DNA of 51,845 nucleotides, taken from the IMG/VR virus record IMGVR_UViG_3300035670_000294, positions 1 to 51,845 of that record; one strand, 5' to 3'. The position numbers and the translations under genes were made by a program. The stretch comes from a virus. Positions 1 through 51,845 of this stretch are shown piece after piece (position 1 is the first letter of the stretch; each line of letters starts with the position of its first letter). The notes under the pieces are model-generated. The model had not been told where the DNA came from and ran no database searches. It was given only the letters and a program-made list of their open reading frames with translations.

Positions 1-723
1 CTTCCATTCCTTTCCACAGTTTGGACATTCCAAATCTATATACGGTTGTATGCCATAGGCTCTTAAACCAACAGTGATTTTATTAAAAGTCCTATAGTCT
101 TCAAAGTTTAGTACATTGATTTTATACCTATTGATAATTTGCTCACTGGTCAAATCAGCATAGATAAGCCCGTCAACTTCTTTCAATAAGGAGATGTATA
201 ACGTCTTTAGTTTATCATCATCTTTCATGGAAGACTTGGCATTCTCGATAACGTTTATCATGTCGCCCAAAGTAGGTTGTCTAAAAGTGTATTTACTCAG
301 TAAAGCAATTTCTTCACCATTTGACGTTATGTGATTTGCTTCCAAGTCATTGAGTTTCAAAACAATGTCCGGGCTTTCATCTTCGCCAAGATACTTGATT
401 TCAAAATCCGTGTACTTAGGTCTTGATAACGTGTCGGAGTCATGGATTACAACACCCCCACAGCCTATCCTAGGACAGCTATAAAGCCCGTCAACTTCCA
501 TAGGCAAATCATATTTACGGAAAGCCTCTAGGACAATCACCTCGACATCAAGAATGGGTAAAGCCAGAATTTCTTCCGGCTTTAAATTAGTACATCCTTT
601 GATTATCGGAGCACTGGCACTAAATATTTTTCCAGACCTCGCGTCATTTGAAACCTTTAGAATTGTATTCGTGTCGGGTTTTTTTACTTCTATTGAAGTT
701 TTAGAAATAGGAAGTTTAATCAT
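1..723 (-). CDS. Tail assembly chaperone, left-end copy, C-terminus cut off by the window edge
   Basis: The reading frame opens at an ATG (723-721) three bases after the tail tube stop and stays open to base 1. It aligns without indels to the complete gene at 50544-51323, so it is the same gene met again where the contig overlaps itself. About 41 substitutions separate the copies here. The product has two CxxC-type zinc-binding candidates, one of them CPNCGKEW near the C-terminus. Its place after the tube gene matches tail assembly chaperones. See 50544-51323 for the full description. Confidence 0.75.
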   Translation of the reverse strand, partial: MIKLPISKTSIEVKKPDTNTILKVSNDARSGKIFSASAPIIKGCTNLKPEEILALPILDVEVIVLEAFRKYDLPMEVDGLYSCPRIGCGGVVIHDSDTLSRPKYTDFEIKYLGEDESPDIVLKLNDLEANHITSNGEEIALLSKYTFRQPTLGDMINVIENAKSSMKDDDKLKTLYISLLKEVDGLIYADLTSEQIINRYKINVLNFEDYRTFNKITVGLRAYGIQPYIDLECPNCGKEWK

Positions 724-726
724 CTT

Positions 727-1158
727 TTAAGTTCCTATAGGTTCAGCCCGATATTCAAACACTGCCAACTTGAAATTCAATACTGCTTTATCCCTTGCAC
801 CTTCATCAAAAGCAGGATATAAAACGTCAAGAAGTTCGCACATACCAAAAATCTCTCGCATATAGGCATTAAGAATATTCCCTGTCTTATCTGTCCTATA
901 TAGTACAACGTCTCTGTCTTTCTTTTCGTTTTCCCACTGTCTAATATAGCTTACCATTTGACTGTTTCTTTTTATAAGATAGGACAATTCCAAGCCTTTG
1001 ATTTTTTTATTATCACTTCCAATAGTTCTTATATAGCCATTTTCAGCGACTTCTATTGCAGGGTTTTCATAGCCAGTTTCATTATGAGTCAAAAGACCCG
1101 GCAGAACCTTGCCAGCAATTTCAATGATACTTACACTTGATATAGCATTTCTTTGCAC
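727..1158 (-). CDS. Tail tube protein (left-end allele)
   Basis: A 143-aa protein encoded directly after the tail sheath, the usual place of the tube (inner tail) gene in contractile phages. The start is GTG at 1158-1156, preceded by the recurring GGAGAAAAATAACGTG context. The protein is compact, with no signal peptide or membrane segment, as expected of a protein polymerising inside the sheath. A second allele at 51327-51758 differs at 8 of 143 residues although about 40 bases differ, which indicates purifying selection. The assignment rests mainly on gene order; no diagnostic motif is visible. Confidence 0.7.
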   Translation of the reverse strand: MQRNAISSVSIIEIAGKVLPGLLTHNETGYENPAIEVAENGYIRTIGSDNKKIKGLELSYLIKRNSQMVSYIRQWENEKKDRDVVLYRTDKTGNILNAYMREIFGMCELLDVLYPAFDEGARDKAVLNFKLAVFEYRAEPIGT

Positions 1159-1178
1159 GTTATTTTTCTCCTTCTAAA

Positions 1179-2969
1179 TTACACAGGGATTGAAACAGGA
1201 GTCATTGTACCAACTCCGATTGCAAGGGATTCTAATAAAGGATTAGAATAAAAGTAAACATAGATATTCCCTTCTCCATTATCAATGTCTGTCTGAGTGT
1301 TATTAAATTCATCCGCTTGTACTGTAAACACATCTTCAAAAGTCGAAGTAGTGCCATCTTCCTTGACATACTCTCCAAAAGCCCCGCTTGGGTCTATACC
1401 AAAAGGGAATGAGCCTTTATAAAGATTGTACCCAAAATCTTTTATTGCATTGGCATATGATTTCAAAGCACTCAATCTATTAGGTCTATTCTCTACTTGA
1501 GCAAGGGATTCTACACTTGAAATTTTAATAAAGTTTTGTAGAATCAATGTATGTCCAAACAAGACAGGGGTGTTAGTTGAAAGAGTCCTAAAGCTTCTTA
1601 CAATCAATCCCGCACCTTGTACGAATTGACAGATATTAACTCCATTGTCAAGAATCTCTGTCCTTTCATCTTCTGTAAATAAATCCTCTGTTGCTTCGGA
1701 TGTACTAACAAAGCCGATAAGTGGCACGTCATATCCTGCTGGGGCTCTGTGTACTCCAAGTCTATAGATTGCATAAATCCACGCTCCGCATAACGCACCA
1801 TGGATAGGTATTTGTAAAGTAGGATTAACTCCATCCCCGATAGGGTCTGAGACGTTTCTCCAACCGGCACATAAAACACCTTGAACTTGATTGCTTCTTT
1901 GATATTTCGCACCGTGTACTTTATACTGAGCGACAGTTTGATTTTTGTCCACAGCATAAAGCCAGACAGGGGCATCAAGTCGAGTTATACAATAAGACTC
2001 TCCAGCCACGTTTACCGCTTCTAATACAGTATCTGTATTGAGTAGGAATCTAATATTCTTATTATCAAAATTAGAATATAAATTCCAATCTGAAGCACTA
2101 GCAGGGGCTGTCCCATCGGAACCACTTGCAAGATAAGTTATTGTACTAACATCACTTGGATAAGTGTTTTGAATAGGTGTCGTAACGCTTGCACCATCTA
2201 CTAATTTTAAATAGGGATGATTTGCGAACGCGTTATTCACATAGAATTCTGTATTCTCAGGCTCTAAAGAAAGGTAAATATTATTTTCGGGAATATTGAC
2301 CTTTGAGGGTACACCATTTTTATTTTTCCTATAGGTAGTAATTTTAAATCCGATAGCCTCAACAACGTCATTTGTCGACACTGCATTTGTCAAAGCAGAA
2401 ATTGTCAAAGTTTTAGTTCCTTCATTCTTTGCACTCACTTTGGCATAGTGGACAGTCGGACCGGAAGAAGTAATTTTTAGTACATCCCCAACTCTAAAAC
2501 CGACAACACTTGCAAGCGTTATTGAAGTAGTGGAAATTAAAGAACCCGTACTAGCTGTGCTAGAATAACGTGTGCCATTAGTCAAGGTATAGCCTGTATT
2601 GTTTCCATCTAAAGACTTATCATTTAAATCTTGATAAGCGGCTTTCAATGTCAAGGTTAATACTGCCGATTGGTCATTAATATCTTTAGAAGCTTGTACC
2701 GCGTCACTTGCCACGTGCCCACGAACATAGCATTTTAAAGGCGTCCCTTTGGCATTCGTAAATAATGACTCGACTACATATCTTCCATAATAGCCCGATT
2801 TGTAGTCACCTAATTTAGTAGGGATTTCTGAGTTTTGATTTACTTCAATTACTGATTCAATCCCCCTGCTAAATTTTCCAATAACACCCACGATTCCCAA
2901 ATCGGCAGGTGATACACTTGCTCCAGATTTCGGAGGAAGATTATATCCAAAAACCCCTCTACGTCTCAT
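1179..2969 (-). CDS. Tail sheath protein
   Basis: 596 aa. The N-terminal segment with SPADLGIVGVIGKFSRG, and the later GAWIYAIYRLGVHRAPAGYD, DNGVNICQFV and GLIVRSFRTLS patterns, are typical of contractile tail sheath proteins. The conserved C-terminal sheath domain covers roughly residues 380-590. Residues 150-215 look like an inserted beta-rich domain. The ATG overlaps the stop of the preceding small gene (ATGA). This gene establishes myovirus morphology. Confidence 0.9.
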   Translation of the reverse strand: MRRRGVFGYNLPPKSGASVSPADLGIVGVIGKFSRGIESVIEVNQNSEIPTKLGDYKSGYYGRYVVESLFTNAKGTPLKCYVRGHVASDAVQASKDINDQSAVLTLTLKAAYQDLNDKSLDGNNTGYTLTNGTRYSSTASTGSLISTTSITLASVVGFRVGDVLKITSSGPTVHYAKVSAKNEGTKTLTISALTNAVSTNDVVEAIGFKITTYRKNKNGVPSKVNIPENNIYLSLEPENTEFYVNNAFANHPYLKLVDGASVTTPIQNTYPSDVSTITYLASGSDGTAPASASDWNLYSNFDNKNIRFLLNTDTVLEAVNVAGESYCITRLDAPVWLYAVDKNQTVAQYKVHGAKYQRSNQVQGVLCAGWRNVSDPIGDGVNPTLQIPIHGALCGAWIYAIYRLGVHRAPAGYDVPLIGFVSTSEATEDLFTEDERTEILDNGVNICQFVQGAGLIVRSFRTLSTNTPVLFGHTLILQNFIKISSVESLAQVENRPNRLSALKSYANAIKDFGYNLYKGSFPFGIDPSGAFGEYVKEDGTTSTFEDVFTVQADEFNNTQTDIDNGEGNIYVYFYSNPLLESLAIGVGTMTPVSIPV

Positions 2970-3184
2970 GCAATAACTCCTTTTTTAATTAGTACAATAA
3001 ATGCTTCCAAAGACTCAATTGAATTTGGTACGGTCTTCATCTCATAGGGATAGAAGACAAATTCTGAATCTGAAGACACGTTAATCACTACCTTGTCACG
3101 TGTCGTATTTTTATAAACCTTTTTTTCTAAATCGGTTGTACTGTTTTGGTAGTTTGAAAGTTGTTTGTTTGTTCGACCTTCCAT
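2966..3184 (-). CDS. Small protein encoded just before the sheath
   Basis: 72 aa, starting at an ATG with a strong GGAGGAG site. It overlaps the preceding structural gene by 58 bp in another frame and the sheath by 4 bp, so translation is probably coupled. Short proteins at this position (for example Mu gp38, DUF2635) are common in myoviruses. The ending EAFIVLIKKGVIA resembles that of the post-capsid small protein at 8168-8389, so the two may share a fold. Function unknown. Confidence 0.65.
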   Translation of the reverse strand: MEGRTNKQLSNYQNSTTDLEKKVYKNTTRDKVVINVSSDSEFVFYPYEMKTVPNSIESLEAFIVLIKKGVIA

Positions 3185-4248
3185 AGCTCCTCCGCTATCT
3201 CAATTTTTAAATTTGCGAATATCTTAGGTAGAATCTCATTGGCATCTGTATAGTCAATATATTCTACCTTCTCAATATCCACGTCGCATAACGTGTTATT
3301 GATATAAATAGTAGTATTTTTATAAAAGCATTTTTTTATCAAGTCAAGTAAATATTCCAAGACTTTAGAATCCCTTGAAATCCCTTCTATATTGATTTCG
3401 TATATCCTACCCTCGCCCGTGGGGGTAATATAAAGGTCAGTAGTTGACTTGGAAAAAATAACGCTACTTTGAATTTCTTGTTTGCCGTCTATATCGTATT
3501 TAAACCCACCTGTCAATGCAAGCGAGGGGATTACAATATCAGTTTCTGTCGGTTCGATTAGTACATCGGGAATCATATAAACAGTTTGATTAGTGTAGTT
3601 TGATACAATGGACTTTCCTGAATATTTGGAATTGAAAGTCACACTTCCAGAGGAAGCCCCAGATTGAATTTGATGATATTCTGAACCTATCTTTATGACT
3701 GAATACCTATCAATATATTTATAATTAGAAATCGAAATAGAAGTAGCTCCAGCAGTACAAGAAACACTGCCAACAGGAATTCCCACGTTATTTCCATCTA
3801 TGTAGGTTTTCAACGCGTTATATATATCAATAGGGAATTCTTGTTTGTAGGCTATGAGATTATTTATAATCAAAATATTTGCAAGTGTAGACTCAATCTG
3901 TATCCTATCAATTGAGGAAAGAGTATTTACGAAATCAATATTAATGTAATCGGTCAACGCGTCGAAGATGTACTCAATTGAAATATTTGCGGTGTCGTCA
4001 TAAAACCGGATTTTATAATTGTCATTTGCCACAGCATAGGATTTGCCAACGAATGAAAGTATTGAGTAGGGTGAAATGTCCACAGGGGAAGGAAGCGTCA
4101 ACTCTGCAATTCCAGTGTCTGGGAATGTCAATATGAGTTGACCCGCGTTATTTACTCTCAGATGATTCCAATTGACCTCTTGAATTAATGTCCCGTTAGG
4201 ACTAGTCCAATTAGAAGAACTTGATAACGCGTCTATTAACAATTGCAT
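3127..4248 (-). CDS. Putative virion structural protein (neck or tail)
   Basis: 373 aa, rich in beta-prone segments and in Ser, Thr, Ile and Tyr, with no catalytic motif I recognise. It lies between the connector/neck genes and the sheath and is translationally coupled to the pre-sheath gene, so a structural role such as neck or tail-terminator is inferred. Its ATG has no convincing SD. A TTGACA/TAAATA promoter ends six bases before it, suggesting a leaderless transcript. Confidence 0.6.
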   Translation of the reverse strand: MQLLIDALSSSSNWTSPNGTLIQEVNWNHLRVNNAGQLILTFPDTGIAELTLPSPVDISPYSILSFVGKSYAVANDNYKIRFYDDTANISIEYIFDALTDYINIDFVNTLSSIDRIQIESTLANILIINNLIAYKQEFPIDIYNALKTYIDGNNVGIPVGSVSCTAGATSISISNYKYIDRYSVIKIGSEYHQIQSGASSGSVTFNSKYSGKSIVSNYTNQTVYMIPDVLIEPTETDIVIPSLALTGGFKYDIDGKQEIQSSVIFSKSTTDLYITPTGEGRIYEINIEGISRDSKVLEYLLDLIKKCFYKNTTIYINNTLCDVDIEKVEYIDYTDANEILPKIFANLKIEIAEELWKVEQTNNFQTTKTVQPI

Positions 4249-4283
4249 GAATTGTATTTAGTACAAGATTATGCAATTGTCAA
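4246..4283 (-). promoter_or_regulatory. Sigma70-type promoter abutting the start codon of the 3127-4248 gene
   Basis: On the minus strand TTGACA (4283-4278), a 17-nt spacer and TAAATA (4260-4255) are followed by six bases and then the ATG at 4248. The predicted transcription start coincides with the initiation codon, leaving no room for an SD. Confidence 0.5.
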
Positions 4284-4318
4284 TATATTTATTAGGTAGG
4301 GTTTATTTTTTTAGTTTG

Positions 4319-4342
4319 AAAGCAGGGGATTGACCCTGCTTG
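4319..4342 (-). terminator. Hairpin after the 4356-4760 cassette gene
   Basis: An 8-bp perfect stem AAGCAGGG/CCCTGCTT with a six-base loop lies 14 bases past the stop of the minus-strand gene. The T-run is poor, so termination strength is uncertain. Confidence 0.45.
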
Positions 4343-4355
4343 ATTGTAAGGTAGG

Positions 4356-4760
4356 TTAATTAAGAAGGTCAGCCAAGGCAGGGTTTAATGTGTTGAATGA
4401 CACTGCAGGTTTAACGGGTTTAACTTCCTCAGCATTAACAACCACTGGCTCAGGTTTTTTCACTGCAGATTGTTTTTTAGACTCATGGGCTTTAATAGCC
4501 TCTGTAGCCCACTGATTAAGCCATTTAACGGCTTGAACTTGGGTTCTTACACCTCTAACATCTCTTGGGCTTGATTGTGCTCTAAAATCGCCGTTTCCGT
4601 ATTTGTATAATCCAAAAGATTCCATAATCCATTTTCCATCATAAACTACCACTTTGATTGTGTAATGAATCGGGTCTGTTGAAACAGAGTATTGTTTCCC
4701 AAATTTAATCTCGACCTTATAACCGTTTATTTTTTTCTCTACTGTTTTGTAAGTGCTCAT
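4356..4760 (-). CDS. Cassette gene 1: small protein of unknown function
   Basis: 134 aa. Residues 1-95 form a compact beta-rich domain, followed by a Lys/Pro/Val-rich linker (about 96-115) and a short C-terminal segment. There is no signal peptide or membrane helix. The ATG has a GGAAAGAG SD. The gene has its own promoter (4783-4810) with an upstream near-palindrome and its own downstream hairpin, so it is an autonomous moron-like unit inside the structural region. I do not recognise the family. Confidence 0.65.
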   Translation of the reverse strand: MSTYKTVEKKINGYKVEIKFGKQYSVSTDPIHYTIKVVVYDGKWIMESFGLYKYGNGDFRAQSSPRDVRGVRTQVQAVKWLNQWATEAIKAHESKKQSAVKKPEPVVVNAEEVKPVKPAVSFNTLNPALADLLN

Positions 4761-4782
4761 TGTCTCTTTCCTTTTTAAATTA

Positions 4783-4835
4783 ATCTTACCACACTATTTT
4801 TTCTTGTCAATCATTTTTTTTGGCAAACTACCAAA
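4783..4835 (-). promoter_or_regulatory. Regulon promoter 1 with upstream operator-like palindrome
   Basis: Minus strand: TTGACA (4810-4805), 16-nt spacer, TAAGAT (4788-4783). An imperfect palindrome TTTTGGTAGTTTGCCAAA lies immediately upstream of the -35 (4819-4835). The stretch from TTGACA through the spacer is nearly identical to that in the tRNA-Glu promoter at 48226. Confidence 0.7.
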
Positions 4836-4840
4836 AAGTT

Positions 4841-4871
4841 AAAAAAGTGAAGTTTTTTAGGCTTCACTTTC
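4841..4871 (-). terminator. Rho-independent terminator of the 4885-5184 gene
   Basis: Minus strand: AAAGTGAAG, nine-base loop, CTTCACTTTTTT. It lies 14 bases beyond the stop codon of the 4885-5184 gene. Confidence 0.7.
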
Positions 4872-4884
4872 TGGGGTGGCTGGG

Positions 4885-5184
4885 TTATTTTCTACCAGCC
4901 ATTCTGATTTCAAATTTTTTAGCGGCTTCATTGATAGAGGTTAAGTTTGATTTTTCCAATTTTTCAATAATGTCTTTTTTTGTGATTCCTTTGAAGAAAA
5001 TATTTGAATAATAATCACAGCTTTCAGTCTCTAATTCAAACCCGTTTAAAGTGCAAAATTTAATATTCCAATTTTTTGAGTATTCACATTTAAAGATTCT
5101 GATTAATAAGTCGCCTTGTTTAGCCTCATATCTCGAAGAAGCTTCCCCTGAAAAATTTCCTTGATTTTTGAATTGTAGTTTCAT
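4885..5184 (-). CDS. Cassette gene 2: small protein of unknown function
   Basis: 99 aa with an AAGGAA-type SD before its ATG. It is a soluble, charged protein with three cysteines and a basic C-terminus; no family is recognised. It has a private promoter (5219-5246) with the shared near-palindrome and a private terminator (4841-4871). It therefore forms the second of five independent single-gene cassettes under what appears to be common control. Confidence 0.65.
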   Translation of the reverse strand: MKLQFKNQGNFSGEASSRYEAKQGDLLIRIFKCEYSKNWNIKFCTLNGFELETESCDYYSNIFFKGITKKDIIEKLEKSNLTSINEAAKKFEIRMAGRK

Positions 5185-5218
5185 TTCCTTAACCCTGTTT
5201 CCTTCTTTTTATACTCTA

Positions 5219-5272
5219 AGAATAACACATAAAAAAATATTGTCAATCATTTTTTTTGGCAAACTACCAAAA
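5219..5272 (-). promoter_or_regulatory. Regulon promoter 2 with upstream operator-like palindrome
   Basis: Minus strand: TTGACA (5246-5241), 16-nt spacer, TATTCT (5224-5219). TTTGGTAGTTTGCCAAA lies just upstream of the -35, with the same geometry as promoter 1. Confidence 0.7.
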
Positions 5273-5303
5273 AAGTTAAAAAAGTGAAAATCCAAAATTC
5301 CGG

Positions 5304-5456
5304 TTAATTAGGATAAAACATCTCGCAGGAAAGGTCTTCCTCTGAATAATATTCCTGAATCCATGCCTGCCCGCACCTATTCTCCTTGGCAGTGAACCTT
5401 TTGCATAGTGTTTTCAAGGGGCAGTCCTTACCCGCACATTTAGAAATGTCACTCAT
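5304..5456 (-). CDS. Cysteine-rich 50-aa protein
   Basis: A short ORF whose ATG overlaps the stop of the preceding neck gene as ATGA. The 50-aa product has four or more cysteines in a KCAGKDCPLKTLC and later RCGQAW arrangement, which suggests a metal-binding fold. A CxxC-CP pattern is also seen in the protein at 28189-28428. Function unknown. Confidence 0.55.
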   Translation of the reverse strand: MSDISKCAGKDCPLKTLCKRFTAKENRCGQAWIQEYYSEEDLSCEMFYPN

Positions 5457-6073
5457 GAATTTGCCTCCGCATGAAGTTCTTCTAGTTCTTTAATCCGTGC
5501 CGACATTGTACTCTTGTCTTGCTCTAAGAGTGCCTTTAAATATTGATTCAGTTTCATGTCGTTGGATTTCCTGAGCCTGCTTCTATAGTATCTATCTTTA
5601 CCCTTCTTGAAAGGAAACCGTGCAGGGATTTTGAAAAACTTCTTCTTGACGTGGAATCCATGAGCGGAAAGGAATTTTCTAAAACCCGGTGACACGGGAA
5701 TCAATGCCCCAAATTCTTGTACTGCCCAAATCATCTTTTGGGGTTTTCCTGAATAGTGTTTTCCCTCGACAGTTAAACGCCAGCCACTATTAGTCTGTTT
5801 GACGACCAAACCATTTATCATCGACTCTTTATCTGAATCCCCTTTTCCCATCAAGGGAGTTTGTACTCGCGGCTTGCCATCAAGCTTCTTTAAATAGGTT
5901 GTAATTTCATTCAGCCTTGGATTGACTAAATTATTTTTTCGGATTCCATCGATTATAGTATTCCTGACTGAATAGCAGTGATTTCTCCCCCCGACGATTG
6001 TAATGCGTTTTAACTCTCTAGGGAATGCTTTCAAGCGTGCCGACATTGTACCAATAGACTTCATTTTTGCCAT
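5453..6073 (-). CDS. Putative neck / tail-completion protein (HK97 gp10-like)
   Basis: 206 aa, strongly basic. The central stretch WAVQEFGALIPVSPGF followed by FFKIPARFPF recalls the EFG and PARPF signatures of HK97 gp10-type head-tail joining proteins, and the gene lies in the neck module. The segment MSARLKAFPRELKR near the N-terminus echoes MSARIKELEEL near the C-terminus. The ATG follows directly on a TTGACA promoter without an SD. Confidence 0.55.
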   Translation of the reverse strand: MAKMKSIGTMSARLKAFPRELKRITIVGGRNHCYSVRNTIIDGIRKNNLVNPRLNEITTYLKKLDGKPRVQTPLMGKGDSDKESMINGLVVKQTNSGWRLTVEGKHYSGKPQKMIWAVQEFGALIPVSPGFRKFLSAHGFHVKKKFFKIPARFPFKKGKDRYYRSRLRKSNDMKLNQYLKALLEQDKSTMSARIKELEELHAEANS

Positions 6074-6107
6074 GCAAATATCATGCCAGAAATTAAGGAT
6101 TTGTCAA
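6071..6107 (-). promoter_or_regulatory. Promoter abutting the start codon of the 5453-6073 gene
   Basis: TTGACA (6107-6102), then CATGAT with a 16-nt spacer or TGATAT with 18. The ATG at 6073 is four to six bases beyond the -10, so the transcript would be leaderless or nearly so. Confidence 0.45.
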
Positions 6108-6109
6108 TC

Positions 6110-6345
6110 ACAAAAACGCCAGAGCCCTTCTTTAGTACATTGTTTAGGTGACTTCATGAGAGTATGAATTTTACTAGGAATATTGAAAATATTTTTTGGA
6201 CACTAGAGTAATTATATATAGAGATTTATAAATCTTAGTGTCCAAATTTTTTTTAGATTTTTTGAAAGAGATTCAATATATTCAATCGGTGCTGGCAGTT
6301 TGGTGCATTCTATGAGTTTTCACTATATTTAATTTAAGTAGTTTT
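6110..6345. repeat. Intergenic element copy A
   Basis: This fills most of the 462-bp gap between 6073 and 6536, where I see no gene. It holds GCCAGAGCC near 6119, an inverted repeat TTGGACACTA...TAGTGTCCAA (6196-6245) around a conserved TATATATAGAGATTTATA loop, then AATCGGTGCTGGCAGTTTGG and TGCATTCTATGAG (6284-6325). Copies B and C are at about 18205-18545 and 33655-33812, the latter inverted. The rest of the gap (6346-6483) is T-rich with nothing recognisable. Confidence 0.75.
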
Positions 6346-6483
6346 TAAGGACAAAAGGGATACTCAGAGAATTTCTGAATTTTTAGAGGGTTTTTTAGGG
6401 TTTTTGGTAGGAAGAAGGGATTTCCTGAAGTGAATTTTTTTTTCTGAGAATTAAATTTTTTTCGTGAGGCTTCCTGAAGATAT

Positions 6484-6513
6484 AAAAAAAGCGGAGTGTT
6501 TAGTTCCGCTTTT
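6484..6513 (-). terminator. Rho-independent terminator of cassette gene 3
   Basis: Minus strand: GCGGA-loop-TCCGC followed by seven T, 23 bases past the stop of the 6536-6733 gene. A near-identical terminator ends cassette gene 4 (17711-17744). Confidence 0.8.
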
Positions 6514-6535
6514 CATGAGGGGGATGGGGTGAGGG

Positions 6536-6733
6536 TTAGCCTTTTTGAATTACTTGAACCGACAATCTATCAATAGTTGTGTTATTCCCTGCGGCTAATT
6601 TTTCTAATTTTTTTTGAGATGGTTTGTATTTTGTCACTGCCAATCTAGTGTAATTTCCATTTGTAGAGTAAACCCCGATTTGGTAAATAAAACCTGAATT
6701 GATAATTGATTGATGTTTTGAATAATTGTTCAT
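6536..6733 (-). CDS. Cassette gene 3: small protein of unknown function
   Basis: 65 aa when started at the ATG at 6733, which has an AAAGGAAAA site. A longer upstream reading to 6817 would run through the promoter and is less likely. The protein is small, basic and beta-prone, with no recognised motif. It has its own promoter, operator-like palindrome and strong terminator. It separates the neck genes at 6892 and 5453. Confidence 0.6.
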   Translation of the reverse strand: MNNYSKHQSIINSGFIYQIGVYSTNGNYTRLAVTKYKPSQKKLEKLAAGNNTTIDRLSVQVIQKG

Positions 6734-6785
6734 AAATTTTCCTTTGGAAAGTTTTTTGAGTTTTCCAGCTCGTTTTAATAAATAT

Positions 6786-6837
6786 ACTATAACCCATTTT
6801 AAAATATTGTCAATCACTTTTTTTGTAAATTACCAAA
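6786..6837 (-). promoter_or_regulatory. Regulon promoter 3 with upstream operator-like palindrome
   Basis: Minus strand: TTGACA (6813-6808), 16-nt spacer, TATAGT (6791-6786). TTTTGGTAATTTACAAAA lies upstream of the -35, in the same arrangement as at the other cassettes. Confidence 0.7.
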
Positions 6838-6891
6838 AAAGTAGAAAAAAATTAGGGTTATTTTTCGGGAAAAATTAGATAAAATTAGAGA

Positions 6892-7299
6892 TTATTTCTT
6901 ATGTCCGCCCAAAACAATATAGAGGAAGTCACTGCCAAACTGGCTAAATAGAGATTTTTCTTTGATTGTGTACTCAGCACCATTGTACTCTAAAGTCCAT
7001 TCATTTGGGTTGATTTCATCATAAAAAATTCCCTTCCTATCCGCGTCTAATTTTGATAGATAGACGGTAATGTCCAAAGTCTGAGTAAAACCGGCTTTCT
7101 CGATGTCTTTCCTTGTCGGATTAAGTGTAATAGGAAAAGCCTTGATAGTATAAGAGGAAGTTGACGTGCGGGAAATTATAGACCCGTATTCATCCCTTGA
7201 AACCGTACCATAATATAGTTTAATCTCATGTCCGTACCCATTGACGATATTTAGTACATCGATTAAAGCCGCAGATTGATTCACTTGATTAATCCACAA
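6892..7299 (-). CDS. Putative head-closure / neck protein
   Basis: 135 aa, probably started at a TTG (7299) that overlaps the end of the preceding gene. Its size, its position after the connector protein and its beta-rich pattern ending in GSDFLYIVLGGHKK fit head-closure proteins, but no diagnostic motif is visible. A TTG start with strong overlap implies coupled translation. Confidence 0.5.
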   Translation of the reverse strand: MWINQVNQSAALIDVLNIVNGYGHEIKLYYGTVSRDEYGSIISRTSTSSYTIKAFPITLNPTRKDIEKAGFTQTLDITVYLSKLDADRKGIFYDEINPNEWTLEYNGAEYTIKEKSLFSQFGSDFLYIVLGGHKK

Positions 7300-8140
7300 T
7301 TCCAGTCATATATTTCTTTAGAAGTGTCCCAGCGGTTCTCATGTACTGATTTCTAATCTCTGAGTATTTACCTGCTGTCCCGTAAGACTTGGAATAACTA
7401 ACCACAGATAAACTTACTCCCCCGCCATCATAACCTGCTTCATTACCTAAGATGTCACTGCAAGACATTAGTATAAGAGCGTTTACAATATCATCGGGAG
7501 GGGTGGCTGCTCCGACAGTATAAGTGATTTTCAAATTCTTATTCCCTCTGGGAAATGAAGACGTTATATACTCTCCTTCCGAAACGTTGGAAGTGAATTT
7601 TAATATTCCCGTCTTACTCTCTATCTCAATTGAAGAAAGGGAAATTGAATAGTAGTAATAATTATTACTTAAGACTTTTATTTCTGTCACTGTCTCGACA
7701 GGTCTTCTATTTAAAATTAATGTACTGTGACCCGTTCCTGAATGAATCTCTGTAATTGTATTCACTCCATCAAAGGGATTATAACCTAAGACATTATTTA
7801 TGTATAGCTTTTGATTGTCTATTATTTCATTCAATTCAACTTCTTTCACTGAATAAAATAACGCACTACCAATAGCTCCCTGCGTCATGCCATTTGAATC
7901 AGTATAGTCTACATAGTTTGTAGATACGTTAATTATTTTGTGATAACCTGAATTAGCCCCAGCACTAACCCTTACATACATCCCTGCGACAATTCCCGAT
8001 ATATTAGCCGTCAAAGTCAATCTAAATGTCGTGCCCGTTGTCACTGCAATTGATTGTACTGAATAAGTTGAAATCAAAGTAGTATAGGTATTAAGCGAAA
8101 AACTATCGAGTTTAGTTAAGATTCTTTCAATGTCAGTCAT
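7289..8140 (-). CDS. Putative head-tail connector (gp6-like) protein
   Basis: 283 aa. The C-terminal part (about 190-283), with PPDDIVNALILMSCSDILG and then YSEIRNQYMRTAGTLLKKYM, is the helical arrangement seen in gp6/gp15-type connector proteins. The N-terminal 100 residues are a beta-rich addition. It lies between the capsid and neck genes. Confidence 0.55.
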   Translation of the reverse strand: MTDIERILTKLDSFSLNTYTTLISTYSVQSIAVTTGTTFRLTLTANISGIVAGMYVRVSAGANSGYHKIINVSTNYVDYTDSNGMTQGAIGSALFYSVKEVELNEIIDNQKLYINNVLGYNPFDGVNTITEIHSGTGHSTLILNRRPVETVTEIKVLSNNYYYYSISLSSIEIESKTGILKFTSNVSEGEYITSSFPRGNKNLKITYTVGAATPPDDIVNALILMSCSDILGNEAGYDGGGVSLSVVSYSKSYGTAGKYSEIRNQYMRTAGTLLKKYMTGIVD

Positions 8141-8167
8141 TTAATACCTATCCTTTTTTATAGAAGA

Positions 8168-8389
8168 TTAAGCCGGAATAAAGCCTTCTTTCTCCAGCAC
8201 AAGAACATCCTTCACGTCATTTGTCTCCAGTCTACCTTCTTTGATTGAAAGCTTTTTTTCATTTCCTTCAGAATCGTAAAAGAAGATTTCGCCAGTGACA
8301 TTTGGGTGAGTAGAATGTTTAAAAGCCCAAGTTTTAACCTTGGACTCTTTTTTTTCATTTGCCTTTTCTGCCATTATGCTACTCTCCAA
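8168..8389 (-). CDS. Small protein after the capsid gene, possibly a head accessory protein
   Basis: 73 aa; a Lys/Glu-rich N-terminus precedes a compact beta segment ending DVLVLEKEGFIPA. It overlaps the capsid stop and is co-translated with it. Small genes here often encode head-tail joining or decoration proteins. Its ending resembles the pre-sheath protein at 2966-3184. Confidence 0.5.
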   Translation of the reverse strand: MESSIMAEKANEKKESKVKTWAFKHSTHPNVTGEIFFYDSEGNEKKLSIKEGRLETNDVKDVLVLEKEGFIPA

Positions 8390-9771
8390 CCCCTTGAAAT
8401 TATAGAAGTCTCTGCAAAACTTGGTACAAGGGCTCCCGTTGTTCTTAGCATGAATTGACGATAAGCGTCAGTTTTTGCAAGGTCCTCATAGGTAACAACC
8501 CCATCAAATTTATTTCCTTTTGAATTTGTGAAAACAAACTCTCCAAGACCTTGATAAGGGTCAAGACAATGTAGAATAACGCTCTCCCCTTTCACAGTTG
8601 AAACAGCAGTTAATGGCTTGTCGGAAGTCATATTGTCGACCTCAGTTCCGGCAGTCACCGCAGTTAGTACAATAGAAGTTACTCTCGCACTCACAGCACC
8701 GCTTGTATAGGTATAAGCAGAAACCATTTTGATAGGTGCCATCCCTGATAAGCCTGTAGTCGCACTATAATAAACTTTATAAGCATTTGCTCCAGTGAAA
8801 TCAGAGAAAGAAAGAGTAATTTTTTGGGTAGCAGTTCCGCCCGATAAAGTAATTGAAACCTCTGCACTTGCTTGCTCTTCACCCTTGTACGAAACAGGAG
8901 CGACTCTGAAATAATAAGTTCCATCGGATAAAGACCCGCCAGTAGCGGCACCAGCGGCAGTCACTGTGCCCATTGTACCGGAAGTTCTACCACCTAAAAA
9001 GGTCGTATCGTAAATAGGAATTCCACGATAGGTAGTCACTCTTTTTCCTGCAGCTATTTCAATTTGTTCAAGTTTGCCAGCTATATCAAAAACCCCTCTT
9101 CCATAGCCATCGGAAAGAGTAGTAATTTTTGATTTCATTCTTGGAGTACAATAGAAAGCAAATTCCAAGTTTGACCCGCCGCGTTCCATAGCCCTATCAA
9201 TCATGGAATCTAAGAAAGATAAAGAAGTTGGAACAGTAGGGGCACCACTTGAGAAACCTTCATTCAATCTTGAGTCGCCAGTAATAAGACGGTCTAAGCC
9301 ACTGAATTCATAAGTGTTAGCGTCTGCATTACCCCACAAAGTAAAGTAATTCATGTCAAGAGCGTGCTTGTATGCAACAGCCTCAATTTCCTGAGCATAG
9401 GCGTCAATGTACTCTTCCGAAGCGTCGGATTCAAAGTCAGTCACAGCACCTTTTCTTCGGATTTCTTTAAGAGTTACATTCTCTCTAGAATATGCACTTG
9501 AGGAAGTAGGAGTAACTCCGCTCTCACCCATAGCTCCGTATTCAGAAGGAAGCGTATTCAATCGGTTGAATTCATGCTTCTTACCCTTAATCCCTTTGGT
9601 TCTTAATAGACCAAATTGAGGGGCGAGTTCAATCACTGTATTAGTGATAATTCTTTCCAGACTCTGAGGTATTAGAGCCTCCCCGACATTTGTATCAGTT
9701 GTAAGAGCCTTTCTTAAGAGCTGGTTCATTGGACTAGTATTGAGTTTATTTTTGTTGTACTGATTAGCCAT
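8374..9771 (-). CDS. Major capsid protein with inserted Ig/FN3-like domain
   Basis: 465 aa. It lies after the protease and scaffold genes, and the N-terminal region through GVFDIAGKLEQIEIAAGKR has the layout of HK97-fold major capsid proteins. Residues about 265-385 form a separate Gly/Thr/Ala-rich beta domain (SDGTYYFRVAPVSYKGEEQ, then ANAYKVYYSA) that reads as an FN3- or Ig-like insertion. The capsid chain then resumes with HCLDPYQGLGEFVF. Such insertions are typically displayed on the capsid surface. Assembly needs the protease at 10422-11432. Confidence 0.8.
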   Translation of the reverse strand: MANQYNKNKLNTSPMNQLLRKALTTDTNVGEALIPQSLERIITNTVIELAPQFGLLRTKGIKGKKHEFNRLNTLPSEYGAMGESGVTPTSSSAYSRENVTLKEIRRKGAVTDFESDASEEYIDAYAQEIEAVAYKHALDMNYFTLWGNADANTYEFSGLDRLITGDSRLNEGFSSGAPTVPTSLSFLDSMIDRAMERGGSNLEFAFYCTPRMKSKITTLSDGYGRGVFDIAGKLEQIEIAAGKRVTTYRGIPIYDTTFLGGRTSGTMGTVTAAGAATGGSLSDGTYYFRVAPVSYKGEEQASAEVSITLSGGTATQKITLSFSDFTGANAYKVYYSATTGLSGMAPIKMVSAYTYTSGAVSARVTSIVLTAVTAGTEVDNMTSDKPLTAVSTVKGESVILHCLDPYQGLGEFVFTNSKGNKFDGVVTYEDLAKTDAYRQFMLRTTGALVPSFAETSIISRGWRVA

Positions 9772-10444
9772 TAACTTTTCCCCCTCTTAAATTGATGTGT
9801 TGTTTAAGAACAGTTTTTCCCATGTCGCTTCTTAGAGTAGCTTTCTCTCCGTACACGGATTTTTCTAAAGCTTCTGCTAATTCACGTTGACCCAAAAGAT
9901 TTTGTTTCTTTTCGTCTAAAACTTTTTTGGAAGATGAAATAGATTTCTCTAATCTAAGATTCATTTCATCAAGTTTAGCCGATAAAGTTTTCACTTCATT
10001 TTCAAGCTTCAAAATTGTTTTTTTGGTTTGCTTTTCTTCCAGTTTTAATGCAACCTTGGCACCCTTGGATTTGGATTTCAAAAGTTTTTTAGTGTAGGAA
10101 GTAGCAGTTTTAAGAGTCACTAAAAGAGTACGTGCCTTTTCTAAAGTTGAAAGAACTTCAGGTTCCACTTCATTTTCTGCGGGTTGATTAACGTCTAGAA
10201 TTTCTTCCGCGTCCGCGTTAGCTCCATCGCTTTCTTCCATCTTGGCGACAATTGCCTTTTCAGCAGTCTCTAATTCGTCCTCAGCCTTTTCGGTCTGACC
10301 TTCCATGTCGTCAACCTTTTCTGCCACAGCATCAATCTCTGCGGGGTTTTCAGCCTCAATGATTTCTTCACTAGCGTCTTCCATCCCGCCCATGAGGGTT
10401 TGGAGCTTAGCTATAATTTCTTCAATTATGGTTTTTAATTCCAT
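9764..10444 (-). CDS. Putative scaffolding protein
   Basis: 226 aa, very rich in Glu, Lys, Ala and Leu. The N-terminal half is strongly acidic and the C-terminal half is predicted coiled coil (KLENEVKTLSAKLDEMNLRL). Between prohead protease and capsid genes this composition is characteristic of scaffolds. The gene overlaps both neighbours. Confidence 0.65.
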   Translation of the reverse strand: MELKTIIEEIIAKLQTLMGGMEDASEEIIEAENPAEIDAVAEKVDDMEGQTEKAEDELETAEKAIVAKMEESDGANADAEEILDVNQPAENEVEPEVLSTLEKARTLLVTLKTATSYTKKLLKSKSKGAKVALKLEEKQTKKTILKLENEVKTLSAKLDEMNLRLEKSISSSKKVLDEKKQNLLGQRELAEALEKSVYGEKATLRSDMGKTVLKQHINLRGGKVNG

Positions 10445-11432
10445 TTGAGTATATCCTTTGTTTTAATATTTGATATTTTAGATTAACCGACTTTTTTTTC
10501 TTGGACTGATTCGGTACACTTACACTTTTAGGCATTGACCTTTCAAGTGGTGTGACAAAACCCCCCGGAATATTATAATCGAATTGTGAGTACAATTCAA
10601 TCATCCTATCCCTAAAAGAATTGAATTCGTTAATTAATTTATTTCGTTTAATGTCAGAGGGTTCTTTCATTTTCAAGATTGAATTTATGGAAGTCTCAAA
10701 AGCTTCCTCAATCAAGTCTACCTCTGCAATATGGTCAACCTTGGACTTTCTGTCGTTAATGTACTGGTCGACCATTGTAATAATCTTTTCAGGCGTGTCG
10801 GCTTCATTCTCTTTAGGTGCCGTCTCTGTTGTACTCTCTTTTTTATTTCCCGATAGGTCAGGAAGGTTTAGAGCCTTCTTAATTGCATGTGCCACCGATG
10901 TAAGATAAGCTGGTTTAGTGACTAATGAAACGCCCGGGTCAAGGTCAACCTTGTTTATAATATTCCCTGATGGCGACCATTCGACCATTCCATCGGGGAT
11001 GATTCCCTCAATTGAGAATCCAAATGAGCGGGTCTTTTGGTAAGGTGGCAAACCATTTGCTTGTTTATAAATCTGTTGTACTAAATCTTTGTTCCTTTGG
11101 GGCACGTCATCGGCTTCGTTATATCCTCTGTATTCGTGATATAAGTCACCATTCTCTAGGATTTCCGATTTGGTAAGAATGCCTATGTCCTCAGTGTAGT
11201 CTTTCCCATGATTGACGTATAACAGAATGTCCTTTTCGTTTAACTGCCCTTGCATGTCTTTAATGCAGTCTTCCGACATTCTTTCACCATGCCCGTCTAC
11301 CTTGAGACCCGATACGACACCGCAGAAATAGACGTTATTTCCTTCGGCTTTTGTATACTGTTTCTCATTTTCGCCGAGTTTGGCTTTCGTTGTCGGGTTG
11401 GCAGGGTGCCCCAGTATTTTCAATCGGTACAT
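10422..11432 (-). CDS. Prohead maturation protease (HK97/U35-type serine protease)
   Basis: 336 aa. Residues 1-190 carry the protease domain: LLYVNHGKD supplies the candidate catalytic His (about H75), and TRSFGFSIEG supplies the candidate Ser (about S140). DPGVSLVTKPAY follows, as in the prohead protease family. The C-terminal 140 residues are charged and helical, possibly a delivery or scaffold segment. It should cleave scaffold and capsid during head maturation. The start ATG lies ten bases after a -10 box with no SD. Confidence 0.8.
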   Translation of the reverse strand: MYRLKILGHPANPTTKAKLGENEKQYTKAEGNNVYFCGVVSGLKVDGHGERMSEDCIKDMQGQLNEKDILLYVNHGKDYTEDIGILTKSEILENGDLYHEYRGYNEADDVPQRNKDLVQQIYKQANGLPPYQKTRSFGFSIEGIIPDGMVEWSPSGNIINKVDLDPGVSLVTKPAYLTSVAHAIKKALNLPDLSGNKKESTTETAPKENEADTPEKIITMVDQYINDRKSKVDHIAEVDLIEEAFETSINSILKMKEPSDIKRNKLINEFNSFRDRMIELYSQFDYNIPGGFVTPLERSMPKSVSVPNQSKKKKSVNLKYQILKQRIYSNGIKNHN

Positions 11433-11469
11433 ATTGATTTTGATTATCCATAGAATAGGAAATTGTCAA
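11430..11469 (-). promoter_or_regulatory. Promoter directly before the protease start codon
   Basis: TTGACA (11469-11464) and GATAAT (11448-11443) are separated by 15 nt. Only ten bases separate the -10 from the ATG, so the predicted 5' leader is about three bases. It restarts head-gene transcription downstream of the nuclease insertion. Confidence 0.45.
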
Positions 11470-11595
11470 TAATTATTTTAGGGTAGTACAAGAAAAAGGG
11501 GAAATGACGTGTCTGGAATTTTGGTAGCGACATCCATGACGTTACCAAATTGGTAGGAAGAGGGGTGGGGGGTTATTCCCCCTTGAAATTAAATA

Positions 11596-12234
11596 TTAGT
11601 TTATTTTAACTCTATGCCATTCTAATAATCTGTAATCAATATTAGATTCCCCTTTATGCCATAGTTCACAATGTCTATTATATTCATCTTCTATATAATC
11701 AATTATTTCTTTATTTAATTCAAAATATTCATTGTTTATATGATAGTCAGAAAATTTTTTATGAAGTGCTCTTTCATATTTTCTATTTCCTTCAAAGCTT
11801 GCCATAATTCTAATATTTGGAGTATGAGTTTGATATTGTAGCAACCTATGTAATAAATCATTTGTATGCCCTATTTTAATAGCACCATCTATTAATAAAA
11901 AATATACTACATTTACAATAGGAATATATACATTCCATCTTGATTCAAATACTATCTCCCCCTCTATTTTATCTTTTGAATATAATTCTCTTAAAATTTT
12001 TGAATCAACTCCAAGTAATGAATAGTAATTGATAATACCTATTGTATTATCTTTTGAATCTTTTTTTTCTATATAAAATATATCATCTATAAAATTAAGA
12101 TTTTCTATTTGATGTTTTATAAAATTATTAACAGATTCTAACCCGTATAGTTTTATCAATATCTTTAAGTCATCTTCATAATATTTGTTTTCAGCTAAAA
12201 CTTTGTTTTCTTTGTTATCAAATAATTCAAACAT
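11596..12234 (-). CDS. GIY-YIG-type nuclease of the T5orf172 / MUG113 class
   Basis: 212 aa. The C-terminal domain (about 108-190), with VVYFLLIDGAIKIGHTND, a following LLHRLLQYQ and the ALHKKFSDYHINNEYFEL stretch, matches the T5orf172/MUG113 branch of GIY-YIG proteins. The N-terminal 100 residues are unassigned. The gene is visibly more AT-rich than its neighbours and interrupts the head operon, as free-standing homing nucleases often do. The ATG follows GATTAGTACAAGGAGAT, one copy of a repeated start-region motif. Confidence 0.7.
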   Translation of the reverse strand: MFELFDNKENKVLAENKYYEDDLKILIKLYGLESVNNFIKHQIENLNFIDDIFYIEKKDSKDNTIGIINYYSLLGVDSKILRELYSKDKIEGEIVFESRWNVYIPIVNVVYFLLIDGAIKIGHTNDLLHRLLQYQTHTPNIRIMASFEGNRKYERALHKKFSDYHINNEYFELNKEIIDYIEDEYNRHCELWHKGESNIDYRLLEWHRVKIN

Positions 12235-12245
12235 AAAATAATCTC

Positions 12246-12265
12246 CTTGTACTAATCATCGGTCA
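12246..12265 (-). promoter_or_regulatory. GACCGAT-ATTAGTACA start-region motif, copy 1
   Basis: On the minus strand GACCGATGATTAGTACAAGG sits just upstream of the SD and ATG of the GIY-YIG gene. Related copies precede genes at 12651, 23998, 25732 and 45944. The 225-bp gap 12235-12459 otherwise shows only a partial further copy near 12404-12420. Confidence 0.5.
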
Positions 12266-12459
12266 GAGCCACAGGAAACTTTAATCACCTTCTTGACGTC
12301 AGGAAAGTGATAAGTGGGAAAATAAGGATATTGAAGATAAGGAAGAAAGACAAACAGTACAAGGAAAAGAAGATTCGCTCCCCTCCTATGGGATAGAAAG
12401 CCTTGTACTAATTGTCTACAAGATTATTTTACAATTGGTAGAATTTCGTCAAGGGAATT

Positions 12460-12651
12460 TTACCAATCGGGTTCAATAGGCAATATAATTTCTCTTTTAA
12501 TTATATCAGTATTGCAAACTACCAAACAAGTATTTTCTTCTATATTTCTTAATTTCTCAGAACTATAATACTCTTCATCATTCCAATCTTTAGGGTTGTT
12601 ATAATCAGTGCCATAAAGAGACTTAATTGCATAAATTATTTTTTCTTCCAT
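12460..12651 (-). CDS. Small acidic protein of unknown function
   Basis: 63 aa with Trp, Tyr, Asp and Glu enrichment and no recognised family. Its ATG is part of the motif CCGATAATTAGTACATGG. It lies alone between the GIY-YIG gene and the plus-strand island and may be co-transcribed with the former. Confidence 0.5.
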   Translation of the reverse strand: MEEKIIYAIKSLYGTDYNNPKDWNDEEYYSSEKLRNIEENTCLVVCNTDIIKREIILPIEPDW

Positions 12652-12802
12652 GTACTAATTATCGGGAAAAAGAAACAAACCCCCTTGATAATTTTCAAAG
12701 GGGTATCACAATAAGAAGGAAAATTTAAAGAGAATCAACCAATCAAAAAGAAAAGAAAATTCAATTATGATTGCATGTGCATTAGCTTAGACTTACTTAG
12801 GG

Positions 12803-12848
12803 ATAGACTCCCCCTTGAATGGGTAACAAGGGAGAGTCTATATTTTTC
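12803..12848 (+). terminator. Strong plus-strand terminator hairpin
   Basis: ATAGACTC plus CCCTTG pairs with CAAGGG and GAGTCTAT, followed by ATTTTT. No plus-strand gene precedes it, so it may end a short non-coding transcript from 12660-12800 or insulate the minus-strand genes. The gap 12652-13154 also holds small inverted repeats at about 12937-12955 (TTAAGAG/CTCTTAA) and 13012-13045. Confidence 0.5.
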
Positions 12849-13103
12849 AAATTATCAAAATCTTAGAGGAAACAAATATGATCCAATTCACATTCAGTAA
12901 GGAATCTAATGTCAAAACGAGTCAACGAAACACGGATTAAGAGGCTCACTCTTAACGTATTTCGAAGGCTCTTCTTTATTTGTATCCTAATATTAGTACA
13001 TGGAATAGTCAATAAAAATATTTACCTACTCTGTAAATATTTATTGATTTAATTCTATTTGTGTACTAATTAGAATGCAAGGATATTTTTAGATTTGAAA
13101 AGT

Positions 13104-13129
13104 GGGTGAGAGTGTCACCCCTTTTTTTT
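13104..13129 (+). terminator. Attenuator-like hairpin in front of the 13155 gene
   Basis: GGGTGA-loop-TCACCC followed by a run of eight T. It lies between a possible promoter (TTGATT near 13045 and TAATTA near 13068) and the SD of the plus-strand gene. In that position it would end most transcripts before the coding region. Confidence 0.55.
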
Positions 13130-13154
13130 ATCTACCCATAAAGGAATTATCATC

Positions 13155-14471
13155 ATGGCATCAAAAGATATTAACCTAATTAATAGAGGCTCTTCCAGTG
13201 TAGTTGACGCATTCGGACGTTTCATGGTTTCCGAACCTACTACCCTTTTCGATATTACTCACGTTTACGATAAACAACCAATATTAGAACACGAATTAAC
13301 CGCCACGGGAGCTTCTTCAGTACATCTCCCAAATGAATCGTCGGTCAAGATGATTGTCTCAGACACTATCAATAGCAGAATAATAAGACAATCAAAACAG
13401 TATTGCGTATATCAGCCCGGTAAAGGTCTCAGAGTGATAATGACTTTTGTATTGCATGACAAAATGAATCCTAACCTTGTTTGTAGGGCAGGCTTGTTTG
13501 ACAATCACTCAGACAAGACGGTTGACGTGGGGGGAGATGGAGTCTTCCTTGAATACTCAAATGGGAATTATTATTTTGTTTTACGGAGTTATGCTTCCGG
13601 TACACAGGTTGAAACTAAGATTGAAAGAAGCAATTGGAATGGGAATTCTTTAAACTCTCTGGACTTTACAAAAGGTAATATCCTTGTCTTTGACTATGAG
13701 TGGTTAGGTGTTGGGGCAGTACGTTGTGGGTTTGTAGTCGGACCCTCTATTTATAATAATGGGTACATTGGTGGTCAATTGATATGGGCTCATGTATTCG
13801 ACAATGCAAACCATAAAGATTCAGTCTATATGACATCGGCTAATCTGCCCGTAAGATATGAGATTTCAAATAACGTTGGTGGGGCAGGTTCCGGGGGATT
13901 CATGAAACAGATTTGTTATACTGTAATTTCAGACGGGGGGTACACACCCAGAGGGAAAAGCCTAACGTCAAGGACATCTACCCTAATAAGCCTTACAACT
14001 ACTAACGAAACATTCTATATGGCTTTACGGTCTAAGACTGCTTATAACAGACTGCCACTTATAATCCGTTCCATTGACGCGTTATGCACTACAGGAAGCA
14101 ATCTCATAATTAGAGTCTATATCGGGGAGAGTACAAATGTAGCAGCCGCAAGCGTAACCTTTTCAAGCGTAAATGACGCGTCTGGAGTTGAGTACATTTA
14201 TCATAACTCAGTAGGTGTTGTCACGGGCGCCGTGGTAGGTGTAGGGGGAGTCACTGTCGATAATAACTTTACAGACAAGACAAAATTCGTCTTACTCTCA
14301 GAAAAGTACATGCCTAACTCTACTTCAATCTTTCAGAGTCCCTTAGACAATACTATTCCTGTGGGTTGTGAAATCGATGGAAGCCAAGACTATGTATTTA
14401 TAACTTTGCAAAGGTTGAGCAACCAAACCGAATCAGTGTTATTAAATGCGGGTTGGCAGGAATGGTACTAG
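13155..14471 (+). CDS. Conserved virion-type protein of unknown function, on the opposite strand
   Basis: 438 aa with an AAGGAATT SD. The order of motifs (FGRFMVSEPTTLFD near the N-terminus, IRQSKQYCVYQPGKG, DGVFLEYSNGNYYFVLRS, FDYEWLGVGAVRCGF, then SVYMTSANLPVRYEI and MKQICYTVISDGG) is one I know from a family found in environmental phages and large DNA viruses, where it is treated as a structural protein without defined role. It is beta-rich with no signal peptide. It is the only plus-strand gene in the head module and has its own regulatory region. Confidence 0.65.
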   Translation: MASKDINLINRGSSSVVDAFGRFMVSEPTTLFDITHVYDKQPILEHELTATGASSVHLPNESSVKMIVSDTINSRIIRQSKQYCVYQPGKGLRVIMTFVLHDKMNPNLVCRAGLFDNHSDKTVDVGGDGVFLEYSNGNYYFVLRSYASGTQVETKIERSNWNGNSLNSLDFTKGNILVFDYEWLGVGAVRCGFVVGPSIYNNGYIGGQLIWAHVFDNANHKDSVYMTSANLPVRYEISNNVGGAGSGGFMKQICYTVISDGGYTPRGKSLTSRTSTLISLTTTNETFYMALRSKTAYNRLPLIIRSIDALCTTGSNLIIRVYIGESTNVAAASVTFSSVNDASGVEYIYHNSVGVVTGAVVGVGGVTVDNNFTDKTKFVLLSEKYMPNSTSIFQSPLDNTIPVGCEIDGSQDYVFITLQRLSNQTESVLLNAGWQEWY

Positions 14472-14478
14472 GAATTAA

Positions 14479-15219
14479 TTAAATCGGGACAAACCTAAAA
14501 TCTAATTCACAATGACAGTTGATAGTTTCTTCAGCAGGAAGCCTTGAATCATGAGGGGTCAAGGCTTTTTTCCCATCGATTACAAACCAATCATTTATTC
14601 CAATAGGCTCAGTCTCTCCAAGCGTTATATGCAACGGTCTTGGCTCTTTAGATAATTTCGGATTGTGTACCCATTTCTTCTTTAGAGTAAAACCGTTTTG
14701 CTTGGCTTCTTTTGATACTGCCTTCGCATATTCAAACCGTACATTATTTATCACGTTCATTGTCTCAGTTGTTGCAATCGTTTTAATATTGTTTGGTTGT
14801 TTAGCCTTCTTATGACTGGCGAAGGTCTTGGCGACCTGTTTTTCCATCTTCTTTAAGATTGTCTTATTGATTAGTCCGTTGGTAGTTGTAATATTATATT
14901 TTAATAATGTGCGTTTAATATCCTTTCTTAATTTTTCCCTTAAGGAATTCGCAAGTAATTCTCCCTGAGTAGCAGCCTTCAAAACCGTTGGACTATTTTT
15001 TATAATTACCGACACGTCAGGCATGATAAGCTTTTTCCCTCTCTTTGTCTTAGGTGCCACCTTCTCATATTTTTTCTTGTCGTATTTCAAGACAGTCTGA
15101 GCAATATTTTTATTTGCTTCCTTGACTATCTTGCCCATGAGTACACGGTAAGACTTTCCGGTCCAATTGTATTTAGATTTGAGTAATGCCTTCTTGAATT
15201 CCTTAGATTGTACTGCCAC
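14479..15219 (-). CDS. MuF-like minor head protein
   Basis: 246 aa, basic N-terminal half. The C-terminal 90 residues hold the Mu gpF-like domain: ATTETMNVINNVRFEYA, KKWVHNPKLSKEPRPLH and the terminal HDSRLPAEETINCHCEL with its Cys-His-Cys. It sits after the portal, the classical place. These proteins are incorporated into procapsids near the portal. The start is GTG in the GGAAATAACGTG context. Confidence 0.8.
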   Translation of the reverse strand: MAVQSKEFKKALLKSKYNWTGKSYRVLMGKIVKEANKNIAQTVLKYDKKKYEKVAPKTKRGKKLIMPDVSVIIKNSPTVLKAATQGELLANSLREKLRKDIKRTLLKYNITTTNGLINKTILKKMEKQVAKTFASHKKAKQPNNIKTIATTETMNVINNVRFEYAKAVSKEAKQNGFTLKKKWVHNPKLSKEPRPLHITLGETEPIGINDWFVIDGKKALTPHDSRLPAEETINCHCELDFRFVPI

Positions 15220-15233
15220 GTTATTTCCTCTTC

Positions 15234-15368
15234 CTAATTGTAAAATATATACTCATAGATTTGGTCATTCTTGAAAGCCGTTCTATGATAGTTTTCTTCT
15301 TTGTTTAAATAATAATTCAAATCCCTTCTAAACCTTTGGGGGGATGTCCTATAAGAATTTCGTATCAT
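15234..15368 (-). CDS. 44-aa protein between portal and MuF genes
   Basis: A short ORF whose ATG overlaps the stop of the preceding small gene (ATGA) and whose stop lies 15 bases before the MuF GTG. The product is Asn/Tyr/Arg-rich with no recognised family. The tight coupling makes it a credible gene. Confidence 0.5.
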   Translation of the reverse strand: MIRNSYRTSPQRFRRDLNYYLNKEENYHRTAFKNDQIYEYIFYN

Positions 15369-15550
15369 AATAATATTTTGTCCATCTTGTTTAATAAATC
15401 TTGCCACGTCATTTCCTCCGTTGCACTATTGATAATTTCCATGATTTCTTTTTCTACCAAAGAGTATACAATATTTAATTCCCTATTGATTTCTTCCTGA
15501 GAATTAGTAATAACATCTTGAGGGGTTTCAACGTTGTTTAGTGTCCTCAC
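15365..15550 (-). CDS. 61-aa protein after the portal gene
   Basis: It begins at GTG directly after the portal stop (GCATAACGTG) and is an acidic helical protein. A longer in-frame ORF reaching back into the portal gene is less likely than this start. It may be a small head accessory protein; the family is not recognised. Confidence 0.55.
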   Translation of the reverse strand: MRTLNNVETPQDVITNSQEEINRELNIVYSLVEKEIMEIINSATEEMTWQDLLNKMDKILL

Positions 15551-15551
15551 G

Positions 15552-17087
15552 TTATGCCATCCCTTGTGCTGGGGCAGGAGCTGCAGGAGTTTGTAGGATT
15601 TCATTCTCCTCTCCCGGTACTGGGTCAAGTCCTAATTCTAATCGGATTTCGTTTTTGGTATATAAACCCGATTCAGATTTCATCTTAGCAAGCGTTATTT
15701 TTTCTTCATCGGAAACAGGGGCTATAAATTCTATCTTGTACCCGAAACCAAATTTATCGGGAATGACTTCATAATTCAAAAGGCTTGAAATAGTATCGGT
15801 TAATGCTTTTGTATTCTTTGAGTTGTCTGTCTTTTGTTGTACTTCACTGGTTGACCTTCCACTTGTACCGTCACTCCCTGTCTGATTGATTTCGTTGTTT
15901 GATAGATTGAAGACCATAGCCACAGACTTATCTACAATATTTCTCCACTCTCTTAATTCAGCCATAGTGTTTTCCCGTGATAAGTCTAAAACAATCGGAG
16001 TGCCATAACCACTAAGAACTTGAATAGCGTTATCCTTCTTCCTCTGATTGATTGCGTACTTGATTCGTGCCTGTTCGTCTTTGTCTAACATATTCTTATC
16101 GAATCCACCGGAGAAATCAAAAGAAGGGTTGTCCTCTCCAAAGACAACTAGCTTTTGAGGGTAGGCATCCCCGTCAGCATAGCCAGCCATAAATTTCTCA
16201 TGGTTAATTTGTGCACTGACAAGATTAATTAGTACATCGATAGGCGTCATGCCGTTGGCAACACCCGAATTAGGCATATAACAGGTAAAAGCCATTTCAT
16301 CGGGAAAGAAGATTTGAGGCTCTAAGAAATCCGACATTTGGACATAGGAATCAATGCCAGCGACATACTGAGACTTGACAGGGTACACGTCCCCGCCCGG
16401 CAGGACATAGAAATTGCCTTCTTGTTTGTAGAGTGCAAGGCGACCATGAATCATCAAGTCTTGTACTGATTTCTTTATGAAATCTATCCACTGCATTCCA
16501 GGTGAGGGGAATCTCATGAAGTCTTCAATCTCTTTTGCTCTAATGTACTTTTTTGAGTCTATTCGTTTTTTGAATCTATAAAGGCATGATTGGAAGTTTG
16601 AAAGGTCTGGCAATAGGTCATCTAAGGAAGCGTTTAATATTCTAAGGATTTCAACTGCCCTTGCGAAATAAAACTCGTTAATGTTCCCATTGTCGAATCT
16701 AATGAAGGGAAATATTTCTTTGTAGATATTCCCTAAGTCCTTAAGGTCTTGTACTATTTTTTCTTCATCTTCCTTGACGCTTGAAACCTTCCAGTCAAGA
16801 GCAGCTATTTTATTTGATTGACCCGTGACAACACTAAAGACTGGAACACACTTTTGGTAGATTAACAAGCGGGTTTTAGAATCTGTCTCAGTCCAGACAA
16901 GCTCCACCGGCACGTTATGAATGTCGTCCTCTTTGTCTTTGGCTGAAACCATCATCAAGTCGGCAGGAGAGTACACGTTTATCCCCCGCTTGTTTTTAGC
17001 TGGGTCTTGACGATTACCCGATATGGGATTTTCTAGGATAGAGGTATTAGGATAAAACCATTTTACTATTTTTTGAAATAGACTCAT
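15552..17087 (-). CDS. Portal protein
   Basis: 511 aa, immediately upstream of the MuF-like gene and downstream of terminase. It contains the motif series expected of a portal: an N-terminal PADLMMVSAKD segment, WRNIVDKSVAMVFNLSNNEIN, and GSDGTSGRSTSEVQQ before the C-terminal helices ending NEIRLELGLDPVPGEEN. It forms the dodecameric DNA channel to which the terminase docks. The ATG has no SD and follows a promoter by seven bases. Confidence 0.8.
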   Translation of the reverse strand: MSLFQKIVKWFYPNTSILENPISGNRQDPAKNKRGINVYSPADLMMVSAKDKEDDIHNVPVELVWTETDSKTRLLIYQKCVPVFSVVTGQSNKIAALDWKVSSVKEDEEKIVQDLKDLGNIYKEIFPFIRFDNGNINEFYFARAVEILRILNASLDDLLPDLSNFQSCLYRFKKRIDSKKYIRAKEIEDFMRFPSPGMQWIDFIKKSVQDLMIHGRLALYKQEGNFYVLPGGDVYPVKSQYVAGIDSYVQMSDFLEPQIFFPDEMAFTCYMPNSGVANGMTPIDVLINLVSAQINHEKFMAGYADGDAYPQKLVVFGEDNPSFDFSGGFDKNMLDKDEQARIKYAINQRKKDNAIQVLSGYGTPIVLDLSRENTMAELREWRNIVDKSVAMVFNLSNNEINQTGSDGTSGRSTSEVQQKTDNSKNTKALTDTISSLLNYEVIPDKFGFGYKIEFIAPVSDEEKITLAKMKSESGLYTKNEIRLELGLDPVPGEENEILQTPAAPAPAQGMA

Positions 17088-17124
17088 GGAAATTATCCTA
17101 ATCGGATATTTATTGAAATGTCAA
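17085..17124 (-). promoter_or_regulatory. Promoter abutting the portal start codon
   Basis: TTGACA (17124-17119), 18-nt spacer, TAGGAT (17100-17095), then seven bases to the ATG at 17087. The predicted start site is the A of the ATG, pointing to a leaderless head-gene transcript. Confidence 0.5.
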
Positions 17125-17138
17125 TTCATTTTCTTGTA

Positions 17139-17285
17139 CTAATTTTTTATCTTTATCCAATCCTTTCTCTCTTCCTCAGGAATAGAGTCAATACTTTCAA
17201 TTTCGAAATTGCCGTCAAAGTGTGCCCATAGCTTAGCAATCACTTTGTAAAGTGTAGGAGAGACAATTGTTTTATCTTGTGCCAT
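17139..17285 (-). CDS. 48-aa protein upstream of portal
   Basis: Starts at the ATG in GGGAGAGTACAATGG, a start context used repeatedly in this genome. It is a small soluble protein with an acidic C-terminal half; no family recognised. It is the last of three coupled small genes before the portal promoter. Confidence 0.5.
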   Translation of the reverse strand: MAQDKTIVSPTLYKVIAKLWAHFDGNFEIESIDSIPEEERKDWIKIKN

Positions 17286-17442
17286 TGTACTCTCCCTCCT
17301 CAGATTCAAGAAAGGAATAAATCCTTTTGAGATTTGCCATAGCCAAAGAATCATAAGGAAGATTAGGTTTAATAGCTTCCTTGACTGCCGACAATAGCAT
17401 ATTATATTTTTCTTCAATTGTTAGATTAGTTAAATCTGTCAT
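17272..17442 (-). CDS. 56-aa helical protein
   Basis: The ATG overlaps the preceding stop (ATGA); the end overlaps the next gene by 14 bp. The product is Leu/Glu-rich and helical, of unknown function. Coupled overlaps on both sides support it as a real gene. Confidence 0.5.
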   Translation of the reverse strand: MTDLTNLTIEEKYNMLLSAVKEAIKPNLPYDSLAMANLKRIYSFLESEEGEYNGTR

Positions 17443-17609
17443 TGTTTTTCTCCTGCTTGCAGTATAGTTGCAATCCCATTTGAATTAATTTTAAATGATT
17501 TCTTGCATAGTTTGCAAATTTGGAATACGAACACAAATTTCAAACCACGATATTTCTCATAATATAATTTAGTTTGTTGTAAACAGGATGGGCATAATAT
17601 ATTTTTCAT
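17439..17609 (-). CDS. 56-aa zinc-ribbon-like protein
   Basis: Contains CPSC near residue 6 and CKLC near residue 32, a two-knuckle zinc-ribbon arrangement. It has a GGAG SD. A TTTTGTAAATTACAAAA palindrome lies about 30 bases upstream near 17640-17656, similar to the cassette operators. Its role is unknown; such proteins can bind nucleic acids or RNA polymerase. Confidence 0.55.
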   Translation of the reverse strand: MKNILCPSCLQQTKLYYEKYRGLKFVFVFQICKLCKKSFKINSNGIATILQAGEKQ

Positions 17610-17710
17610 TGTTTTTCTCCTTCTGTGATTATCGTCAATTTTTGTAATTTACAAAAGGGAAATATTCAGTTGTAAAGAATTACTTGACTACTCAGTAGGA
17701 AGAAGAAGGC

Positions 17711-17744
17711 ATAAAAAAAGCGGAGTGTTTTAAGCTCCGCTTTT
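17711..17744 (-). terminator. Rho-independent terminator of cassette gene 4
   Basis: Minus strand: GCGGAG-loop-CTCCGC followed by seven T, just after the stop of the 17767-18039 gene. It is almost identical to the terminator at 6484-6513. Confidence 0.8.
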
Positions 17745-17766
17745 CCTGTGGGGGATGGGTTTGATG

Positions 17767-18039
17767 TTAGGTTGCTACAAGCATCAAACTATTAAGTTTC
17801 TTTGCACAATTACCACCCACAGGAAAAAGCCCTTGCGAATCCTCTACATCTATATTTGTAGGAACTAAAAAACCATCGGTGGTTAAATGAACCATCTTGG
17901 TTTTTGTAGCATCATAATTTATAATAGGATTTCCACAGAGGATACATCTATCCTCTGAACCTTTTATTTTTTTCTTTTCTGAATAATTAATCCCTAAATG
18001 CTCTCGCACTTGTTCTAAATCTATTTTAAAAAATATCAT
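17767..18039 (-). CDS. Cassette gene 4: putative zinc-binding protein
   Basis: 90 aa. RCILCGNPI (about residues 31-39) and GNCAKKL near the C-terminus give three or four metal-ligand candidates, as in small zinc-finger proteins. It has its own operator-promoter and terminator and follows intergenic element B. Unrelated in sequence to the other cassette genes. Confidence 0.6.
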   Translation of the reverse strand: MIFFKIDLEQVREHLGINYSEKKKIKGSEDRCILCGNPIINYDATKTKMVHLTTDGFLVPTNIDVEDSQGLFPVGGNCAKKLNSLMLVAT

Positions 18040-18071
18040 TTCTATTAACCTTCCTCTTTAAATTTAAGAAT

Positions 18072-18124
18072 ACTATACCACAGGGAAAAATAATATCAAT
18101 CACTTTTTTGGTAGATTGCCAAAA
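18072..18124 (-). promoter_or_regulatory. Regulon promoter 4 with upstream operator-like palindrome
   Basis: Minus strand: TTGATA (18099-18094), 16-nt spacer, TATAGT (18077-18072). TTTTGGCAATCTACCAAAA lies just upstream of the -35, matching the other cassettes in spacing and orientation. Confidence 0.7.
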
Positions 18125-18204
18125 TATTTCAGTTTATTTTTACTCAGCACCTATTCTTTCAACCTTTCCACGTGACACAAATTTTTCATATTCTACCCTG
18201 CCGG

Positions 18205-18545
18205 AAAGCCTCTAAAACAGTGCCAGAGCCTATTTTTTACCGATTAAGCTAATTTTTTATTAAGTAGTTTTTCATAGAATGCTTTGAATATAGGGATTCT
18301 ATCTATTATATTCAATCTACTTAGTAAAAACTAAAATATTTATTGGACACCAAACGATCTATATATAGAGATTTATATACTCTAGTGTCCAAATTTTTTT
18401 TAGGTTTTTAGTGTAGTACTATCAATAGAATGAATCGGCGGCGGCAGTTTGACGCATTCTATGAAATTTTACTACTGAAAAATTTAGTGGTTTTTGGGAA
18501 ATTTTTTGGACACTAAGAGGAAGATTCTTAGGGTGATTCAAACTT
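18205..18545. repeat. Intergenic element copy B, with extra inverted arms
   Basis: Occupies the gap between the terminase gene and cassette gene 4. It holds GCCAGAGCC, the inverted repeat TTGGACAC...GTGTCCAA (18343-18392) around the same TATATATAGAGATTTATA core, and AATCGG-GGCAGTTTGACGCATTCTATGA (18433-18473). Two additions are unique to this copy: an inverted CATAGAATGC arm upstream (near 18271), and an extra TTTTTTGGACACTAAGAG half-site near 18503. No coding ORF is visible. Confidence 0.75.
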
Positions 18546-18570
18546 AGCCAGTGACAAATAATTGTCACAT

Positions 18571-20037
18571 TTACCGGCTTAGGTGCACCATCAAACTCCC
18601 TGCAAGATTACAATAGCTTAGGCTGTGGAAGTAGTGATCGGGTCCAGTGTCGACCCACTTAGACCGATTTCCGTCAAGGTCAATAATCCTTGTACTATTC
18701 TGCAGGTGATTTACAAAATCTTTATTGTCCACTGTCTCGATGTTCAAGGGCAGTTTATAAACCCCTTTGACGAAATTCGTTTTGACAGTATCAAGGGCGG
18801 AAGTCCTATCGACTGAAATCGTCCTGCTTTCAATCTTCGTCTTAGAGAATTCATGCCCTTGTAAATAGAGACAGCGAAAAAGGTTTGTGATTTCGGATTG
18901 CAATTCATGTACTAGCCGGATTTCGGGTAACGCGTCAATGACTCCAATCCGTACATTATACCTTTTGGCTATGTCCAAAATATCATCTTTGGTTCTTAAT
19001 CCCCCGGCATAGACAAGTCTGTTGTCAGTATCGAGAATAGTACAATGGAGTTTAGTTCCAACGTCTATTCCCATAAAACAAAGTTTCTCATTGTAGGAAT
19101 CGGGAAAGCGTTTATACTCTTTGTCGATACACCCCAGAATCATTTCTAAGGCTATTTTTGAGCCTGCTGGCGTGTACGAAAGTCCTAAGTCATCATTATA
19201 GAACCGGGCAAGTGCAGAGTCGTCATTTAACGCGTCTTTATAGCCTTCATAGATTTCCGACAAGGGTACATTCCCTGAGAATAGTTTATTGATGAAATAT
19301 CCCTTGTTTAGGCTCTTAGGGTTTTCTGCTATCCACTCTCCCTCCTTCTTCAAGTCAATAGGGACATGACAATTAGTACAATACGCCTTCAATGACTCAC
19401 CTATTCTATAGTCAAGGTCAAGGCATTCTCCTTGAGGACTAACAACGTTGGAAAAGAAATCGGGTGTTTGCCAGTGATTACAACTATCACACTTGATATG
19501 CCATCGGCGAAGGTCAGTCTTTTTCATCTCCTTGTCAATGCCATAGTCTTTGATTGACGGGTTTCCTATACGCCTAATAATTCTATACTCTGAGTTCCCT
19601 AACCTTGACACTGCCCGCTTAACGTTGTCTTGGTCGCATTTATCCAATTCGTCAATAGTCACACAATCCGCCGGGAATTCTTGGAATTGAGATTCTGAAT
19701 TAGAGTACACAAAAGCAATAAAAGAATTAGCCATCTGCTTCTGAGATACTGAATCGACCTTCATCTCTTTCTTGTACCGTTGATTATTCGAGATAATTTC
19801 ATTTACCCGTGAGACAAACCGATTCCGTAAAGGCTCTGTAGGTAAGACATAGAATTGGTTAAGCCCTTCAAGTGCCATCTCTAGGGCAGTGACAGTTGAA
19901 TAGAGGGAAATTCCACACTGTGTACTTTTCTGAATGGCTATTGAATTTTTATGGTTGGCATAGATTTCATAATTCCAATGATTTTTTTTAATCCGTATAG
20001 GAAGTTTCTTTTCATTGGTTAATAAACTAAAGTTCAA
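18571..20037 (-). CDS. Terminase large subunit
   Basis: 488 aa. The ATPase half has a Walker A-like QKSTQCGISLYS (about residues 36-47) and a Walker B FPADCVTIDELDKCD. A CDSCNHW...CTNCH zinc-like segment follows. The nuclease half has FMGIDVGTKLH and IGVIDALPE, giving the acidic residues of the RNase H-like fold. It packages genome DNA into proheads through the portal. The gene begins two bases after the small-subunit stop. One of only five GATC sites in the window lies near its 3' end (18636). Confidence 0.85.
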   Translation of the reverse strand: MNFSLLTNEKKLPIRIKKNHWNYEIYANHKNSIAIQKSTQCGISLYSTVTALEMALEGLNQFYVLPTEPLRNRFVSRVNEIISNNQRYKKEMKVDSVSQKQMANSFIAFVYSNSESQFQEFPADCVTIDELDKCDQDNVKRAVSRLGNSEYRIIRRIGNPSIKDYGIDKEMKKTDLRRWHIKCDSCNHWQTPDFFSNVVSPQGECLDLDYRIGESLKAYCTNCHVPIDLKKEGEWIAENPKSLNKGYFINKLFSGNVPLSEIYEGYKDALNDDSALARFYNDDLGLSYTPAGSKIALEMILGCIDKEYKRFPDSYNEKLCFMGIDVGTKLHCTILDTDNRLVYAGGLRTKDDILDIAKRYNVRIGVIDALPEIRLVHELQSEITNLFRCLYLQGHEFSKTKIESRTISVDRTSALDTVKTNFVKGVYKLPLNIETVDNKDFVNHLQNSTRIIDLDGNRSKWVDTGPDHYFHSLSYCNLAGSLMVHLSR

Positions 20038-20039
20038 TG

Positions 20040-20450
20040 TTACTCCAGCTCTAAGAGCATAGCGTTAATTTCTTCATCTGTGTAACCGTCTTCCTTCCAA
20101 GCGGATATGAATTGAATTTGCTTTCCTGTTAATGTTAATCTGTCTGGAATATCCAATAAGGCAAAATCAACCCGTTCTTTAGATTTTCCATAGACTCTAT
20201 CTAGTACACTATCAATGGCTTTTAGTTCACCATCTAGAGCTTTATCTATGAGAGTTTTTATTATTCTATCTATGACGGTCTTTTCGGATTCATCGGTTTC
20301 AAGTAACGCTTTTTCAAGTGCTTCCTCTATAGAAGGAATTCTGGGCTTTCTGCCAGCGTTTTTAGTATTACCCGATTTTAGTTTGCCTCCGTTTTTACCT
20401 TCACGCATTACGGGATTTATCGGGATTGACTCGTTAGAATTATTACTCAT
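20040..20450 (-). CDS. Terminase small subunit-like protein
   Basis: 136 aa from the ATG at 20450. An upstream TTG in frame lies inside the promoter and is rejected. The N-terminus GKNGGKLKSGNTKNAGRKP is typical of small terminase-associated proteins, followed by a helical region and a C-terminal helix pair. Its place directly before the large subunit supports the call. It probably recognises the packaging site. Confidence 0.65.
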   Translation of the reverse strand: MSNNSNESIPINPVMREGKNGGKLKSGNTKNAGRKPRIPSIEEALEKALLETDESEKTVIDRIIKTLIDKALDGELKAIDSVLDRVYGKSKERVDFALLDIPDRLTLTGKQIQFISAWKEDGYTDEEINAMLLELE

Positions 20451-20510
20451 AATTTGATTAGACAAAAAAAATCCCTTTTGTCAAGTACTTTTTGTATACT
20501 AACAAAAGGG
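20448..20510 (-). promoter_or_regulatory. Overlapping terminator and terminase promoter
   Basis: Minus strand: CCCTTTTGT (20509-20501) pairs with ACAAAAGGG (20481-20473), followed by eight T, a good terminator for the upstream genes. The TTGACA -35 (20484-20479) lies in its right arm, the T-run forms the 16-nt spacer, and TCTAAT (20462-20457) is the -10. The ATG follows after six bases, so the message would be leaderless. Confidence 0.6.
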
Positions 20511-20560
20511 AATAAAAAGAAGGTAGTTTACGTTGATGAATTTAGAATTAGTACATTAAT

Positions 20561-20710
20561 TCACTTTTTATTTAATTCAAACTTATCAAGTATTTTATCC
20601 ACTATAGTATTTGTTATGTCTGTTTGTTTTTCTGGTTCAGTTTTTAAATAATTGGCTATCTCATTTCTAATTATATTAAACAGGAATCTTTTTATAAAAT
20701 ATTCTTTCAC
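20561..20710 (-). CDS. 49-aa basic helical protein
   Basis: Starts at GTG overlapping the previous stop (ACGTGA). Its Lys/Ile/Asn-rich helical sequence has no recognised family. It is the last gene before the terminator-promoter at 20448-20510. Confidence 0.5.
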   Translation of the reverse strand: MKEYFIKRFLFNIIRNEIANYLKTEPEKQTDITNTIVDKILDKFELNKK

Positions 20711-20994
20711 GTCAACTCTCTCCGCATCCTATTGATGATTCCAATTCGTCTTTCAAGTGGCACAGCATGAATTGAGCACTCATGGGAATAGAAAGCTTTC
20801 TCAATGTCATGAGCAAATAGTTTAGTCCTTCCCGAAAAACCGAAAATCCTTTTCGGGTTCACAGGGTTAGAACTATAGGCAATAACAGGAAAGTCATATT
20901 CCTTGATTTCAGAATCCCCGCTTAACTTCCTGACCTCAGAATAGAAGTCAGAATGGATTTGTAAAAATGATTGTGTACTAGTTTCGATTGGCAT
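20707..20994 (-). CDS. 95-aa protein of unknown function
   Basis: The ATG at 20994 has a GAGGGAAATA SD and is preferred over longer in-frame starts, which would run through the neighbouring gene. The C-terminal part (FSGRTKLFAHDIEKAFYSHEC, in two blocks, then LERRIGIINRMRR) looks well structured. Function not recognised. Confidence 0.5.
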   Translation of the reverse strand: MPIETSTQSFLQIHSDFYSEVRKLSGDSEIKEYDFPVIAYSSNPVNPKRIFGFSGRTKLFAHDIEKAFYSHECSIHAVPLERRIGIINRMRRELT

Positions 20995-21136
20995 TATTTC
21001 CCTCTTTAATTTCTTTGAATATAATTTCATTGTCGGAAACAGTACATTGAATATTTTCGACAGTGAAAGTTTCTTCTTCCTCAAATCTATAGTCCCGAAT
21101 CATCGAGACTATATTTTCAACTATTTGAAGATTCAA
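20978..21136 (-). CDS. 52-aa acidic protein
   Basis: Starts at TTG just after the preceding stop, with a GGGGGA site, and overlaps the next gene by 17 bp. It is acidic with a CTVSDNEIIF strand-like segment; no family seen. The start could instead be the internal ATG eleven codons later. Confidence 0.4.
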   Translation of the reverse strand: MNLQIVENIVSMIRDYRFEEEETFTVENIQCTVSDNEIIFKEIKEGNNANRN

Positions 21137-21319
21137 TCAATCCCCCAGCACAATATCACAAAGACGGTTAAAATCTAATTCGTCCATCTCTATAAAGTGG
21201 ATTGAATTGTCAGTGACAATACAGCATTGGTCGCCATAAGACAATGTATTCAAACTATCTAAATTTACTAAATAGTTGTCTACTCTCACAAATTTTCCTA
21301 CTCTAATAATTTTAATCAT
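21137..21319 (-). CDS. 60-aa beta-rich protein under palindrome control
   Basis: 60 aa with a GGAG SD. The sequence suggests a small beta sheet domain and a C-terminal helix. Its promoter (21348-21375) carries a perfect TTTGGTAGTCTACCAAA palindrome over the -10, so it is the gene in the window best placed to be repressed by the factor that reads these palindromes. Confidence 0.5.
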   Translation of the reverse strand: MIKIIRVGKFVRVDNYLVNLDSLNTLSYGDQCCIVTDNSIHFIEMDELDFNRLCDIVLGD

Positions 21320-21341
21320 AATTTACTCCTCTAAATTTCCT

Positions 21342-21375
21342 TTTGGTAGTCTACCAAATCATTCAATATTGTCAA
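21342..21375 (-). promoter_or_regulatory. Promoter with a perfect operator palindrome across the -10
   Basis: Minus strand: TTGACA (21375-21370), 16-nt spacer, TAGACT (21353-21348). The perfect 17-bp palindrome 21342-21358 spans the -10. The other five sites of this type lie upstream of the -35, so binding here would repress, whereas there it could activate. The -35 lies inside the last codons of the HTH regulator gene. Confidence 0.65.
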
Positions 21376-21679
21376 CTACTTTTTCAACGGGTAAAGTTTC
21401 TTCCTGAGCCACTCCCCCCGTGAGTCTTTCCAGTTTGACCAATAGTTCAAGAATCTTCTTAACCCTGAAATTAATCTTCCTGTCTTTTGTAATATTGATA
21501 ACGTGTCCGTGAGTCAATTTCAATAGTCTGGCACTCTCTTTTGTACCGATTGTCTCTATTTTGTTTTGCAATCGTTTCAGTAGTTGACCCCTGAGTTCCG
21601 CTATCGTTTCGTAAATTTCAAAATGTTTCATCTGGAACGATAGTGAAACGGCTTGTGTTTTTAAATTAATTTCGCTCAT
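21359..21679 (-). CDS. Small XRE-like HTH regulator
   Basis: 106 aa. Residues 45-75 (TKESARLLKLTHGHVINITK and following) read as a helix-turn-helix like that of HigA/XRE-type regulators, flanked by helices. Its stop touches the perfect palindrome at 21342-21358. That makes it the first candidate for the protein binding the TTTGGTA-type sites. The DNA-binding assignment is by pattern, the target by proximity only. Confidence 0.55.
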   Translation of the reverse strand: MSEINLKTQAVSLSFQMKHFEIYETIAELRGQLLKRLQNKIETIGTKESARLLKLTHGHVINITKDRKINFRVKKILELLVKLERLTGGVAQEETLPVEKVVDNIE

Positions 21680-22449
21680 GATTGTACTCCTCTAGCGTTA
21701 TTTTTTTCATAAGATATTATTCTATCGAAATGTCTTTTCGCATATTCATCAAAGTAATTGAGGTCCTTAATAAATCCTTCTTCAGCTAAGACTCTGGCGA
21801 ATTGAAGTCTTCCTTCTGCTTGCCTTAAGACAGTCAAATTACAATTGTTTTCATTGGCTATTTGAATGATTAACTTATCTAACCTTTCATCAATCCTTAA
21901 ATCATACTCTTTTTTACTCTCCCCTATTGAGTCACCCTTGACCCCTCCCCTATTGGCAGACTGCCTTGAATAGGGCTTCTCGTGTACTCTTACGCTACCC
22001 ACCGGCTTTTCGTGTACCCTCTCTTGTGAGTAGGGGAGGGCTTTAACAGGGATAGCATTAATCTCTTTTTCATAACGTCTATTTTCTAAAACCCTTGTAT
22101 CAAGAAAAATAGAAATCGGGTCCGGCTTATCCTTCGCTACCCTTGTCATTGTGTACCCTATAAGGAAGATTAACCCGATAAAGAGCAGCATAAAAGTATT
22201 TTGCAATACAGAGGAAGACTTCAGGAATGAAATAAAGAAATATGAAATTCCCATTGTAAAACTACCTATCAAAGTATATGCAATTACTCTTCCTGCTTGT
22301 ACTCTGTCTAGCATCCCGACAACGATTGAAACGAGGAGAAACCAAAATGAAAATAACTGCAACAGTAGTTGTCCCTTAAAATACCACCCGATGAAAATTG
22401 AAAACGGGGTGATTAACAAGATACTAATAATAAACCTTTCCATTCCCAT
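21676..22449 (-). CDS. Membrane protein with cytoplasmic C-terminal domain
   Basis: 257 aa. Four hydrophobic segments lie within residues 5-105, then a basic linker with a repeat (RVHEKPVGS, RVHEKPYS) and a charged helical domain (about 175-257). Start and stop overlap neighbours by a few bases. Family unknown. Together with the 57-aa two-helix protein upstream it forms a membrane pair that could relate to lysis, exclusion or signalling. Confidence 0.55.
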   Translation of the reverse strand: MGMERFIISILLITPFSIFIGWYFKGQLLLQLFSFWFLLVSIVVGMLDRVQAGRVIAYTLIGSFTMGISYFFISFLKSSSVLQNTFMLLFIGLIFLIGYTMTRVAKDKPDPISIFLDTRVLENRRYEKEINAIPVKALPYSQERVHEKPVGSVRVHEKPYSRQSANRGGVKGDSIGESKKEYDLRIDERLDKLIIQIANENNCNLTVLRQAEGRLQFARVLAEEGFIKDLNYFDEYAKRHFDRIISYEKNNARGVQS

Positions 22450-22622
22450 TAGAAGTCACCTCTCAATAGTAGCATAGTGAAATATGCACTAACGCACATC
22501 AAGACAGTTGACGCTATAATATCAACTGATTGAATCTCAGTAAACACCGAAAACAAATAGCCAAGCAAACTCGCGAAGGCTACCAAATAAATGAAGACGA
22601 CTGAATCTTTATAAAATTTCAT
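22449..22622 (-). CDS. 57-aa two-helix membrane protein (holin candidate)
   Basis: Two hydrophobic stretches (about residues 8-28 and 34-53), short charged ends, and a GGAGAGTACAATG start. The stop overlaps the next ATG (TAATG). Size and topology fit small class II-type holins, but no experimental analogue is recognised and other small membrane proteins look alike. Confidence 0.5.
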   Translation of the reverse strand: MKFYKDSVVFIYLVAFASLLGYLFSVFTEIQSVDIIASTVLMCVSAYFTMLLLRGDF

Positions 22623-22746
22623 TGTACTCTCCTTTATCTTCTTCTTCCTTTAAAAGTCTCAATACGGTCTCGCTTGATATACTATCGTATATACTGCAAA
22701 GTTGTTTAAGTTGCTCTAATCCTTTTAATCCTGTTATATATTCCAT
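22609..22746 (-). CDS. 45-aa helical protein
   Basis: Starts in GGAGAGTACAATGG and overlaps the next gene by 14 bp. Leu/Glu/Lys-rich, probably two short helices. Function unknown; context is a chain of coupled small genes. Confidence 0.45.
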   Translation of the reverse strand: MEYITGLKGLEQLKQLCSIYDSISSETVLRLLKEEEDKGEYNEIL

Positions 22747-22757
22747 TGTACTCTCCT

Positions 22758-22922
22758 TTACCTAACCAAATCTTCATCTTCCAAGTATGATTCAAAAATT
22801 GAAATCATCTTACCTTTCAACCTAACTTTCATTTCATATTCATTCAAGAACCTTTCTTCTTTCAATGAGTATTCATCTACAATACTATTTACAGCCTCTG
22901 TAATTTCGTCTTTGTAATCCAC
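22758..22922 (-). CDS. 54-aa acidic helical protein
   Basis: Starts at GTG in GGAGAGTAAAATAACGTG, the recurring GTG start context. The product is rich in Glu, Asp and Tyr. No family recognised. Confidence 0.45.
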   Translation of the reverse strand: MDYKDEITEAVNSIVDEYSLKEERFLNEYEMKVRLKGKMISIFESYLEDEDLVR

Positions 22923-22937
22923 GTTATTTTACTCTCC

Positions 22938-23225
22938 TTAGTTTATTAATTCAAATGGTACATCGGACAATATTATTTCCATAATACAACTGATTTCTTT
23001 TTCCGGTACATTACACAATATTGAAAGTTTCCCTATTGCAATTCCTATCACATAATATAGCTCTCCAATTGTTTGAATAGAAGTATTTGTTTCATACTCT
23101 ACATATACAATGTTTTCATTGTATTCAGTTTTAAGGAAAAAAGTATTGTAATGTAATAATCCAAGCATAACAAATTCTTTTGGGGAACCCTTTTCTATCT
23201 CAACCTTTATAAATGTTTTGTTCAT
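22938..23225 (-). CDS. 95-aa protein of unknown function
   Basis: GGAGAG SD; the ATG overlaps the previous stop (ATGA). An alpha/beta pattern with a hydrophobic segment LYYVIGIAIGKLSIL in the middle. A protein with a similar architecture is encoded at 49472-49750 (YHAIGIIIGIIHCS at the matching place), suggesting paralogy. Function not recognised. Confidence 0.5.
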   Translation of the reverse strand: MNKTFIKVEIEKGSPKEFVMLGLLHYNTFFLKTEYNENIVYVEYETNTSIQTIGELYYVIGIAIGKLSILCNVPEKEISCIMEIILSDVPFELIN

Positions 23226-23998
23226 TTCACTCTCCTTAGTTTAACGTTATCTTTTTTATGATTGCTTGTTCTAATCTTGTACTTTTCATTAATCCTAAAG
23301 ACCTTCGTCTTGCTCACCCCTAACAAGTCTGAAATCTCTTTATAAGACATCCCCTTAGCCAATAACTTGCAAGCTTCCTTGTCTAAATCAAACTCGACCA
23401 TCTTAGGTTTGCCAATCTCAGACTTCAATAAAGAAGTCATAACCACTATTCCAAGTGGGAAAAAGACGGAAGAAATAATAGCTGCAAGTAATAAACCTAA
23501 GAACTTAATCCAATTGAATTCCTTAGAGGAAGACTTTCTATTCTCTAAATCCCCAGCTAATGAATTGACTTCCATGTACTTTTTTTCATAGTCGGCTTTG
23601 CACTTGTTAAATGATGCCTTGTCAATCCACTTTCCATTAGACCACTTGTTAGTATAATCCGACACGTTACACTCCTTCAGGTCAATACAATTTCCTTGTA
23701 CTCCTTTGGGGTGATTGCAAGAATATTTATAATTGATTTGAGAGTAGGAAACAAAGGTTTCTTTTATCATTTCATTAATTGAGACAATGAAGCTTACCAT
23801 AACCATAGTGATAATGAATCCCTTAGCCAATATAGAGGAGTGATATATCCCTGCTACAATAAGAGCCAGACATATTGATAGGGTAAGAACACCCGAAAAG
23901 ATTTTATTTGATGAAACTAAATTATAGAATTCCCACACCCTAGAACTTTCAAGGGCAGTGAATAAGATGATAGATATAATGTATAATAACTTTTTCAT
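23222..23998 (-). CDS. Membrane protein with C-terminal HTH domain
   Basis: 258 aa. N-terminal helices at about 5-20, 35-60 and 65-85, a cysteine-containing extracytoplasmic-looking region (CNHPKGVQGNCIDLKEC) at about 105-120, then another membrane segment (165-190). The last 60 residues include KLLAKGMSYKEISDLLGVSK, a clear resolvase/LuxR-like HTH. A membrane-tethered DNA-binding protein is unusual for a phage. The ATG is embedded in GACCGACAATTAGTACATG. Confidence 0.6.
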   Translation of the reverse strand: MKKLLYIISIILFTALESSRVWEFYNLVSSNKIFSGVLTLSICLALIVAGIYHSSILAKGFIITMVMVSFIVSINEMIKETFVSYSQINYKYSCNHPKGVQGNCIDLKECNVSDYTNKWSNGKWIDKASFNKCKADYEKKYMEVNSLAGDLENRKSSSKEFNWIKFLGLLLAAIISSVFFPLGIVVMTSLLKSEIGKPKMVEFDLDKEACKLLAKGMSYKEISDLLGVSKTKVFRINEKYKIRTSNHKKDNVKLRRVK

Positions 23999-24071
23999 GT
24001 ACTAATTGTCGGTCGAAGACTTTCAGTACATGAATTATTTTTTTGTAGATTAGGAAAAAAGGATTAAAGTT

Positions 24072-24704
24072 TTATCCCCACTGGTCAGCCATAGCTTTTG
24101 CAATTCCGGGAAATGTTTTGCTTCTTAATCTTGACCTTTCTTCTTTAGGAAGTGATATAGTTTTAAAGTGCCATTCTGAATCTGTCCTTCCCGATTTGTG
24201 TACTATTATTTTAGGTTTAACTATATTGGATGGATTAAATAAATTATCTCCATACATAAGCGGGGATAAACCTTTCAACCATAAACACGTTGCTTTTCTT
24301 TCACTATCCCCAAAATAATAGGGGTGTATTATCTGAGAGTATTTTAACAACGGGTTTATATATCCTATAGGATTTTCAATTGCTATTTTAGGAATATTGG
24401 ATTGATAAAGCTTCATGAAAAATTCAATTGCTTTTTCTCTTTCTTCAATTCGTTTAATAGCCTTCTCCCCGTACACTTCTTTGTTAAACCACCTATTCCC
24501 GGTGACTGTCAAATAAGTACATGGTGGGTGAGCAATCATCATATCCCATGAATCATTAATCACGTTAAACACATCGTCTTTAATATGCCATTGAGGATAG
24601 CCACCGGAACAATCAACAACATCACAGCTATATGCGTTATGTCCTTTATCCCTAAAGGCTTTACAAACCGTCTGACTTTCTTCACAGGCAATTAAAACTT
24701 TCAT
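24072..24704 (-). CDS. DNA (cytosine) methyltransferase-like protein
   Basis: 210 aa. The N-terminus MKVLIACEESQTVCKAFRDKG is the AdoMet-binding-like strand-turn-helix. MIAHPPCTYLTVTGNRWF then provides the PPC motif used by C5 methyltransferases. The protein is shorter than a full C5 enzyme and lacks an obvious target-recognition domain, as in many phage homologues annotated this way. It could protect phage DNA or be a divergent family member with another role. Confidence 0.65.
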   Translation of the reverse strand: MKVLIACEESQTVCKAFRDKGHNAYSCDVVDCSGGYPQWHIKDDVFNVINDSWDMMIAHPPCTYLTVTGNRWFNKEVYGEKAIKRIEEREKAIEFFMKLYQSNIPKIAIENPIGYINPLLKYSQIIHPYYFGDSERKATCLWLKGLSPLMYGDNLFNPSNIVKPKIIVHKSGRTDSEWHFKTISLPKEERSRLRSKTFPGIAKAMADQWG

Positions 24705-24736
24705 AATAATATTATCTACATAAACCGGGAAATACT

Positions 24737-25402
24737 TTAAACTTTTTTAATATACGTGAGAGTATTCTGCACCTTGAAAACCTTACTCAATAGCAATTCC
24801 CACTTGTACCAAACCCCTTTGCCTGAGCTACTTTTAGAATAACCCCGATTTAAGTCACCAAAGGAATCATGGACTTGTAAATCGATATTCCCATCGGCAC
24901 GCCTCCCATATCCTATCACTGAGATTATATGTCCTTCTTTAGTAATGTCAGTGGAAGTGATAACGTCAAAGCCAGATAGGTCAAGACGATTGACAATCTC
25001 TTTGATGTGAGTCTCAGGTGTCGCACATTGTATTTTCTCAAATCTAAGGGGGATTGAATTTTGAGAAAAGAAGATATTCCAATGGTCTCTGTGGACTTGG
25101 GACGAAAATCTTTTCTTGTCTTTGAATATAAAATAATAAGCTTCCTCTGTCAATGCCTTTAGGTATTCATTATTGTAGACCTTACCAATATCAATCAATC
25201 GACCGCAGAAAGAACTAATCATACATTGGTCGCTTGTCACGTTATCTCTCTGGTCAAGGAAGGTCTCATTCCCTTCAATGTCCTTGATGGTCAACGTATC
25301 ATCTTTTTTTAGTACATCGGCATATACCATATCTACCAAATCGTTGAAAGACTTTTTCATTGTACTAATTCTATTTAGGATTTCTTCTTTGCTTTCTTGC
25401 AT
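24737..25402 (-). CDS. C39-like cysteine peptidase, candidate endolysin
   Basis: 221 aa. A papain-like triad can be placed as Cys in TSDQCMISSFCGRLID, His in EGHIISVIGYG, and Asp in VHDSFGDLNRG, with SSGKGVWYKWELL after it, the layout of C39-like peptidases. No signal peptide. The ATG at 25402 has a GGAGCAG site and is preferred to the later ATG at 25360. No other peptidoglycan hydrolase is evident in the genome, so a cell-wall role is inferred from absence. Confidence 0.5.
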   Translation of the reverse strand: MQESKEEILNRISTMKKSFNDLVDMVYADVLKKDDTLTIKDIEGNETFLDQRDNVTSDQCMISSFCGRLIDIGKVYNNEYLKALTEEAYYFIFKDKKRFSSQVHRDHWNIFFSQNSIPLRFEKIQCATPETHIKEIVNRLDLSGFDVITSTDITKEGHIISVIGYGRRADGNIDLQVHDSFGDLNRGYSKSSSGKGVWYKWELLLSKVFKVQNTLTYIKKV

Positions 25403-25578
25403 TTAACTGCTCCTTGACTATCAATGTACTTTCTTTCTTTCATAAGGTCAATCAATTTTATAGCAGAATGATAGCCAATCCCTAACCTTCTTTGTATAAC
25501 TGTCGGTAGAGCTTGACCGTCAAGTCTGGCCAGTTTGCAGGCTTCTTCATAATAATATTCTATCTCTGATTTAGTCAC
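25375..25578 (-). CDS. Stand-alone FtsK-gamma-like winged helix protein
   Basis: 67 aa. PTVIQRRLGIGYHSAIKLID and the following LMKERKYIDSQGAV match the winged-helix gamma domain of FtsK/SpoIIIE, which reads KOPS/SRS sequences; here the motor domain is missing. The lysine-rich tail could add DNA affinity. GTG start in GGAGAGAAATAACGTG. Confidence 0.6.
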   Translation of the reverse strand: MTKSEIEYYYEEACKLARLDGQALPTVIQRRLGIGYHSAIKLIDLMKERKYIDSQGAVKCKKAKKKS

Positions 25579-25579
25579 G

Positions 25580-25732
25580 TTATTTCTCTCCTTGATTAAC
25601 TTCCTCTAATAACAAGTCTTGTTTATATCTCAATACAATCTTCCTACAGAGTAGGTAAACTAGTCTTTTATATTCTTTGGGTAATGAATCCCATTTTACA
25701 AGAATTGTTTTTAAGGTCTTAATTATTTTCAT
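25580..25732 (-). CDS. 50-aa basic protein
   Basis: A short gene whose ATG lies in GACCGATAATCAGTACATG and whose TAA stop is part of the next gene's AAATAACGTG start context. The product is helical and Lys/Leu-rich. Unknown function. Confidence 0.5.
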   Translation of the reverse strand: MKIIKTLKTILVKWDSLPKEYKRLVYLLCRKIVLRYKQDLLLEEVNQGEK

Positions 25733-25756
25733 GTACTGATTATCGGTCAATGTCAA

Positions 25757-28024
25757 TTATATAATTACAAAAGTTTCCAGTAAGGTTGTATTTAATTTAT
25801 ATTTTCTTATATCCCCCGACTTTGAAACTTGCTCAATCTTTATCCCCCAGTTAATCAGTACATCGGATAACGCGTCTACATTACTCACAATATATTTAGC
25901 TTGTATCTTTTTCAAAAACTTAGATTGTTTCTCAATGATTAACTTGCCAAGCTTCTTAGATTTAGGGAAGCCATTGACATTATAATTAGTCCCGTGAGAT
26001 TTATTCCAACGCGTTATTTCCTTCGTCTTAACCAAATCAAATTCATATTTATAAACTGTCATTATAGTAGCGTTATTTCCACCGGCAATTTCTTTGGCAT
26101 AGTCCAGAGCCAAGGAAGACAAGCCTCCGGTTTTACTGAGTATCTCTTTATAAGTACTTGTCTTTAAGAACTTCTCATTCCATCTTAATCCAAAGTCTTT
26201 TCCTGTGGCTAATGACAGATTCTGAATTAAAGAGTCTGTAAGGTCAAGCTTTGTAAATTCCCGGTCTTTAAACTCTTTGAGTACATTCTTGACTAGAACT
26301 TTCTCCAATAGCATTGAAGAAGGGTTTAGACTAACGCCCTTCAATTCGTTATCAATTTTTTCATTTACATATAATTCATTATCGGGAGTAGTGAAAGCCA
26401 ATATACGATTGGCTATTTTATTTATATGATTGCTATTCACTGTGAAATCGTACACTGCATTAATCTTGTCTTGTCTATCTAGAGAAGTATAATCAATATT
26501 AAGCTTCTCGGACAATTCAAACTTAGCCATGAGACTTTCTTCCTCTTTGGTTAAGTCTCTTTCACTTCTTTCTATTTTTAAATTCTCATAGACTTCCTTG
26601 TCTATAAGTTCAATCTTCTTTAGTCTTTCTTTTTTTTCTTCTTTGGTCTCAATCACCCCGGCAGGGGGTTTGAATCTGTCGGTTTGTTTATCAACGTGAT
26701 TAACAAAGTACCATTGAAGACCGTCTTCCTGTTTAAAAGAAGAATAGTAACTTATAATATAATTAGCAACACCCGTCTTCCGATTGATTTCATATAACGC
26801 TCTATTCTCAGCTATGTAGGTTTTAAAAGGTTTGTAATCCTCGCGGGTTTCCCATATCCCTTCTTTACTGATTATAGCAGGGAATAGCATATTGAGAGCT
26901 CTTTCCCGTCTATTAGTTTCTTCTAATATACTCTCAGTAGTTTTTTTTATAGATAGTATTTCATCTTCTCTTTGAGAATAGATATGTAAAGGAATTGAAT
27001 AGTCTCTCTCCCTGTGGATTGCTTGAATATATAATCTATAATCTTTAATAGCCTTATTCATAGCTATTAGTATGACGTGAGTAAAATGACGTGTTGATAT
27101 ATTCAACCCGACAAACCCGGTTGGGCTTATTGCCAAGATTCGAGGTTTATTATCTTGGACTAATTTGTCGATTGTTTGAGCGGAGAGTAAAGACTCCCTT
27201 GTATCTCTACAAAGGTTTATCTTTTCAGAGTCATTGAGATAGTCAAGCATAGATAAAATAACGTTGGATTCTTTAACCACGTCGCATAAGACAAGGACAT
27301 TCTCTGAGGGATTCTTTAAGAGGCTCTTAATCTTTTCTTGTACTGTCCCCAAAGAATTATAATTGTATATCTCTCTCCGTGGTGGCATATAATTACGATT
27401 TGATATTACAGATATTTCGTCTTTTCTTCCTACTAAATCACAGATTAAATTATAATCACTTTCATTGAGTAGGGCATCAAAGACCTCTACTTTATGATGT
27501 GTAAAGATTCTTTTCAATGCCTGAAGCATTCTATCCCTGCGGGAATTATTGATTGAAGAAAAGCATTGGTTCAAGATTGTACTAAATTCATCAAAGATAA
27601 ATATTGTATCTCGATGTAATTGGAAGTCTATGTGAATCATTGATTCAAGTGTCGTATTAATGCAGCCTGAATAATTTCCAAGTTGTTTTAATTTATTTAG
27701 ATATAGGTGAGACTTCATGGGAATATTTTCTTTCTGGAATCTATTCGACACGTCATTTATTAAAGACCGTGTTGGGTTCACTATTATAATATTCTGCTTT
27801 GTTTCTTTATAGTGATTGATTGCTTTTTGAGTTTTCCCTGAACCAAAGAATTCAACGTTGATTCCTACCCTTGTTTCCGACAGACTATACTGCCCCGTGT
27901 ACTTTTCATCAGTACAATAATAATTTCTTTTTGGGGTGTTTGTTTCAAGGAATGAAGACTCAAAAGGATTCTCTTTATTTTGGTAGGTTTCAAAATTTAT
28001 ATTATTTATGATTTCTTGGTACAT
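25757..28024 (-). CDS. Large helicase-like protein, probable replication initiator
   Basis: 755 aa, the largest early gene. Residues about 55-70 contain VEFFGSGKTQKAI (Walker A), followed by IIIVNPTRSLIND (motif Ia-like), DTIFIFDEFSTIL (Walker B) and, near residues 300-340, ISPTGFVGLNISTRHF and QAIHRERD (motifs V and VI), a superfamily 2 layout. The C-terminal 350 residues are unassigned. No DNA polymerase or primase is seen, so this is the likely core of phage replication, with the host replisome recruited. A viral origin-binding helicase relationship is possible. Confidence 0.6.
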   Translation of the reverse strand: MYQEIINNINFETYQNKENPFESSFLETNTPKRNYYCTDEKYTGQYSLSETRVGINVEFFGSGKTQKAINHYKETKQNIIIVNPTRSLINDVSNRFQKENIPMKSHLYLNKLKQLGNYSGCINTTLESMIHIDFQLHRDTIFIFDEFSTILNQCFSSINNSRRDRMLQALKRIFTHHKVEVFDALLNESDYNLICDLVGRKDEISVISNRNYMPPRREIYNYNSLGTVQEKIKSLLKNPSENVLVLCDVVKESNVILSMLDYLNDSEKINLCRDTRESLLSAQTIDKLVQDNKPRILAISPTGFVGLNISTRHFTHVILIAMNKAIKDYRLYIQAIHRERDYSIPLHIYSQREDEILSIKKTTESILEETNRRERALNMLFPAIISKEGIWETREDYKPFKTYIAENRALYEINRKTGVANYIISYYSSFKQEDGLQWYFVNHVDKQTDRFKPPAGVIETKEEKKERLKKIELIDKEVYENLKIERSERDLTKEEESLMAKFELSEKLNIDYTSLDRQDKINAVYDFTVNSNHINKIANRILAFTTPDNELYVNEKIDNELKGVSLNPSSMLLEKVLVKNVLKEFKDREFTKLDLTDSLIQNLSLATGKDFGLRWNEKFLKTSTYKEILSKTGGLSSLALDYAKEIAGGNNATIMTVYKYEFDLVKTKEITRWNKSHGTNYNVNGFPKSKKLGKLIIEKQSKFLKKIQAKYIVSNVDALSDVLINWGIKIEQVSKSGDIRKYKLNTTLLETFVII

Positions 28025-28121
28025 GGATTCTTACCTTCTCTATGCTTTGTTATATCGGATAGATTTAAATAAAGGTCAAGGCAATTTTTATTGACCTTCA
28101 ATTAATCTTTTTTGCAAATAT

Positions 28122-28165
28122 AAAAAAAGGGATATAGTCGAGTCAACCTTGTCTATATCCCTTTT
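28122..28165 (-). terminator. Strong terminator before the helicase gene
   Basis: Minus strand: GGGATATAG, a 15-base loop, CTATATCCC, then TTTTTTT. It ends the operon that finishes at 28189. A smaller hairpin AAGGTCAA/TTGACCTT follows at 28073-28100. Confidence 0.75.
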
Positions 28166-28188
28166 GATTCATTTACAAAATTTGTGTA

Positions 28189-28428
28189 CTAGCTGAATAA
28201 CTTTTCTGCTTGCTCAGAAAATATAAAATGGAATTTGCTTAACATTTGGCAATTCCCATCATCATCAACAAGTTCATTCAAGATATTGGTTGCCACATCA
28301 TTATTAACAGCATCATAATTATATGACATTTGTACTCCGTAAATTGGACAGGCTTTATCTCCAAGCTTGCATCGGCTGCACTGGTCGTCTAAAACTATTC
28401 CCTCAGTTCCATTAGAAAAATATGCCAT
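28189..28428 (-). CDS. Cysteine-containing small protein
   Basis: 79 aa with a DQCSRCKLGDKACPIYG metal-binding-like N-terminus and a helical C-terminus. GGAG SD. The cysteine pattern recalls the 50-aa protein at 5304-5456. Last gene before a strong terminator. Confidence 0.55.
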   Translation of the reverse strand: MAYFSNGTEGIVLDDQCSRCKLGDKACPIYGVQMSYNYDAVNNDVATNILNELVDDDGNCQMLSKFHFIFSEQAEKLFS

Positions 28429-28736
28429 TATTTTTTCTCCATTACCACAGGTTTAGTATCGAAGTAAGGACTATTCAAGAAATCAATACAAGCCTCGTGG
28501 GGGGTCTCATATCCTTGCTTTCCCTTAAGGTCTTCAATTTCCCATCGGAAACCTTTTTTGGTAAGTTTGACTTTGCATAATGAAAAGCTTACGTTACCTG
28601 TTCTCAAATACTTTTTGTAATATTTATCATTGAGGAAGACAAGGTCGCCTCTCATAACGAATTGATGATTGGTTGTTTGTTTAGCTGGCTTGTTAGTAGC
28701 AGCTTTCTTTTTTGTAGTTGGTTTTTGTGTACTCAT
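28428..28736 (-). CDS. 102-aa basic protein
   Basis: A Lys/Thr-rich N-terminal tail (about 1-22, TKKKAATNKPAKQ) precedes a compact beta domain. A basic tail of this kind suggests nucleic-acid binding. It follows the SSB-like gene, with a GGGG hairpin in between. Confidence 0.5.
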   Translation of the reverse strand: MSTQKPTTKKKAATNKPAKQTTNHQFVMRGDLVFLNDKYYKKYLRTGNVSFSLCKVKLTKKGFRWEIEDLKGKQGYETPHEACIDFLNSPYFDTKPVVMEKK

Positions 28737-28771
28737 TTGTTTTACCTCTTTAGTTTTTTAATTTTAGTTTG

Positions 28772-28799
28772 AAAAGGGGCGTCATTTGTCACCCCTTAA
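28772..28799 (-). terminator. Hairpin after the SSB-like gene
   Basis: Minus strand AAGGGG-loop-CCCCTT with a short T stretch, 18 bases past the stop at 28817. Probably a partial terminator that tunes expression of the two genes downstream. Confidence 0.5.
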
Positions 28800-28816
28800 A
28801 TTTACTTGACGATTAT

Positions 28817-29506
28817 TTAAAACACGTCATCTTCTTCAGGGTTTATCCCTGAGCCATTCCCACCGTCGGCAGTTTGACGTGGGTTTATTTTTTCAACGAT
28901 AGAAATAATTTCGGACAGAATCTTCTCGTGAAATTCTAAATAGTTTGTTTTGTCCCATTCGTCTTTCCCGTTGAATTTTACTTTCTTCCATTCTGTATTT
29001 TCAGAAGCAGGAATGGGTTTTTTTGCAGAATAAAATCCCATGATAGACTCCCCCCCAAAATACAAATTCATGTACTGATTCTTCTTGCCATTCTTTTCAA
29101 AGTATGAAGGGGTTAGTCTCATGATATGCCGTGGGTTTGTTTGATAAGTGTGGTTATTGATGATAGTGAAAAGACGGTTAATCAAGTCTATATAATATCT
29201 TGAATCTTTTTTCAATTCAAGCTTTAAATAGTTTGCCCCATCTTTCAAGGTTATAATAAGCTTCTTTAGTACTTGGTTTGTATTTTCGATTTTAAACTCA
29301 GTGAGTTTCAAACCTACTAAGACTCCTTCAATGCCCCCCTTACAAACCACTACTTCTTTTTTTAGAATCTCTTTAGTCTGAGGATTCATTACTTCAATAA
29401 TTGTAATTTGTTCTGAATCGTCTTTAGGTGCTCTTACAATTTGATTTTCTAAGATTCTGTAAAATAGGCTGTGTGTATTGCTATTAGCGTTTAATATCTC
29501 GCCCAT
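28817..29506 (-). CDS. Putative single-stranded DNA-binding protein
   Basis: 229 aa. The body is beta-rich with many charged residues, and the chain ends in a Gly/Asn-rich linker and GINPEEDDVF, an acidic tail of the kind that SSBs and T7 gp2.5 use to recruit partners. No OB motif can be proven by eye. Its place upstream of the helicase operon fits a replication role. Confidence 0.5.
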   Translation of the reverse strand: MGEILNANSNTHSLFYRILENQIVRAPKDDSEQITIIEVMNPQTKEILKKEVVVCKGGIEGVLVGLKLTEFKIENTNQVLKKLIITLKDGANYLKLELKKDSRYYIDLINRLFTIINNHTYQTNPRHIMRLTPSYFEKNGKKNQYMNLYFGGESIMGFYSAKKPIPASENTEWKKVKFNGKDEWDKTNYLEFHEKILSEIISIVEKINPRQTADGGNGSGINPEEDDVF

Positions 29507-29593
29507 AATTTTATACTTCCTTTTGTTTAATTATAAATTTGTTTAGTAATATTGTATTTACATTTTCGCATTTCTTTTTAAATTACTTTAGTA

Positions 29594-29743
29594 TTATTTT
29601 CGGGTCTTATCAATTAACTCCTTAAATTTAAAAAATTCAAATTCCTTGAGGAGACAGTCCTTGCACATCCCCTTTTGGAAAACCTTGTACCAATAAAAAC
29701 TTTGCCCGCAGGCAGTGCATGTCCTTCTCTCTATAGGATTCAT
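29594..29743 (-). CDS. 49-aa zinc-ribbon protein
   Basis: CTAC near residue 9 and CKDC near residue 27 form a CxxC/CxxC ribbon. The ATG overlaps the previous stop (ATGA). Function unknown. Confidence 0.5.
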   Translation of the reverse strand: MNPIERRTCTACGQSFYWYKVFQKGMCKDCLLKEFEFFKFKELIDKTRK

Positions 29744-30126
29744 AAAAACCTCTCGCAATAGAAGGCTGTCGAATGGGCTTTATATCTATGTAGTATCATA
29801 GTCTTTACATCTTCTTCCATTCCTTCAACCATGTCCAATAATAACAAGGTAATAAAGAAGGGTCTAATAGAGTTGGAAACTTCCCGCTCCTCGACAAGCC
29901 ATGTACCCATTAGACCATTTTCATAAATAGCCACTTCCCATGTACCCGATGGGTCATGCCAAAACTCTGCACCATTCTCATTAGTTTCAAACAATGTCCA
30001 TGTCTCTTTAATTTTTTTTAAGACTCTAATATTATTTGAATGAAATTCCCTGAGAGTATGACCCCCGCATTTTACCGGGACGATTCCACGAAATTCTGCT
30101 ATATATTCTTTTTCTGTTGTACTCAC
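29740..30126 (-). CDS. 128-aa protein of unknown function
   Basis: GTG start in GGAGAGAAATAACGTG, two bases after the previous stop, is preferred over a longer upstream ORF. Mixed alpha/beta with several Trp (ETWTLF, WHDPSGTWEVAIY). No family recognised. Confidence 0.5.
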   Translation of the reverse strand: MSTTEKEYIAEFRGIVPVKCGGHTLREFHSNNIRVLKKIKETWTLFETNENGAEFWHDPSGTWEVAIYENGLMGTWLVEEREVSNSIRPFFITLLLLDMVEGMEEDVKTMILHRYKAHSTAFYCERFL

Positions 30127-30127
30127 G

Positions 30128-30733
30128 TTATTTCTCTCCTGCATTAATAATTTCTTGATGATATTCTTCATCAAGGTAATATTCTTTTATTAATCTAATG
30201 GCGTCTTCAATTCTTTCAAGTGTCGCATTATACTTATTGTAATATAGATTATATAAGTCAGTGTAAACCTTACCAAAATGAAATTCCGGTTTTTCAGAAT
30301 ATATTTTTGAAGTCCTTTCCCATCCATCCCCTATGTCAATCAACTTGAAAAACCTTGCACCGTCAAACCCTAAGCTTCTTTGAATAGGGGTTAGTTTTTC
30401 AAGAGCGTCATTTTCCTCTTGCGACATGTCCCGATAAATAACGTCTCCCTCGTGCCAATACTGCTGACGGGTTGTATAGAACATTTTATCACCTTCTTTC
30501 AAGAAAAGTATTTTACTGGCTCTTCTATATATCATCGGTTCTGTTTGTTCTAAACTATGGCATACAAAGCCTGTCGATGTTTTAACGATTTTAGAACGTG
30601 GAATGATTTCGACTTTAGTTTTACTATTGTCAAATCTCGAAACAAGGTTGGTTTCAAATCGATTATTATAAATGTAGAAATGCTCCCATTGAGAAGTTTC
30701 TACACAAATTTTTATTTGTTCTGTTGTACTCAT
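30128..30733 (-). CDS. 201-aa protein of unknown function
   Basis: It opens an operon behind the perfect 42-bp leader element at 30763-30804. It begins MSTTEQ, like the next gene (MSTTEK), perhaps by local duplication. Beta-rich N-terminal half and helical acidic C-terminus. No catalytic motif seen. Confidence 0.55.
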   Translation of the reverse strand: MSTTEQIKICVETSQWEHFYIYNNRFETNLVSRFDNSKTKVEIIPRSKIVKTSTGFVCHSLEQTEPMIYRRASKILFLKEGDKMFYTTRQQYWHEGDVIYRDMSQEENDALEKLTPIQRSLGFDGARFFKLIDIGDGWERTSKIYSEKPEFHFGKVYTDLYNLYYNKYNATLERIEDAIRLIKEYYLDEEYHQEIINAGEK

Positions 30734-30762
30734 TTGTTAATCCTCTTTAAATTTATTTTAAT

Positions 30763-30804
30763 TCAACCCCCTAATTTTTTTAAAGTGGTCGGGGTGTCCA
30801 CTGC
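30763..30804 (-). promoter_or_regulatory. 42-bp leader element, copy 1
   Basis: Identical over 42 bp to 33128-33169. On the minus strand it holds AGTGGACACCCCGACCACT, able to fold as a hairpin, followed by a TTTAAAAAAATT stretch and GGGGG that can pair with the CCCC in the hairpin loop. It lies about 30-70 bases before the ATG at 30733. Confidence 0.65.
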
Positions 30805-30828
30805 CGAAACCCGGCACGTTATTTTCTT

Positions 30829-31056
30829 TTAGAGCCTACCCTCCTTGACAAGCTCTAAAAGGGGTTTGCAATATTCGTCCTTACCTTTCCCTTGCTCACA
30901 ATCATCAAGGGTAGGGTACACAAAGTCTTTTTTGACGACAGTCTCAAACCCTCCTTTCCCTGCTGTGACTTTTAAGCGAAGGTAATTTCTAATCTCTGAA
31001 TCTGAATGCAGGGTCAATGACAACCCTGCTAATAATACTATTGATAATTTTCTCAC
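30829..31056 (-). CDS. Small exported protein
   Basis: 75 aa with an N-terminal signal peptide-like MRKLSIVLLAGLSLTLHS, then a mature part of about 57 residues with two Cys. GTG start in GAAATAACGTG. A periplasmic role, for example inhibitor or lysis accessory, is possible but unproven. Confidence 0.5.
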   Translation of the reverse strand: MRKLSIVLLAGLSLTLHSDSEIRNYLRLKVTAGKGGFETVVKKDFVYPTLDDCEQGKGKDEYCKPLLELVKEGRL

Positions 31057-31072
31057 GTTATTTCTCGCCTAT

Positions 31073-31366
31073 TTATATAATATACCCTTCAAAAGAAGGG
31101 ACAATAAAATTTTCTACTTTATCCCATCCCTCAGGGGGTGCTTCAATTGTAGTTTCTGAGTAAATATATTTATGATACATTGAGGTTAAACTCGCATTTA
31201 TCTCAGTTATGTAAATCGTCTCAATGTCGATATTGTACTCTTTGGAATATTCCAGAGCTATCTCATGAGCCTTGGAAATATTAATAGTGTGAATCATCCC
31301 ACCGAGATAGCCAATTAACCAATATATTCTTTTTGTTTTTTGGCAATATATTTTTTGTATTGTCAT
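31073..31366 (-). CDS. 97-aa protein of unknown function
   Basis: Starts in GGGAGTACAATG. Alpha/beta character with several aromatic residues. Part of the 33.1-30.8 kb chain of small early genes. Not recognised. Confidence 0.45.
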   Translation of the reverse strand: MTIQKIYCQKTKRIYWLIGYLGGMIHTINISKAHEIALEYSKEYNIDIETIYITEINASLTSMYHKYIYSETTIEAPPEGWDKVENFIVPSFEGYII

Positions 31367-31378
31367 TGTACTCCCTTC

Positions 31379-31897
31379 TTATTTTATTTGTAGATTTAAA
31401 TTTTGGACTAATGAAGCCCCGGGAATTTCAACCCCTTCTTTAATCATCTTTTTTATTGATACCTTGTCTGCTTCCCGTGTCGTCTTTACCCGTACGTACT
31501 CTGATGGAAGCTGGTCAACGTCAGGGGCGTCTACAGACTCCGACATCATCCAATAGAGTTTAGTTTCTCCATCGGTAATGGCAGTCTTTGAAGACAAATG
31601 ACGTGGCACGTTATTTTCGAGAATGCCCTCAAGCCAAGCGTTATAATTCTCAAGGGATTCTATTTTAGATTTCTGGGTTTCTATTCTCTCTTTAATGCCC
31701 TTGATTAAATGCTTGTTATTCTTAATCTTGTTAGCAATTGCTAATAGACTTTCTTCTTTGGTAAGCTCAAGACTTTCAATCCGTGCGAGGATGTCCTCTG
31801 GGTAGTTTAACTCCCCTGTCTCTTCATTGACCGACTCATACTGCTCTAGCAGTGATTCTATTTGGGAGTTTAACTCCCACACTTTAATTTGTTTCAT
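31379..31897 (-). CDS. Gp157-like protein
   Basis: 172 aa. Coiled-coil N-terminal half (SIEKL-type heptads, IKERIETQKSKIESLENY), then a beta segment and ADKVSIKKMIKEGVEIPGAS plus LVQNLNLQIK, the C-terminal signature of the siphovirus Gp157 family (PF05565). Members occur in early or replication regions, often near SSB and recombination genes, as here; biochemical role unclear. Confidence 0.7.
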   Translation of the reverse strand: MKQIKVWELNSQIESLLEQYESVNEETGELNYPEDILARIESLELTKEESLLAIANKIKNNKHLIKGIKERIETQKSKIESLENYNAWLEGILENNVPRHLSSKTAITDGETKLYWMMSESVDAPDVDQLPSEYVRVKTTREADKVSIKKMIKEGVEIPGASLVQNLNLQIK

Positions 31898-31908
31898 GAT
31901 TTATCTCC

Positions 31909-32223
31909 TTATAATAAGTAATTCTGAGTTATAAAATTTTTGGGGTTGCAATCCCCAGATAAAAACAGATTTATCTTGTACCCCCAAATTGGGTGGTTAG
32001 CCCAATACGGCATGTCTTCCCTAAATAGATTGTGGACTATAATGTAGACTAAACCGATATTCAATAAACTCGCAAATGAATCAAACAAGGGAATCATATC
32101 ATCATGATTCCAGCCCATGTCTTTCAGCTCCGTGATTGTAAACATAACCGAATTATTTCTGTCGTACAGTTCATAAAATCGATTTTCCCATATTGTCATT
32201 TCCGACATTCTGCTTACCAACAT
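31909..32223 (-). CDS. 104-aa protein of unknown function
   Basis: GAGGAGATAAAG SD before the ATG. Mixed polar/hydrophobic with IGLVYIIVHNLF in the middle. A stem-loop CCCGCAG/CTGCGGG (32263-32284) lies in its leader. Not recognised. Confidence 0.45.
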   Translation of the reverse strand: MLVSRMSEMTIWENRFYELYDRNNSVMFTITELKDMGWNHDDMIPLFDSFASLLNIGLVYIIVHNLFREDMPYWANHPIWGYKINLFLSGDCNPKNFITQNYLL

Positions 32224-32289
32224 CTTTATCTCCTCTTAATTGTACCCTTCCTATAATTTCCCGCAGGGAAGGGTGGCTGCGGGTTCGAT

Positions 32290-32595
32290 TTACAAATTGT
32301 AATACTTGAGGTCAAGAATGTCCTCATGATTGATTACAATGCAATTTTCAAACTCTTCGATTGAGAGCCCTCTTTCTGAAGCATACACTGTAAAACCTTC
32401 GGAAAGAATTTGAAGTGATTGAATTTTATTGAGTAGGTTTCTCAATCCGTACTTTACTAATATGTCCTTCTCTATCAATATCGGTTTATCTACAATAGTA
32501 TTAACTACAAATTCTTGGAATCCCTCAAAAATTAACTCCTCTATATTTATCTCAGGAAGGGGCAAAACTTCATATTGTACTATTTGAGTTTTCAT
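32290..32595 (-). CDS. 101-aa protein, paralogue of 32774-33094
   Basis: Shares MKTQI, an NIEELIF/NIEKVII segment, DKPILIE/DKPVLVD and ENCIVI/TNCIVV with the protein encoded 480 bp upstream. The two clearly arose by duplication. GGAGAG SD. Function unknown. Confidence 0.55.
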   Translation of the reverse strand: MKTQIVQYEVLPLPEINIEELIFEGFQEFVVNTIVDKPILIEKDILVKYGLRNLLNKIQSLQILSEGFTVYASERGLSIEEFENCIVINHEDILDLKYYNL

Positions 32596-32777
32596 TTTGA
32601 CTCTCCTAAGTTTTTAATAATTTGTTTTTTTAAACGAGTAATTTCTTCTTCCCGTCTTTCTAACTCGACTAATATTTTAGTCAAAGTCATTGTTTTAAAT
32701 ATACTACAATTATGGTCTGAGTTATATTCGACCAAAACTTTCAAACTATCTATTGTAAATTCTTTCAAATCTTTCAT
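32592..32777 (-). CDS. 61-aa coiled-coil protein
   Basis: Helical throughout with a charged heptad-like C-terminal half (LVELERREEEITRLKKQ). Coupled by overlaps to the two flanking paralogues. Confidence 0.45.
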   Translation of the reverse strand: MKDLKEFTIDSLKVLVEYNSDHNCSIFKTMTLTKILVELERREEEITRLKKQIIKNLGESK

Positions 32778-33094
32778 TTTGATTCTCCGTCAGTGATATA
32801 AAATTCTCTTTTGAGGAAGAAGCTTGAAACTACAATACAGTTTGTGCACTCTTCGACATAAAGCCCTTGACCCTCGAAATAAATTGACTCTTTAGTCAAG
32901 TCAACCAAGGAAGCTTGAATTTCTTTTATAAATTCTACAATTTCATCAAGCTTTAATTTTAGTCGAGTATCAACTAAAACCGGTTTATCAAGACCTTTAA
33001 TTTCATGCTTGTTAAATGCAAGCTTGATTATTACCTTCTCGATGTTCAATGTGAGTAAGGGATAATCGGGGTGACGTTCTATTTGTGTTTTCAT
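32774..33094 (-). CDS. 106-aa protein, paralogue of 32290-32595
   Basis: The first gene after the second 42-bp leader (33128-33169). Alpha/beta, with the same conserved blocks as its downstream paralogue. Function unknown. Confidence 0.55.
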   Translation of the reverse strand: MKTQIERHPDYPLLTLNIEKVIIKLAFNKHEIKGLDKPVLVDTRLKLKLDEIVEFIKEIQASLVDLTKESIYFEGQGLYVEECTNCIVVSSFFLKREFYITDGESK

Positions 33095-33127
33095 CTCTTT
33101 TTACCTTCTTTAAATTTTCTTTGTTTG

Positions 33128-33169
33128 TCAACCCCCTAATTTTTTTAAAGTGGTCGGGGTGTCCACTGC
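33128..33169 (-). promoter_or_regulatory. 42-bp leader element, copy 2
   Basis: A perfect copy of 30763-30804, lying about 35-75 bases before the ATG at 33094. It is preceded on the minus strand by a separate short hairpin (GCAGGA-loop-TCCTGC), as copy 1 is by GCCG-loop-CGGC. Flanking sequences otherwise differ, so the identity is not due to a recent large duplication. Confidence 0.65.
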
Positions 33170-33186
33170 AGGAAGACTCCTGCGGG

Positions 33187-33438
33187 TTAGGCTTCCATTC
33201 CATGACAATTGAAGTATTTATTATATATTTGAGCTGAAGACATACCTTCAACCCATTCAAGAGGAATATTTTTTATTATACAGTCAGTGTCATAGTTTGA
33301 ATTCATTCTCTCTAGTGTAAGATATTTTCTGCCTTCGATTCTTCTATATTTCCAAACTCCGGAATTTCCACCACAGTTGAAAATTTCTACTTTGATTTTT
33401 CTTACTGATTTTTTAGTTTTTGTTTTTAAAGTTTTCAT
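33187..33438 (-). CDS. Cassette gene 5: small basic protein
   Basis: 83 aa, Lys/Arg/Asn-rich, four Cys, with a strongly basic N-terminus (LKTKTKKSVRKIK). Own promoter and operator-like palindrome; a hairpin lies just downstream. Fifth of the independent cassettes and flanked upstream by element C. Family not recognised. Confidence 0.6.
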   Translation of the reverse strand: MKTLKTKTKKSVRKIKVEIFNCGGNSGVWKYRRIEGRKYLTLERMNSNYDTDCIIKNIPLEWVEGMSSAQIYNKYFNCHGMEA

Positions 33439-33506
33439 TGTCTTTACCTTCTTAAAAGTTTTGTTCTATATTTATTATCGAGTCTTTGACTCTTTAATAT
33501 AAAGTA

Positions 33507-33560
33507 ATAATAATTCCTTTTTATTTATTGTCAACAACTTTTTTTGGTAGATTGCCAAAA
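33507..33560 (-). promoter_or_regulatory. Regulon promoter 5 with upstream operator-like palindrome
   Basis: Minus strand: TTGACA (33534-33529), 16-nt spacer, TATTAT (33512-33507). TTTTGGCAATCTACCAAAA lies just upstream of the -35, the same half-sites as at promoter 4. Confidence 0.7.
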
Positions 33561-33654
33561 AATAATAAAAAAAGTAGGGTTTTTGGGGGGTGAAAATCTC
33601 TAAAAATTACTCTCAGATTCTGAAAAATTAGAGCAAGGGAATTTCAGCAAAATA

Positions 33655-33812
33655 TCACTATTTTTTTATGTAGTAAAAACTCATAGAATGCCTTGAAATG
33701 CCAGCACCGATTAGGTATACGACAGAGAATGCTTGTACTATAAAATATTTTTTGGACACTAGAGTTTATAAATCTCTATATATAGATAGTCTAGTGTCCA
33801 AATTTTTGTAGA
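33655..33812. repeat. Intergenic element copy C (inverted)
   Basis: Inverted relative to copies A and B. It contains TTGGACACTAGA...TCTAGTGTCCAA (33752-33802) around the TATATATAGAGATTTATA core, and on the minus strand AATCGGTGCTGGCA with GGCATTCTATGAG (33671-33712). The 401-bp gap 33439-33839 holds this element and promoter 5; no gene is visible. Confidence 0.75.
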
Positions 33813-33839
33813 TTTCTCCTGTAGAATCCCCTTGAAAAA

Positions 33840-34235
33840 CTATCCTTTTTTAATCAGTTTTACTAATTTTTCCCTGAGCCAATCCCGGGCGGCGGCATTT
33901 TGGTAGTGAGTTTTATTTATTCTGATTGTAAGAATCCCATGCTCAGCCAGCAGGTGTAAGTCTCTTTTATTCTCACTCTCTATTTTTTCCTGCGTGAAGT
34001 GGTTTGGGTGAGCGTCAATTTCAATTCCTATTTTGAGATTAACCAAATACAAATCAATCTCATAGCCATCAATTTTATAATTAGTTAGTACACGCCCGGC
34101 ATAAAAGCTTCTTAAAAAATAATAGAAGTTTTCTTCTTCCCTGCTCCTAAATAGTAAATGCTCCCGTTTAAATAACGTGTTTAGTACACTAATTAAACCC
34201 TCTCTAATGCTCTTCAAAAATGTCAATAGTCTCAT
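33840..34235 (-). CDS. DUF559 / Vsr-like endonuclease-fold protein
   Basis: 131 aa. YKIDGYEIDLYLVNLKIGIEID in two blocks gives the D and E-x-D residues of a PD-(D/E)XK-like core, and AEHGILTIRI follows as in DUF559/Vsr proteins. It overlaps the preceding gene by 32 bp. A role in DNA repair, recombination or host DNA attack is possible. Confidence 0.6.
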   Translation of the reverse strand: MRLLTFLKSIREGLISVLNTLFKREHLLFRSREEENFYYFLRSFYAGRVLTNYKIDGYEIDLYLVNLKIGIEIDAHPNHFTQEKIESENKRDLHLLAEHGILTIRINKTHYQNAAARDWLREKLVKLIKKG

Positions 34236-34920
34236 ACTTATTACTTATCTCCGATTGTTTTAATTTGTCCTTAATGCTCCCATTCAGCGAGTTAATAACG
34301 TGGGGAACATTAATAATAAATATATCGGTAAAGTCATAGAGTATATTGAGATATTCAATTATAATGGGAATTACGTTAGGGGTTCTTTTTAATCCAAGTA
34401 CATGGTTTTCCAGTGATTGGAAAAACACGTCAACCCACACCAAGAATTTATTAGCGAAGGTTTTATCCATCAAACCGGCATTCACACAGGAAAGTATATT
34501 AGTTGTAAATGATAGTCTATCACTGACAATATGCTTATGAATCACGTCAACCACTTCTTTATTAGACTTCAATAAAGAATTATTGTACAAATCGTCTATA
34601 AGAAGCTTCTCCATTGTGATTTTACCATTAAACATATAGTGAAATATAATCCCCCCGTAATCTCGATAAGTAGGATTCTTGATATACTTCGTATGTCGAA
34701 TAACGTCTTTAGTCGTCTCTAAGAGTGCAAAGACTTTATTATTGTTTATATAATTCTGTAGGAAGTTTTTAATAAATCTGATTTCAAGTTTATTACTAAC
34801 CCAAATCAAAATTAGTACACTTCTATTTATTAGCAGGCTCTTAACCCACCATAGGAAGATTGTAGTGATTAATATCTCTAGAATATATCTTTGTAGAATG
34901 AATTGAAAGTAGTGATTCAC
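34204..34920 (-). CDS. 238-aa protein with N-terminal membrane segment
   Basis: Starts at a GTG overlapping the previous stop (GTGA). Hydrophobic residues about 8-40 form one or two membrane helices; the remainder is helical and probably cytoplasmic. It pairs with the membrane protein just upstream. Function not recognised. Confidence 0.5.
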   Translation of the reverse strand: MNHYFQFILQRYILEILITTIFLWWVKSLLINRSVLILIWVSNKLEIRFIKNFLQNYINNNKVFALLETTKDVIRHTKYIKNPTYRDYGGIIFHYMFNGKITMEKLLIDDLYNNSLLKSNKEVVDVIHKHIVSDRLSFTTNILSCVNAGLMDKTFANKFLVWVDVFFQSLENHVLGLKRTPNVIPIIIEYLNILYDFTDIFIINVPHVINSLNGSIKDKLKQSEISNKYETIDIFEEH

Positions 34921-35213
34921 AAATTTAACCTGCTCTTCATATACTCTATAAACAAGTACAATAACTCTCCTAAGATAATCAATATCTTATTTGCATGAAT
35001 TATTAAGATTGAGAATAGAAACATCAAAATCATAGAAACAATATAATAGGGAATTTCAGTAAGATAAAAATTCTCTATTCTATAAACCTTCAATTCTTTA
35101 CTAAAAGCTTCCTTGATAGTGATTGGTACATTGACGACTGTCATGAGTAACAGTACATAGAAATTAAAGAAAGCATTTTCTTTTTCAAATAGTTTTTTAA
35201 AAATATCTTTCAT
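34917..35213 (-). CDS. 98-aa two-helix membrane protein
   Basis: Hydrophobic segments at about 16-34 and 52-84 with charged termini. Coupled by ATGA to the dCTP deaminase gene and by GTGA to the next gene. A holin is conceivable, but so is a membrane exclusion protein. Confidence 0.5.
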   Translation of the reverse strand: MKDIFKKLFEKENAFFNFYVLLLMTVVNVPITIKEAFSKELKVYRIENFYLTEIPYYIVSMILMFLFSILIIHANKILIILGELLYLFIEYMKSRLNL

Positions 35214-35731
35214 GGTTTAAAATCCTTCCATAGCATACTGCCTTGAATTCCTTGATTGTCTTGATACTTTCCCGATTTATAATTTGTTATTTCACCTTCT
35301 AAGGTGTGAAAGAAGATTTGGCATATTTCAACGTTAGCATAAATCCGTAAAGGTTGCAAGACAGAAATTTCTAAAGTCCAGAATCCCTTGAAACCCACGT
35401 CACCGAATCCTGCCGTTATGTGAACAAACATTCCAAGCCTACCAATGGAAGACCTGCCCTCTATCATCGGTACAAGGTTTCTTGTTTCTGTATGCTCCAA
35501 TGTCCTTCCAAGATAAAGTTTATTAGGGGATAGAATGAGACCGTCTTTAGGAATAAATAACGTCTTAGTTTCATTGTTTGCTTTCATATCCAAGAAATTA
35601 TTTTTATAAACCAATAGCTCGTTATGCAATCTTAGATTATACGAATTAGGATTGATTTGAGATTCAGAATAAGGCGTTATTTTAATGTCACTGCCTAACC
35701 TCTGTTTAATTTCGCTTCCTGTGAGTATCAC
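35210..35731 (-). CDS. dcd: dCTP deaminase family protein
   Basis: 173 aa. LTGSEIKQRLG at the start and the central EGRSSIGRLGMFVHITAGFG with DVGFKGFWTLEI are the signature of trimeric dCTP deaminases and dUTPase relatives; the catalytic Glu and the SSxxR-like nucleotide loop can be placed. It would feed dUTP/dTTP synthesis, or limit dUTP, during phage replication. GTG start. Confidence 0.85.
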   Translation of the reverse strand: MILTGSEIKQRLGSDIKITPYSESQINPNSYNLRLHNELLVYKNNFLDMKANNETKTLFIPKDGLILSPNKLYLGRTLEHTETRNLVPMIEGRSSIGRLGMFVHITAGFGDVGFKGFWTLEISVLQPLRIYANVEICQIFFHTLEGEITNYKSGKYQDNQGIQGSMLWKDFKP

Positions 35732-35732
35732 G

Positions 35733-35903
35733 TTATATCTCCTCTAAGAAGTCTTTTAATTCGTCTGGAATAGATTTAAATTCATTTTTAGAATTGTCTA
35801 TCTTAACCAATATATAAAGATTCCTAATCCTATCTAAGTACACGAATTTTATTTCAGAGAAATAAACCTTAATCCCTTCTACAATTATAAATTGAGATTT
35901 CAC
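35733..35903 (-). CDS. 56-aa protein between lipoprotein and dCTP deaminase
   Basis: The GTG at 35903 overlaps the previous stop (GTGA) and has a GGGGG site, so it is preferred to the in-frame GTG at 35918. Beta strands then an acidic helix. Unknown function. Confidence 0.5.
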   Translation of the reverse strand: MKSQFIIVEGIKVYFSEIKFVYLDRIRNLYILVKIDNSKNEFKSIPDELKDFLEEI

Positions 35904-36625
35904 AAATAACCCCCGCACAAAGTCATATAATACTTTTTTATTTCAAAACTCATGTCCTTATTATAATGAATCGCGTCATTAGGAAGCATATTATCAATAG
36001 ACGCTCTTCCATCTGAATCAATAGTAAAGAGAGGGGCAGGGTCAATATAACAATCGACTAAAGATTTCATGTACTCATTAACCCTGTCTTTATTCCTATT
36101 GGCATAGTCAGCACGTGTGGGGTGTATCCCTATTGCATGTACTTTTACGTTATGCCACTTCGCTCTAATCTGATTCACAAGGTCTTTATTCGTCTTGTTA
36201 ATAACGTCAACCGAAATCGCCCGTAATAGCCCATTCCCGTCGTTTGTCGCAATAAGAACGGTTTCTGGAATTGTCTTGATTATATTCAACTGCTCTATGT
36301 AGTCGCATGACGTGTTGCCCGATATTGCATAACTAAAAGATTCACTACCTAAGAAGCCTTCATAACGTGTCGAAATATCCATCGTTGAATCCCCTACAAT
36401 AATCGTCTTGTAATTCCCTGTCTTGGATACTTTAGAGTAGTATTCATTATTAGAGAATAAAATATTCTGACTGCCGTAATGAGTACGGCAATCATTAGTA
36501 TTAATATTGTAGGCTATGACATATAACGCATTGAGAGCCTTCTTCCTTTCATCCTTTTTCTTGGACTCAGAATCAAAAAGAGTACATTGAATTAGTAGTA
36601 ATAATAAAAAGATTATTCTAAACAC
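35900..36625 (-). CDS. SGNH/GDSL-type hydrolase-like lipoprotein
   Basis: 241 aa. A signal peptide MFRIIFLLLLLIQC ends in a lipobox-like LIQC. TIIVGDSTMD provides the GDS block I Ser, ATNDGNG is a block III-like Asn, and DAIHYN provides the Asp-x-x-His pair. These give an SGNH esterase fold, although the overall similarity is weak. It is encoded right after the fibre gene. As an outer-surface lipoprotein it could alter host receptors; as a virion enzyme it could act on glycans. Confidence 0.55.
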   Translation of the reverse strand: MFRIIFLLLLLIQCTLFDSESKKKDERKKALNALYVIAYNINTNDCRTHYGSQNILFSNNEYYSKVSKTGNYKTIIVGDSTMDISTRYEGFLGSESFSYAISGNTSCDYIEQLNIIKTIPETVLIATNDGNGLLRAISVDVINKTNKDLVNQIRAKWHNVKVHAIGIHPTRADYANRNKDRVNEYMKSLVDCYIDPAPLFTIDSDGRASIDNMLPNDAIHYNKDMSFEIKKYYMTLCGGYL

Positions 36626-36626
36626 G

Positions 36627-38363
36627 TTATTTAATCCTCATATAAAAAATCGCAGTGACAGTGTCGGGTCTGGTGGTTTTACCGACACGGGGTGTGCCGT
36701 ATTGATTATCTGCTATTATTAATGTGCCAGATTGAGATGCTATTCCAGTCTGCCCATTGTCTGACGTATAAATTGGACTAAACGAAGTTTCAGTCCCGGT
36801 AGTTCCAGTTCGGATATTTATTTTATGCCCTTGAAATTGATTCACCAACCTACTTTGTGCGGTTTCGCCAGCCCCTAAAAACGTTGGTTGAGGTGACTCG
36901 ACCCCCGTAGTGTTTTCGGTCGAGTTTATTAATTCTATTGTACTGGTTTTGAGAGGGGAGTAATACTCAGTAATAGTCGCAGTATAAAATTTTGTCTCGT
37001 TGGTTGTCGCGTTTGTCTGGCTACCTAATTTATTTTCGTTGTACTCTGTCGCGTCTGTTAAATCCTTAGTAAGTCTTACAAATCTATAGGGATATTTAGA
37101 GATGATAGTTTGCTCAGAGTCAAACCACTGCGGGAATGGTTGACCTAATGGGATTGAATCCACTTCTAAAACTTCCTTCCAATCTCTCTCCTTGCCCGAT
37201 TTGAAACTAATAACAGTGTCCATTATAGACCCAGCCGCTTTTGTTTTAAAGCTTCCAATCACCCGATAATTAGTCAAACCTGAGATTGTCAGATAATAGC
37301 CATTCTTAGACGCGTTATACGCTGCTATGCCTGCCGACCATCCATTATCGCCATACATCGGATTGTACTTAATAACCTCTGAATCTGTTGTCACTGCCGC
37401 CGCCGTTCCAGTTGACCCGTGGTTAGTTTTAATTCTCTCATAGACTGCCCATGTACCGCTTGCCCCGCCTGTGATTGTAGCAACAGATTCAAATTCATAA
37501 GTAGATGTAAAATTCCCACCTGTAATTTTGAATACACCATTAACTCCGTTGTTTCCTGTGATTACAAGAATTTTATTATTATGATTTCCTACAGTACCCG
37601 AAGCCACTGTCAGTGTCTTTGTAGTTCCAGACCCCGTGATAGAAGTTATTGTGCCGGTCGCTCCCGATACAGCACCCTCTCCGTATAACGTGTAGTAAGC
37701 CTCTCCATCGGGGTTGACTACAATAAGATATTGATTGTACGCGTCAAGTGCTTCTCTACCATTTAAAAGAGAATCCGACAAAGCAAGTGTCGTGTCGCTA
37801 TCCACTTGGATATTTTTATAAGACACGTTATACACACCAGCAAGGACAGTAGGGGGAAGTGACGTGGTATTAAATGACAACCCGCCAGAAATCATGCCTA
37901 AAGAACCCGATTCAAATGAGTCAAGTCTCTCAGCTAAAAATTGTCTTCTTTTAAAAGCCTCTGCACTTCCTATGTCTGAGTTAAATGCGACTTGGAGAGT
38001 GAGTGACGTGTCACTTGAAATATTTGTGACTTCTCTATACTCATTAGCTGTCGCGGATATAAAATCCCCGATAGACAATTCGCTTGTAAAAGCCGTTCCA
38101 GACCCTGTGACTGTAACCCCACTTGATGTTATTGTACCAGTCAAAGTCACGTCATCTCCTGTAAAATACTTTGCCCCGTGTCTTCTTGACGCTTCGCCTA
38201 TCATCTTTGATAGACCGTAAATATTTCTATAAATCTTTAGAAGTGATTGAGTGTTTATATCCACTTCCATAATGTCACCAGCACCATTTAGATTGTCCGA
38301 AATCGGGAAACTATCTTGTATAAACTCGCTTAACTGAGCTGCCGTTCTTGATATTACTGCCAT
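36627..38363 (-). CDS. Tail fibre-like / receptor-binding structural protein
   Basis: 578 aa, last gene of the baseplate operon, very rich in Gly, Thr, Ser and Asn with repeated beta motifs such as SGVTVTGSGTAF and ITSITGSGTTKTLTV. This composition and position are typical of fibres. The C-terminal region around TRPDTVTAIFYMRIK ends like a trimerising tip. No chaperone gene follows. Confidence 0.65.
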   Translation of the reverse strand: MAVISRTAAQLSEFIQDSFPISDNLNGAGDIMEVDINTQSLLKIYRNIYGLSKMIGEASRRHGAKYFTGDDVTLTGTITSSGVTVTGSGTAFTSELSIGDFISATANEYREVTNISSDTSLTLQVAFNSDIGSAEAFKRRQFLAERLDSFESGSLGMISGGLSFNTTSLPPTVLAGVYNVSYKNIQVDSDTTLALSDSLLNGREALDAYNQYLIVVNPDGEAYYTLYGEGAVSGATGTITSITGSGTTKTLTVASGTVGNHNNKILVITGNNGVNGVFKITGGNFTSTYEFESVATITGGASGTWAVYERIKTNHGSTGTAAAVTTDSEVIKYNPMYGDNGWSAGIAAYNASKNGYYLTISGLTNYRVIGSFKTKAAGSIMDTVISFKSGKERDWKEVLEVDSIPLGQPFPQWFDSEQTIISKYPYRFVRLTKDLTDATEYNENKLGSQTNATTNETKFYTATITEYYSPLKTSTIELINSTENTTGVESPQPTFLGAGETAQSRLVNQFQGHKINIRTGTTGTETSFSPIYTSDNGQTGIASQSGTLIIADNQYGTPRVGKTTRPDTVTAIFYMRIK

Positions 38364-38381
38364 TATTAATGTACTCCTTTT

Positions 38382-39047
38382 CTATGTACTAAAAAAATAT
38401 ATTACTTTAAAATTGTTTACACTTGGATAAGCCACTTCTAATAAATAAGCCGATTCCAGAGGGCTTTCTTGCAATACAAAAGGGGTTGGCTCAAACTGCT
38501 CTGCCAATCCCAAATAGATATTATAATAAACAGGAATCAAAGGTTGTAAATAAGTGACAATCCTTTCCAACTGCTCATGAGTAGGCTCGACATTTAAATC
38601 AATATAAATGGCACCCTTTGGAATCTGCTCGTCTTTGGTAGGGTCATAAATATTGTACTCTAAAGTCGCGTTAGTCTGAATCGTTGACGACTCAATCCTG
38701 AATGCCCCCAAGAAGATATTTCCTTTATAGACACTACTATCCCCACCTAGTACATTATCTATAAAAGGCTTGTAAATATCTACAAAGACTGGCAAATTCT
38801 TATGAGTATAGAAGGCAGTCTGAACCTTGGCGACTTTATCCCTGTCAGTGTCGCCAATTGAGATATATGCTCCAACATTCTCTCCAAGCATATCTATTGA
38901 TTGAGTTCTTTCGGGAGTGTATGAATAACGCAAGTCTTTAATTTTGTTTAGGAAGAAATTATAATTATCGTATAGTTTATTTTTAAGATTTGTCCATGTA
39001 CCACCATAATCACTAAAGACTTGAGGGAGCCAACCTGAATTTATCAT
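38382..39047 (-). CDS. Tail protein I-like baseplate protein
   Basis: 221 aa, immediately after baseplate J, the usual place of P2 gpI-type proteins. It has FDIYKPFIDNVLGGD-like and PTHEQLERIVTYLQPLIPV segments, the latter frequent in this family. It probably joins the wedge to the fibre. Confidence 0.65.
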   Translation of the reverse strand: MINSGWLPQVFSDYGGTWTNLKNKLYDNYNFFLNKIKDLRYSYTPERTQSIDMLGENVGAYISIGDTDRDKVAKVQTAFYTHKNLPVFVDIYKPFIDNVLGGDSSVYKGNIFLGAFRIESSTIQTNATLEYNIYDPTKDEQIPKGAIYIDLNVEPTHEQLERIVTYLQPLIPVYYNIYLGLAEQFEPTPFVLQESPLESAYLLEVAYPSVNNFKVIYFFST

Positions 39048-40567
39048 GACGTTATCTCCTCTACTAAGATTGATGTTATTGATGAAATGTAACCGTTATC
39101 CATAGACACGTCTGAAGACGGGGTTAATATTTTTATATAGTCAATTCCATCAACGAAATTGATAGCTGAGTCAATGTCATAAGGTACACGAATCCATTCA
39201 TTAAAATTAATGAATGGGATAGAATCAAGAAGTTTAATAACCTGTGAAACGTCAGTCGTTTTATTTAGGTTTGTAGTCAATAGACTATAGGAATTAATTT
39301 GGTCTATCGCGTCATTCACTCCTAAAGAGTCATACGTATTTTGAATGTCGAAACCTAACTCATGAAATCTAAGTATAATAGCAGTCTGAATATACTTTTG
39401 GACATCTGAAAACGTGTACCCTTCAAAAACTTTTACTCTAATTCGATAAGTGACTGGTTGATAGTTTGGGTCGTTGACAGTCACTTCCACACTTTCAAGG
39501 GGTGAGCGAGCCTCTAAGTAATCTTTCACATCCTCTTTTAATTGTACTGTCGGACTTCCTCCTCCGCTTGGAATAATCCACACGTTGGCACCTAACAAAC
39601 CATTCTTTTCAACCTGAGCAAACAACACCCCGTCAACTTCTTTTGCCAGTGCTTCTCCTGTACTTTTATTGATAAAATAACCTGTGTTTCTAGCTGCGAC
39701 AATAGCGTTATTTTTAGCTTCCGATATTTTCTCCGCGTCCCTTCCTCCGGTGGCGTTTGACGGGTTAGTACACGTTGTAAAATATTGGTCTGTCCCGATA
39801 TAGTCTGTAATAGTGCCTGCTCCGACATTTGTATTAGAGCCTCCCCCCACGAGATAGGAAGCATAGACAGTTTGATTCGCCGTTGGAATAAACCCGAATT
39901 GTGTACCAACGTTATTTGCTCCACCTAAGACGATATATGAAGACCCGTCACTTCTGAAATATAACCTAAAGACTTTATCTGTTGCAAGGGAGTTTGAAAA
40001 ATTATTTACCCTTGTATATGTATCCGCACCTATTAACAAAGTAAATTCATCTTTTAGTACATCAACATCGGGCATTTCCAACTGTTGGAAGTTTGACCCG
40101 TCTGTCTGTCCTATATTGATTGAATCCTTTGTAGTCTGTTGATAAACTGTAATTGAAGTCTGAGTAGTGGACTGACTAAAAGTCACGTCATCCCTCGCCT
40201 CAAACCGTAAAGGCTCGCTTCCTGTGATTTCGGTTTGAAATATCAAATCATCTTTATTGATTGTGTAGTCATTGGAAGAAGTAGCAGCCGCGTCAACGTT
40301 AATTGTTAGGATTGTAGATGACGTTGATTTCCAGTCTAATTGATAATCAATTAGAGAAAGCACATCTTGCAAGATAGTCCTGTCATAAGCCGTTCTAATA
40401 AATAACGTGTTATAAATTGCATTGAGTACATTTGACAATACGTCAAACATTCCCGCCAGCATATATTTCCACCAAGGCGGGCTTTCCCTCAATTCTGAAT
40501 CTGAATCTATGTCATTGACGATAGAAATAAAATCTCTGTTGCTATAATTAAAAGGGGTTCTTTTCAT
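39044..40567 (-). CDS. Baseplate J-like wedge protein
   Basis: 507 aa with the baseplate J pattern: NAIYNTLFIRTAYDRTILQ near the start, GGRDAEKISEAKNNAI in the middle, and VKDYLEARSPLESVEVTVND followed by RIRVKVFEGYTFSDVQKYI. It forms the baseplate wedge of the contractile tail and is followed by tail protein I, as in P2 and Mu. Confidence 0.85.
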   Translation of the reverse strand: MKRTPFNYSNRDFISIVNDIDSDSELRESPPWWKYMLAGMFDVLSNVLNAIYNTLFIRTAYDRTILQDVLSLIDYQLDWKSTSSTILTINVDAAATSSNDYTINKDDLIFQTEITGSEPLRFEARDDVTFSQSTTQTSITVYQQTTKDSINIGQTDGSNFQQLEMPDVDVLKDEFTLLIGADTYTRVNNFSNSLATDKVFRLYFRSDGSSYIVLGGANNVGTQFGFIPTANQTVYASYLVGGGSNTNVGAGTITDYIGTDQYFTTCTNPSNATGGRDAEKISEAKNNAIVAARNTGYFINKSTGEALAKEVDGVLFAQVEKNGLLGANVWIIPSGGGSPTVQLKEDVKDYLEARSPLESVEVTVNDPNYQPVTYRIRVKVFEGYTFSDVQKYIQTAIILRFHELGFDIQNTYDSLGVNDAIDQINSYSLLTTNLNKTTDVSQVIKLLDSIPFINFNEWIRVPYDIDSAINFVDGIDYIKILTPSSDVSMDNGYISSITSILVEEITS

Positions 40568-40579
40568 TTTCTTGTACCT

Positions 40580-40960
40580 TTATATCTGAGCCTTTAGTAA
40601 TGATTTGTCTTTAAGTCTGAAATAATCAAATGTCAAGTCAATTTCTCCGTTATCCCTGCCGTCATCCGAAATCTCTATAGAATCGAATGGCACGGCTACC
40701 CTCTTGTCGTAAATTGAATTTGTGTCGTTATTGTACCTTCCTACACTTTCAATAAGAGATGTTCCGATTTGTACTAATAACAAAAGGGATATTCCCTGAG
40801 ATTCCATCTTAGAATATGCTGTCCCGTATCTTCGATTATAAGGTAAATCTCCTTGTACTTGTAATACTGCATGCTTGACGTTTTGGTCAATCGATTTATT
40901 AACCCCCTTGGAAGTAATATCCATGAAAGTCTCAAAACTAAAAGAATCTTCAAAACTCAT
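40580..40960 (-). CDS. gp25/W-like baseplate protein
   Basis: 126 aa in the position of the gp25-like wedge component between spike and baseplate J. It contains VKHAVLQVQGDLPYNRRYG, characteristic of this group's helical first part. ATGA overlap with the preceding gene. Confidence 0.6.
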   Translation of the reverse strand: MSFEDSFSFETFMDITSKGVNKSIDQNVKHAVLQVQGDLPYNRRYGTAYSKMESQGISLLLLVQIGTSLIESVGRYNNDTNSIYDKRVAVPFDSIEISDDGRDNGEIDLTFDYFRLKDKSLLKAQI

Positions 40961-41178
40961 ACTAAAGTACCTCCGTTTGAATTCGTTGAAACAACGGGAG
41001 CCCCTAAATTCCCTGTACCGGAAGATGTGAGAGATGACGCTTGTAAGCTAAATGTCTTGACCCACTTTTCCATTAGGTCAGCGAAATCTTGAGCCTTGGA
41101 AGAGGGAGTTGACGTGTTAGCAGTGTCATTAAAAAACGTTGTCAAATCTGAAATTAAAGTAGCTTTATCATTTGGCAT
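40957..41178 (-). CDS. 73-aa protein in the baseplate operon
   Basis: Amphipathic helical N-terminus (TLISDLTTFFNDTAN, then AQDFADLMEKWVKTF), Thr/Ser/Gly-rich C-terminus. Lies between spike and gp25-like genes and overlaps the latter. Perhaps a small tip or plug protein. Confidence 0.5.
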   Translation of the reverse strand: MPNDKATLISDLTTFFNDTANTSTPSSKAQDFADLMEKWVKTFSLQASSLTSSGTGNLGAPVVSTNSNGGTLV

Positions 41179-41195
41179 ATATTTATAAATCCTTT

Positions 41196-41810
41196 TTAAT
41201 TGTTTAGTAATTTTTCTGATAGTATTTCATCAATATTATTTTCTATATTATCAAGTGCCGTTTTATTCGCGGGAATATCGTTGACAGTTCCACTAGGACC
41301 CGTTGACGTCATGACAGTAATATTCCTAATAGCACTTATCAAGTCTTTAAGTTTATCCCTCAAAGTTTCACCTAATAAACTTTTCTCTGGGGTTGTACTA
41401 CCTTTCTTGATTGTCAACGTGTCGTCATTGTCATCATCGATTATATAAGTGTCCGTGTCGTCGTTACCATAGGGGATGTACTTTTTTTCACCATGCTCTG
41501 AGACAATTTCTTTTTGAATATCCTGAGCAAAATAACGCCAGTCATTAGACTCCCTTTGGAAGATTAAAACCTGCTGGTCTTTAATAGCAGGCAAGAATGA
41601 ATAATTGAAGACGGGTTGACAGACCATCCAATTCTCTGAGTCGTCTTCTTCATTTAACCCCTGCAATTCAGGACAGTAGCATTCAATAACCCCCGCGTCA
41701 TCTACCACCTTCTTTACAATAGCTGCAAAGACAGAGTAGTCAATTAATTTACGATTTATTACTTGCTCTATGACCGTGATAAAATCATCTTCAAAATATT
41801 GACTGCCCAT
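41196..41810 (-). CDS. Baseplate spike protein (gpV-like)
   Basis: 204 aa. An N-terminal OB-like domain (VKKVVDDAGVIECYCPELQG, then VCQPVFNYSFLPAIKDQQVLI) precedes an Asp-rich beta segment and a helical tail, as in gpV-type central spikes. It pairs with the hub gene upstream. The spike punctures the outer membrane on contraction. Confidence 0.7.
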   Translation of the reverse strand: MGSQYFEDDFITVIEQVINRKLIDYSVFAAIVKKVVDDAGVIECYCPELQGLNEEDDSENWMVCQPVFNYSFLPAIKDQQVLIFQRESNDWRYFAQDIQKEIVSEHGEKKYIPYGNDDTDTYIIDDDNDDTLTIKKGSTTPEKSLLGETLRDKLKDLISAIRNITVMTSTGPSGTVNDIPANKTALDNIENNIDEILSEKLLNN

Positions 41811-41813
41811 GTA

Positions 41814-43184
41814 CTAAACCTTCTTTCCATAAAATTGTGCAATCTCGACATCCATTGTATAACCCCCAGAACCAGTGATATTATGCTCTAATGAAGTCAC
41901 TTGATAAACCTTTGACCATTTACCGTCTGAGTTTTCCCTTGACCTAAATATATCCGGGACAGGGTGATTCTTAGGGGCGTTTTGATAAGCAGGACAAAAT
42001 AACGCTTTATCTCCGATTTGGTACAATGGATTAGGAAGACATTTAATTTTAATTATATAGCCAGAGCCTTCCGGGGCTGTTGCCTGCGGTCTAGCTATAA
42101 AATATTTGTCCAATAAAAGAGGTGTTAAATCTTCTTTTAGTACAATGTCTTGCACTATTGCCAAAGCGTTTTTATTACTTCCCGATTCTTTCAATTCCTT
42201 TTTAACTGCCTTCTCATTCAATTCGTACACAATGACGGTTTCCTGCTCCGCGGGTTGGACGACAAGATTCATCTTTCCATCGGGACCAACTACCAACGTA
42301 CCATTAGAGCCTGCTGGGACAGAATTATTCATGTCCATGTCGGCAGAAATAACGTTAGCGTTAATCGTCATGAAATTGAACTTTATAAAATCACCTTTTA
42401 TCCCCCTAACATCTGTTTGTTGTACTGTGACACTTGACGCGTCATCTAATATATATACGTGAGAGAATGGCACACCATCTTTTTTATAAGTGTTATAATA
42501 GAATCTAAGATTGTTTTCATTACAATAAGTCTCAATAACTTCTATAGGGGATTTATTAGTTATTGTCAAAGGTTTATAAAACTTTGATTTCCCTGAGGAG
42601 TCAAAGTATTTTTCCGGGTCCGGCTTTTTAAAATCAATGTCTACCTTATCTGCTTGTAAATAGTCTGTGGCAATCCTTGTTAGTACATCTTTCAACTTTC
42701 CATTTTTGAAAGTCTTTGTAAATTTGTTTCCGGAGGAAGCTCTTCCAGACCGACATTGAATAGTTATGATTGCTCTTCCATCGGAAATAGTACATTGTCT
42801 TTGTTGGACATAGAAAATACACTGTCTGAAATAATCATCACTTGATAAATCATCTTTATCTTTTTTTGCGTATGGATAAGGTTTATTGATAAGACCCCAT
42901 TCAAGGTCAATGAGTACAAGGGATTGCATTAGTACACTAAACGCCCCGTGGTTGTCACTAAAAGAAAGTGTCAACGTTGGCACTTGAAATATTGCTTCCT
43001 TGACTGAGATAGAAACTAAACTACTTCTTATCAATCTCGCTTGTTTGGGGTCATCCGTTGAAAACATTGGAATCTCCCTTTTTTTTTCTGGGTCTTTCTC
43101 ATTGACATAGGCATTCTGCTGGGACTTGTTTTTAAAAATCCTTAGCTTATAATATGCTTGGTACAAGTCTTTATTGTTACTCAT
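41814..43184 (-). CDS. Baseplate hub protein (gpD/gp27-like)
   Basis: 456 aa, located between the LysM-like protein and the spike as in P2 gpD. Segments typical of late control D proteins include TNKSPIEVIETYCNENNLRF and YIIKIKCLPNPLYQIGDKAL. It forms the trimeric hub under the spike. Confidence 0.7.
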   Translation of the reverse strand: MSNNKDLYQAYYKLRIFKNKSQQNAYVNEKDPEKKREIPMFSTDDPKQARLIRSSLVSISVKEAIFQVPTLTLSFSDNHGAFSVLMQSLVLIDLEWGLINKPYPYAKKDKDDLSSDDYFRQCIFYVQQRQCTISDGRAIITIQCRSGRASSGNKFTKTFKNGKLKDVLTRIATDYLQADKVDIDFKKPDPEKYFDSSGKSKFYKPLTITNKSPIEVIETYCNENNLRFYYNTYKKDGVPFSHVYILDDASSVTVQQTDVRGIKGDFIKFNFMTINANVISADMDMNNSVPAGSNGTLVVGPDGKMNLVVQPAEQETVIVYELNEKAVKKELKESGSNKNALAIVQDIVLKEDLTPLLLDKYFIARPQATAPEGSGYIIKIKCLPNPLYQIGDKALFCPAYQNAPKNHPVPDIFRSRENSDGKWSKVYQVTSLEHNITGSGGYTMDVEIAQFYGKKV

Positions 43185-43438
43185 GGAATATAAACCTTAC
43201 CTAATTTTTCCAAGTCAAAATTGTACTCGCATAGTTCCGTAAGATTATTATTCATGAGTCTAAAGGTTTCTAATTCACTTCCTAAGTATTTCAAGGCTAT
43301 TGTATCAATATCATTCCCCTCTGTTGCTACCTCTGTTTTTCTATTAGTAGTCGATGGCAAATAACGCAACCTAACTTTTGTGGACACGTTATTTTTGTTT
43401 ATAAACTCTATAGGTGTAACTCTATTCCATTCAAACAC
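43181..43438 (-). CDS. LysM/gpX-like tail protein
   Basis: 85 aa. The C-terminal half, TEGNDIDTIALKYLGSELET followed by FRLMNNNLTE, reads as a LysM motif, as in small baseplate adaptors (P2 gpX, CIS LysM proteins). GTG start in GGAGAAATAACGTG. Confidence 0.65.
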   Translation of the reverse strand: MFEWNRVTPIEFINKNNVSTKVRLRYLPSTTNRKTEVATEGNDIDTIALKYLGSELETFRLMNNNLTELCEYNFDLEKLGKVYIP

Positions 43439-43457
43439 GTTATTTCTCCTTTACCTG

Positions 43458-44051
43458 TTAATAAGGTTTTCCCTTCAATAAAATTTGTGTACCACTCTGA
43501 GCCATTCCACCATAATTTTGAACTGTTCTTAAAGCCAAATAGTTATTAAATAAGTCTGAATTCTCTATTAATTCAAGTTCTAAATCCACGGTTGTAAAGC
43601 TTGAATAGCCCGTCTTCTTTTGTGTTTGGTCTGACCTATGCTCAAAGTCACATTTCCTAACAAGGTATTTAAGAGGTGGCGTAAACAATCCCCAAGAATA
43701 AATGACTTCACTGGGGGGATTTAGTACAATGTCACTTGAATCAAAAATATTAATGTCAGTGTTATTATTCCTGAGGGTTTCAAACTGTTGTAATATATTA
43801 CTATTCCCTAATTGTGTACGTCTATCAATTATAACTATCTGAAAAGAGATTTTACGCCCTCCATTTCTCGAAGGATACAAGGGAGTATAGTTAAGCCCGG
43901 GCGGCTCTGCCTCCGCGTAAACAATCTGTTTTCTATCACTAATATTTGTGGGGATAGTGGGTGACGTTATAAGCGTCTTAGTGTCTACAATATACATGTA
44001 CCAAGGTAGAGCCTTATTCCTGAGCTTAACGCGTTTTAAACTGAATTTCAT
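43458..44051 (-). CDS. Tail adaptor protein (CIS tube-like)
   Basis: 197 aa from the ATG at 44051; a longer in-frame ORF overlapping the tape measure is less likely. Beta-rich, with YAEAEPPGLNYTPLYPSRNG and a C-terminal region typical of adaptor proteins that join tube and hub. It lies between tape measure and LysM genes, the canonical order. Confidence 0.6.
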   Translation of the reverse strand: MKFSLKRVKLRNKALPWYMYIVDTKTLITSPTIPTNISDRKQIVYAEAEPPGLNYTPLYPSRNGGRKISFQIVIIDRRTQLGNSNILQQFETLRNNNTDINIFDSSDIVLNPPSEVIYSWGLFTPPLKYLVRKCDFEHRSDQTQKKTGYSSFTTVDLELELIENSDLFNNYLALRTVQNYGGMAQSGTQILLKGKPY

Positions 44052-44052
44052 T

Positions 44053-45864
44053 TTAGTAAATCCCCTTTGCAAAAGCACTATCATTAAATTTCTTTCTCAT
44101 GGAATCATCTTTTTCAATTCGCTTTGTAACTTCGTCGGCTATGGCTTTCGGGTCTTCTCCCTGAATGTTAAACGTTATTTTTTTATTATCTTCAAATTTA
44201 TTATCTGTCTTCCCACTGCCACCGCTTAACAATTCTGGCTTTACTCTAGCGTTATTTTCCTGTGAAAGCACAGTCTTATTAGTCTGAGTTTCTTTGGATT
44301 CGTTTTTGACTGTGATTTTTTTATTATCACTGCCCCCGAAAATCTTAGAGAATAATTCACCTATTTTTCCAAAATCGGGTAATAGGGATTTAATTCTTTC
44401 CCAAATGGAATTGAAAATATTTAGTACATTATTTTTGAAATTCTGGAATCCTTGACTAACTGAATTAATTGCATTGACAAACCCCGCTTTAATGTTTGCA
44501 AAGAAATTAGATACTTTATTGTACATTGTATTAAAGGCATTTGATAAGCTTGTCTTGATTGATTCCCAAATAGATGACGCTTTGGCACCTAACATATTAA
44601 AATAATTCTTTATGACTTCTATGCCATCGGTAAACGCCTTTTTAACCGTGTCCCAGTTTTGGTACAATTTAACAAGGGCATATACAACACCTAAGACAGC
44701 TAAGGCTATCCATGTAAGAGGGTTTGCAAGTAATGCAACAGTAAAAGCTATTACGGATGACGTGGCTGCTACCACTGCCGATATAAAAGCCCCTATTAAA
44801 ACCTTACCTAAAAATAAAGCCCCTGTAATTGCCACAGCTATTAATAAGTCCTTGGATTCTTTTAGTATATCTATGAAGGAATTTATAACGCTTAACACTG
44901 CTTTTATTGACTTCATTATTCCAGATGAAATAGCATATCCGATTTGGTACATGACATTTTTGACCGTCTCACCCTCAGACGATAACGCTTTGAAAGGCTC
45001 TAATATTGAGTTAAGAAGTTTCTCGAATTCGTCTAGTACGGGAAATAAATTTTCGCTAAACCCTTTCAAAAAGCCACTTATGAAGGGTTTTATGGCATTC
45101 GTATAAACCCAGTTAAATGTCGCGGCTATTCCCATAAGAATAGGCTCTAAAAGCATGGCTAAAAATGTCACCACGAAAGCAATCTTGAGGGTAGCTAAAT
45201 TTAGTACATCCATGAAGCTTTTGAATGCGTTCTTAGTTGACCCGAAAACGGTTTGGAATACTGAGTCAAAAACTTTCTTGACGGTTTCAAAAACTGTTTT
45301 AATTGTCTGGACTACCAATTTAAACACGTTAGCAATCACCTGCCCTAACTGGACAAAAGTTGTACGGTTCTTTTTAACCCATGCCATAATCTCGTATAGT
45401 ACAGGAAGAAGAGCTTGGTTAAGAGGATAGAATAAATTATTCATTATGATATTTTTGGAATTTTCCAAAACTTGACCGACTGCCGGGACAGCACTCATTG
45501 ACGCGGAGAATCCACTGGCGGCGACCTTGGCTAGAAGTAACGCTTTTGTCATAGCCATTACTCCGACGGGTTTTAGATTCTCTATTTGTTTTCCCATAAC
45601 GGATAACGCACCCGTCAAATCAATTGACGCGTCCTTTGTCTTCTTGGAAGTCTCTTTGAAGTTTGAATAGGCTTGGCTTACCTTTTCTTTGAGATTGACA
45701 AAAGCTTTGTTTGCCAGTGTACCAATTACCTTTGTGACGTTATTCGCACTCTGAGAAAGCTTCTTTTCCTCTTTCTCTATGCCTACAAAAGCTTTATTGA
45801 GATTGTTTGAATTATTAATTGCCTTGTCAGTGAGAAAGGCGTATTCTATGCCAACGGTTTCCAT
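44053..45864 (-). CDS. Tape measure protein
   Basis: 603 aa with hydrophobic stretches (about 110-165, 225-250, 330-395) and many amphipathic helical repeats with Phe/Lys/Asn-rich segments, as in tape measure proteins. At about 1.5 A per residue the tail would be roughly 90 nm, on the short side for a myovirus. The ATG is poor in SD; a weak TTTACA/ATATAT promoter ends six bases before it. Confidence 0.75.
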   Translation of the reverse strand: METVGIEYAFLTDKAINNSNNLNKAFVGIEKEEKKLSQSANNVTKVIGTLANKAFVNLKEKVSQAYSNFKETSKKTKDASIDLTGALSVMGKQIENLKPVGVMAMTKALLLAKVAASGFSASMSAVPAVGQVLENSKNIIMNNLFYPLNQALLPVLYEIMAWVKKNRTTFVQLGQVIANVFKLVVQTIKTVFETVKKVFDSVFQTVFGSTKNAFKSFMDVLNLATLKIAFVVTFLAMLLEPILMGIAATFNWVYTNAIKPFISGFLKGFSENLFPVLDEFEKLLNSILEPFKALSSEGETVKNVMYQIGYAISSGIMKSIKAVLSVINSFIDILKESKDLLIAVAITGALFLGKVLIGAFISAVVAATSSVIAFTVALLANPLTWIALAVLGVVYALVKLYQNWDTVKKAFTDGIEVIKNYFNMLGAKASSIWESIKTSLSNAFNTMYNKVSNFFANIKAGFVNAINSVSQGFQNFKNNVLNIFNSIWERIKSLLPDFGKIGELFSKIFGGSDNKKITVKNESKETQTNKTVLSQENNARVKPELLSGGSGKTDNKFEDNKKITFNIQGEDPKAIADEVTKRIEKDDSMRKKFNDSAFAKGIY

Positions 45865-45904
45865 AAAAAAATATATTGCATAGAATCATTAATTTGTAAA
45901 GCTA

Positions 45905-45928
45905 TTTTATTAGTAGACCGATTATTAG
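45905..45928 (+). promoter_or_regulatory. GACCGAT-ATTAGTACA start-region motif, plus-strand copy
   Basis: GTAGACCGATTATTAGTACAAGG precedes the first gene of the plus-strand cluster by about 15 bases, in the same orientation relative to the gene as the minus-strand copies near 12250, 12660, 24005 and 25740. Confidence 0.5.
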
Positions 45929-45943
45929 TACAAGGATTTTAAA

Positions 45944-46153
45944 ATGAACGATAGAAATGAATATAAAGAATTAATTCAAGAGGCTCTTGACATTCTCAGT
46001 CAGGAAGTCAATGTTTACCCGATGGGACGTGCTGACTGGGCATTTGCCAACGCGGGCGTCATTTCCGATGGGTATAGCAATAAAGACAAGGCAATTGCAG
46101 CCGCGAGAAAGCAGATAATTTCGTGTACTATTTTACACTTGGAGGAGTTATGA
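45944..46153 (+). CDS. 69-aa protein opening the plus-strand cluster
   Basis: Soluble, mixed sequence with an AAGGATTTTAAA leader. Its stop overlaps the next ATG (ATGA). Function not recognised. Confidence 0.5.
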   Translation: MNDRNEYKELIQEALDILSQEVNVYPMGRADWAFANAGVISDGYSNKDKAIAAARKQIISCTILHLEEL

Positions 46154-46569
46154 TCGACGCGATTGAAGACATGAATATTTTTGAACATCATCAAATTCAA
46201 AAACAAAAAGTACAAGCAAAGAAGAAAGCTAAAAAGAGGAAGACGCCAGAAAAGGATTTTCAAAAATTCTTTGTAAACCTTCTTAGAGATAATGGACATT
46301 TAGTTTTTGAAACCTACCAAAAAAAGGTATTCTTTGATTCAGATGGAAATAAACATCTCAATCTAAATCAAAAATATATCAAGGGTACATTTGATTTGAT
46401 TGTCTGTAATAAAAACAATCTGAAATATTATGAGATTGATTGTAAATCTAAGACAGGAAGACCTTCCGACACTCAAAAAGAAAGAATGGAAAAGTACAAA
46501 GAAATAAAAGTGTTTTACTTTGCAAGTCCTTTGAATTATTTACAATTAATGAAGGAGCTTGACCTATGA
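46150..46569 (+). CDS. VRR-NUC-like nuclease
   Basis: 139 aa from the ATG with a GGAGGAG SD; a longer in-frame ORF is less likely. After a Lys-rich region (residues 20-40) come RKTPEKDFQKFFVNLLRDNG, KGTFDLIVCNKN and YYEIDCKSKTGRPSDTQKE, the D/E-x-K core and GR-QT-like helix of VRR-NUC (PD-(D/E)XK) domains. It may process replication or recombination intermediates. A GATC site lies at its fifth base. Confidence 0.65.
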   Translation: MIDAIEDMNIFEHHQIQKQKVQAKKKAKKRKTPEKDFQKFFVNLLRDNGHLVFETYQKKVFFDSDGNKHLNLNQKYIKGTFDLIVCNKNNLKYYEIDCKSKTGRPSDTQKERMEKYKEIKVFYFASPLNYLQLMKELDL

Positions 46570-46652
46570 TTATTGAAAGCGTCATTTATATCGTTATTAT
46601 TGCTATATGCTGGGGGGCATTCATTGTATATGGATTCACAAAGGAATGTTAA
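46566..46652 (+). CDS. 28-aa single-helix membrane peptide
   Basis: ATG overlaps the previous stop. Almost the whole peptide is one transmembrane helix (VIYIVIIAICWGAFIVYGF). A second hydrophobic reading occurs in another frame over the same bases (see 46573-46887), so which frame is used is open. Confidence 0.4.
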   Translation: MIIESVIYIVIIAICWGAFIVYGFTKEC

Positions 46653-46887
46653 GAAAGAGAAACTTTATCAACGTCTAAAAGACTTCCTTGTACTAAGATT
46701 GAAGGAAGAAAAAAGACGACTCGATAAAGAAATTAAAGAGAGAAAGCACATCCAAGAAAATTGGATTTCTTTAGGTGTGACTGCTAACGAGTATTCAAAT
46801 AACGTGTCTCTATTGATTAAAGACAATTACTATTTAAATGAGATAGACAAAGCAATAGAAAATTTAGAACATAAGGGGAGTTTATGA
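46573..46887 (+). CDS. 104-aa protein with membrane N-terminus, spanin-like
   Basis: From a TTG start the product has a hydrophobic N-terminus (SFISLLLLYAGG), then a long charged coiled coil (about 25-60) and a helical C-terminus: the layout of an inner-membrane spanin. An internal ATG at 46630 would give a soluble 85-aa version. It overlaps the 28-aa membrane peptide in another frame. Confidence 0.4.
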   Translation: MKASFISLLLLYAGGHSLYMDSQRNVKKEKLYQRLKDFLVLRLKEEKRRLDKEIKERKHIQENWISLGVTANEYSNNVSLLIKDNYYLNEIDKAIENLEHKGSL

Positions 46888-47381
46888 AAAATATATTTAC
46901 TATATTTTTATTAATATTTATGGTTTTTGGTACACTGATTTCAGATTCTAAAATATTTGAATCCGATGTTTCAGGTGAAAAAGGTACAAGTCTTTTCTTA
47001 CATGAAGATTCAGACATTGAGTCCGATTATTATTTCTTTATCTCTAAGAAAGGTAAACATAAAGAATTTAATATTAGATTCAGATTCGTCAAAGAAGAAT
47101 GTACTAAAGTTAAATCTATAGAACTGGTAAACAAAGATAAGAAGATTGAAATAACGTTTAAGCCTTTAAACGATTCTTATGAGCAATTATCTTCTAAATC
47201 TTGCTCAATAGAAACTATGATTAAGATTACAGACTATAAGAAGTTAAAGAAGCTTTTCGAGGGGGAAGGAGGAGTCAACGTTTATATTTATCTGAGGGGA
47301 GACGACATGTACCAAAATCGGATTGGCATATATCAATCATCGACTTTAGAACTTATAGAATATTACCTAAAGATGAAATAA
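46884..47381 (+). CDS. Exported 165-aa protein
   Basis: Signal peptide-like MKNIFTIFLLIFMVFGTLIS followed by a beta-rich mature domain with two to three Cys. Start overlaps the previous stop. With the preceding coiled-coil protein it could form a two-component lysis pair, but no lipobox is seen; it could also be a surface or superinfection-exclusion protein. Confidence 0.5.
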   Translation: MKNIFTIFLLIFMVFGTLISDSKIFESDVSGEKGTSLFLHEDSDIESDYYFFISKKGKHKEFNIRFRFVKEECTKVKSIELVNKDKKIEITFKPLNDSYEQLSSKSCSIETMIKITDYKKLKKLFEGEGGVNVYIYLRGDDMYQNRIGIYQSSTLELIEYYLKMK

Positions 47382-47383
47382 CT

Positions 47384-47680
47384 ATGGACAGTCAAACCTA
47401 CCAATCATTAATAGAATCGTATTTAGAGCAGGTAAAACAAACCCTTGCTAATAAATCAAGTGACTATGAATCTGAGCATCTAAGCCTAATAAATAACGCG
47501 TCCGCGTTATCCGAAATAGAAGCTTTACAAGGGATTCTTTTTCAATGCTCAATTAAAATTGGTAGGATTGCCAACCTTTTGAAAAATAACAATAGGAAGT
47601 TTGAAAGCATAGAAGACTCAATTTTAGATTTAACTTCCTACTCTGTTATTCTGTATCTATTGAATAAAAAGAAAAAATGA
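47384..47680 (+). CDS. Nucleotide modification-associated domain (MazG-like) protein
   Basis: 98 aa, all helical. SIKIGRIANLLKNNNRKFES and IEDSILDLTSYSVILYLL match the C-terminal pattern of the small domain annotated as nucleotide modification-associated (DUF1599-like). Such proteins may handle modified dNTPs or act like MazG. No modification enzyme was identified nearby. Confidence 0.5.
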   Translation: MDSQTYQSLIESYLEQVKQTLANKSSDYESEHLSLINNASALSEIEALQGILFQCSIKIGRIANLLKNNNRKFESIEDSILDLTSYSVILYLLNKKKK

Positions 47681-47683
47681 CGT

Positions 47684-47704
47684 GCAAGGTTAAACTGACA
47701 AAAG
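47684..47704. repeat. Direct repeat left of the 47718 nuclease gene
   Basis: GCAAGGTTAAACTGACAAAAG. A 21-bp copy with two changes lies at 48188-48208, so the nuclease gene is bracketed by direct repeats. Confidence 0.6.
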
Positions 47705-47717
47705 GCGGAAGCGATCT

Positions 47718-48170
47718 ATGAATTCGGACAAAAAAATAAAAGCTTTTTCTAGTGAAAAAGAAATGTCAGAGGTATTTGAGCAAATATCTCCATTAAAAAA
47801 GGATTACTATAAAATGCTAAAAGAATTCGAAGGAGTTCTTGGAATCCCTGATTTTTTATTTTTTTCTAAAAATAAAGAAAAATTAAATGAGGTTATTATT
47901 TACGAATTAAAATTGAATAACTGGCGTAGAGCATTAATACAAGCATACAGGTATAAATCTTTTTGTCACAAATCTTTTGTTGTGATGGATGAAGCTTTTA
48001 TATGTAGGGCAATCAAGCATATTGAAAAATTTAAGCTGTCTGGAATTGGTCTTGCAAGTATCAATACACAAGGTGAATTCAAAATCGTAGTAGATGCTAT
48101 TTCCGATTTACCTTATTGCAATTTTTATTACAATAAATTAGAGAAAAGATTAAATTCTCATATTGACTAA
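47718..48170 (+). CDS. PD-(D/E)XK-like endonuclease
   Basis: 150 aa, very AT-rich. LGIPDFLFFSKN and EVIIYELKLNNWRRALIQAY form the D...E-x-K core, followed by a strand (KSFVVMD) and helix as in restriction-like nucleases. GGCGGAAG SD. Flanked by imperfect direct repeats and adjacent to tRNA-Glu, so it may be a recently inserted mobile or anti-competitor gene. Confidence 0.6.
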   Translation: MNSDKKIKAFSSEKEMSEVFEQISPLKKDYYKMLKEFEGVLGIPDFLFFSKNKEKLNEVIIYELKLNNWRRALIQAYRYKSFCHKSFVVMDEAFICRAIKHIEKFKLSGIGLASINTQGEFKIVVDAISDLPYCNFYYNKLEKRLNSHID

Positions 48171-48187
48171 TCTATATACCCGTTCCA

Positions 48188-48208
48188 GCAAAGTTAAACT
48201 TACAAAAG
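48188..48208. repeat. Direct repeat right of the 47718 nuclease gene
   Basis: GCAAAGTTAAACTTACAAAAG, 19 of 21 bases matching 47684-47704. It lies just upstream of the tRNA promoter. Confidence 0.6.
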
Positions 48209-48225
48209 CATGGTTAAAAAAGTGA

Positions 48226-48253
48226 TTGACAAGAAAAAATAGTGTACTATTCT
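48226..48253 (+). promoter_or_regulatory. Promoter of tRNA-Glu
   Basis: TTGACA (48226-48231), 16-nt spacer, TATTCT (48248-48253). The stretch TGATTGACAAGAAAAAATAG is identical to that of cassette promoter 1 (minus strand, 4813-4794). No clear palindrome is present upstream here. Confidence 0.75.
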
Positions 48254-48266
48254 AAGGCTCATAAAA

Positions 48267-48338
48267 GGCTCTGTCGTCTAGTGGTTAGGACATTTGATTT
48301 TCATTCAAATAACTATGGTTCGATTCCATACAGAGCTG
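48267..48338 (+). tRNA. tRNA-Glu (anticodon UUC)
   Basis: A cloverleaf can be drawn: acceptor GGCTCTG with CAGAGCT (one G-U), anticodon stem TTTGA/TCAAA around TTTTCAT, and T stem TATGG/CCATA with TTCGATT loop. 72 nt including the discriminator G; CCA is not encoded. GAA is frequent in this AT-rich phage, so the tRNA may support late translation. It has its own promoter. Confidence 0.9.
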
Positions 48339-48500
48339 AGTTATTTTAATAAAACTTAAACCCGTCTTCCTTGCAATCTCAATATTAAGAAGTTGAATTC
48401 CCGATTCAGATTCTAAGAATGGGTCTTCTACCCAATCGGGAATTAAAGTCTCAGATAATTCAATGCTCTTTAAAAACTCTTTATATTGTTGTACTGTCAA
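48285..48500 (-). CDS. 71-aa protein whose 3' end runs into the tRNA gene
   Basis: TTG start in GAATAACGTTGAC directly after the previous stop. The last 18 codons are antisense to tRNA-Glu, and a change of C-terminus there (MESNHSYLNENQMS) suggests that the gene was truncated or extended when the tRNA arrived. Acidic helical protein, function unknown. Confidence 0.5.
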   Translation of the reverse strand: MTVQQYKEFLKSIELSETLIPDWVEDPFLESESGIQLLNIEIARKTGLSFIKITQLCMESNHSYLNENQMS

Positions 48501-48502
48501 CG

Positions 48503-48643
48503 TTATTCAACCTCACCCCTAATATAATCCAACCAATCATCAACGTCAATGTCCTTCCATCGACCTTTAGCTTTCTCAATCAAACTATTCAAATAATCTT
48601 CGTCATATTCCGGCGAATAATCAATATATTCAATTTCACTCAC
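48503..48643 (-). CDS. 46-aa acidic protein
   Basis: GTG start in GAAAATAACGTGAG; overlaps the preceding gene by 4 bp. Rich in Asp, Glu, Tyr and Trp. Unknown function. Confidence 0.5.
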   Translation of the reverse strand: MSEIEYIDYSPEYDEDYLNSLIEKAKGRWKDIDVDDWLDYIRGEVE

Positions 48644-48816
48644 GTTATTTTCTTCCTCTTCCTAAACGTTATGCACACATGATATTTTATAATCATTAAC
48701 CGTACACCCCAAGAATGAATCTTTATCCCTAAAGTGAAATTATTAAAACCTATTTGCAAAACAAATTTATAATCTGAATTGCATAAATATTTAGTGTCTA
48801 CTATATCAAATTTCAT
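48640..48816 (-). CDS. 58-aa protein
   Basis: ATG start with GGAGAAAATAACG, ending in ACGTGA that overlaps the next GTG. Mixed composition with a basic tail. Not recognised. Confidence 0.45.
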   Translation of the reverse strand: MKFDIVDTKYLCNSDYKFVLQIGFNNFTLGIKIHSWGVRLMIIKYHVCITFRKRKKIT

Positions 48817-48820
48817 AACG

Positions 48821-49054
48821 TTATTTTCTCCTTATAGATTTAATAATTTCATCTTCTATATAAATATATTTGCTTTTAATATCCATAATAATCCCTAACA
48901 CTTCCCCCTTACTCAATTCAAAATCATGTACCGAACCAACTAAATTCCAATATATATTATATTCCCTTCTTTCATAGTAGGTTATATAATTTTCTAATAT
49001 GGTGTTTAAAGCTTTTATTTTACGAATAACGGATTTGAAACTTTTTTTATTCAC
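48821..49054 (-). CDS. 77-aa helical protein, paralogue of 49051-49287
   Basis: Shares the pattern KKSFK-ALN-LENYI-YY, FELSKGEVLGIIMDI and YIYIEDEIIKSI with the next upstream product (KKFKE, LENYIDFY, LLSEIELKQIVTDI, YISIQSGIIKNI). GTG start in the standard context. Function unknown. Confidence 0.5.
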   Translation of the reverse strand: MNKKSFKSVIRKIKALNTILENYITYYERREYNIYWNLVGSVHDFELSKGEVLGIIMDIKSKYIYIEDEIIKSIRRK

Positions 49055-49287
49055 GTTATTTCCCTCTTCTTTTCTTCCTCTGCTTCTTTGATGTTCTTGA
49101 TAATTCCAGATTGTATAGAGATATAATATTTTCTAATGTCAGTGACTATCTGTTTCAATTCAATTTCACTGAGTAGGAAGTCATGCTGTGGACTAAACCC
49201 ATTGTCATAAAAGTCAATGTAGTTTTCTAACTTCTTATTCAACCCGTCTATTAGTTTTATTATCTCTTTGAATTTTTTTTTACTCAC
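49051..49287 (-). CDS. 78-aa helical protein, paralogue of 48821-49054
   Basis: The GTG in GCGAGTAACGTGAG is preferred to a longer ORF. Tandem duplicate of its downstream neighbour. All helical and charged. Confidence 0.5.
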   Translation of the reverse strand: MSKKKFKEIIKLIDGLNKKLENYIDFYDNGFSPQHDFLLSEIELKQIVTDIRKYYISIQSGIIKNIKEAEEEKKREIT

Positions 49288-49288
49288 G

Positions 49289-49465
49289 TTACTCGCCCCT
49301 TGTCTCATAATCAAATAGCATCATCATCAAATCATTAATTTCATCTTTGATGTAATCAATTATATTATCTTTATTGACACTATCACTTCTTTCCACGTCA
49401 ACCCATTCAAGAAGGGAATTGTTATGAAAGGCTTTCATTGATTGAATCATACTGTTTTTATCCAC
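49289..49465 (-). CDS. 58-aa acidic helical protein
   Basis: GTG start in GTGAAATAACGTGG; its TAA is shared with the next start context. Composition recalls the two neighbouring paralogues (Asp/Glu/Ile-rich helix). Unknown. Confidence 0.45.
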   Translation of the reverse strand: MDKNSMIQSMKAFHNNSLLEWVDVERSDSVNKDNIIDYIKDEINDLMMMLFDYETRGE

Positions 49466-49471
49466 GTTATT

Positions 49472-49750
49472 TCACTCCTCAGTATAACACAATATTATTT
49501 TGACACTTGCATTAACTGAATACAATTGAATATTTTCGCTACAATGTATAATTCCTATTATTATTCCAATTGCATGATATATGTATTCTTTGTTTATATA
49601 CTCATGTACTAATTTAATTGTGTAGCTTCTCCCATCTTTTAAAGTAGCGACTAAATATAATTTATTGTACTTTTTGTTTTCTATGGGTGTTTTTATATCT
49701 AATCCAACTACAACACCATTTATAATCTCAGTTATAATTTTTTCTTCCAC
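49472..49750 (-). CDS. 92-aa protein, possible paralogue of 22938-23225
   Basis: The GTG at 49750 in GAAGAAATAACGTGG is preferred over longer readings. Beta-rich with YHAIGIIIGIIHCS near the middle, which lines up with YYVIGIAIGKLSIL in the 22938-23225 protein. Function unknown. Confidence 0.5.
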   Translation of the reverse strand: MEEKIITEIINGVVVGLDIKTPIENKKYNKLYLVATLKDGRSYTIKLVHEYINKEYIYHAIGIIIGIIHCSENIQLYSVNASVKIILCYTEE

Positions 49751-49751
49751 G

Positions 49752-49907
49752 TTATTTCTTCCTCTCATCAATTAGTTTATTAATTAAAATTTCTTTTGCT
49801 TTCTCAGAATCGTCTGCAAACACAGTTATAAGACCCCGCCCTTCAATATAAAAAAGATAGTCATTGTCTTTCTTGGATTCGATAAGTTTATCTAATTTTT
49901 CAAGCAT
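49752..49907 (-). CDS. 51-aa protein
   Basis: Starts at the ATG overlapping the end of the previous gene. Small alpha/beta protein with LFYIEGRGLITVFADDSEKA, a ferredoxin-like or host-factor-like strand-helix arrangement. Not recognised. Confidence 0.45.
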   Translation of the reverse strand: MLEKLDKLIESKKDNDYLFYIEGRGLITVFADDSEKAKEILINKLIDERKK

Positions 49908-50244
49908 TATTAACTTCCCTATTTCTAGATTCATTTTGGAAAATTTCATTTCTTATATTCACTAACTCAATACTAACCTTTGCCAACTCTTCAATCCATT
50001 GTACTGAATTTTCATTCTGTCTTTTGGCTCTTTTATGAACTTCTTTTTCTTTATCTACTATTTCTTTTATCTCTTTCGATAGATTATGGTCAAGGATGTT
50101 TTCATAACTTTTCATTGCATCTATTGCCTTCTTCCTAAGCAATAATAATTCTTGATAAGGTCTATCATCTAACAAGGCTTTTAATTCCTTGTACCTTTTT
50201 TCAAACTTAGTTTCTAATTCTCTTAATGTCTCTGTCGATAGCAT
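49900..50244 (-). CDS. 114-aa coiled-coil protein
   Basis: Entirely helical, Lys/Glu-rich. First gene after the tail-chaperone terminator, with a GGGGG site 11 bases upstream. Unknown function. Confidence 0.5.
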   Translation of the reverse strand: MLSTETLRELETKFEKRYKELKALLDDRPYQELLLLRKKAIDAMKSYENILDHNLSKEIKEIVDKEKEVHKRAKRQNENSVQWIEELAKVSIELVNIRNEIFQNESRNREVNNA

Positions 50245-50247
50245 AAA

Positions 50248-50293
50248 TAAATAAACCCCCTTGACAATCTAATGAGTAGATTATCGGCAGGGA
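50248..50293 (-). terminator. Terminator after the tail chaperone genes
   Basis: Minus strand: CCCTGCCGATAATCTA, CTCAT loop, TAGATTGTCAAGGGGG, followed by TTTATTTATTT. It lies just past the stop at 50299 and would end the head-tail transcript before the accessory genes. Confidence 0.6.
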
Positions 50294-50298
50294 GTGTA

Positions 50299-50628
50299 CT
50301 ATTCTTTATTACTATTTTTAATTGACGCTTGAATACTTGCAACACGCTTGCATAACGTGTCGTAAATATCAAAGTCCATAGATTTTAAATCAGCATAGGT
50401 AAAGCCCCCATTTGTAATGTCCATAATTCCAATAGCTTCATCTATCAAAGTTTCTTCATCAAAGTCGATGTACTGAAGCCAATGCAACACGTCATCTAAT
50501 ATCCCTAAAGGTTTAGTCCAATTGTAGCTCTGACTTTCTTCGTCTATTGTAATACTGAGGTCAGAGCGTAAGCGAAAAAACTTGCAAAAGCAGAAAAGTT
50601 CTTCCATTCCTTTCCACAGTTTGGACAT
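50299..50628 (-). CDS. Second tail chaperone frame (GT-like extension)
   Basis: An ORF overlapping the 3' end of the first chaperone by 85 bp in the -1 frame. As in lambda G/GT it is probably translated mainly as a fusion after frameshifting at 50574-50580, which would add 91 aa to residue 250 of the first frame. Its own ATG at 50628 is possible. The C-terminal part is acidic and helical. Confidence 0.6.
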   Translation of the reverse strand: MSKLWKGMEELFCFCKFFRLRSDLSITIDEESQSYNWTKPLGILDDVLHWLQYIDFDEETLIDEAIGIMDITNGGFTYADLKSMDFDIYDTLCKRVASIQASIKNSNKE

Positions 50629-51323
50629 TCCAAATCTATATACGGTTGTATGCCATAGGCTCTTAAACCAACAGTGATTTTATTAAAAGTCCTATAGTCC
50701 TCAAAGTTTAGTACATTGATTTTATACCTATTGATTATTTGCTCACTGGTTAAATCAGCATAGATTAATCCGTCAACTTCTTTCAATAAGGAGATGTATA
50801 ACGTCTTTAATTTATCATCGTCTTTCATGGAAGACTTTGCATTTTCAATAATATTAATCATGTCACCTAAAGTAGGTTGTCGAAATGTGTACTTACTCAG
50901 TAAAGCAATTTCTTCTCCATTTGACGTTATGTGATTTGCTTCCAAGTCATTGAGTTTTAAAACAATGTCCGGGCTTTCATCTTCTCCGAGATACTTGATT
51001 TCAAAATCTGTGTACTTAGGTCTTGATAACGTGTCGGAGTCATGGATTACAACACCCCCACAGCCTATCCTAGGGCAGCTATAAAGCCCGTCAACTTCCA
51101 TAGGCAAATCATATTTACGGAAAGCCTCTAAGACAATCACCTCGACATCAAGAATGGGTAAAGCCAGAATTTCTTCAGGCTTTAAATTAGTACATCCTTT
51201 GATTATCGGCATGCTGGCACTAAACACCTTGCCAGCTCTCGCGTCATTTGAAACCTTTAGAATGGTATTCGTGTCGGGTTTTTTTACTTCAATTGAAGTT
51301 TTAGAAATAGGAAGTCGAATCAT
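50544..51323 (-). CDS. Tail assembly chaperone (G-like), complete copy
   Basis: 259 aa between tail tube and tape measure. It carries two metal-binding-like patterns (SCPRIGCGGVV at about 81 and ECPNCGKEW at about 230), as in myovirus chaperones related to T4 gp26/gp51-type proteins. The slippery T TTT TTC lies ten codons before its stop, giving a long G-GT-like product of 341 aa. It should coat tape measure during tail assembly. Confidence 0.65.
   Translation of the reverse strand: MIRLPISKTSIEVKKPDTNTILKVSNDARAGKVFSASMPIIKGCTNLKPEEILALPILDVEVIVLEAFRKYDLPMEVDGLYSCPRIGCGGVVIHDSDTLSRPKYTDFEIKYLGEDESPDIVLKLNDLEANHITSNGEEIALLSKYTFRQPTLGDMINIIENAKSSMKDDDKLKTLYISLLKEVDGLIYADLTSEQIINRYKINVLNFEDYRTFNKITVGLRAYGIQPYIDLECPNCGKEWKNFSAFASFFAYALTSVLQ
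50574..50580 (-). other. Candidate programmed -1 frameshift site
   Basis: On the minus strand the heptamer T TTT TTC is in the zero frame of the chaperone gene (250 codons from its ATG) and fits X XXY YYZ exactly. A -1 shift enters the frame of 50299-50628. Confidence 0.6.
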
Positions 51324-51326
51324 CTT

Positions 51327-51758
51327 TTAAGTTCCTATAGGTTCAACCCGATATTCGTACACTGCAAGTTTGAAATTCAAGAACGCCTTGTCCCTTGCAC
51401 CTTCATCAAAAGCAGGATATAAAACGTCAAGAAGTTCGCACATTCCAAAAATCTCACGCATATAAGCATTAAGAATATTCCCCGTCTTGTCAGTTCGATA
51501 GAGTACAACGTCTCTGTCTCTCTTTTCGTTTTCCCACTGTCTAATATAGCTTATCATCTGGCTATTTCTTTTTATAAGATAAACCAATTCCAAACCTTTG
51601 ATTTTTTTATTATCACTGCCAATAGTTCTTATATAGCCATTTTCAGCGACATCTATTGAAGGGTTTTCATAGCCCGTCTCATTGTGAGTCAAAAGACCCG
51701 GTAAAACCTTGCCAGCTATTTCTATAATACTTACACTTGATATAGCATTTCTTTGCAC
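51327..51758 (-). CDS. Tail tube protein (right-end allele)
   Basis: 143 aa, 8 residues different from the left allele at 727-1158. GTG start in the AAATAACGTG context. See that entry for the role. The start of the sheath's C-terminal coding part follows at 51771-51845. Confidence 0.7.
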   Translation of the reverse strand: MQRNAISSVSIIEIAGKVLPGLLTHNETGYENPSIDVAENGYIRTIGSDNKKIKGLELVYLIKRNSQMISYIRQWENEKRDRDVVLYRTDKTGNILNAYMREIFGMCELLDVLYPAFDEGARDKAFLNFKLAVYEYRVEPIGT

Positions 51759-51770
51759 GTTATTTTTCTC

Positions 51771-51845
51771 CTTCTAAATTACACAGGGATTGAAACAGGA
51801 GTCATTGTACCAACTCCGATTGCAAGGGATTCTAATAAAGGATTA
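51771..51845 (-). CDS. Tail sheath C-terminal fragment cut by the window edge
   Basis: The last codons and stop of the sheath gene, identical to the corresponding bases of the full gene at 1179-2969. Present only because the contig overlaps itself. Confidence 0.8.

Follow-up and report, generated by a model that had tools for sequence, protein, structure and literature searches.

A non-coding element occurs three times in the 51,845-nucleotide viral sequence analysed here (the window), which raises the question of what a phage genome taken to be ~50.6 kb would use such a repeated site for. The window comes from a metagenome and is related to Leptospira phages LE3 and LE4 and to Leptospira plasmid prophages. 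A portal alignment search returned 17 relatives; single-protein scans of viral contigs (terminase, portal and helicase queries) and a genome scan with the terminase alignment gave no match. All three copies were confirmed at high significance, with the 17-mer core occurring three times against 0.06 expected, a count reached in 0 of 100 shuffles, and self-BLAST between the homologous stretches giving E values of 2e-26, 1e-17 and 1e-15.

Architecture of the three copies

The copies are diverged paralogues (n = 3) of a quasi-symmetric intergenic DNA element of ~200 bp. Copy A spans 6110–6392 on the plus strand, its homologous part (6186–6392) being defined by self-BLAST with copy B (E 2e-26) and by alignment. 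Copy B (18249–18534, plus strand; alignment) is the most complete, with its dyad flanked by an outer box on each side and with an inverted repeat at 18249–18282/18454–18487, and copy C (33598–33811; self-BLAST and alignment) lies on the minus strand.

At the heart of each copy is a 50-bp dyad, TTGGACACYA-30-TAGTGTCCAA, containing the invariant 18-mer TATATATAGAGATTTATA. The dyad occupies 6196–6245 in A (plus strand; arms 6196–6205 and 6236–6245, core 6213–6230), 18343–18392 in B (plus strand; arms 18343–18352, with one substitution, and 18383–18392, core 18360–18377) and 33752–33801 in C (minus strand; arms 33752–33761 and 33792–33801, core 33767–33784). Beyond an arm, at distances of ~40 and ~60 bp, are the two parts of block X, AATCGGYGSYGGCA (X1) and then GCATTCTATGA (X2). 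The first part reads AATCGGTGCTGGCA exactly in A (6284–6297) and C (33699–33712) and AATCGGCGGCGGCA in B (18433–18446); the GCATTCTATGA box follows at 6305–6315, 33681–33691 and 18454–18464, so that block X covers 6284–6315 (A, plus strand), 33681–33712 (C, minus strand) and 18433–18464 (B, plus strand). Distances are fixed in all copies, at 50 bp for the dyad, 39–41 bp for X1 and 60–62 bp for X2, and homology runs on beyond block X, to about 6392 (A), 18534 (B) and 33598 (C).

The side carrying GCATTCTATGA differs, being the right in A, both in B and the inverted side in C. Copy B has a left outer box, the CATAGAATGC arm (18272–18282, minus strand), and an extra TTGGACACTA half-site (18506–18515, plus strand); its outer GCATTCTATGA boxes and inner arms share a common centre, with arm-to-box distances of 61 and 62 bp. 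Owing to this symmetry, the element is better described as a quasi-palindrome than as a stem-loop plus a block. In copy C, the segment enclosed by the arms runs in the opposite orientation to the flanks next to it, and this inverted core gives a 24-nt exact match, AAAATATTTTTTGGACACTAGAGT, with copy A on the plus strand. The initial annotation had proposed three copies with common arms, core and second block, and an inverted arm and extra half-site in B, all of which were located; its picture of a stem-loop plus block misses the longer homology, the symmetry of B and the flipped core of C.

Conservation, folding and searches for relatives

In the three-copy alignment, invariant columns make up 18 of 18 positions in the core, 9 of 10 and 10 of 10 in the arms, 11 of 14 in X1 and 11 of 12 in the GCATTCTATGA box, compared with 11 of 40 in the arm-to-X spacer and 27 of 85 in the tail (chance expectation 0.08–0.09). 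Short conserved boxes thus alternate with randomised spacers. The sole arm substitution (18351, T to C, copy B) disrupts a stem pair, and compensatory changes were found at no stem pair in this alignment; because the only arm change unpairs the stem, it is the sequence that is conserved, not the stem. The covariation expected of an RNA stem failed to appear, with zero compensatory pairs.

A structured RNA or bidirectional terminator, both raised at the outset, would fit the low folding energy of the dyad (z of −2.0 to −4.6, for short stretches) and the T-run after the right arm on the plus strand. The unpaired and uncompensated arm change, the preservation of sequence boxes only and the lack of any match in an Rfam covariance-model search speak against an RNA. 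A terminator is disfavoured by the 10-bp stem with its 30-nt AT loop, by a T-run confined to the plus strand, opposite to the genes and hence in the non-coding direction, and by the ordinary GC-stem terminators that the cassettes already have (6487–6513 and about 17714–17743). A role of either kind is very unlikely. As an intrinsic terminator the dyad was rejected for its 30-nt loop and antisense-strand T-run, and a terminator scan did not detect it. The core regions are among the least stable 0.1–0.6% of the genome's 30-bp windows, although low stability is common in its intergenic DNA.

Conservation outside this genome, by which the initial annotation proposed to judge the element, was not found: no homologue was detected in viral contigs, 84,980 genomes, phage and plasmid records, 15 relatives or Rfam. 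Exact-arm scans of the viral contigs and the 84,980 genomes gave only unrelated or coding matches lacking the core; a core-only scan matched seven contigs, none with flanking arms; BLASTN of the copies against phages and plasmids stayed at chance level; and pattern, BLAST and profile searches of the relatives showed the element to be absent. A weak X-like stretch at the 3′ end of the gene at 33840–34235 was judged a chance match. None of the dispersed repeats in relatives resembles the element. Those of LE3 and LE4 (AGTTTACAAAAAGTAAACC) are likewise short, palindromic, intergenic and present in several copies, but are operator-like boxes directly upstream of genes, like TTTTGGYARNYTRCCAAAA in the window, and form no 200-bp multi-box element; that of the isolate prophage G009 contains a promoter.

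The unpairing arm change, the absence of covariation and the alternation of boxes with randomised spacers favour a DNA site bound by protein over an RNA, a terminator or an attachment site, and the element is probably such a protein-bound site, as judged from its sequence.

Cassettes, insertions and promoters

The copies had been described as filling the only large gene-free gaps, a claim contradicted by a survey with a simple ORF model, in which the gaps at 12652–13154 (503 bp) and 22450–22937 (488 bp) are as large and hold no copy. The proposed link to cassettes is borne out in part. An operator box, of a site family separate from the element, lies beside each copy (6820–6838 in the cassette beside A, 18106–18124 beside B and 33542–33560 beside C), but most of the 14 TTTTGGYARNYTRCCAAAA matches in the window (0.74 expected) have no element nearby.

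Two of the copies lie in lineage-specific insertions. That at 6074–6891 comprises element A, the cassette gene 6536–6817 and its terminator; the genes flanking it are immediate or near neighbours in LE3, p5, L. mayottensis p2, G006, G008 and G009. That at 17418–18570, between the terminase and portal genes, comprises element B, the cassette gene 17767–18039 and a terminator; in most relatives the terminase and portal genes are adjacent or nearly so, and G006 and G003 have different inserts at this junction. The suggested association of copies with insertions in relatives is hence upheld for A and B only.

The elements could then be att, attC- or MITE-like sites by which the cassettes entered. 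Besides the location of A and B in insertions that relatives lack, this would suit the occurrence of both orientations, the quasi-palindromic form, the inverted core of C and the likeness of the A and B cassettes, whose terminators are 87% identical over 55 bp and whose operator promoters are similar. Three further insertions, however, carry no element; A and B do not have cassette and element in the same order; no target-site duplication, direct repeat, sharp end, integrase, transposase or other recombinase was seen; hairpin-loop inversion is a common mutational outcome; and strong box-wise constraint at 25–30% divergence is unexpected for passive insertion scars. A mobile or recombination element is therefore improbable, and the idea of a moron insertion site survives only as far as the positions of A and B. 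Two specific candidates were rejected. The arms TTTGGAC/GTCCAAA match GTTRRRY/RYYYAAC of integron attC sites at 6 of 7 positions, with the cleavage-site G/C missing, the stem is continuous with no unpaired central spacer, and the scans done showed no integrase; as for a MITE, homology passes beyond the arms and fades with no shared end.

Transcription control would have a regulator on the dyad act as a silencer, enhancer or insulator for the leftward promoter to the left of the copy, separating cassettes from late genes. Leftward TTGACA-class promoters are present downstream of the copies at 6107–6080 (TTGACA), 18099–18072 (TTGATA) and 33534–33507 (TTGACA), an operator-box cassette adjoins each copy, and the boxes are conserved in the manner of protein sites. 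Yet the arm-to-promoter distance varies (89, 244 and 218 bp), C is oppositely oriented although the neighbouring genes all run leftward, and the majority of such promoters and boxes stand without an element. Nor does block X resemble a sigma-54 promoter, its GG-GC spacing being 11 bp in all three copies as against 12 in TGGCAC-N5-TTGC, and the whole window contains no match to the −24/−12 consensus. We regard transcription control as rather unlikely; it would add one more dispersed site family to a small phage genome, ordinary in kind.

A candidate replication-initiation site

As a whole, the explanation that we tentatively prefer is that the element would act in cis as a DNA site where phage-encoded protein assembles, most likely for the initiation or control of replication; use as a replication-initiation-like site is the leading mechanism, though at somewhat less than even chances, and transcription control and partition remain alternatives. 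One protein would read the inverted TTGGACACTA boxes, whose centres are 40 bp apart, or about four helical turns, and would thus point to almost the same side of the helix. Between these boxes, the invariant AT-rich core would serve as a strand-opening or architectural segment, and a second factor might occupy the outer GCATTCTATGA and AATCGGYGSYGGCA boxes. The genome of ~50.6 kb would then have three origin-like sites, in a design resembling other viral origins, with an AT-rich spacer between initiator boxes.

Part of the reason for ranking replication first is the distribution of TTGGACAC boxes. Among viral contigs with inverted TTGGACAC pairs, dense TGTCCA clusters were present in 6 of 25 non-redundant cases, compared with 0 of 30 when a control octamer of matched composition was used, and five of the six clusters, from unrelated phages, have a D5/VapE-type primase-helicase gene nearby and so occupy origin-like places; TTGGACAC may therefore be an initiator box common to several phages. 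The iteron-type origins beside such genes (for example, loci L049, L060 and L066) also place this octamer in inverted pairs around AT-rich DNA, but each is a single site of 8–11 boxes directly downstream of the initiator gene, whereas the window has three sites of two boxes each (three in B) and no D5/VapE-type initiator found in it.

First candidates for an initiator are two minus-strand genes. The 755-aa orphan SF2 (DEAD-type) helicase at 25757–28024 (Pfam DEAD match at E 6.5e-5, short of the gathering score) is the only replication-like protein recognised in the window and a candidate partner of the element; no homologues of it were found, and an AlphaFold2 model made without an alignment was unusable (mean pLDDT 35.5). 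The 67-aa protein at 25375–25578, which scores above the Pfam cut-off for the FtsK gamma DNA-binding domain (PF09397; E 2.4e-10), may be the box-binding protein.

Several observations count against replication. Searches of the window turned up neither a D5-type nor a Herpes_ori_bp-type protein, DnaA boxes are absent from the surroundings of the copies, the helicase gene does not adjoin them, and three origins would be unusual in a phage of this size. The position of A and B in insertions with operator-controlled cassettes also suits transcription control, and GC skew, confounded by one-way transcription, has no clear turn at the copies.

Three sites also recall the origins of herpes simplex virus, oriS and oriL, in which inverted initiator boxes surround an AT-rich spacer and which number three per genome. 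The likeness lies in box layout and number and involves no sequence relation. A reading in which a tailed spirochaete phage would replicate from three dispersed herpes-origin-like sites, spread with morons, with the orphan helicase and the FtsK-gamma-type protein replacing a recognisable replisome-loading set, is improbable.

Phage N15, whose genome can be a plasmid, has several scattered inverted repeats, and the copies might similarly be parS-like parts of a dispersed centromere segregating a circular plasmid prophage. The dispersed dyads and the annotated ParA/ParB of the Leptospira plasmid-prophage relatives are in keeping with this. The element differs from the N15 repeats in sequence and architecture, however, and scans of window proteins, which covered part of the small ORFs, revealed no ParA/ParB-like protein or other par ATPase. 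LE3 and LE4, moreover, are lytic (PMC6078989). A centromere is accordingly unlikely.

Most Leptospira vectors are built on phage replication regions (PMC6078989), and the copies, if they are replication or partition sites, would offer a cis-acting handle for a Leptospira-type phage. Since the element is compact, with defined boxes and no relative found in the collections searched, its binding protein should be findable by a simple pull-down.

Anatomy of the repeated element

Three intergenic copies of the element, at about 6110–6392 (copy A, plus strand), 18249–18534 (copy B, plus strand) and 33598–33811 (copy C, minus strand), are all present as the initial annotation described them, on the evidence of arms, core and self-BLAST (E-values of 2e-26 to 1e-15 among the copies). 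At the centre of each is a dyad of inverted arms (TTGGACACYA/TAGTGTCCAA; end-to-end span of 50 bp in all three), between which lies an 18-mer core identical in A, B and C; a 17-mer of the core has 3 matches in the window versus 0.06 expected. Block X, composed of box X1 followed by box X2, is placed 39–41 bp outside an arm in all copies, with its GCATTCTATGA box 60–62 bp outside, and homology reaches ~150 bp past the arm. Flanking one common centre on both sides in copy B is the GCATTCTATGA box, accompanied by a third half-site. The core of copy C is oriented opposite to its immediate flanks, which fits a possible hairpin-loop inversion; the core letters are kept whichever way the core faces.

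In a 226-column alignment of the copies, columns are invariant at 18/18 positions of the core, 9/10 and 10/10 of the arms, 11/14 of X1 and 11/12 of X2, as against 11/40 in the spacer and 27/85 in the tail (chance, 0.08–0.09). This contrast is, judging from the alignment, the signature of several putative binding boxes at fixed distances. The element is a well-constrained, three-copy phage DNA element.

Genomic setting and distribution

The window, a virus contig of 51,845 bases, has a virion module with the gene order of Leptospira phage LE3; its portal has 40% identity to the LE3/LE4 portals and its terminase 36–38% to terminases of Leptospira plasmid prophages. No close relative turned up, those fetched being distant (~29–40% at the portal). 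The contig ends (1–1245 and 50601–51845) are 93.5% identical over 1245 bases by self-BLAST, suggesting a genome of ~50.6 kb that is probably circular or permuted, with strain variation; the alternative is a tandem duplication of the tail-tube region. A tRNA-Glu (TTC) gene lies at 48267–48338 (plus strand), and a ~60-base direct repeat of 90% identity (30744–30804 and 33107–33169) lies among small genes of unknown function.

In LE3, L. interrogans p5, L. mayottensis p2 and three fetched relatives (G006, G008 and the isolate prophage G009), little or nothing separates the genes that in the window flank copy A. The same holds in most relatives for terminase and portal, the pair around copy B; G003 and G006 carry different inserts at the terminase–portal junction. 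The insertions in the window at the A and B junctions (~0.8 and 1.2 kb, respectively) each contain, besides the element, a terminator and a cassette gene (6536–6817 and 17767–18039) whose promoter bears an operator box. Three other insertions (4249–5452, 11433–14478 and 45865–50298) are element-free, so the proposed association of element and cassette is real but partial. Nor do the three copies occupy the only large gaps, as had been claimed: a simple ORF model gives two further ~500-bp gaps lacking the element. The terminators of the two cassette genes are near-identical (6476–6528 and 17705–17759; 87% over 55 bases).

Conservation beyond this genome, a check raised by the initial annotation, did not emerge: searches of IMG/VR, species-representative genomes, phage and plasmid records and 15 relatives, sets that may omit very near records, gave no core-bearing homolog. 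Within the limits of these searches, the element is thus specific to its lineage.

Candidate functions

The element is best read as a DNA site for protein assembly, a function suggested by its anatomy. Replication, partition, transcription, recombination and RNA were weighed as readings. A structured RNA had been among the options proposed; covariation analysis gave 0 compensatory changes, the sole arm change breaking a pair (at the low power of three copies from one genome), Rfam contained no match, and the low folding energy of the dyad follows from its inverted arms. Slightly favoured, as a tentative possibility, is a replication-initiation-like role, owing to the dyad layout and a comparison of inverted TTGGACAC pairs; control of transcription by the element is a little less probable. 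The dyad is laid out as an initiator site might be, surrounding a core that would melt easily; the core regions are among the least stable 0.1–0.6% of 30-bp windows.

Inverted TTGGACAC pairs in viral contigs were compared with those of a composition-matched control octamer, ACTTGGAC: at least 8 TGTCCA hexamers accompany the pairs at 6/25 non-redundant loci, versus 0/30 for the control. Five of the six dense loci are close to D5/VapE-type primase-helicase genes, a vicinity in which origins are expected, which suggests that the octamer may be a recurrent phage initiator-type box. The comparison does not demonstrate such a role in the window, as no D5/VapE-type protein was detected among the window proteins scanned, a set covering part of the small ORFs. 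Candidate partners by default are a 755-aa SF2 helicase (25757–28024, minus strand) and an FtsK-gamma-like protein (25375–25578, minus strand). In the latter, of 67 aa, the DNA-binding winged-helix domain FtsK gamma stands on its own in a phage. TGTCCA/TGGACA clusters of 8–11 boxes occur near D5/VapE-type genes in loci of unrelated phages (L031, L032, L040, L049, L060, L062, L065 and L066), and are probable origins with one common iteron.

Other site families

Separate from the element are the GTGATTGACAA promoter and the operator-like palindrome TTTTGGYARNYTRCCAAAA, which has 14 matches in the window (≤3 mismatches) versus 0.74 expected, including 4818, 5254, 6820, 18106, 21341 and 33542, often beside TTGACA promoters. 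Motifs of the TGTACTAATTATCGGTC type, repeated at 12242, 12645, 17129, 23992, 25726, 45916 and elsewhere, several near gene starts, are a possible further regulatory family. In the LE3/LE4 paper, a term search turned up no mention of intergenic repeats. Dispersed between genes in LE3/LE4, upstream of genes, is a box, AGTTTACAAAAAGTAAACC (7692, 33870 and 34332 in locus L012; 33274 and 46704 in L013), likely to be an operator family. Recurring at gene starts in the window (25555, 30103, 31033, 49040, 49273, 49451 and 49748) is the stretch CACGTTATTTCTCTCC, likely a shared leader or ribosome-binding segment.
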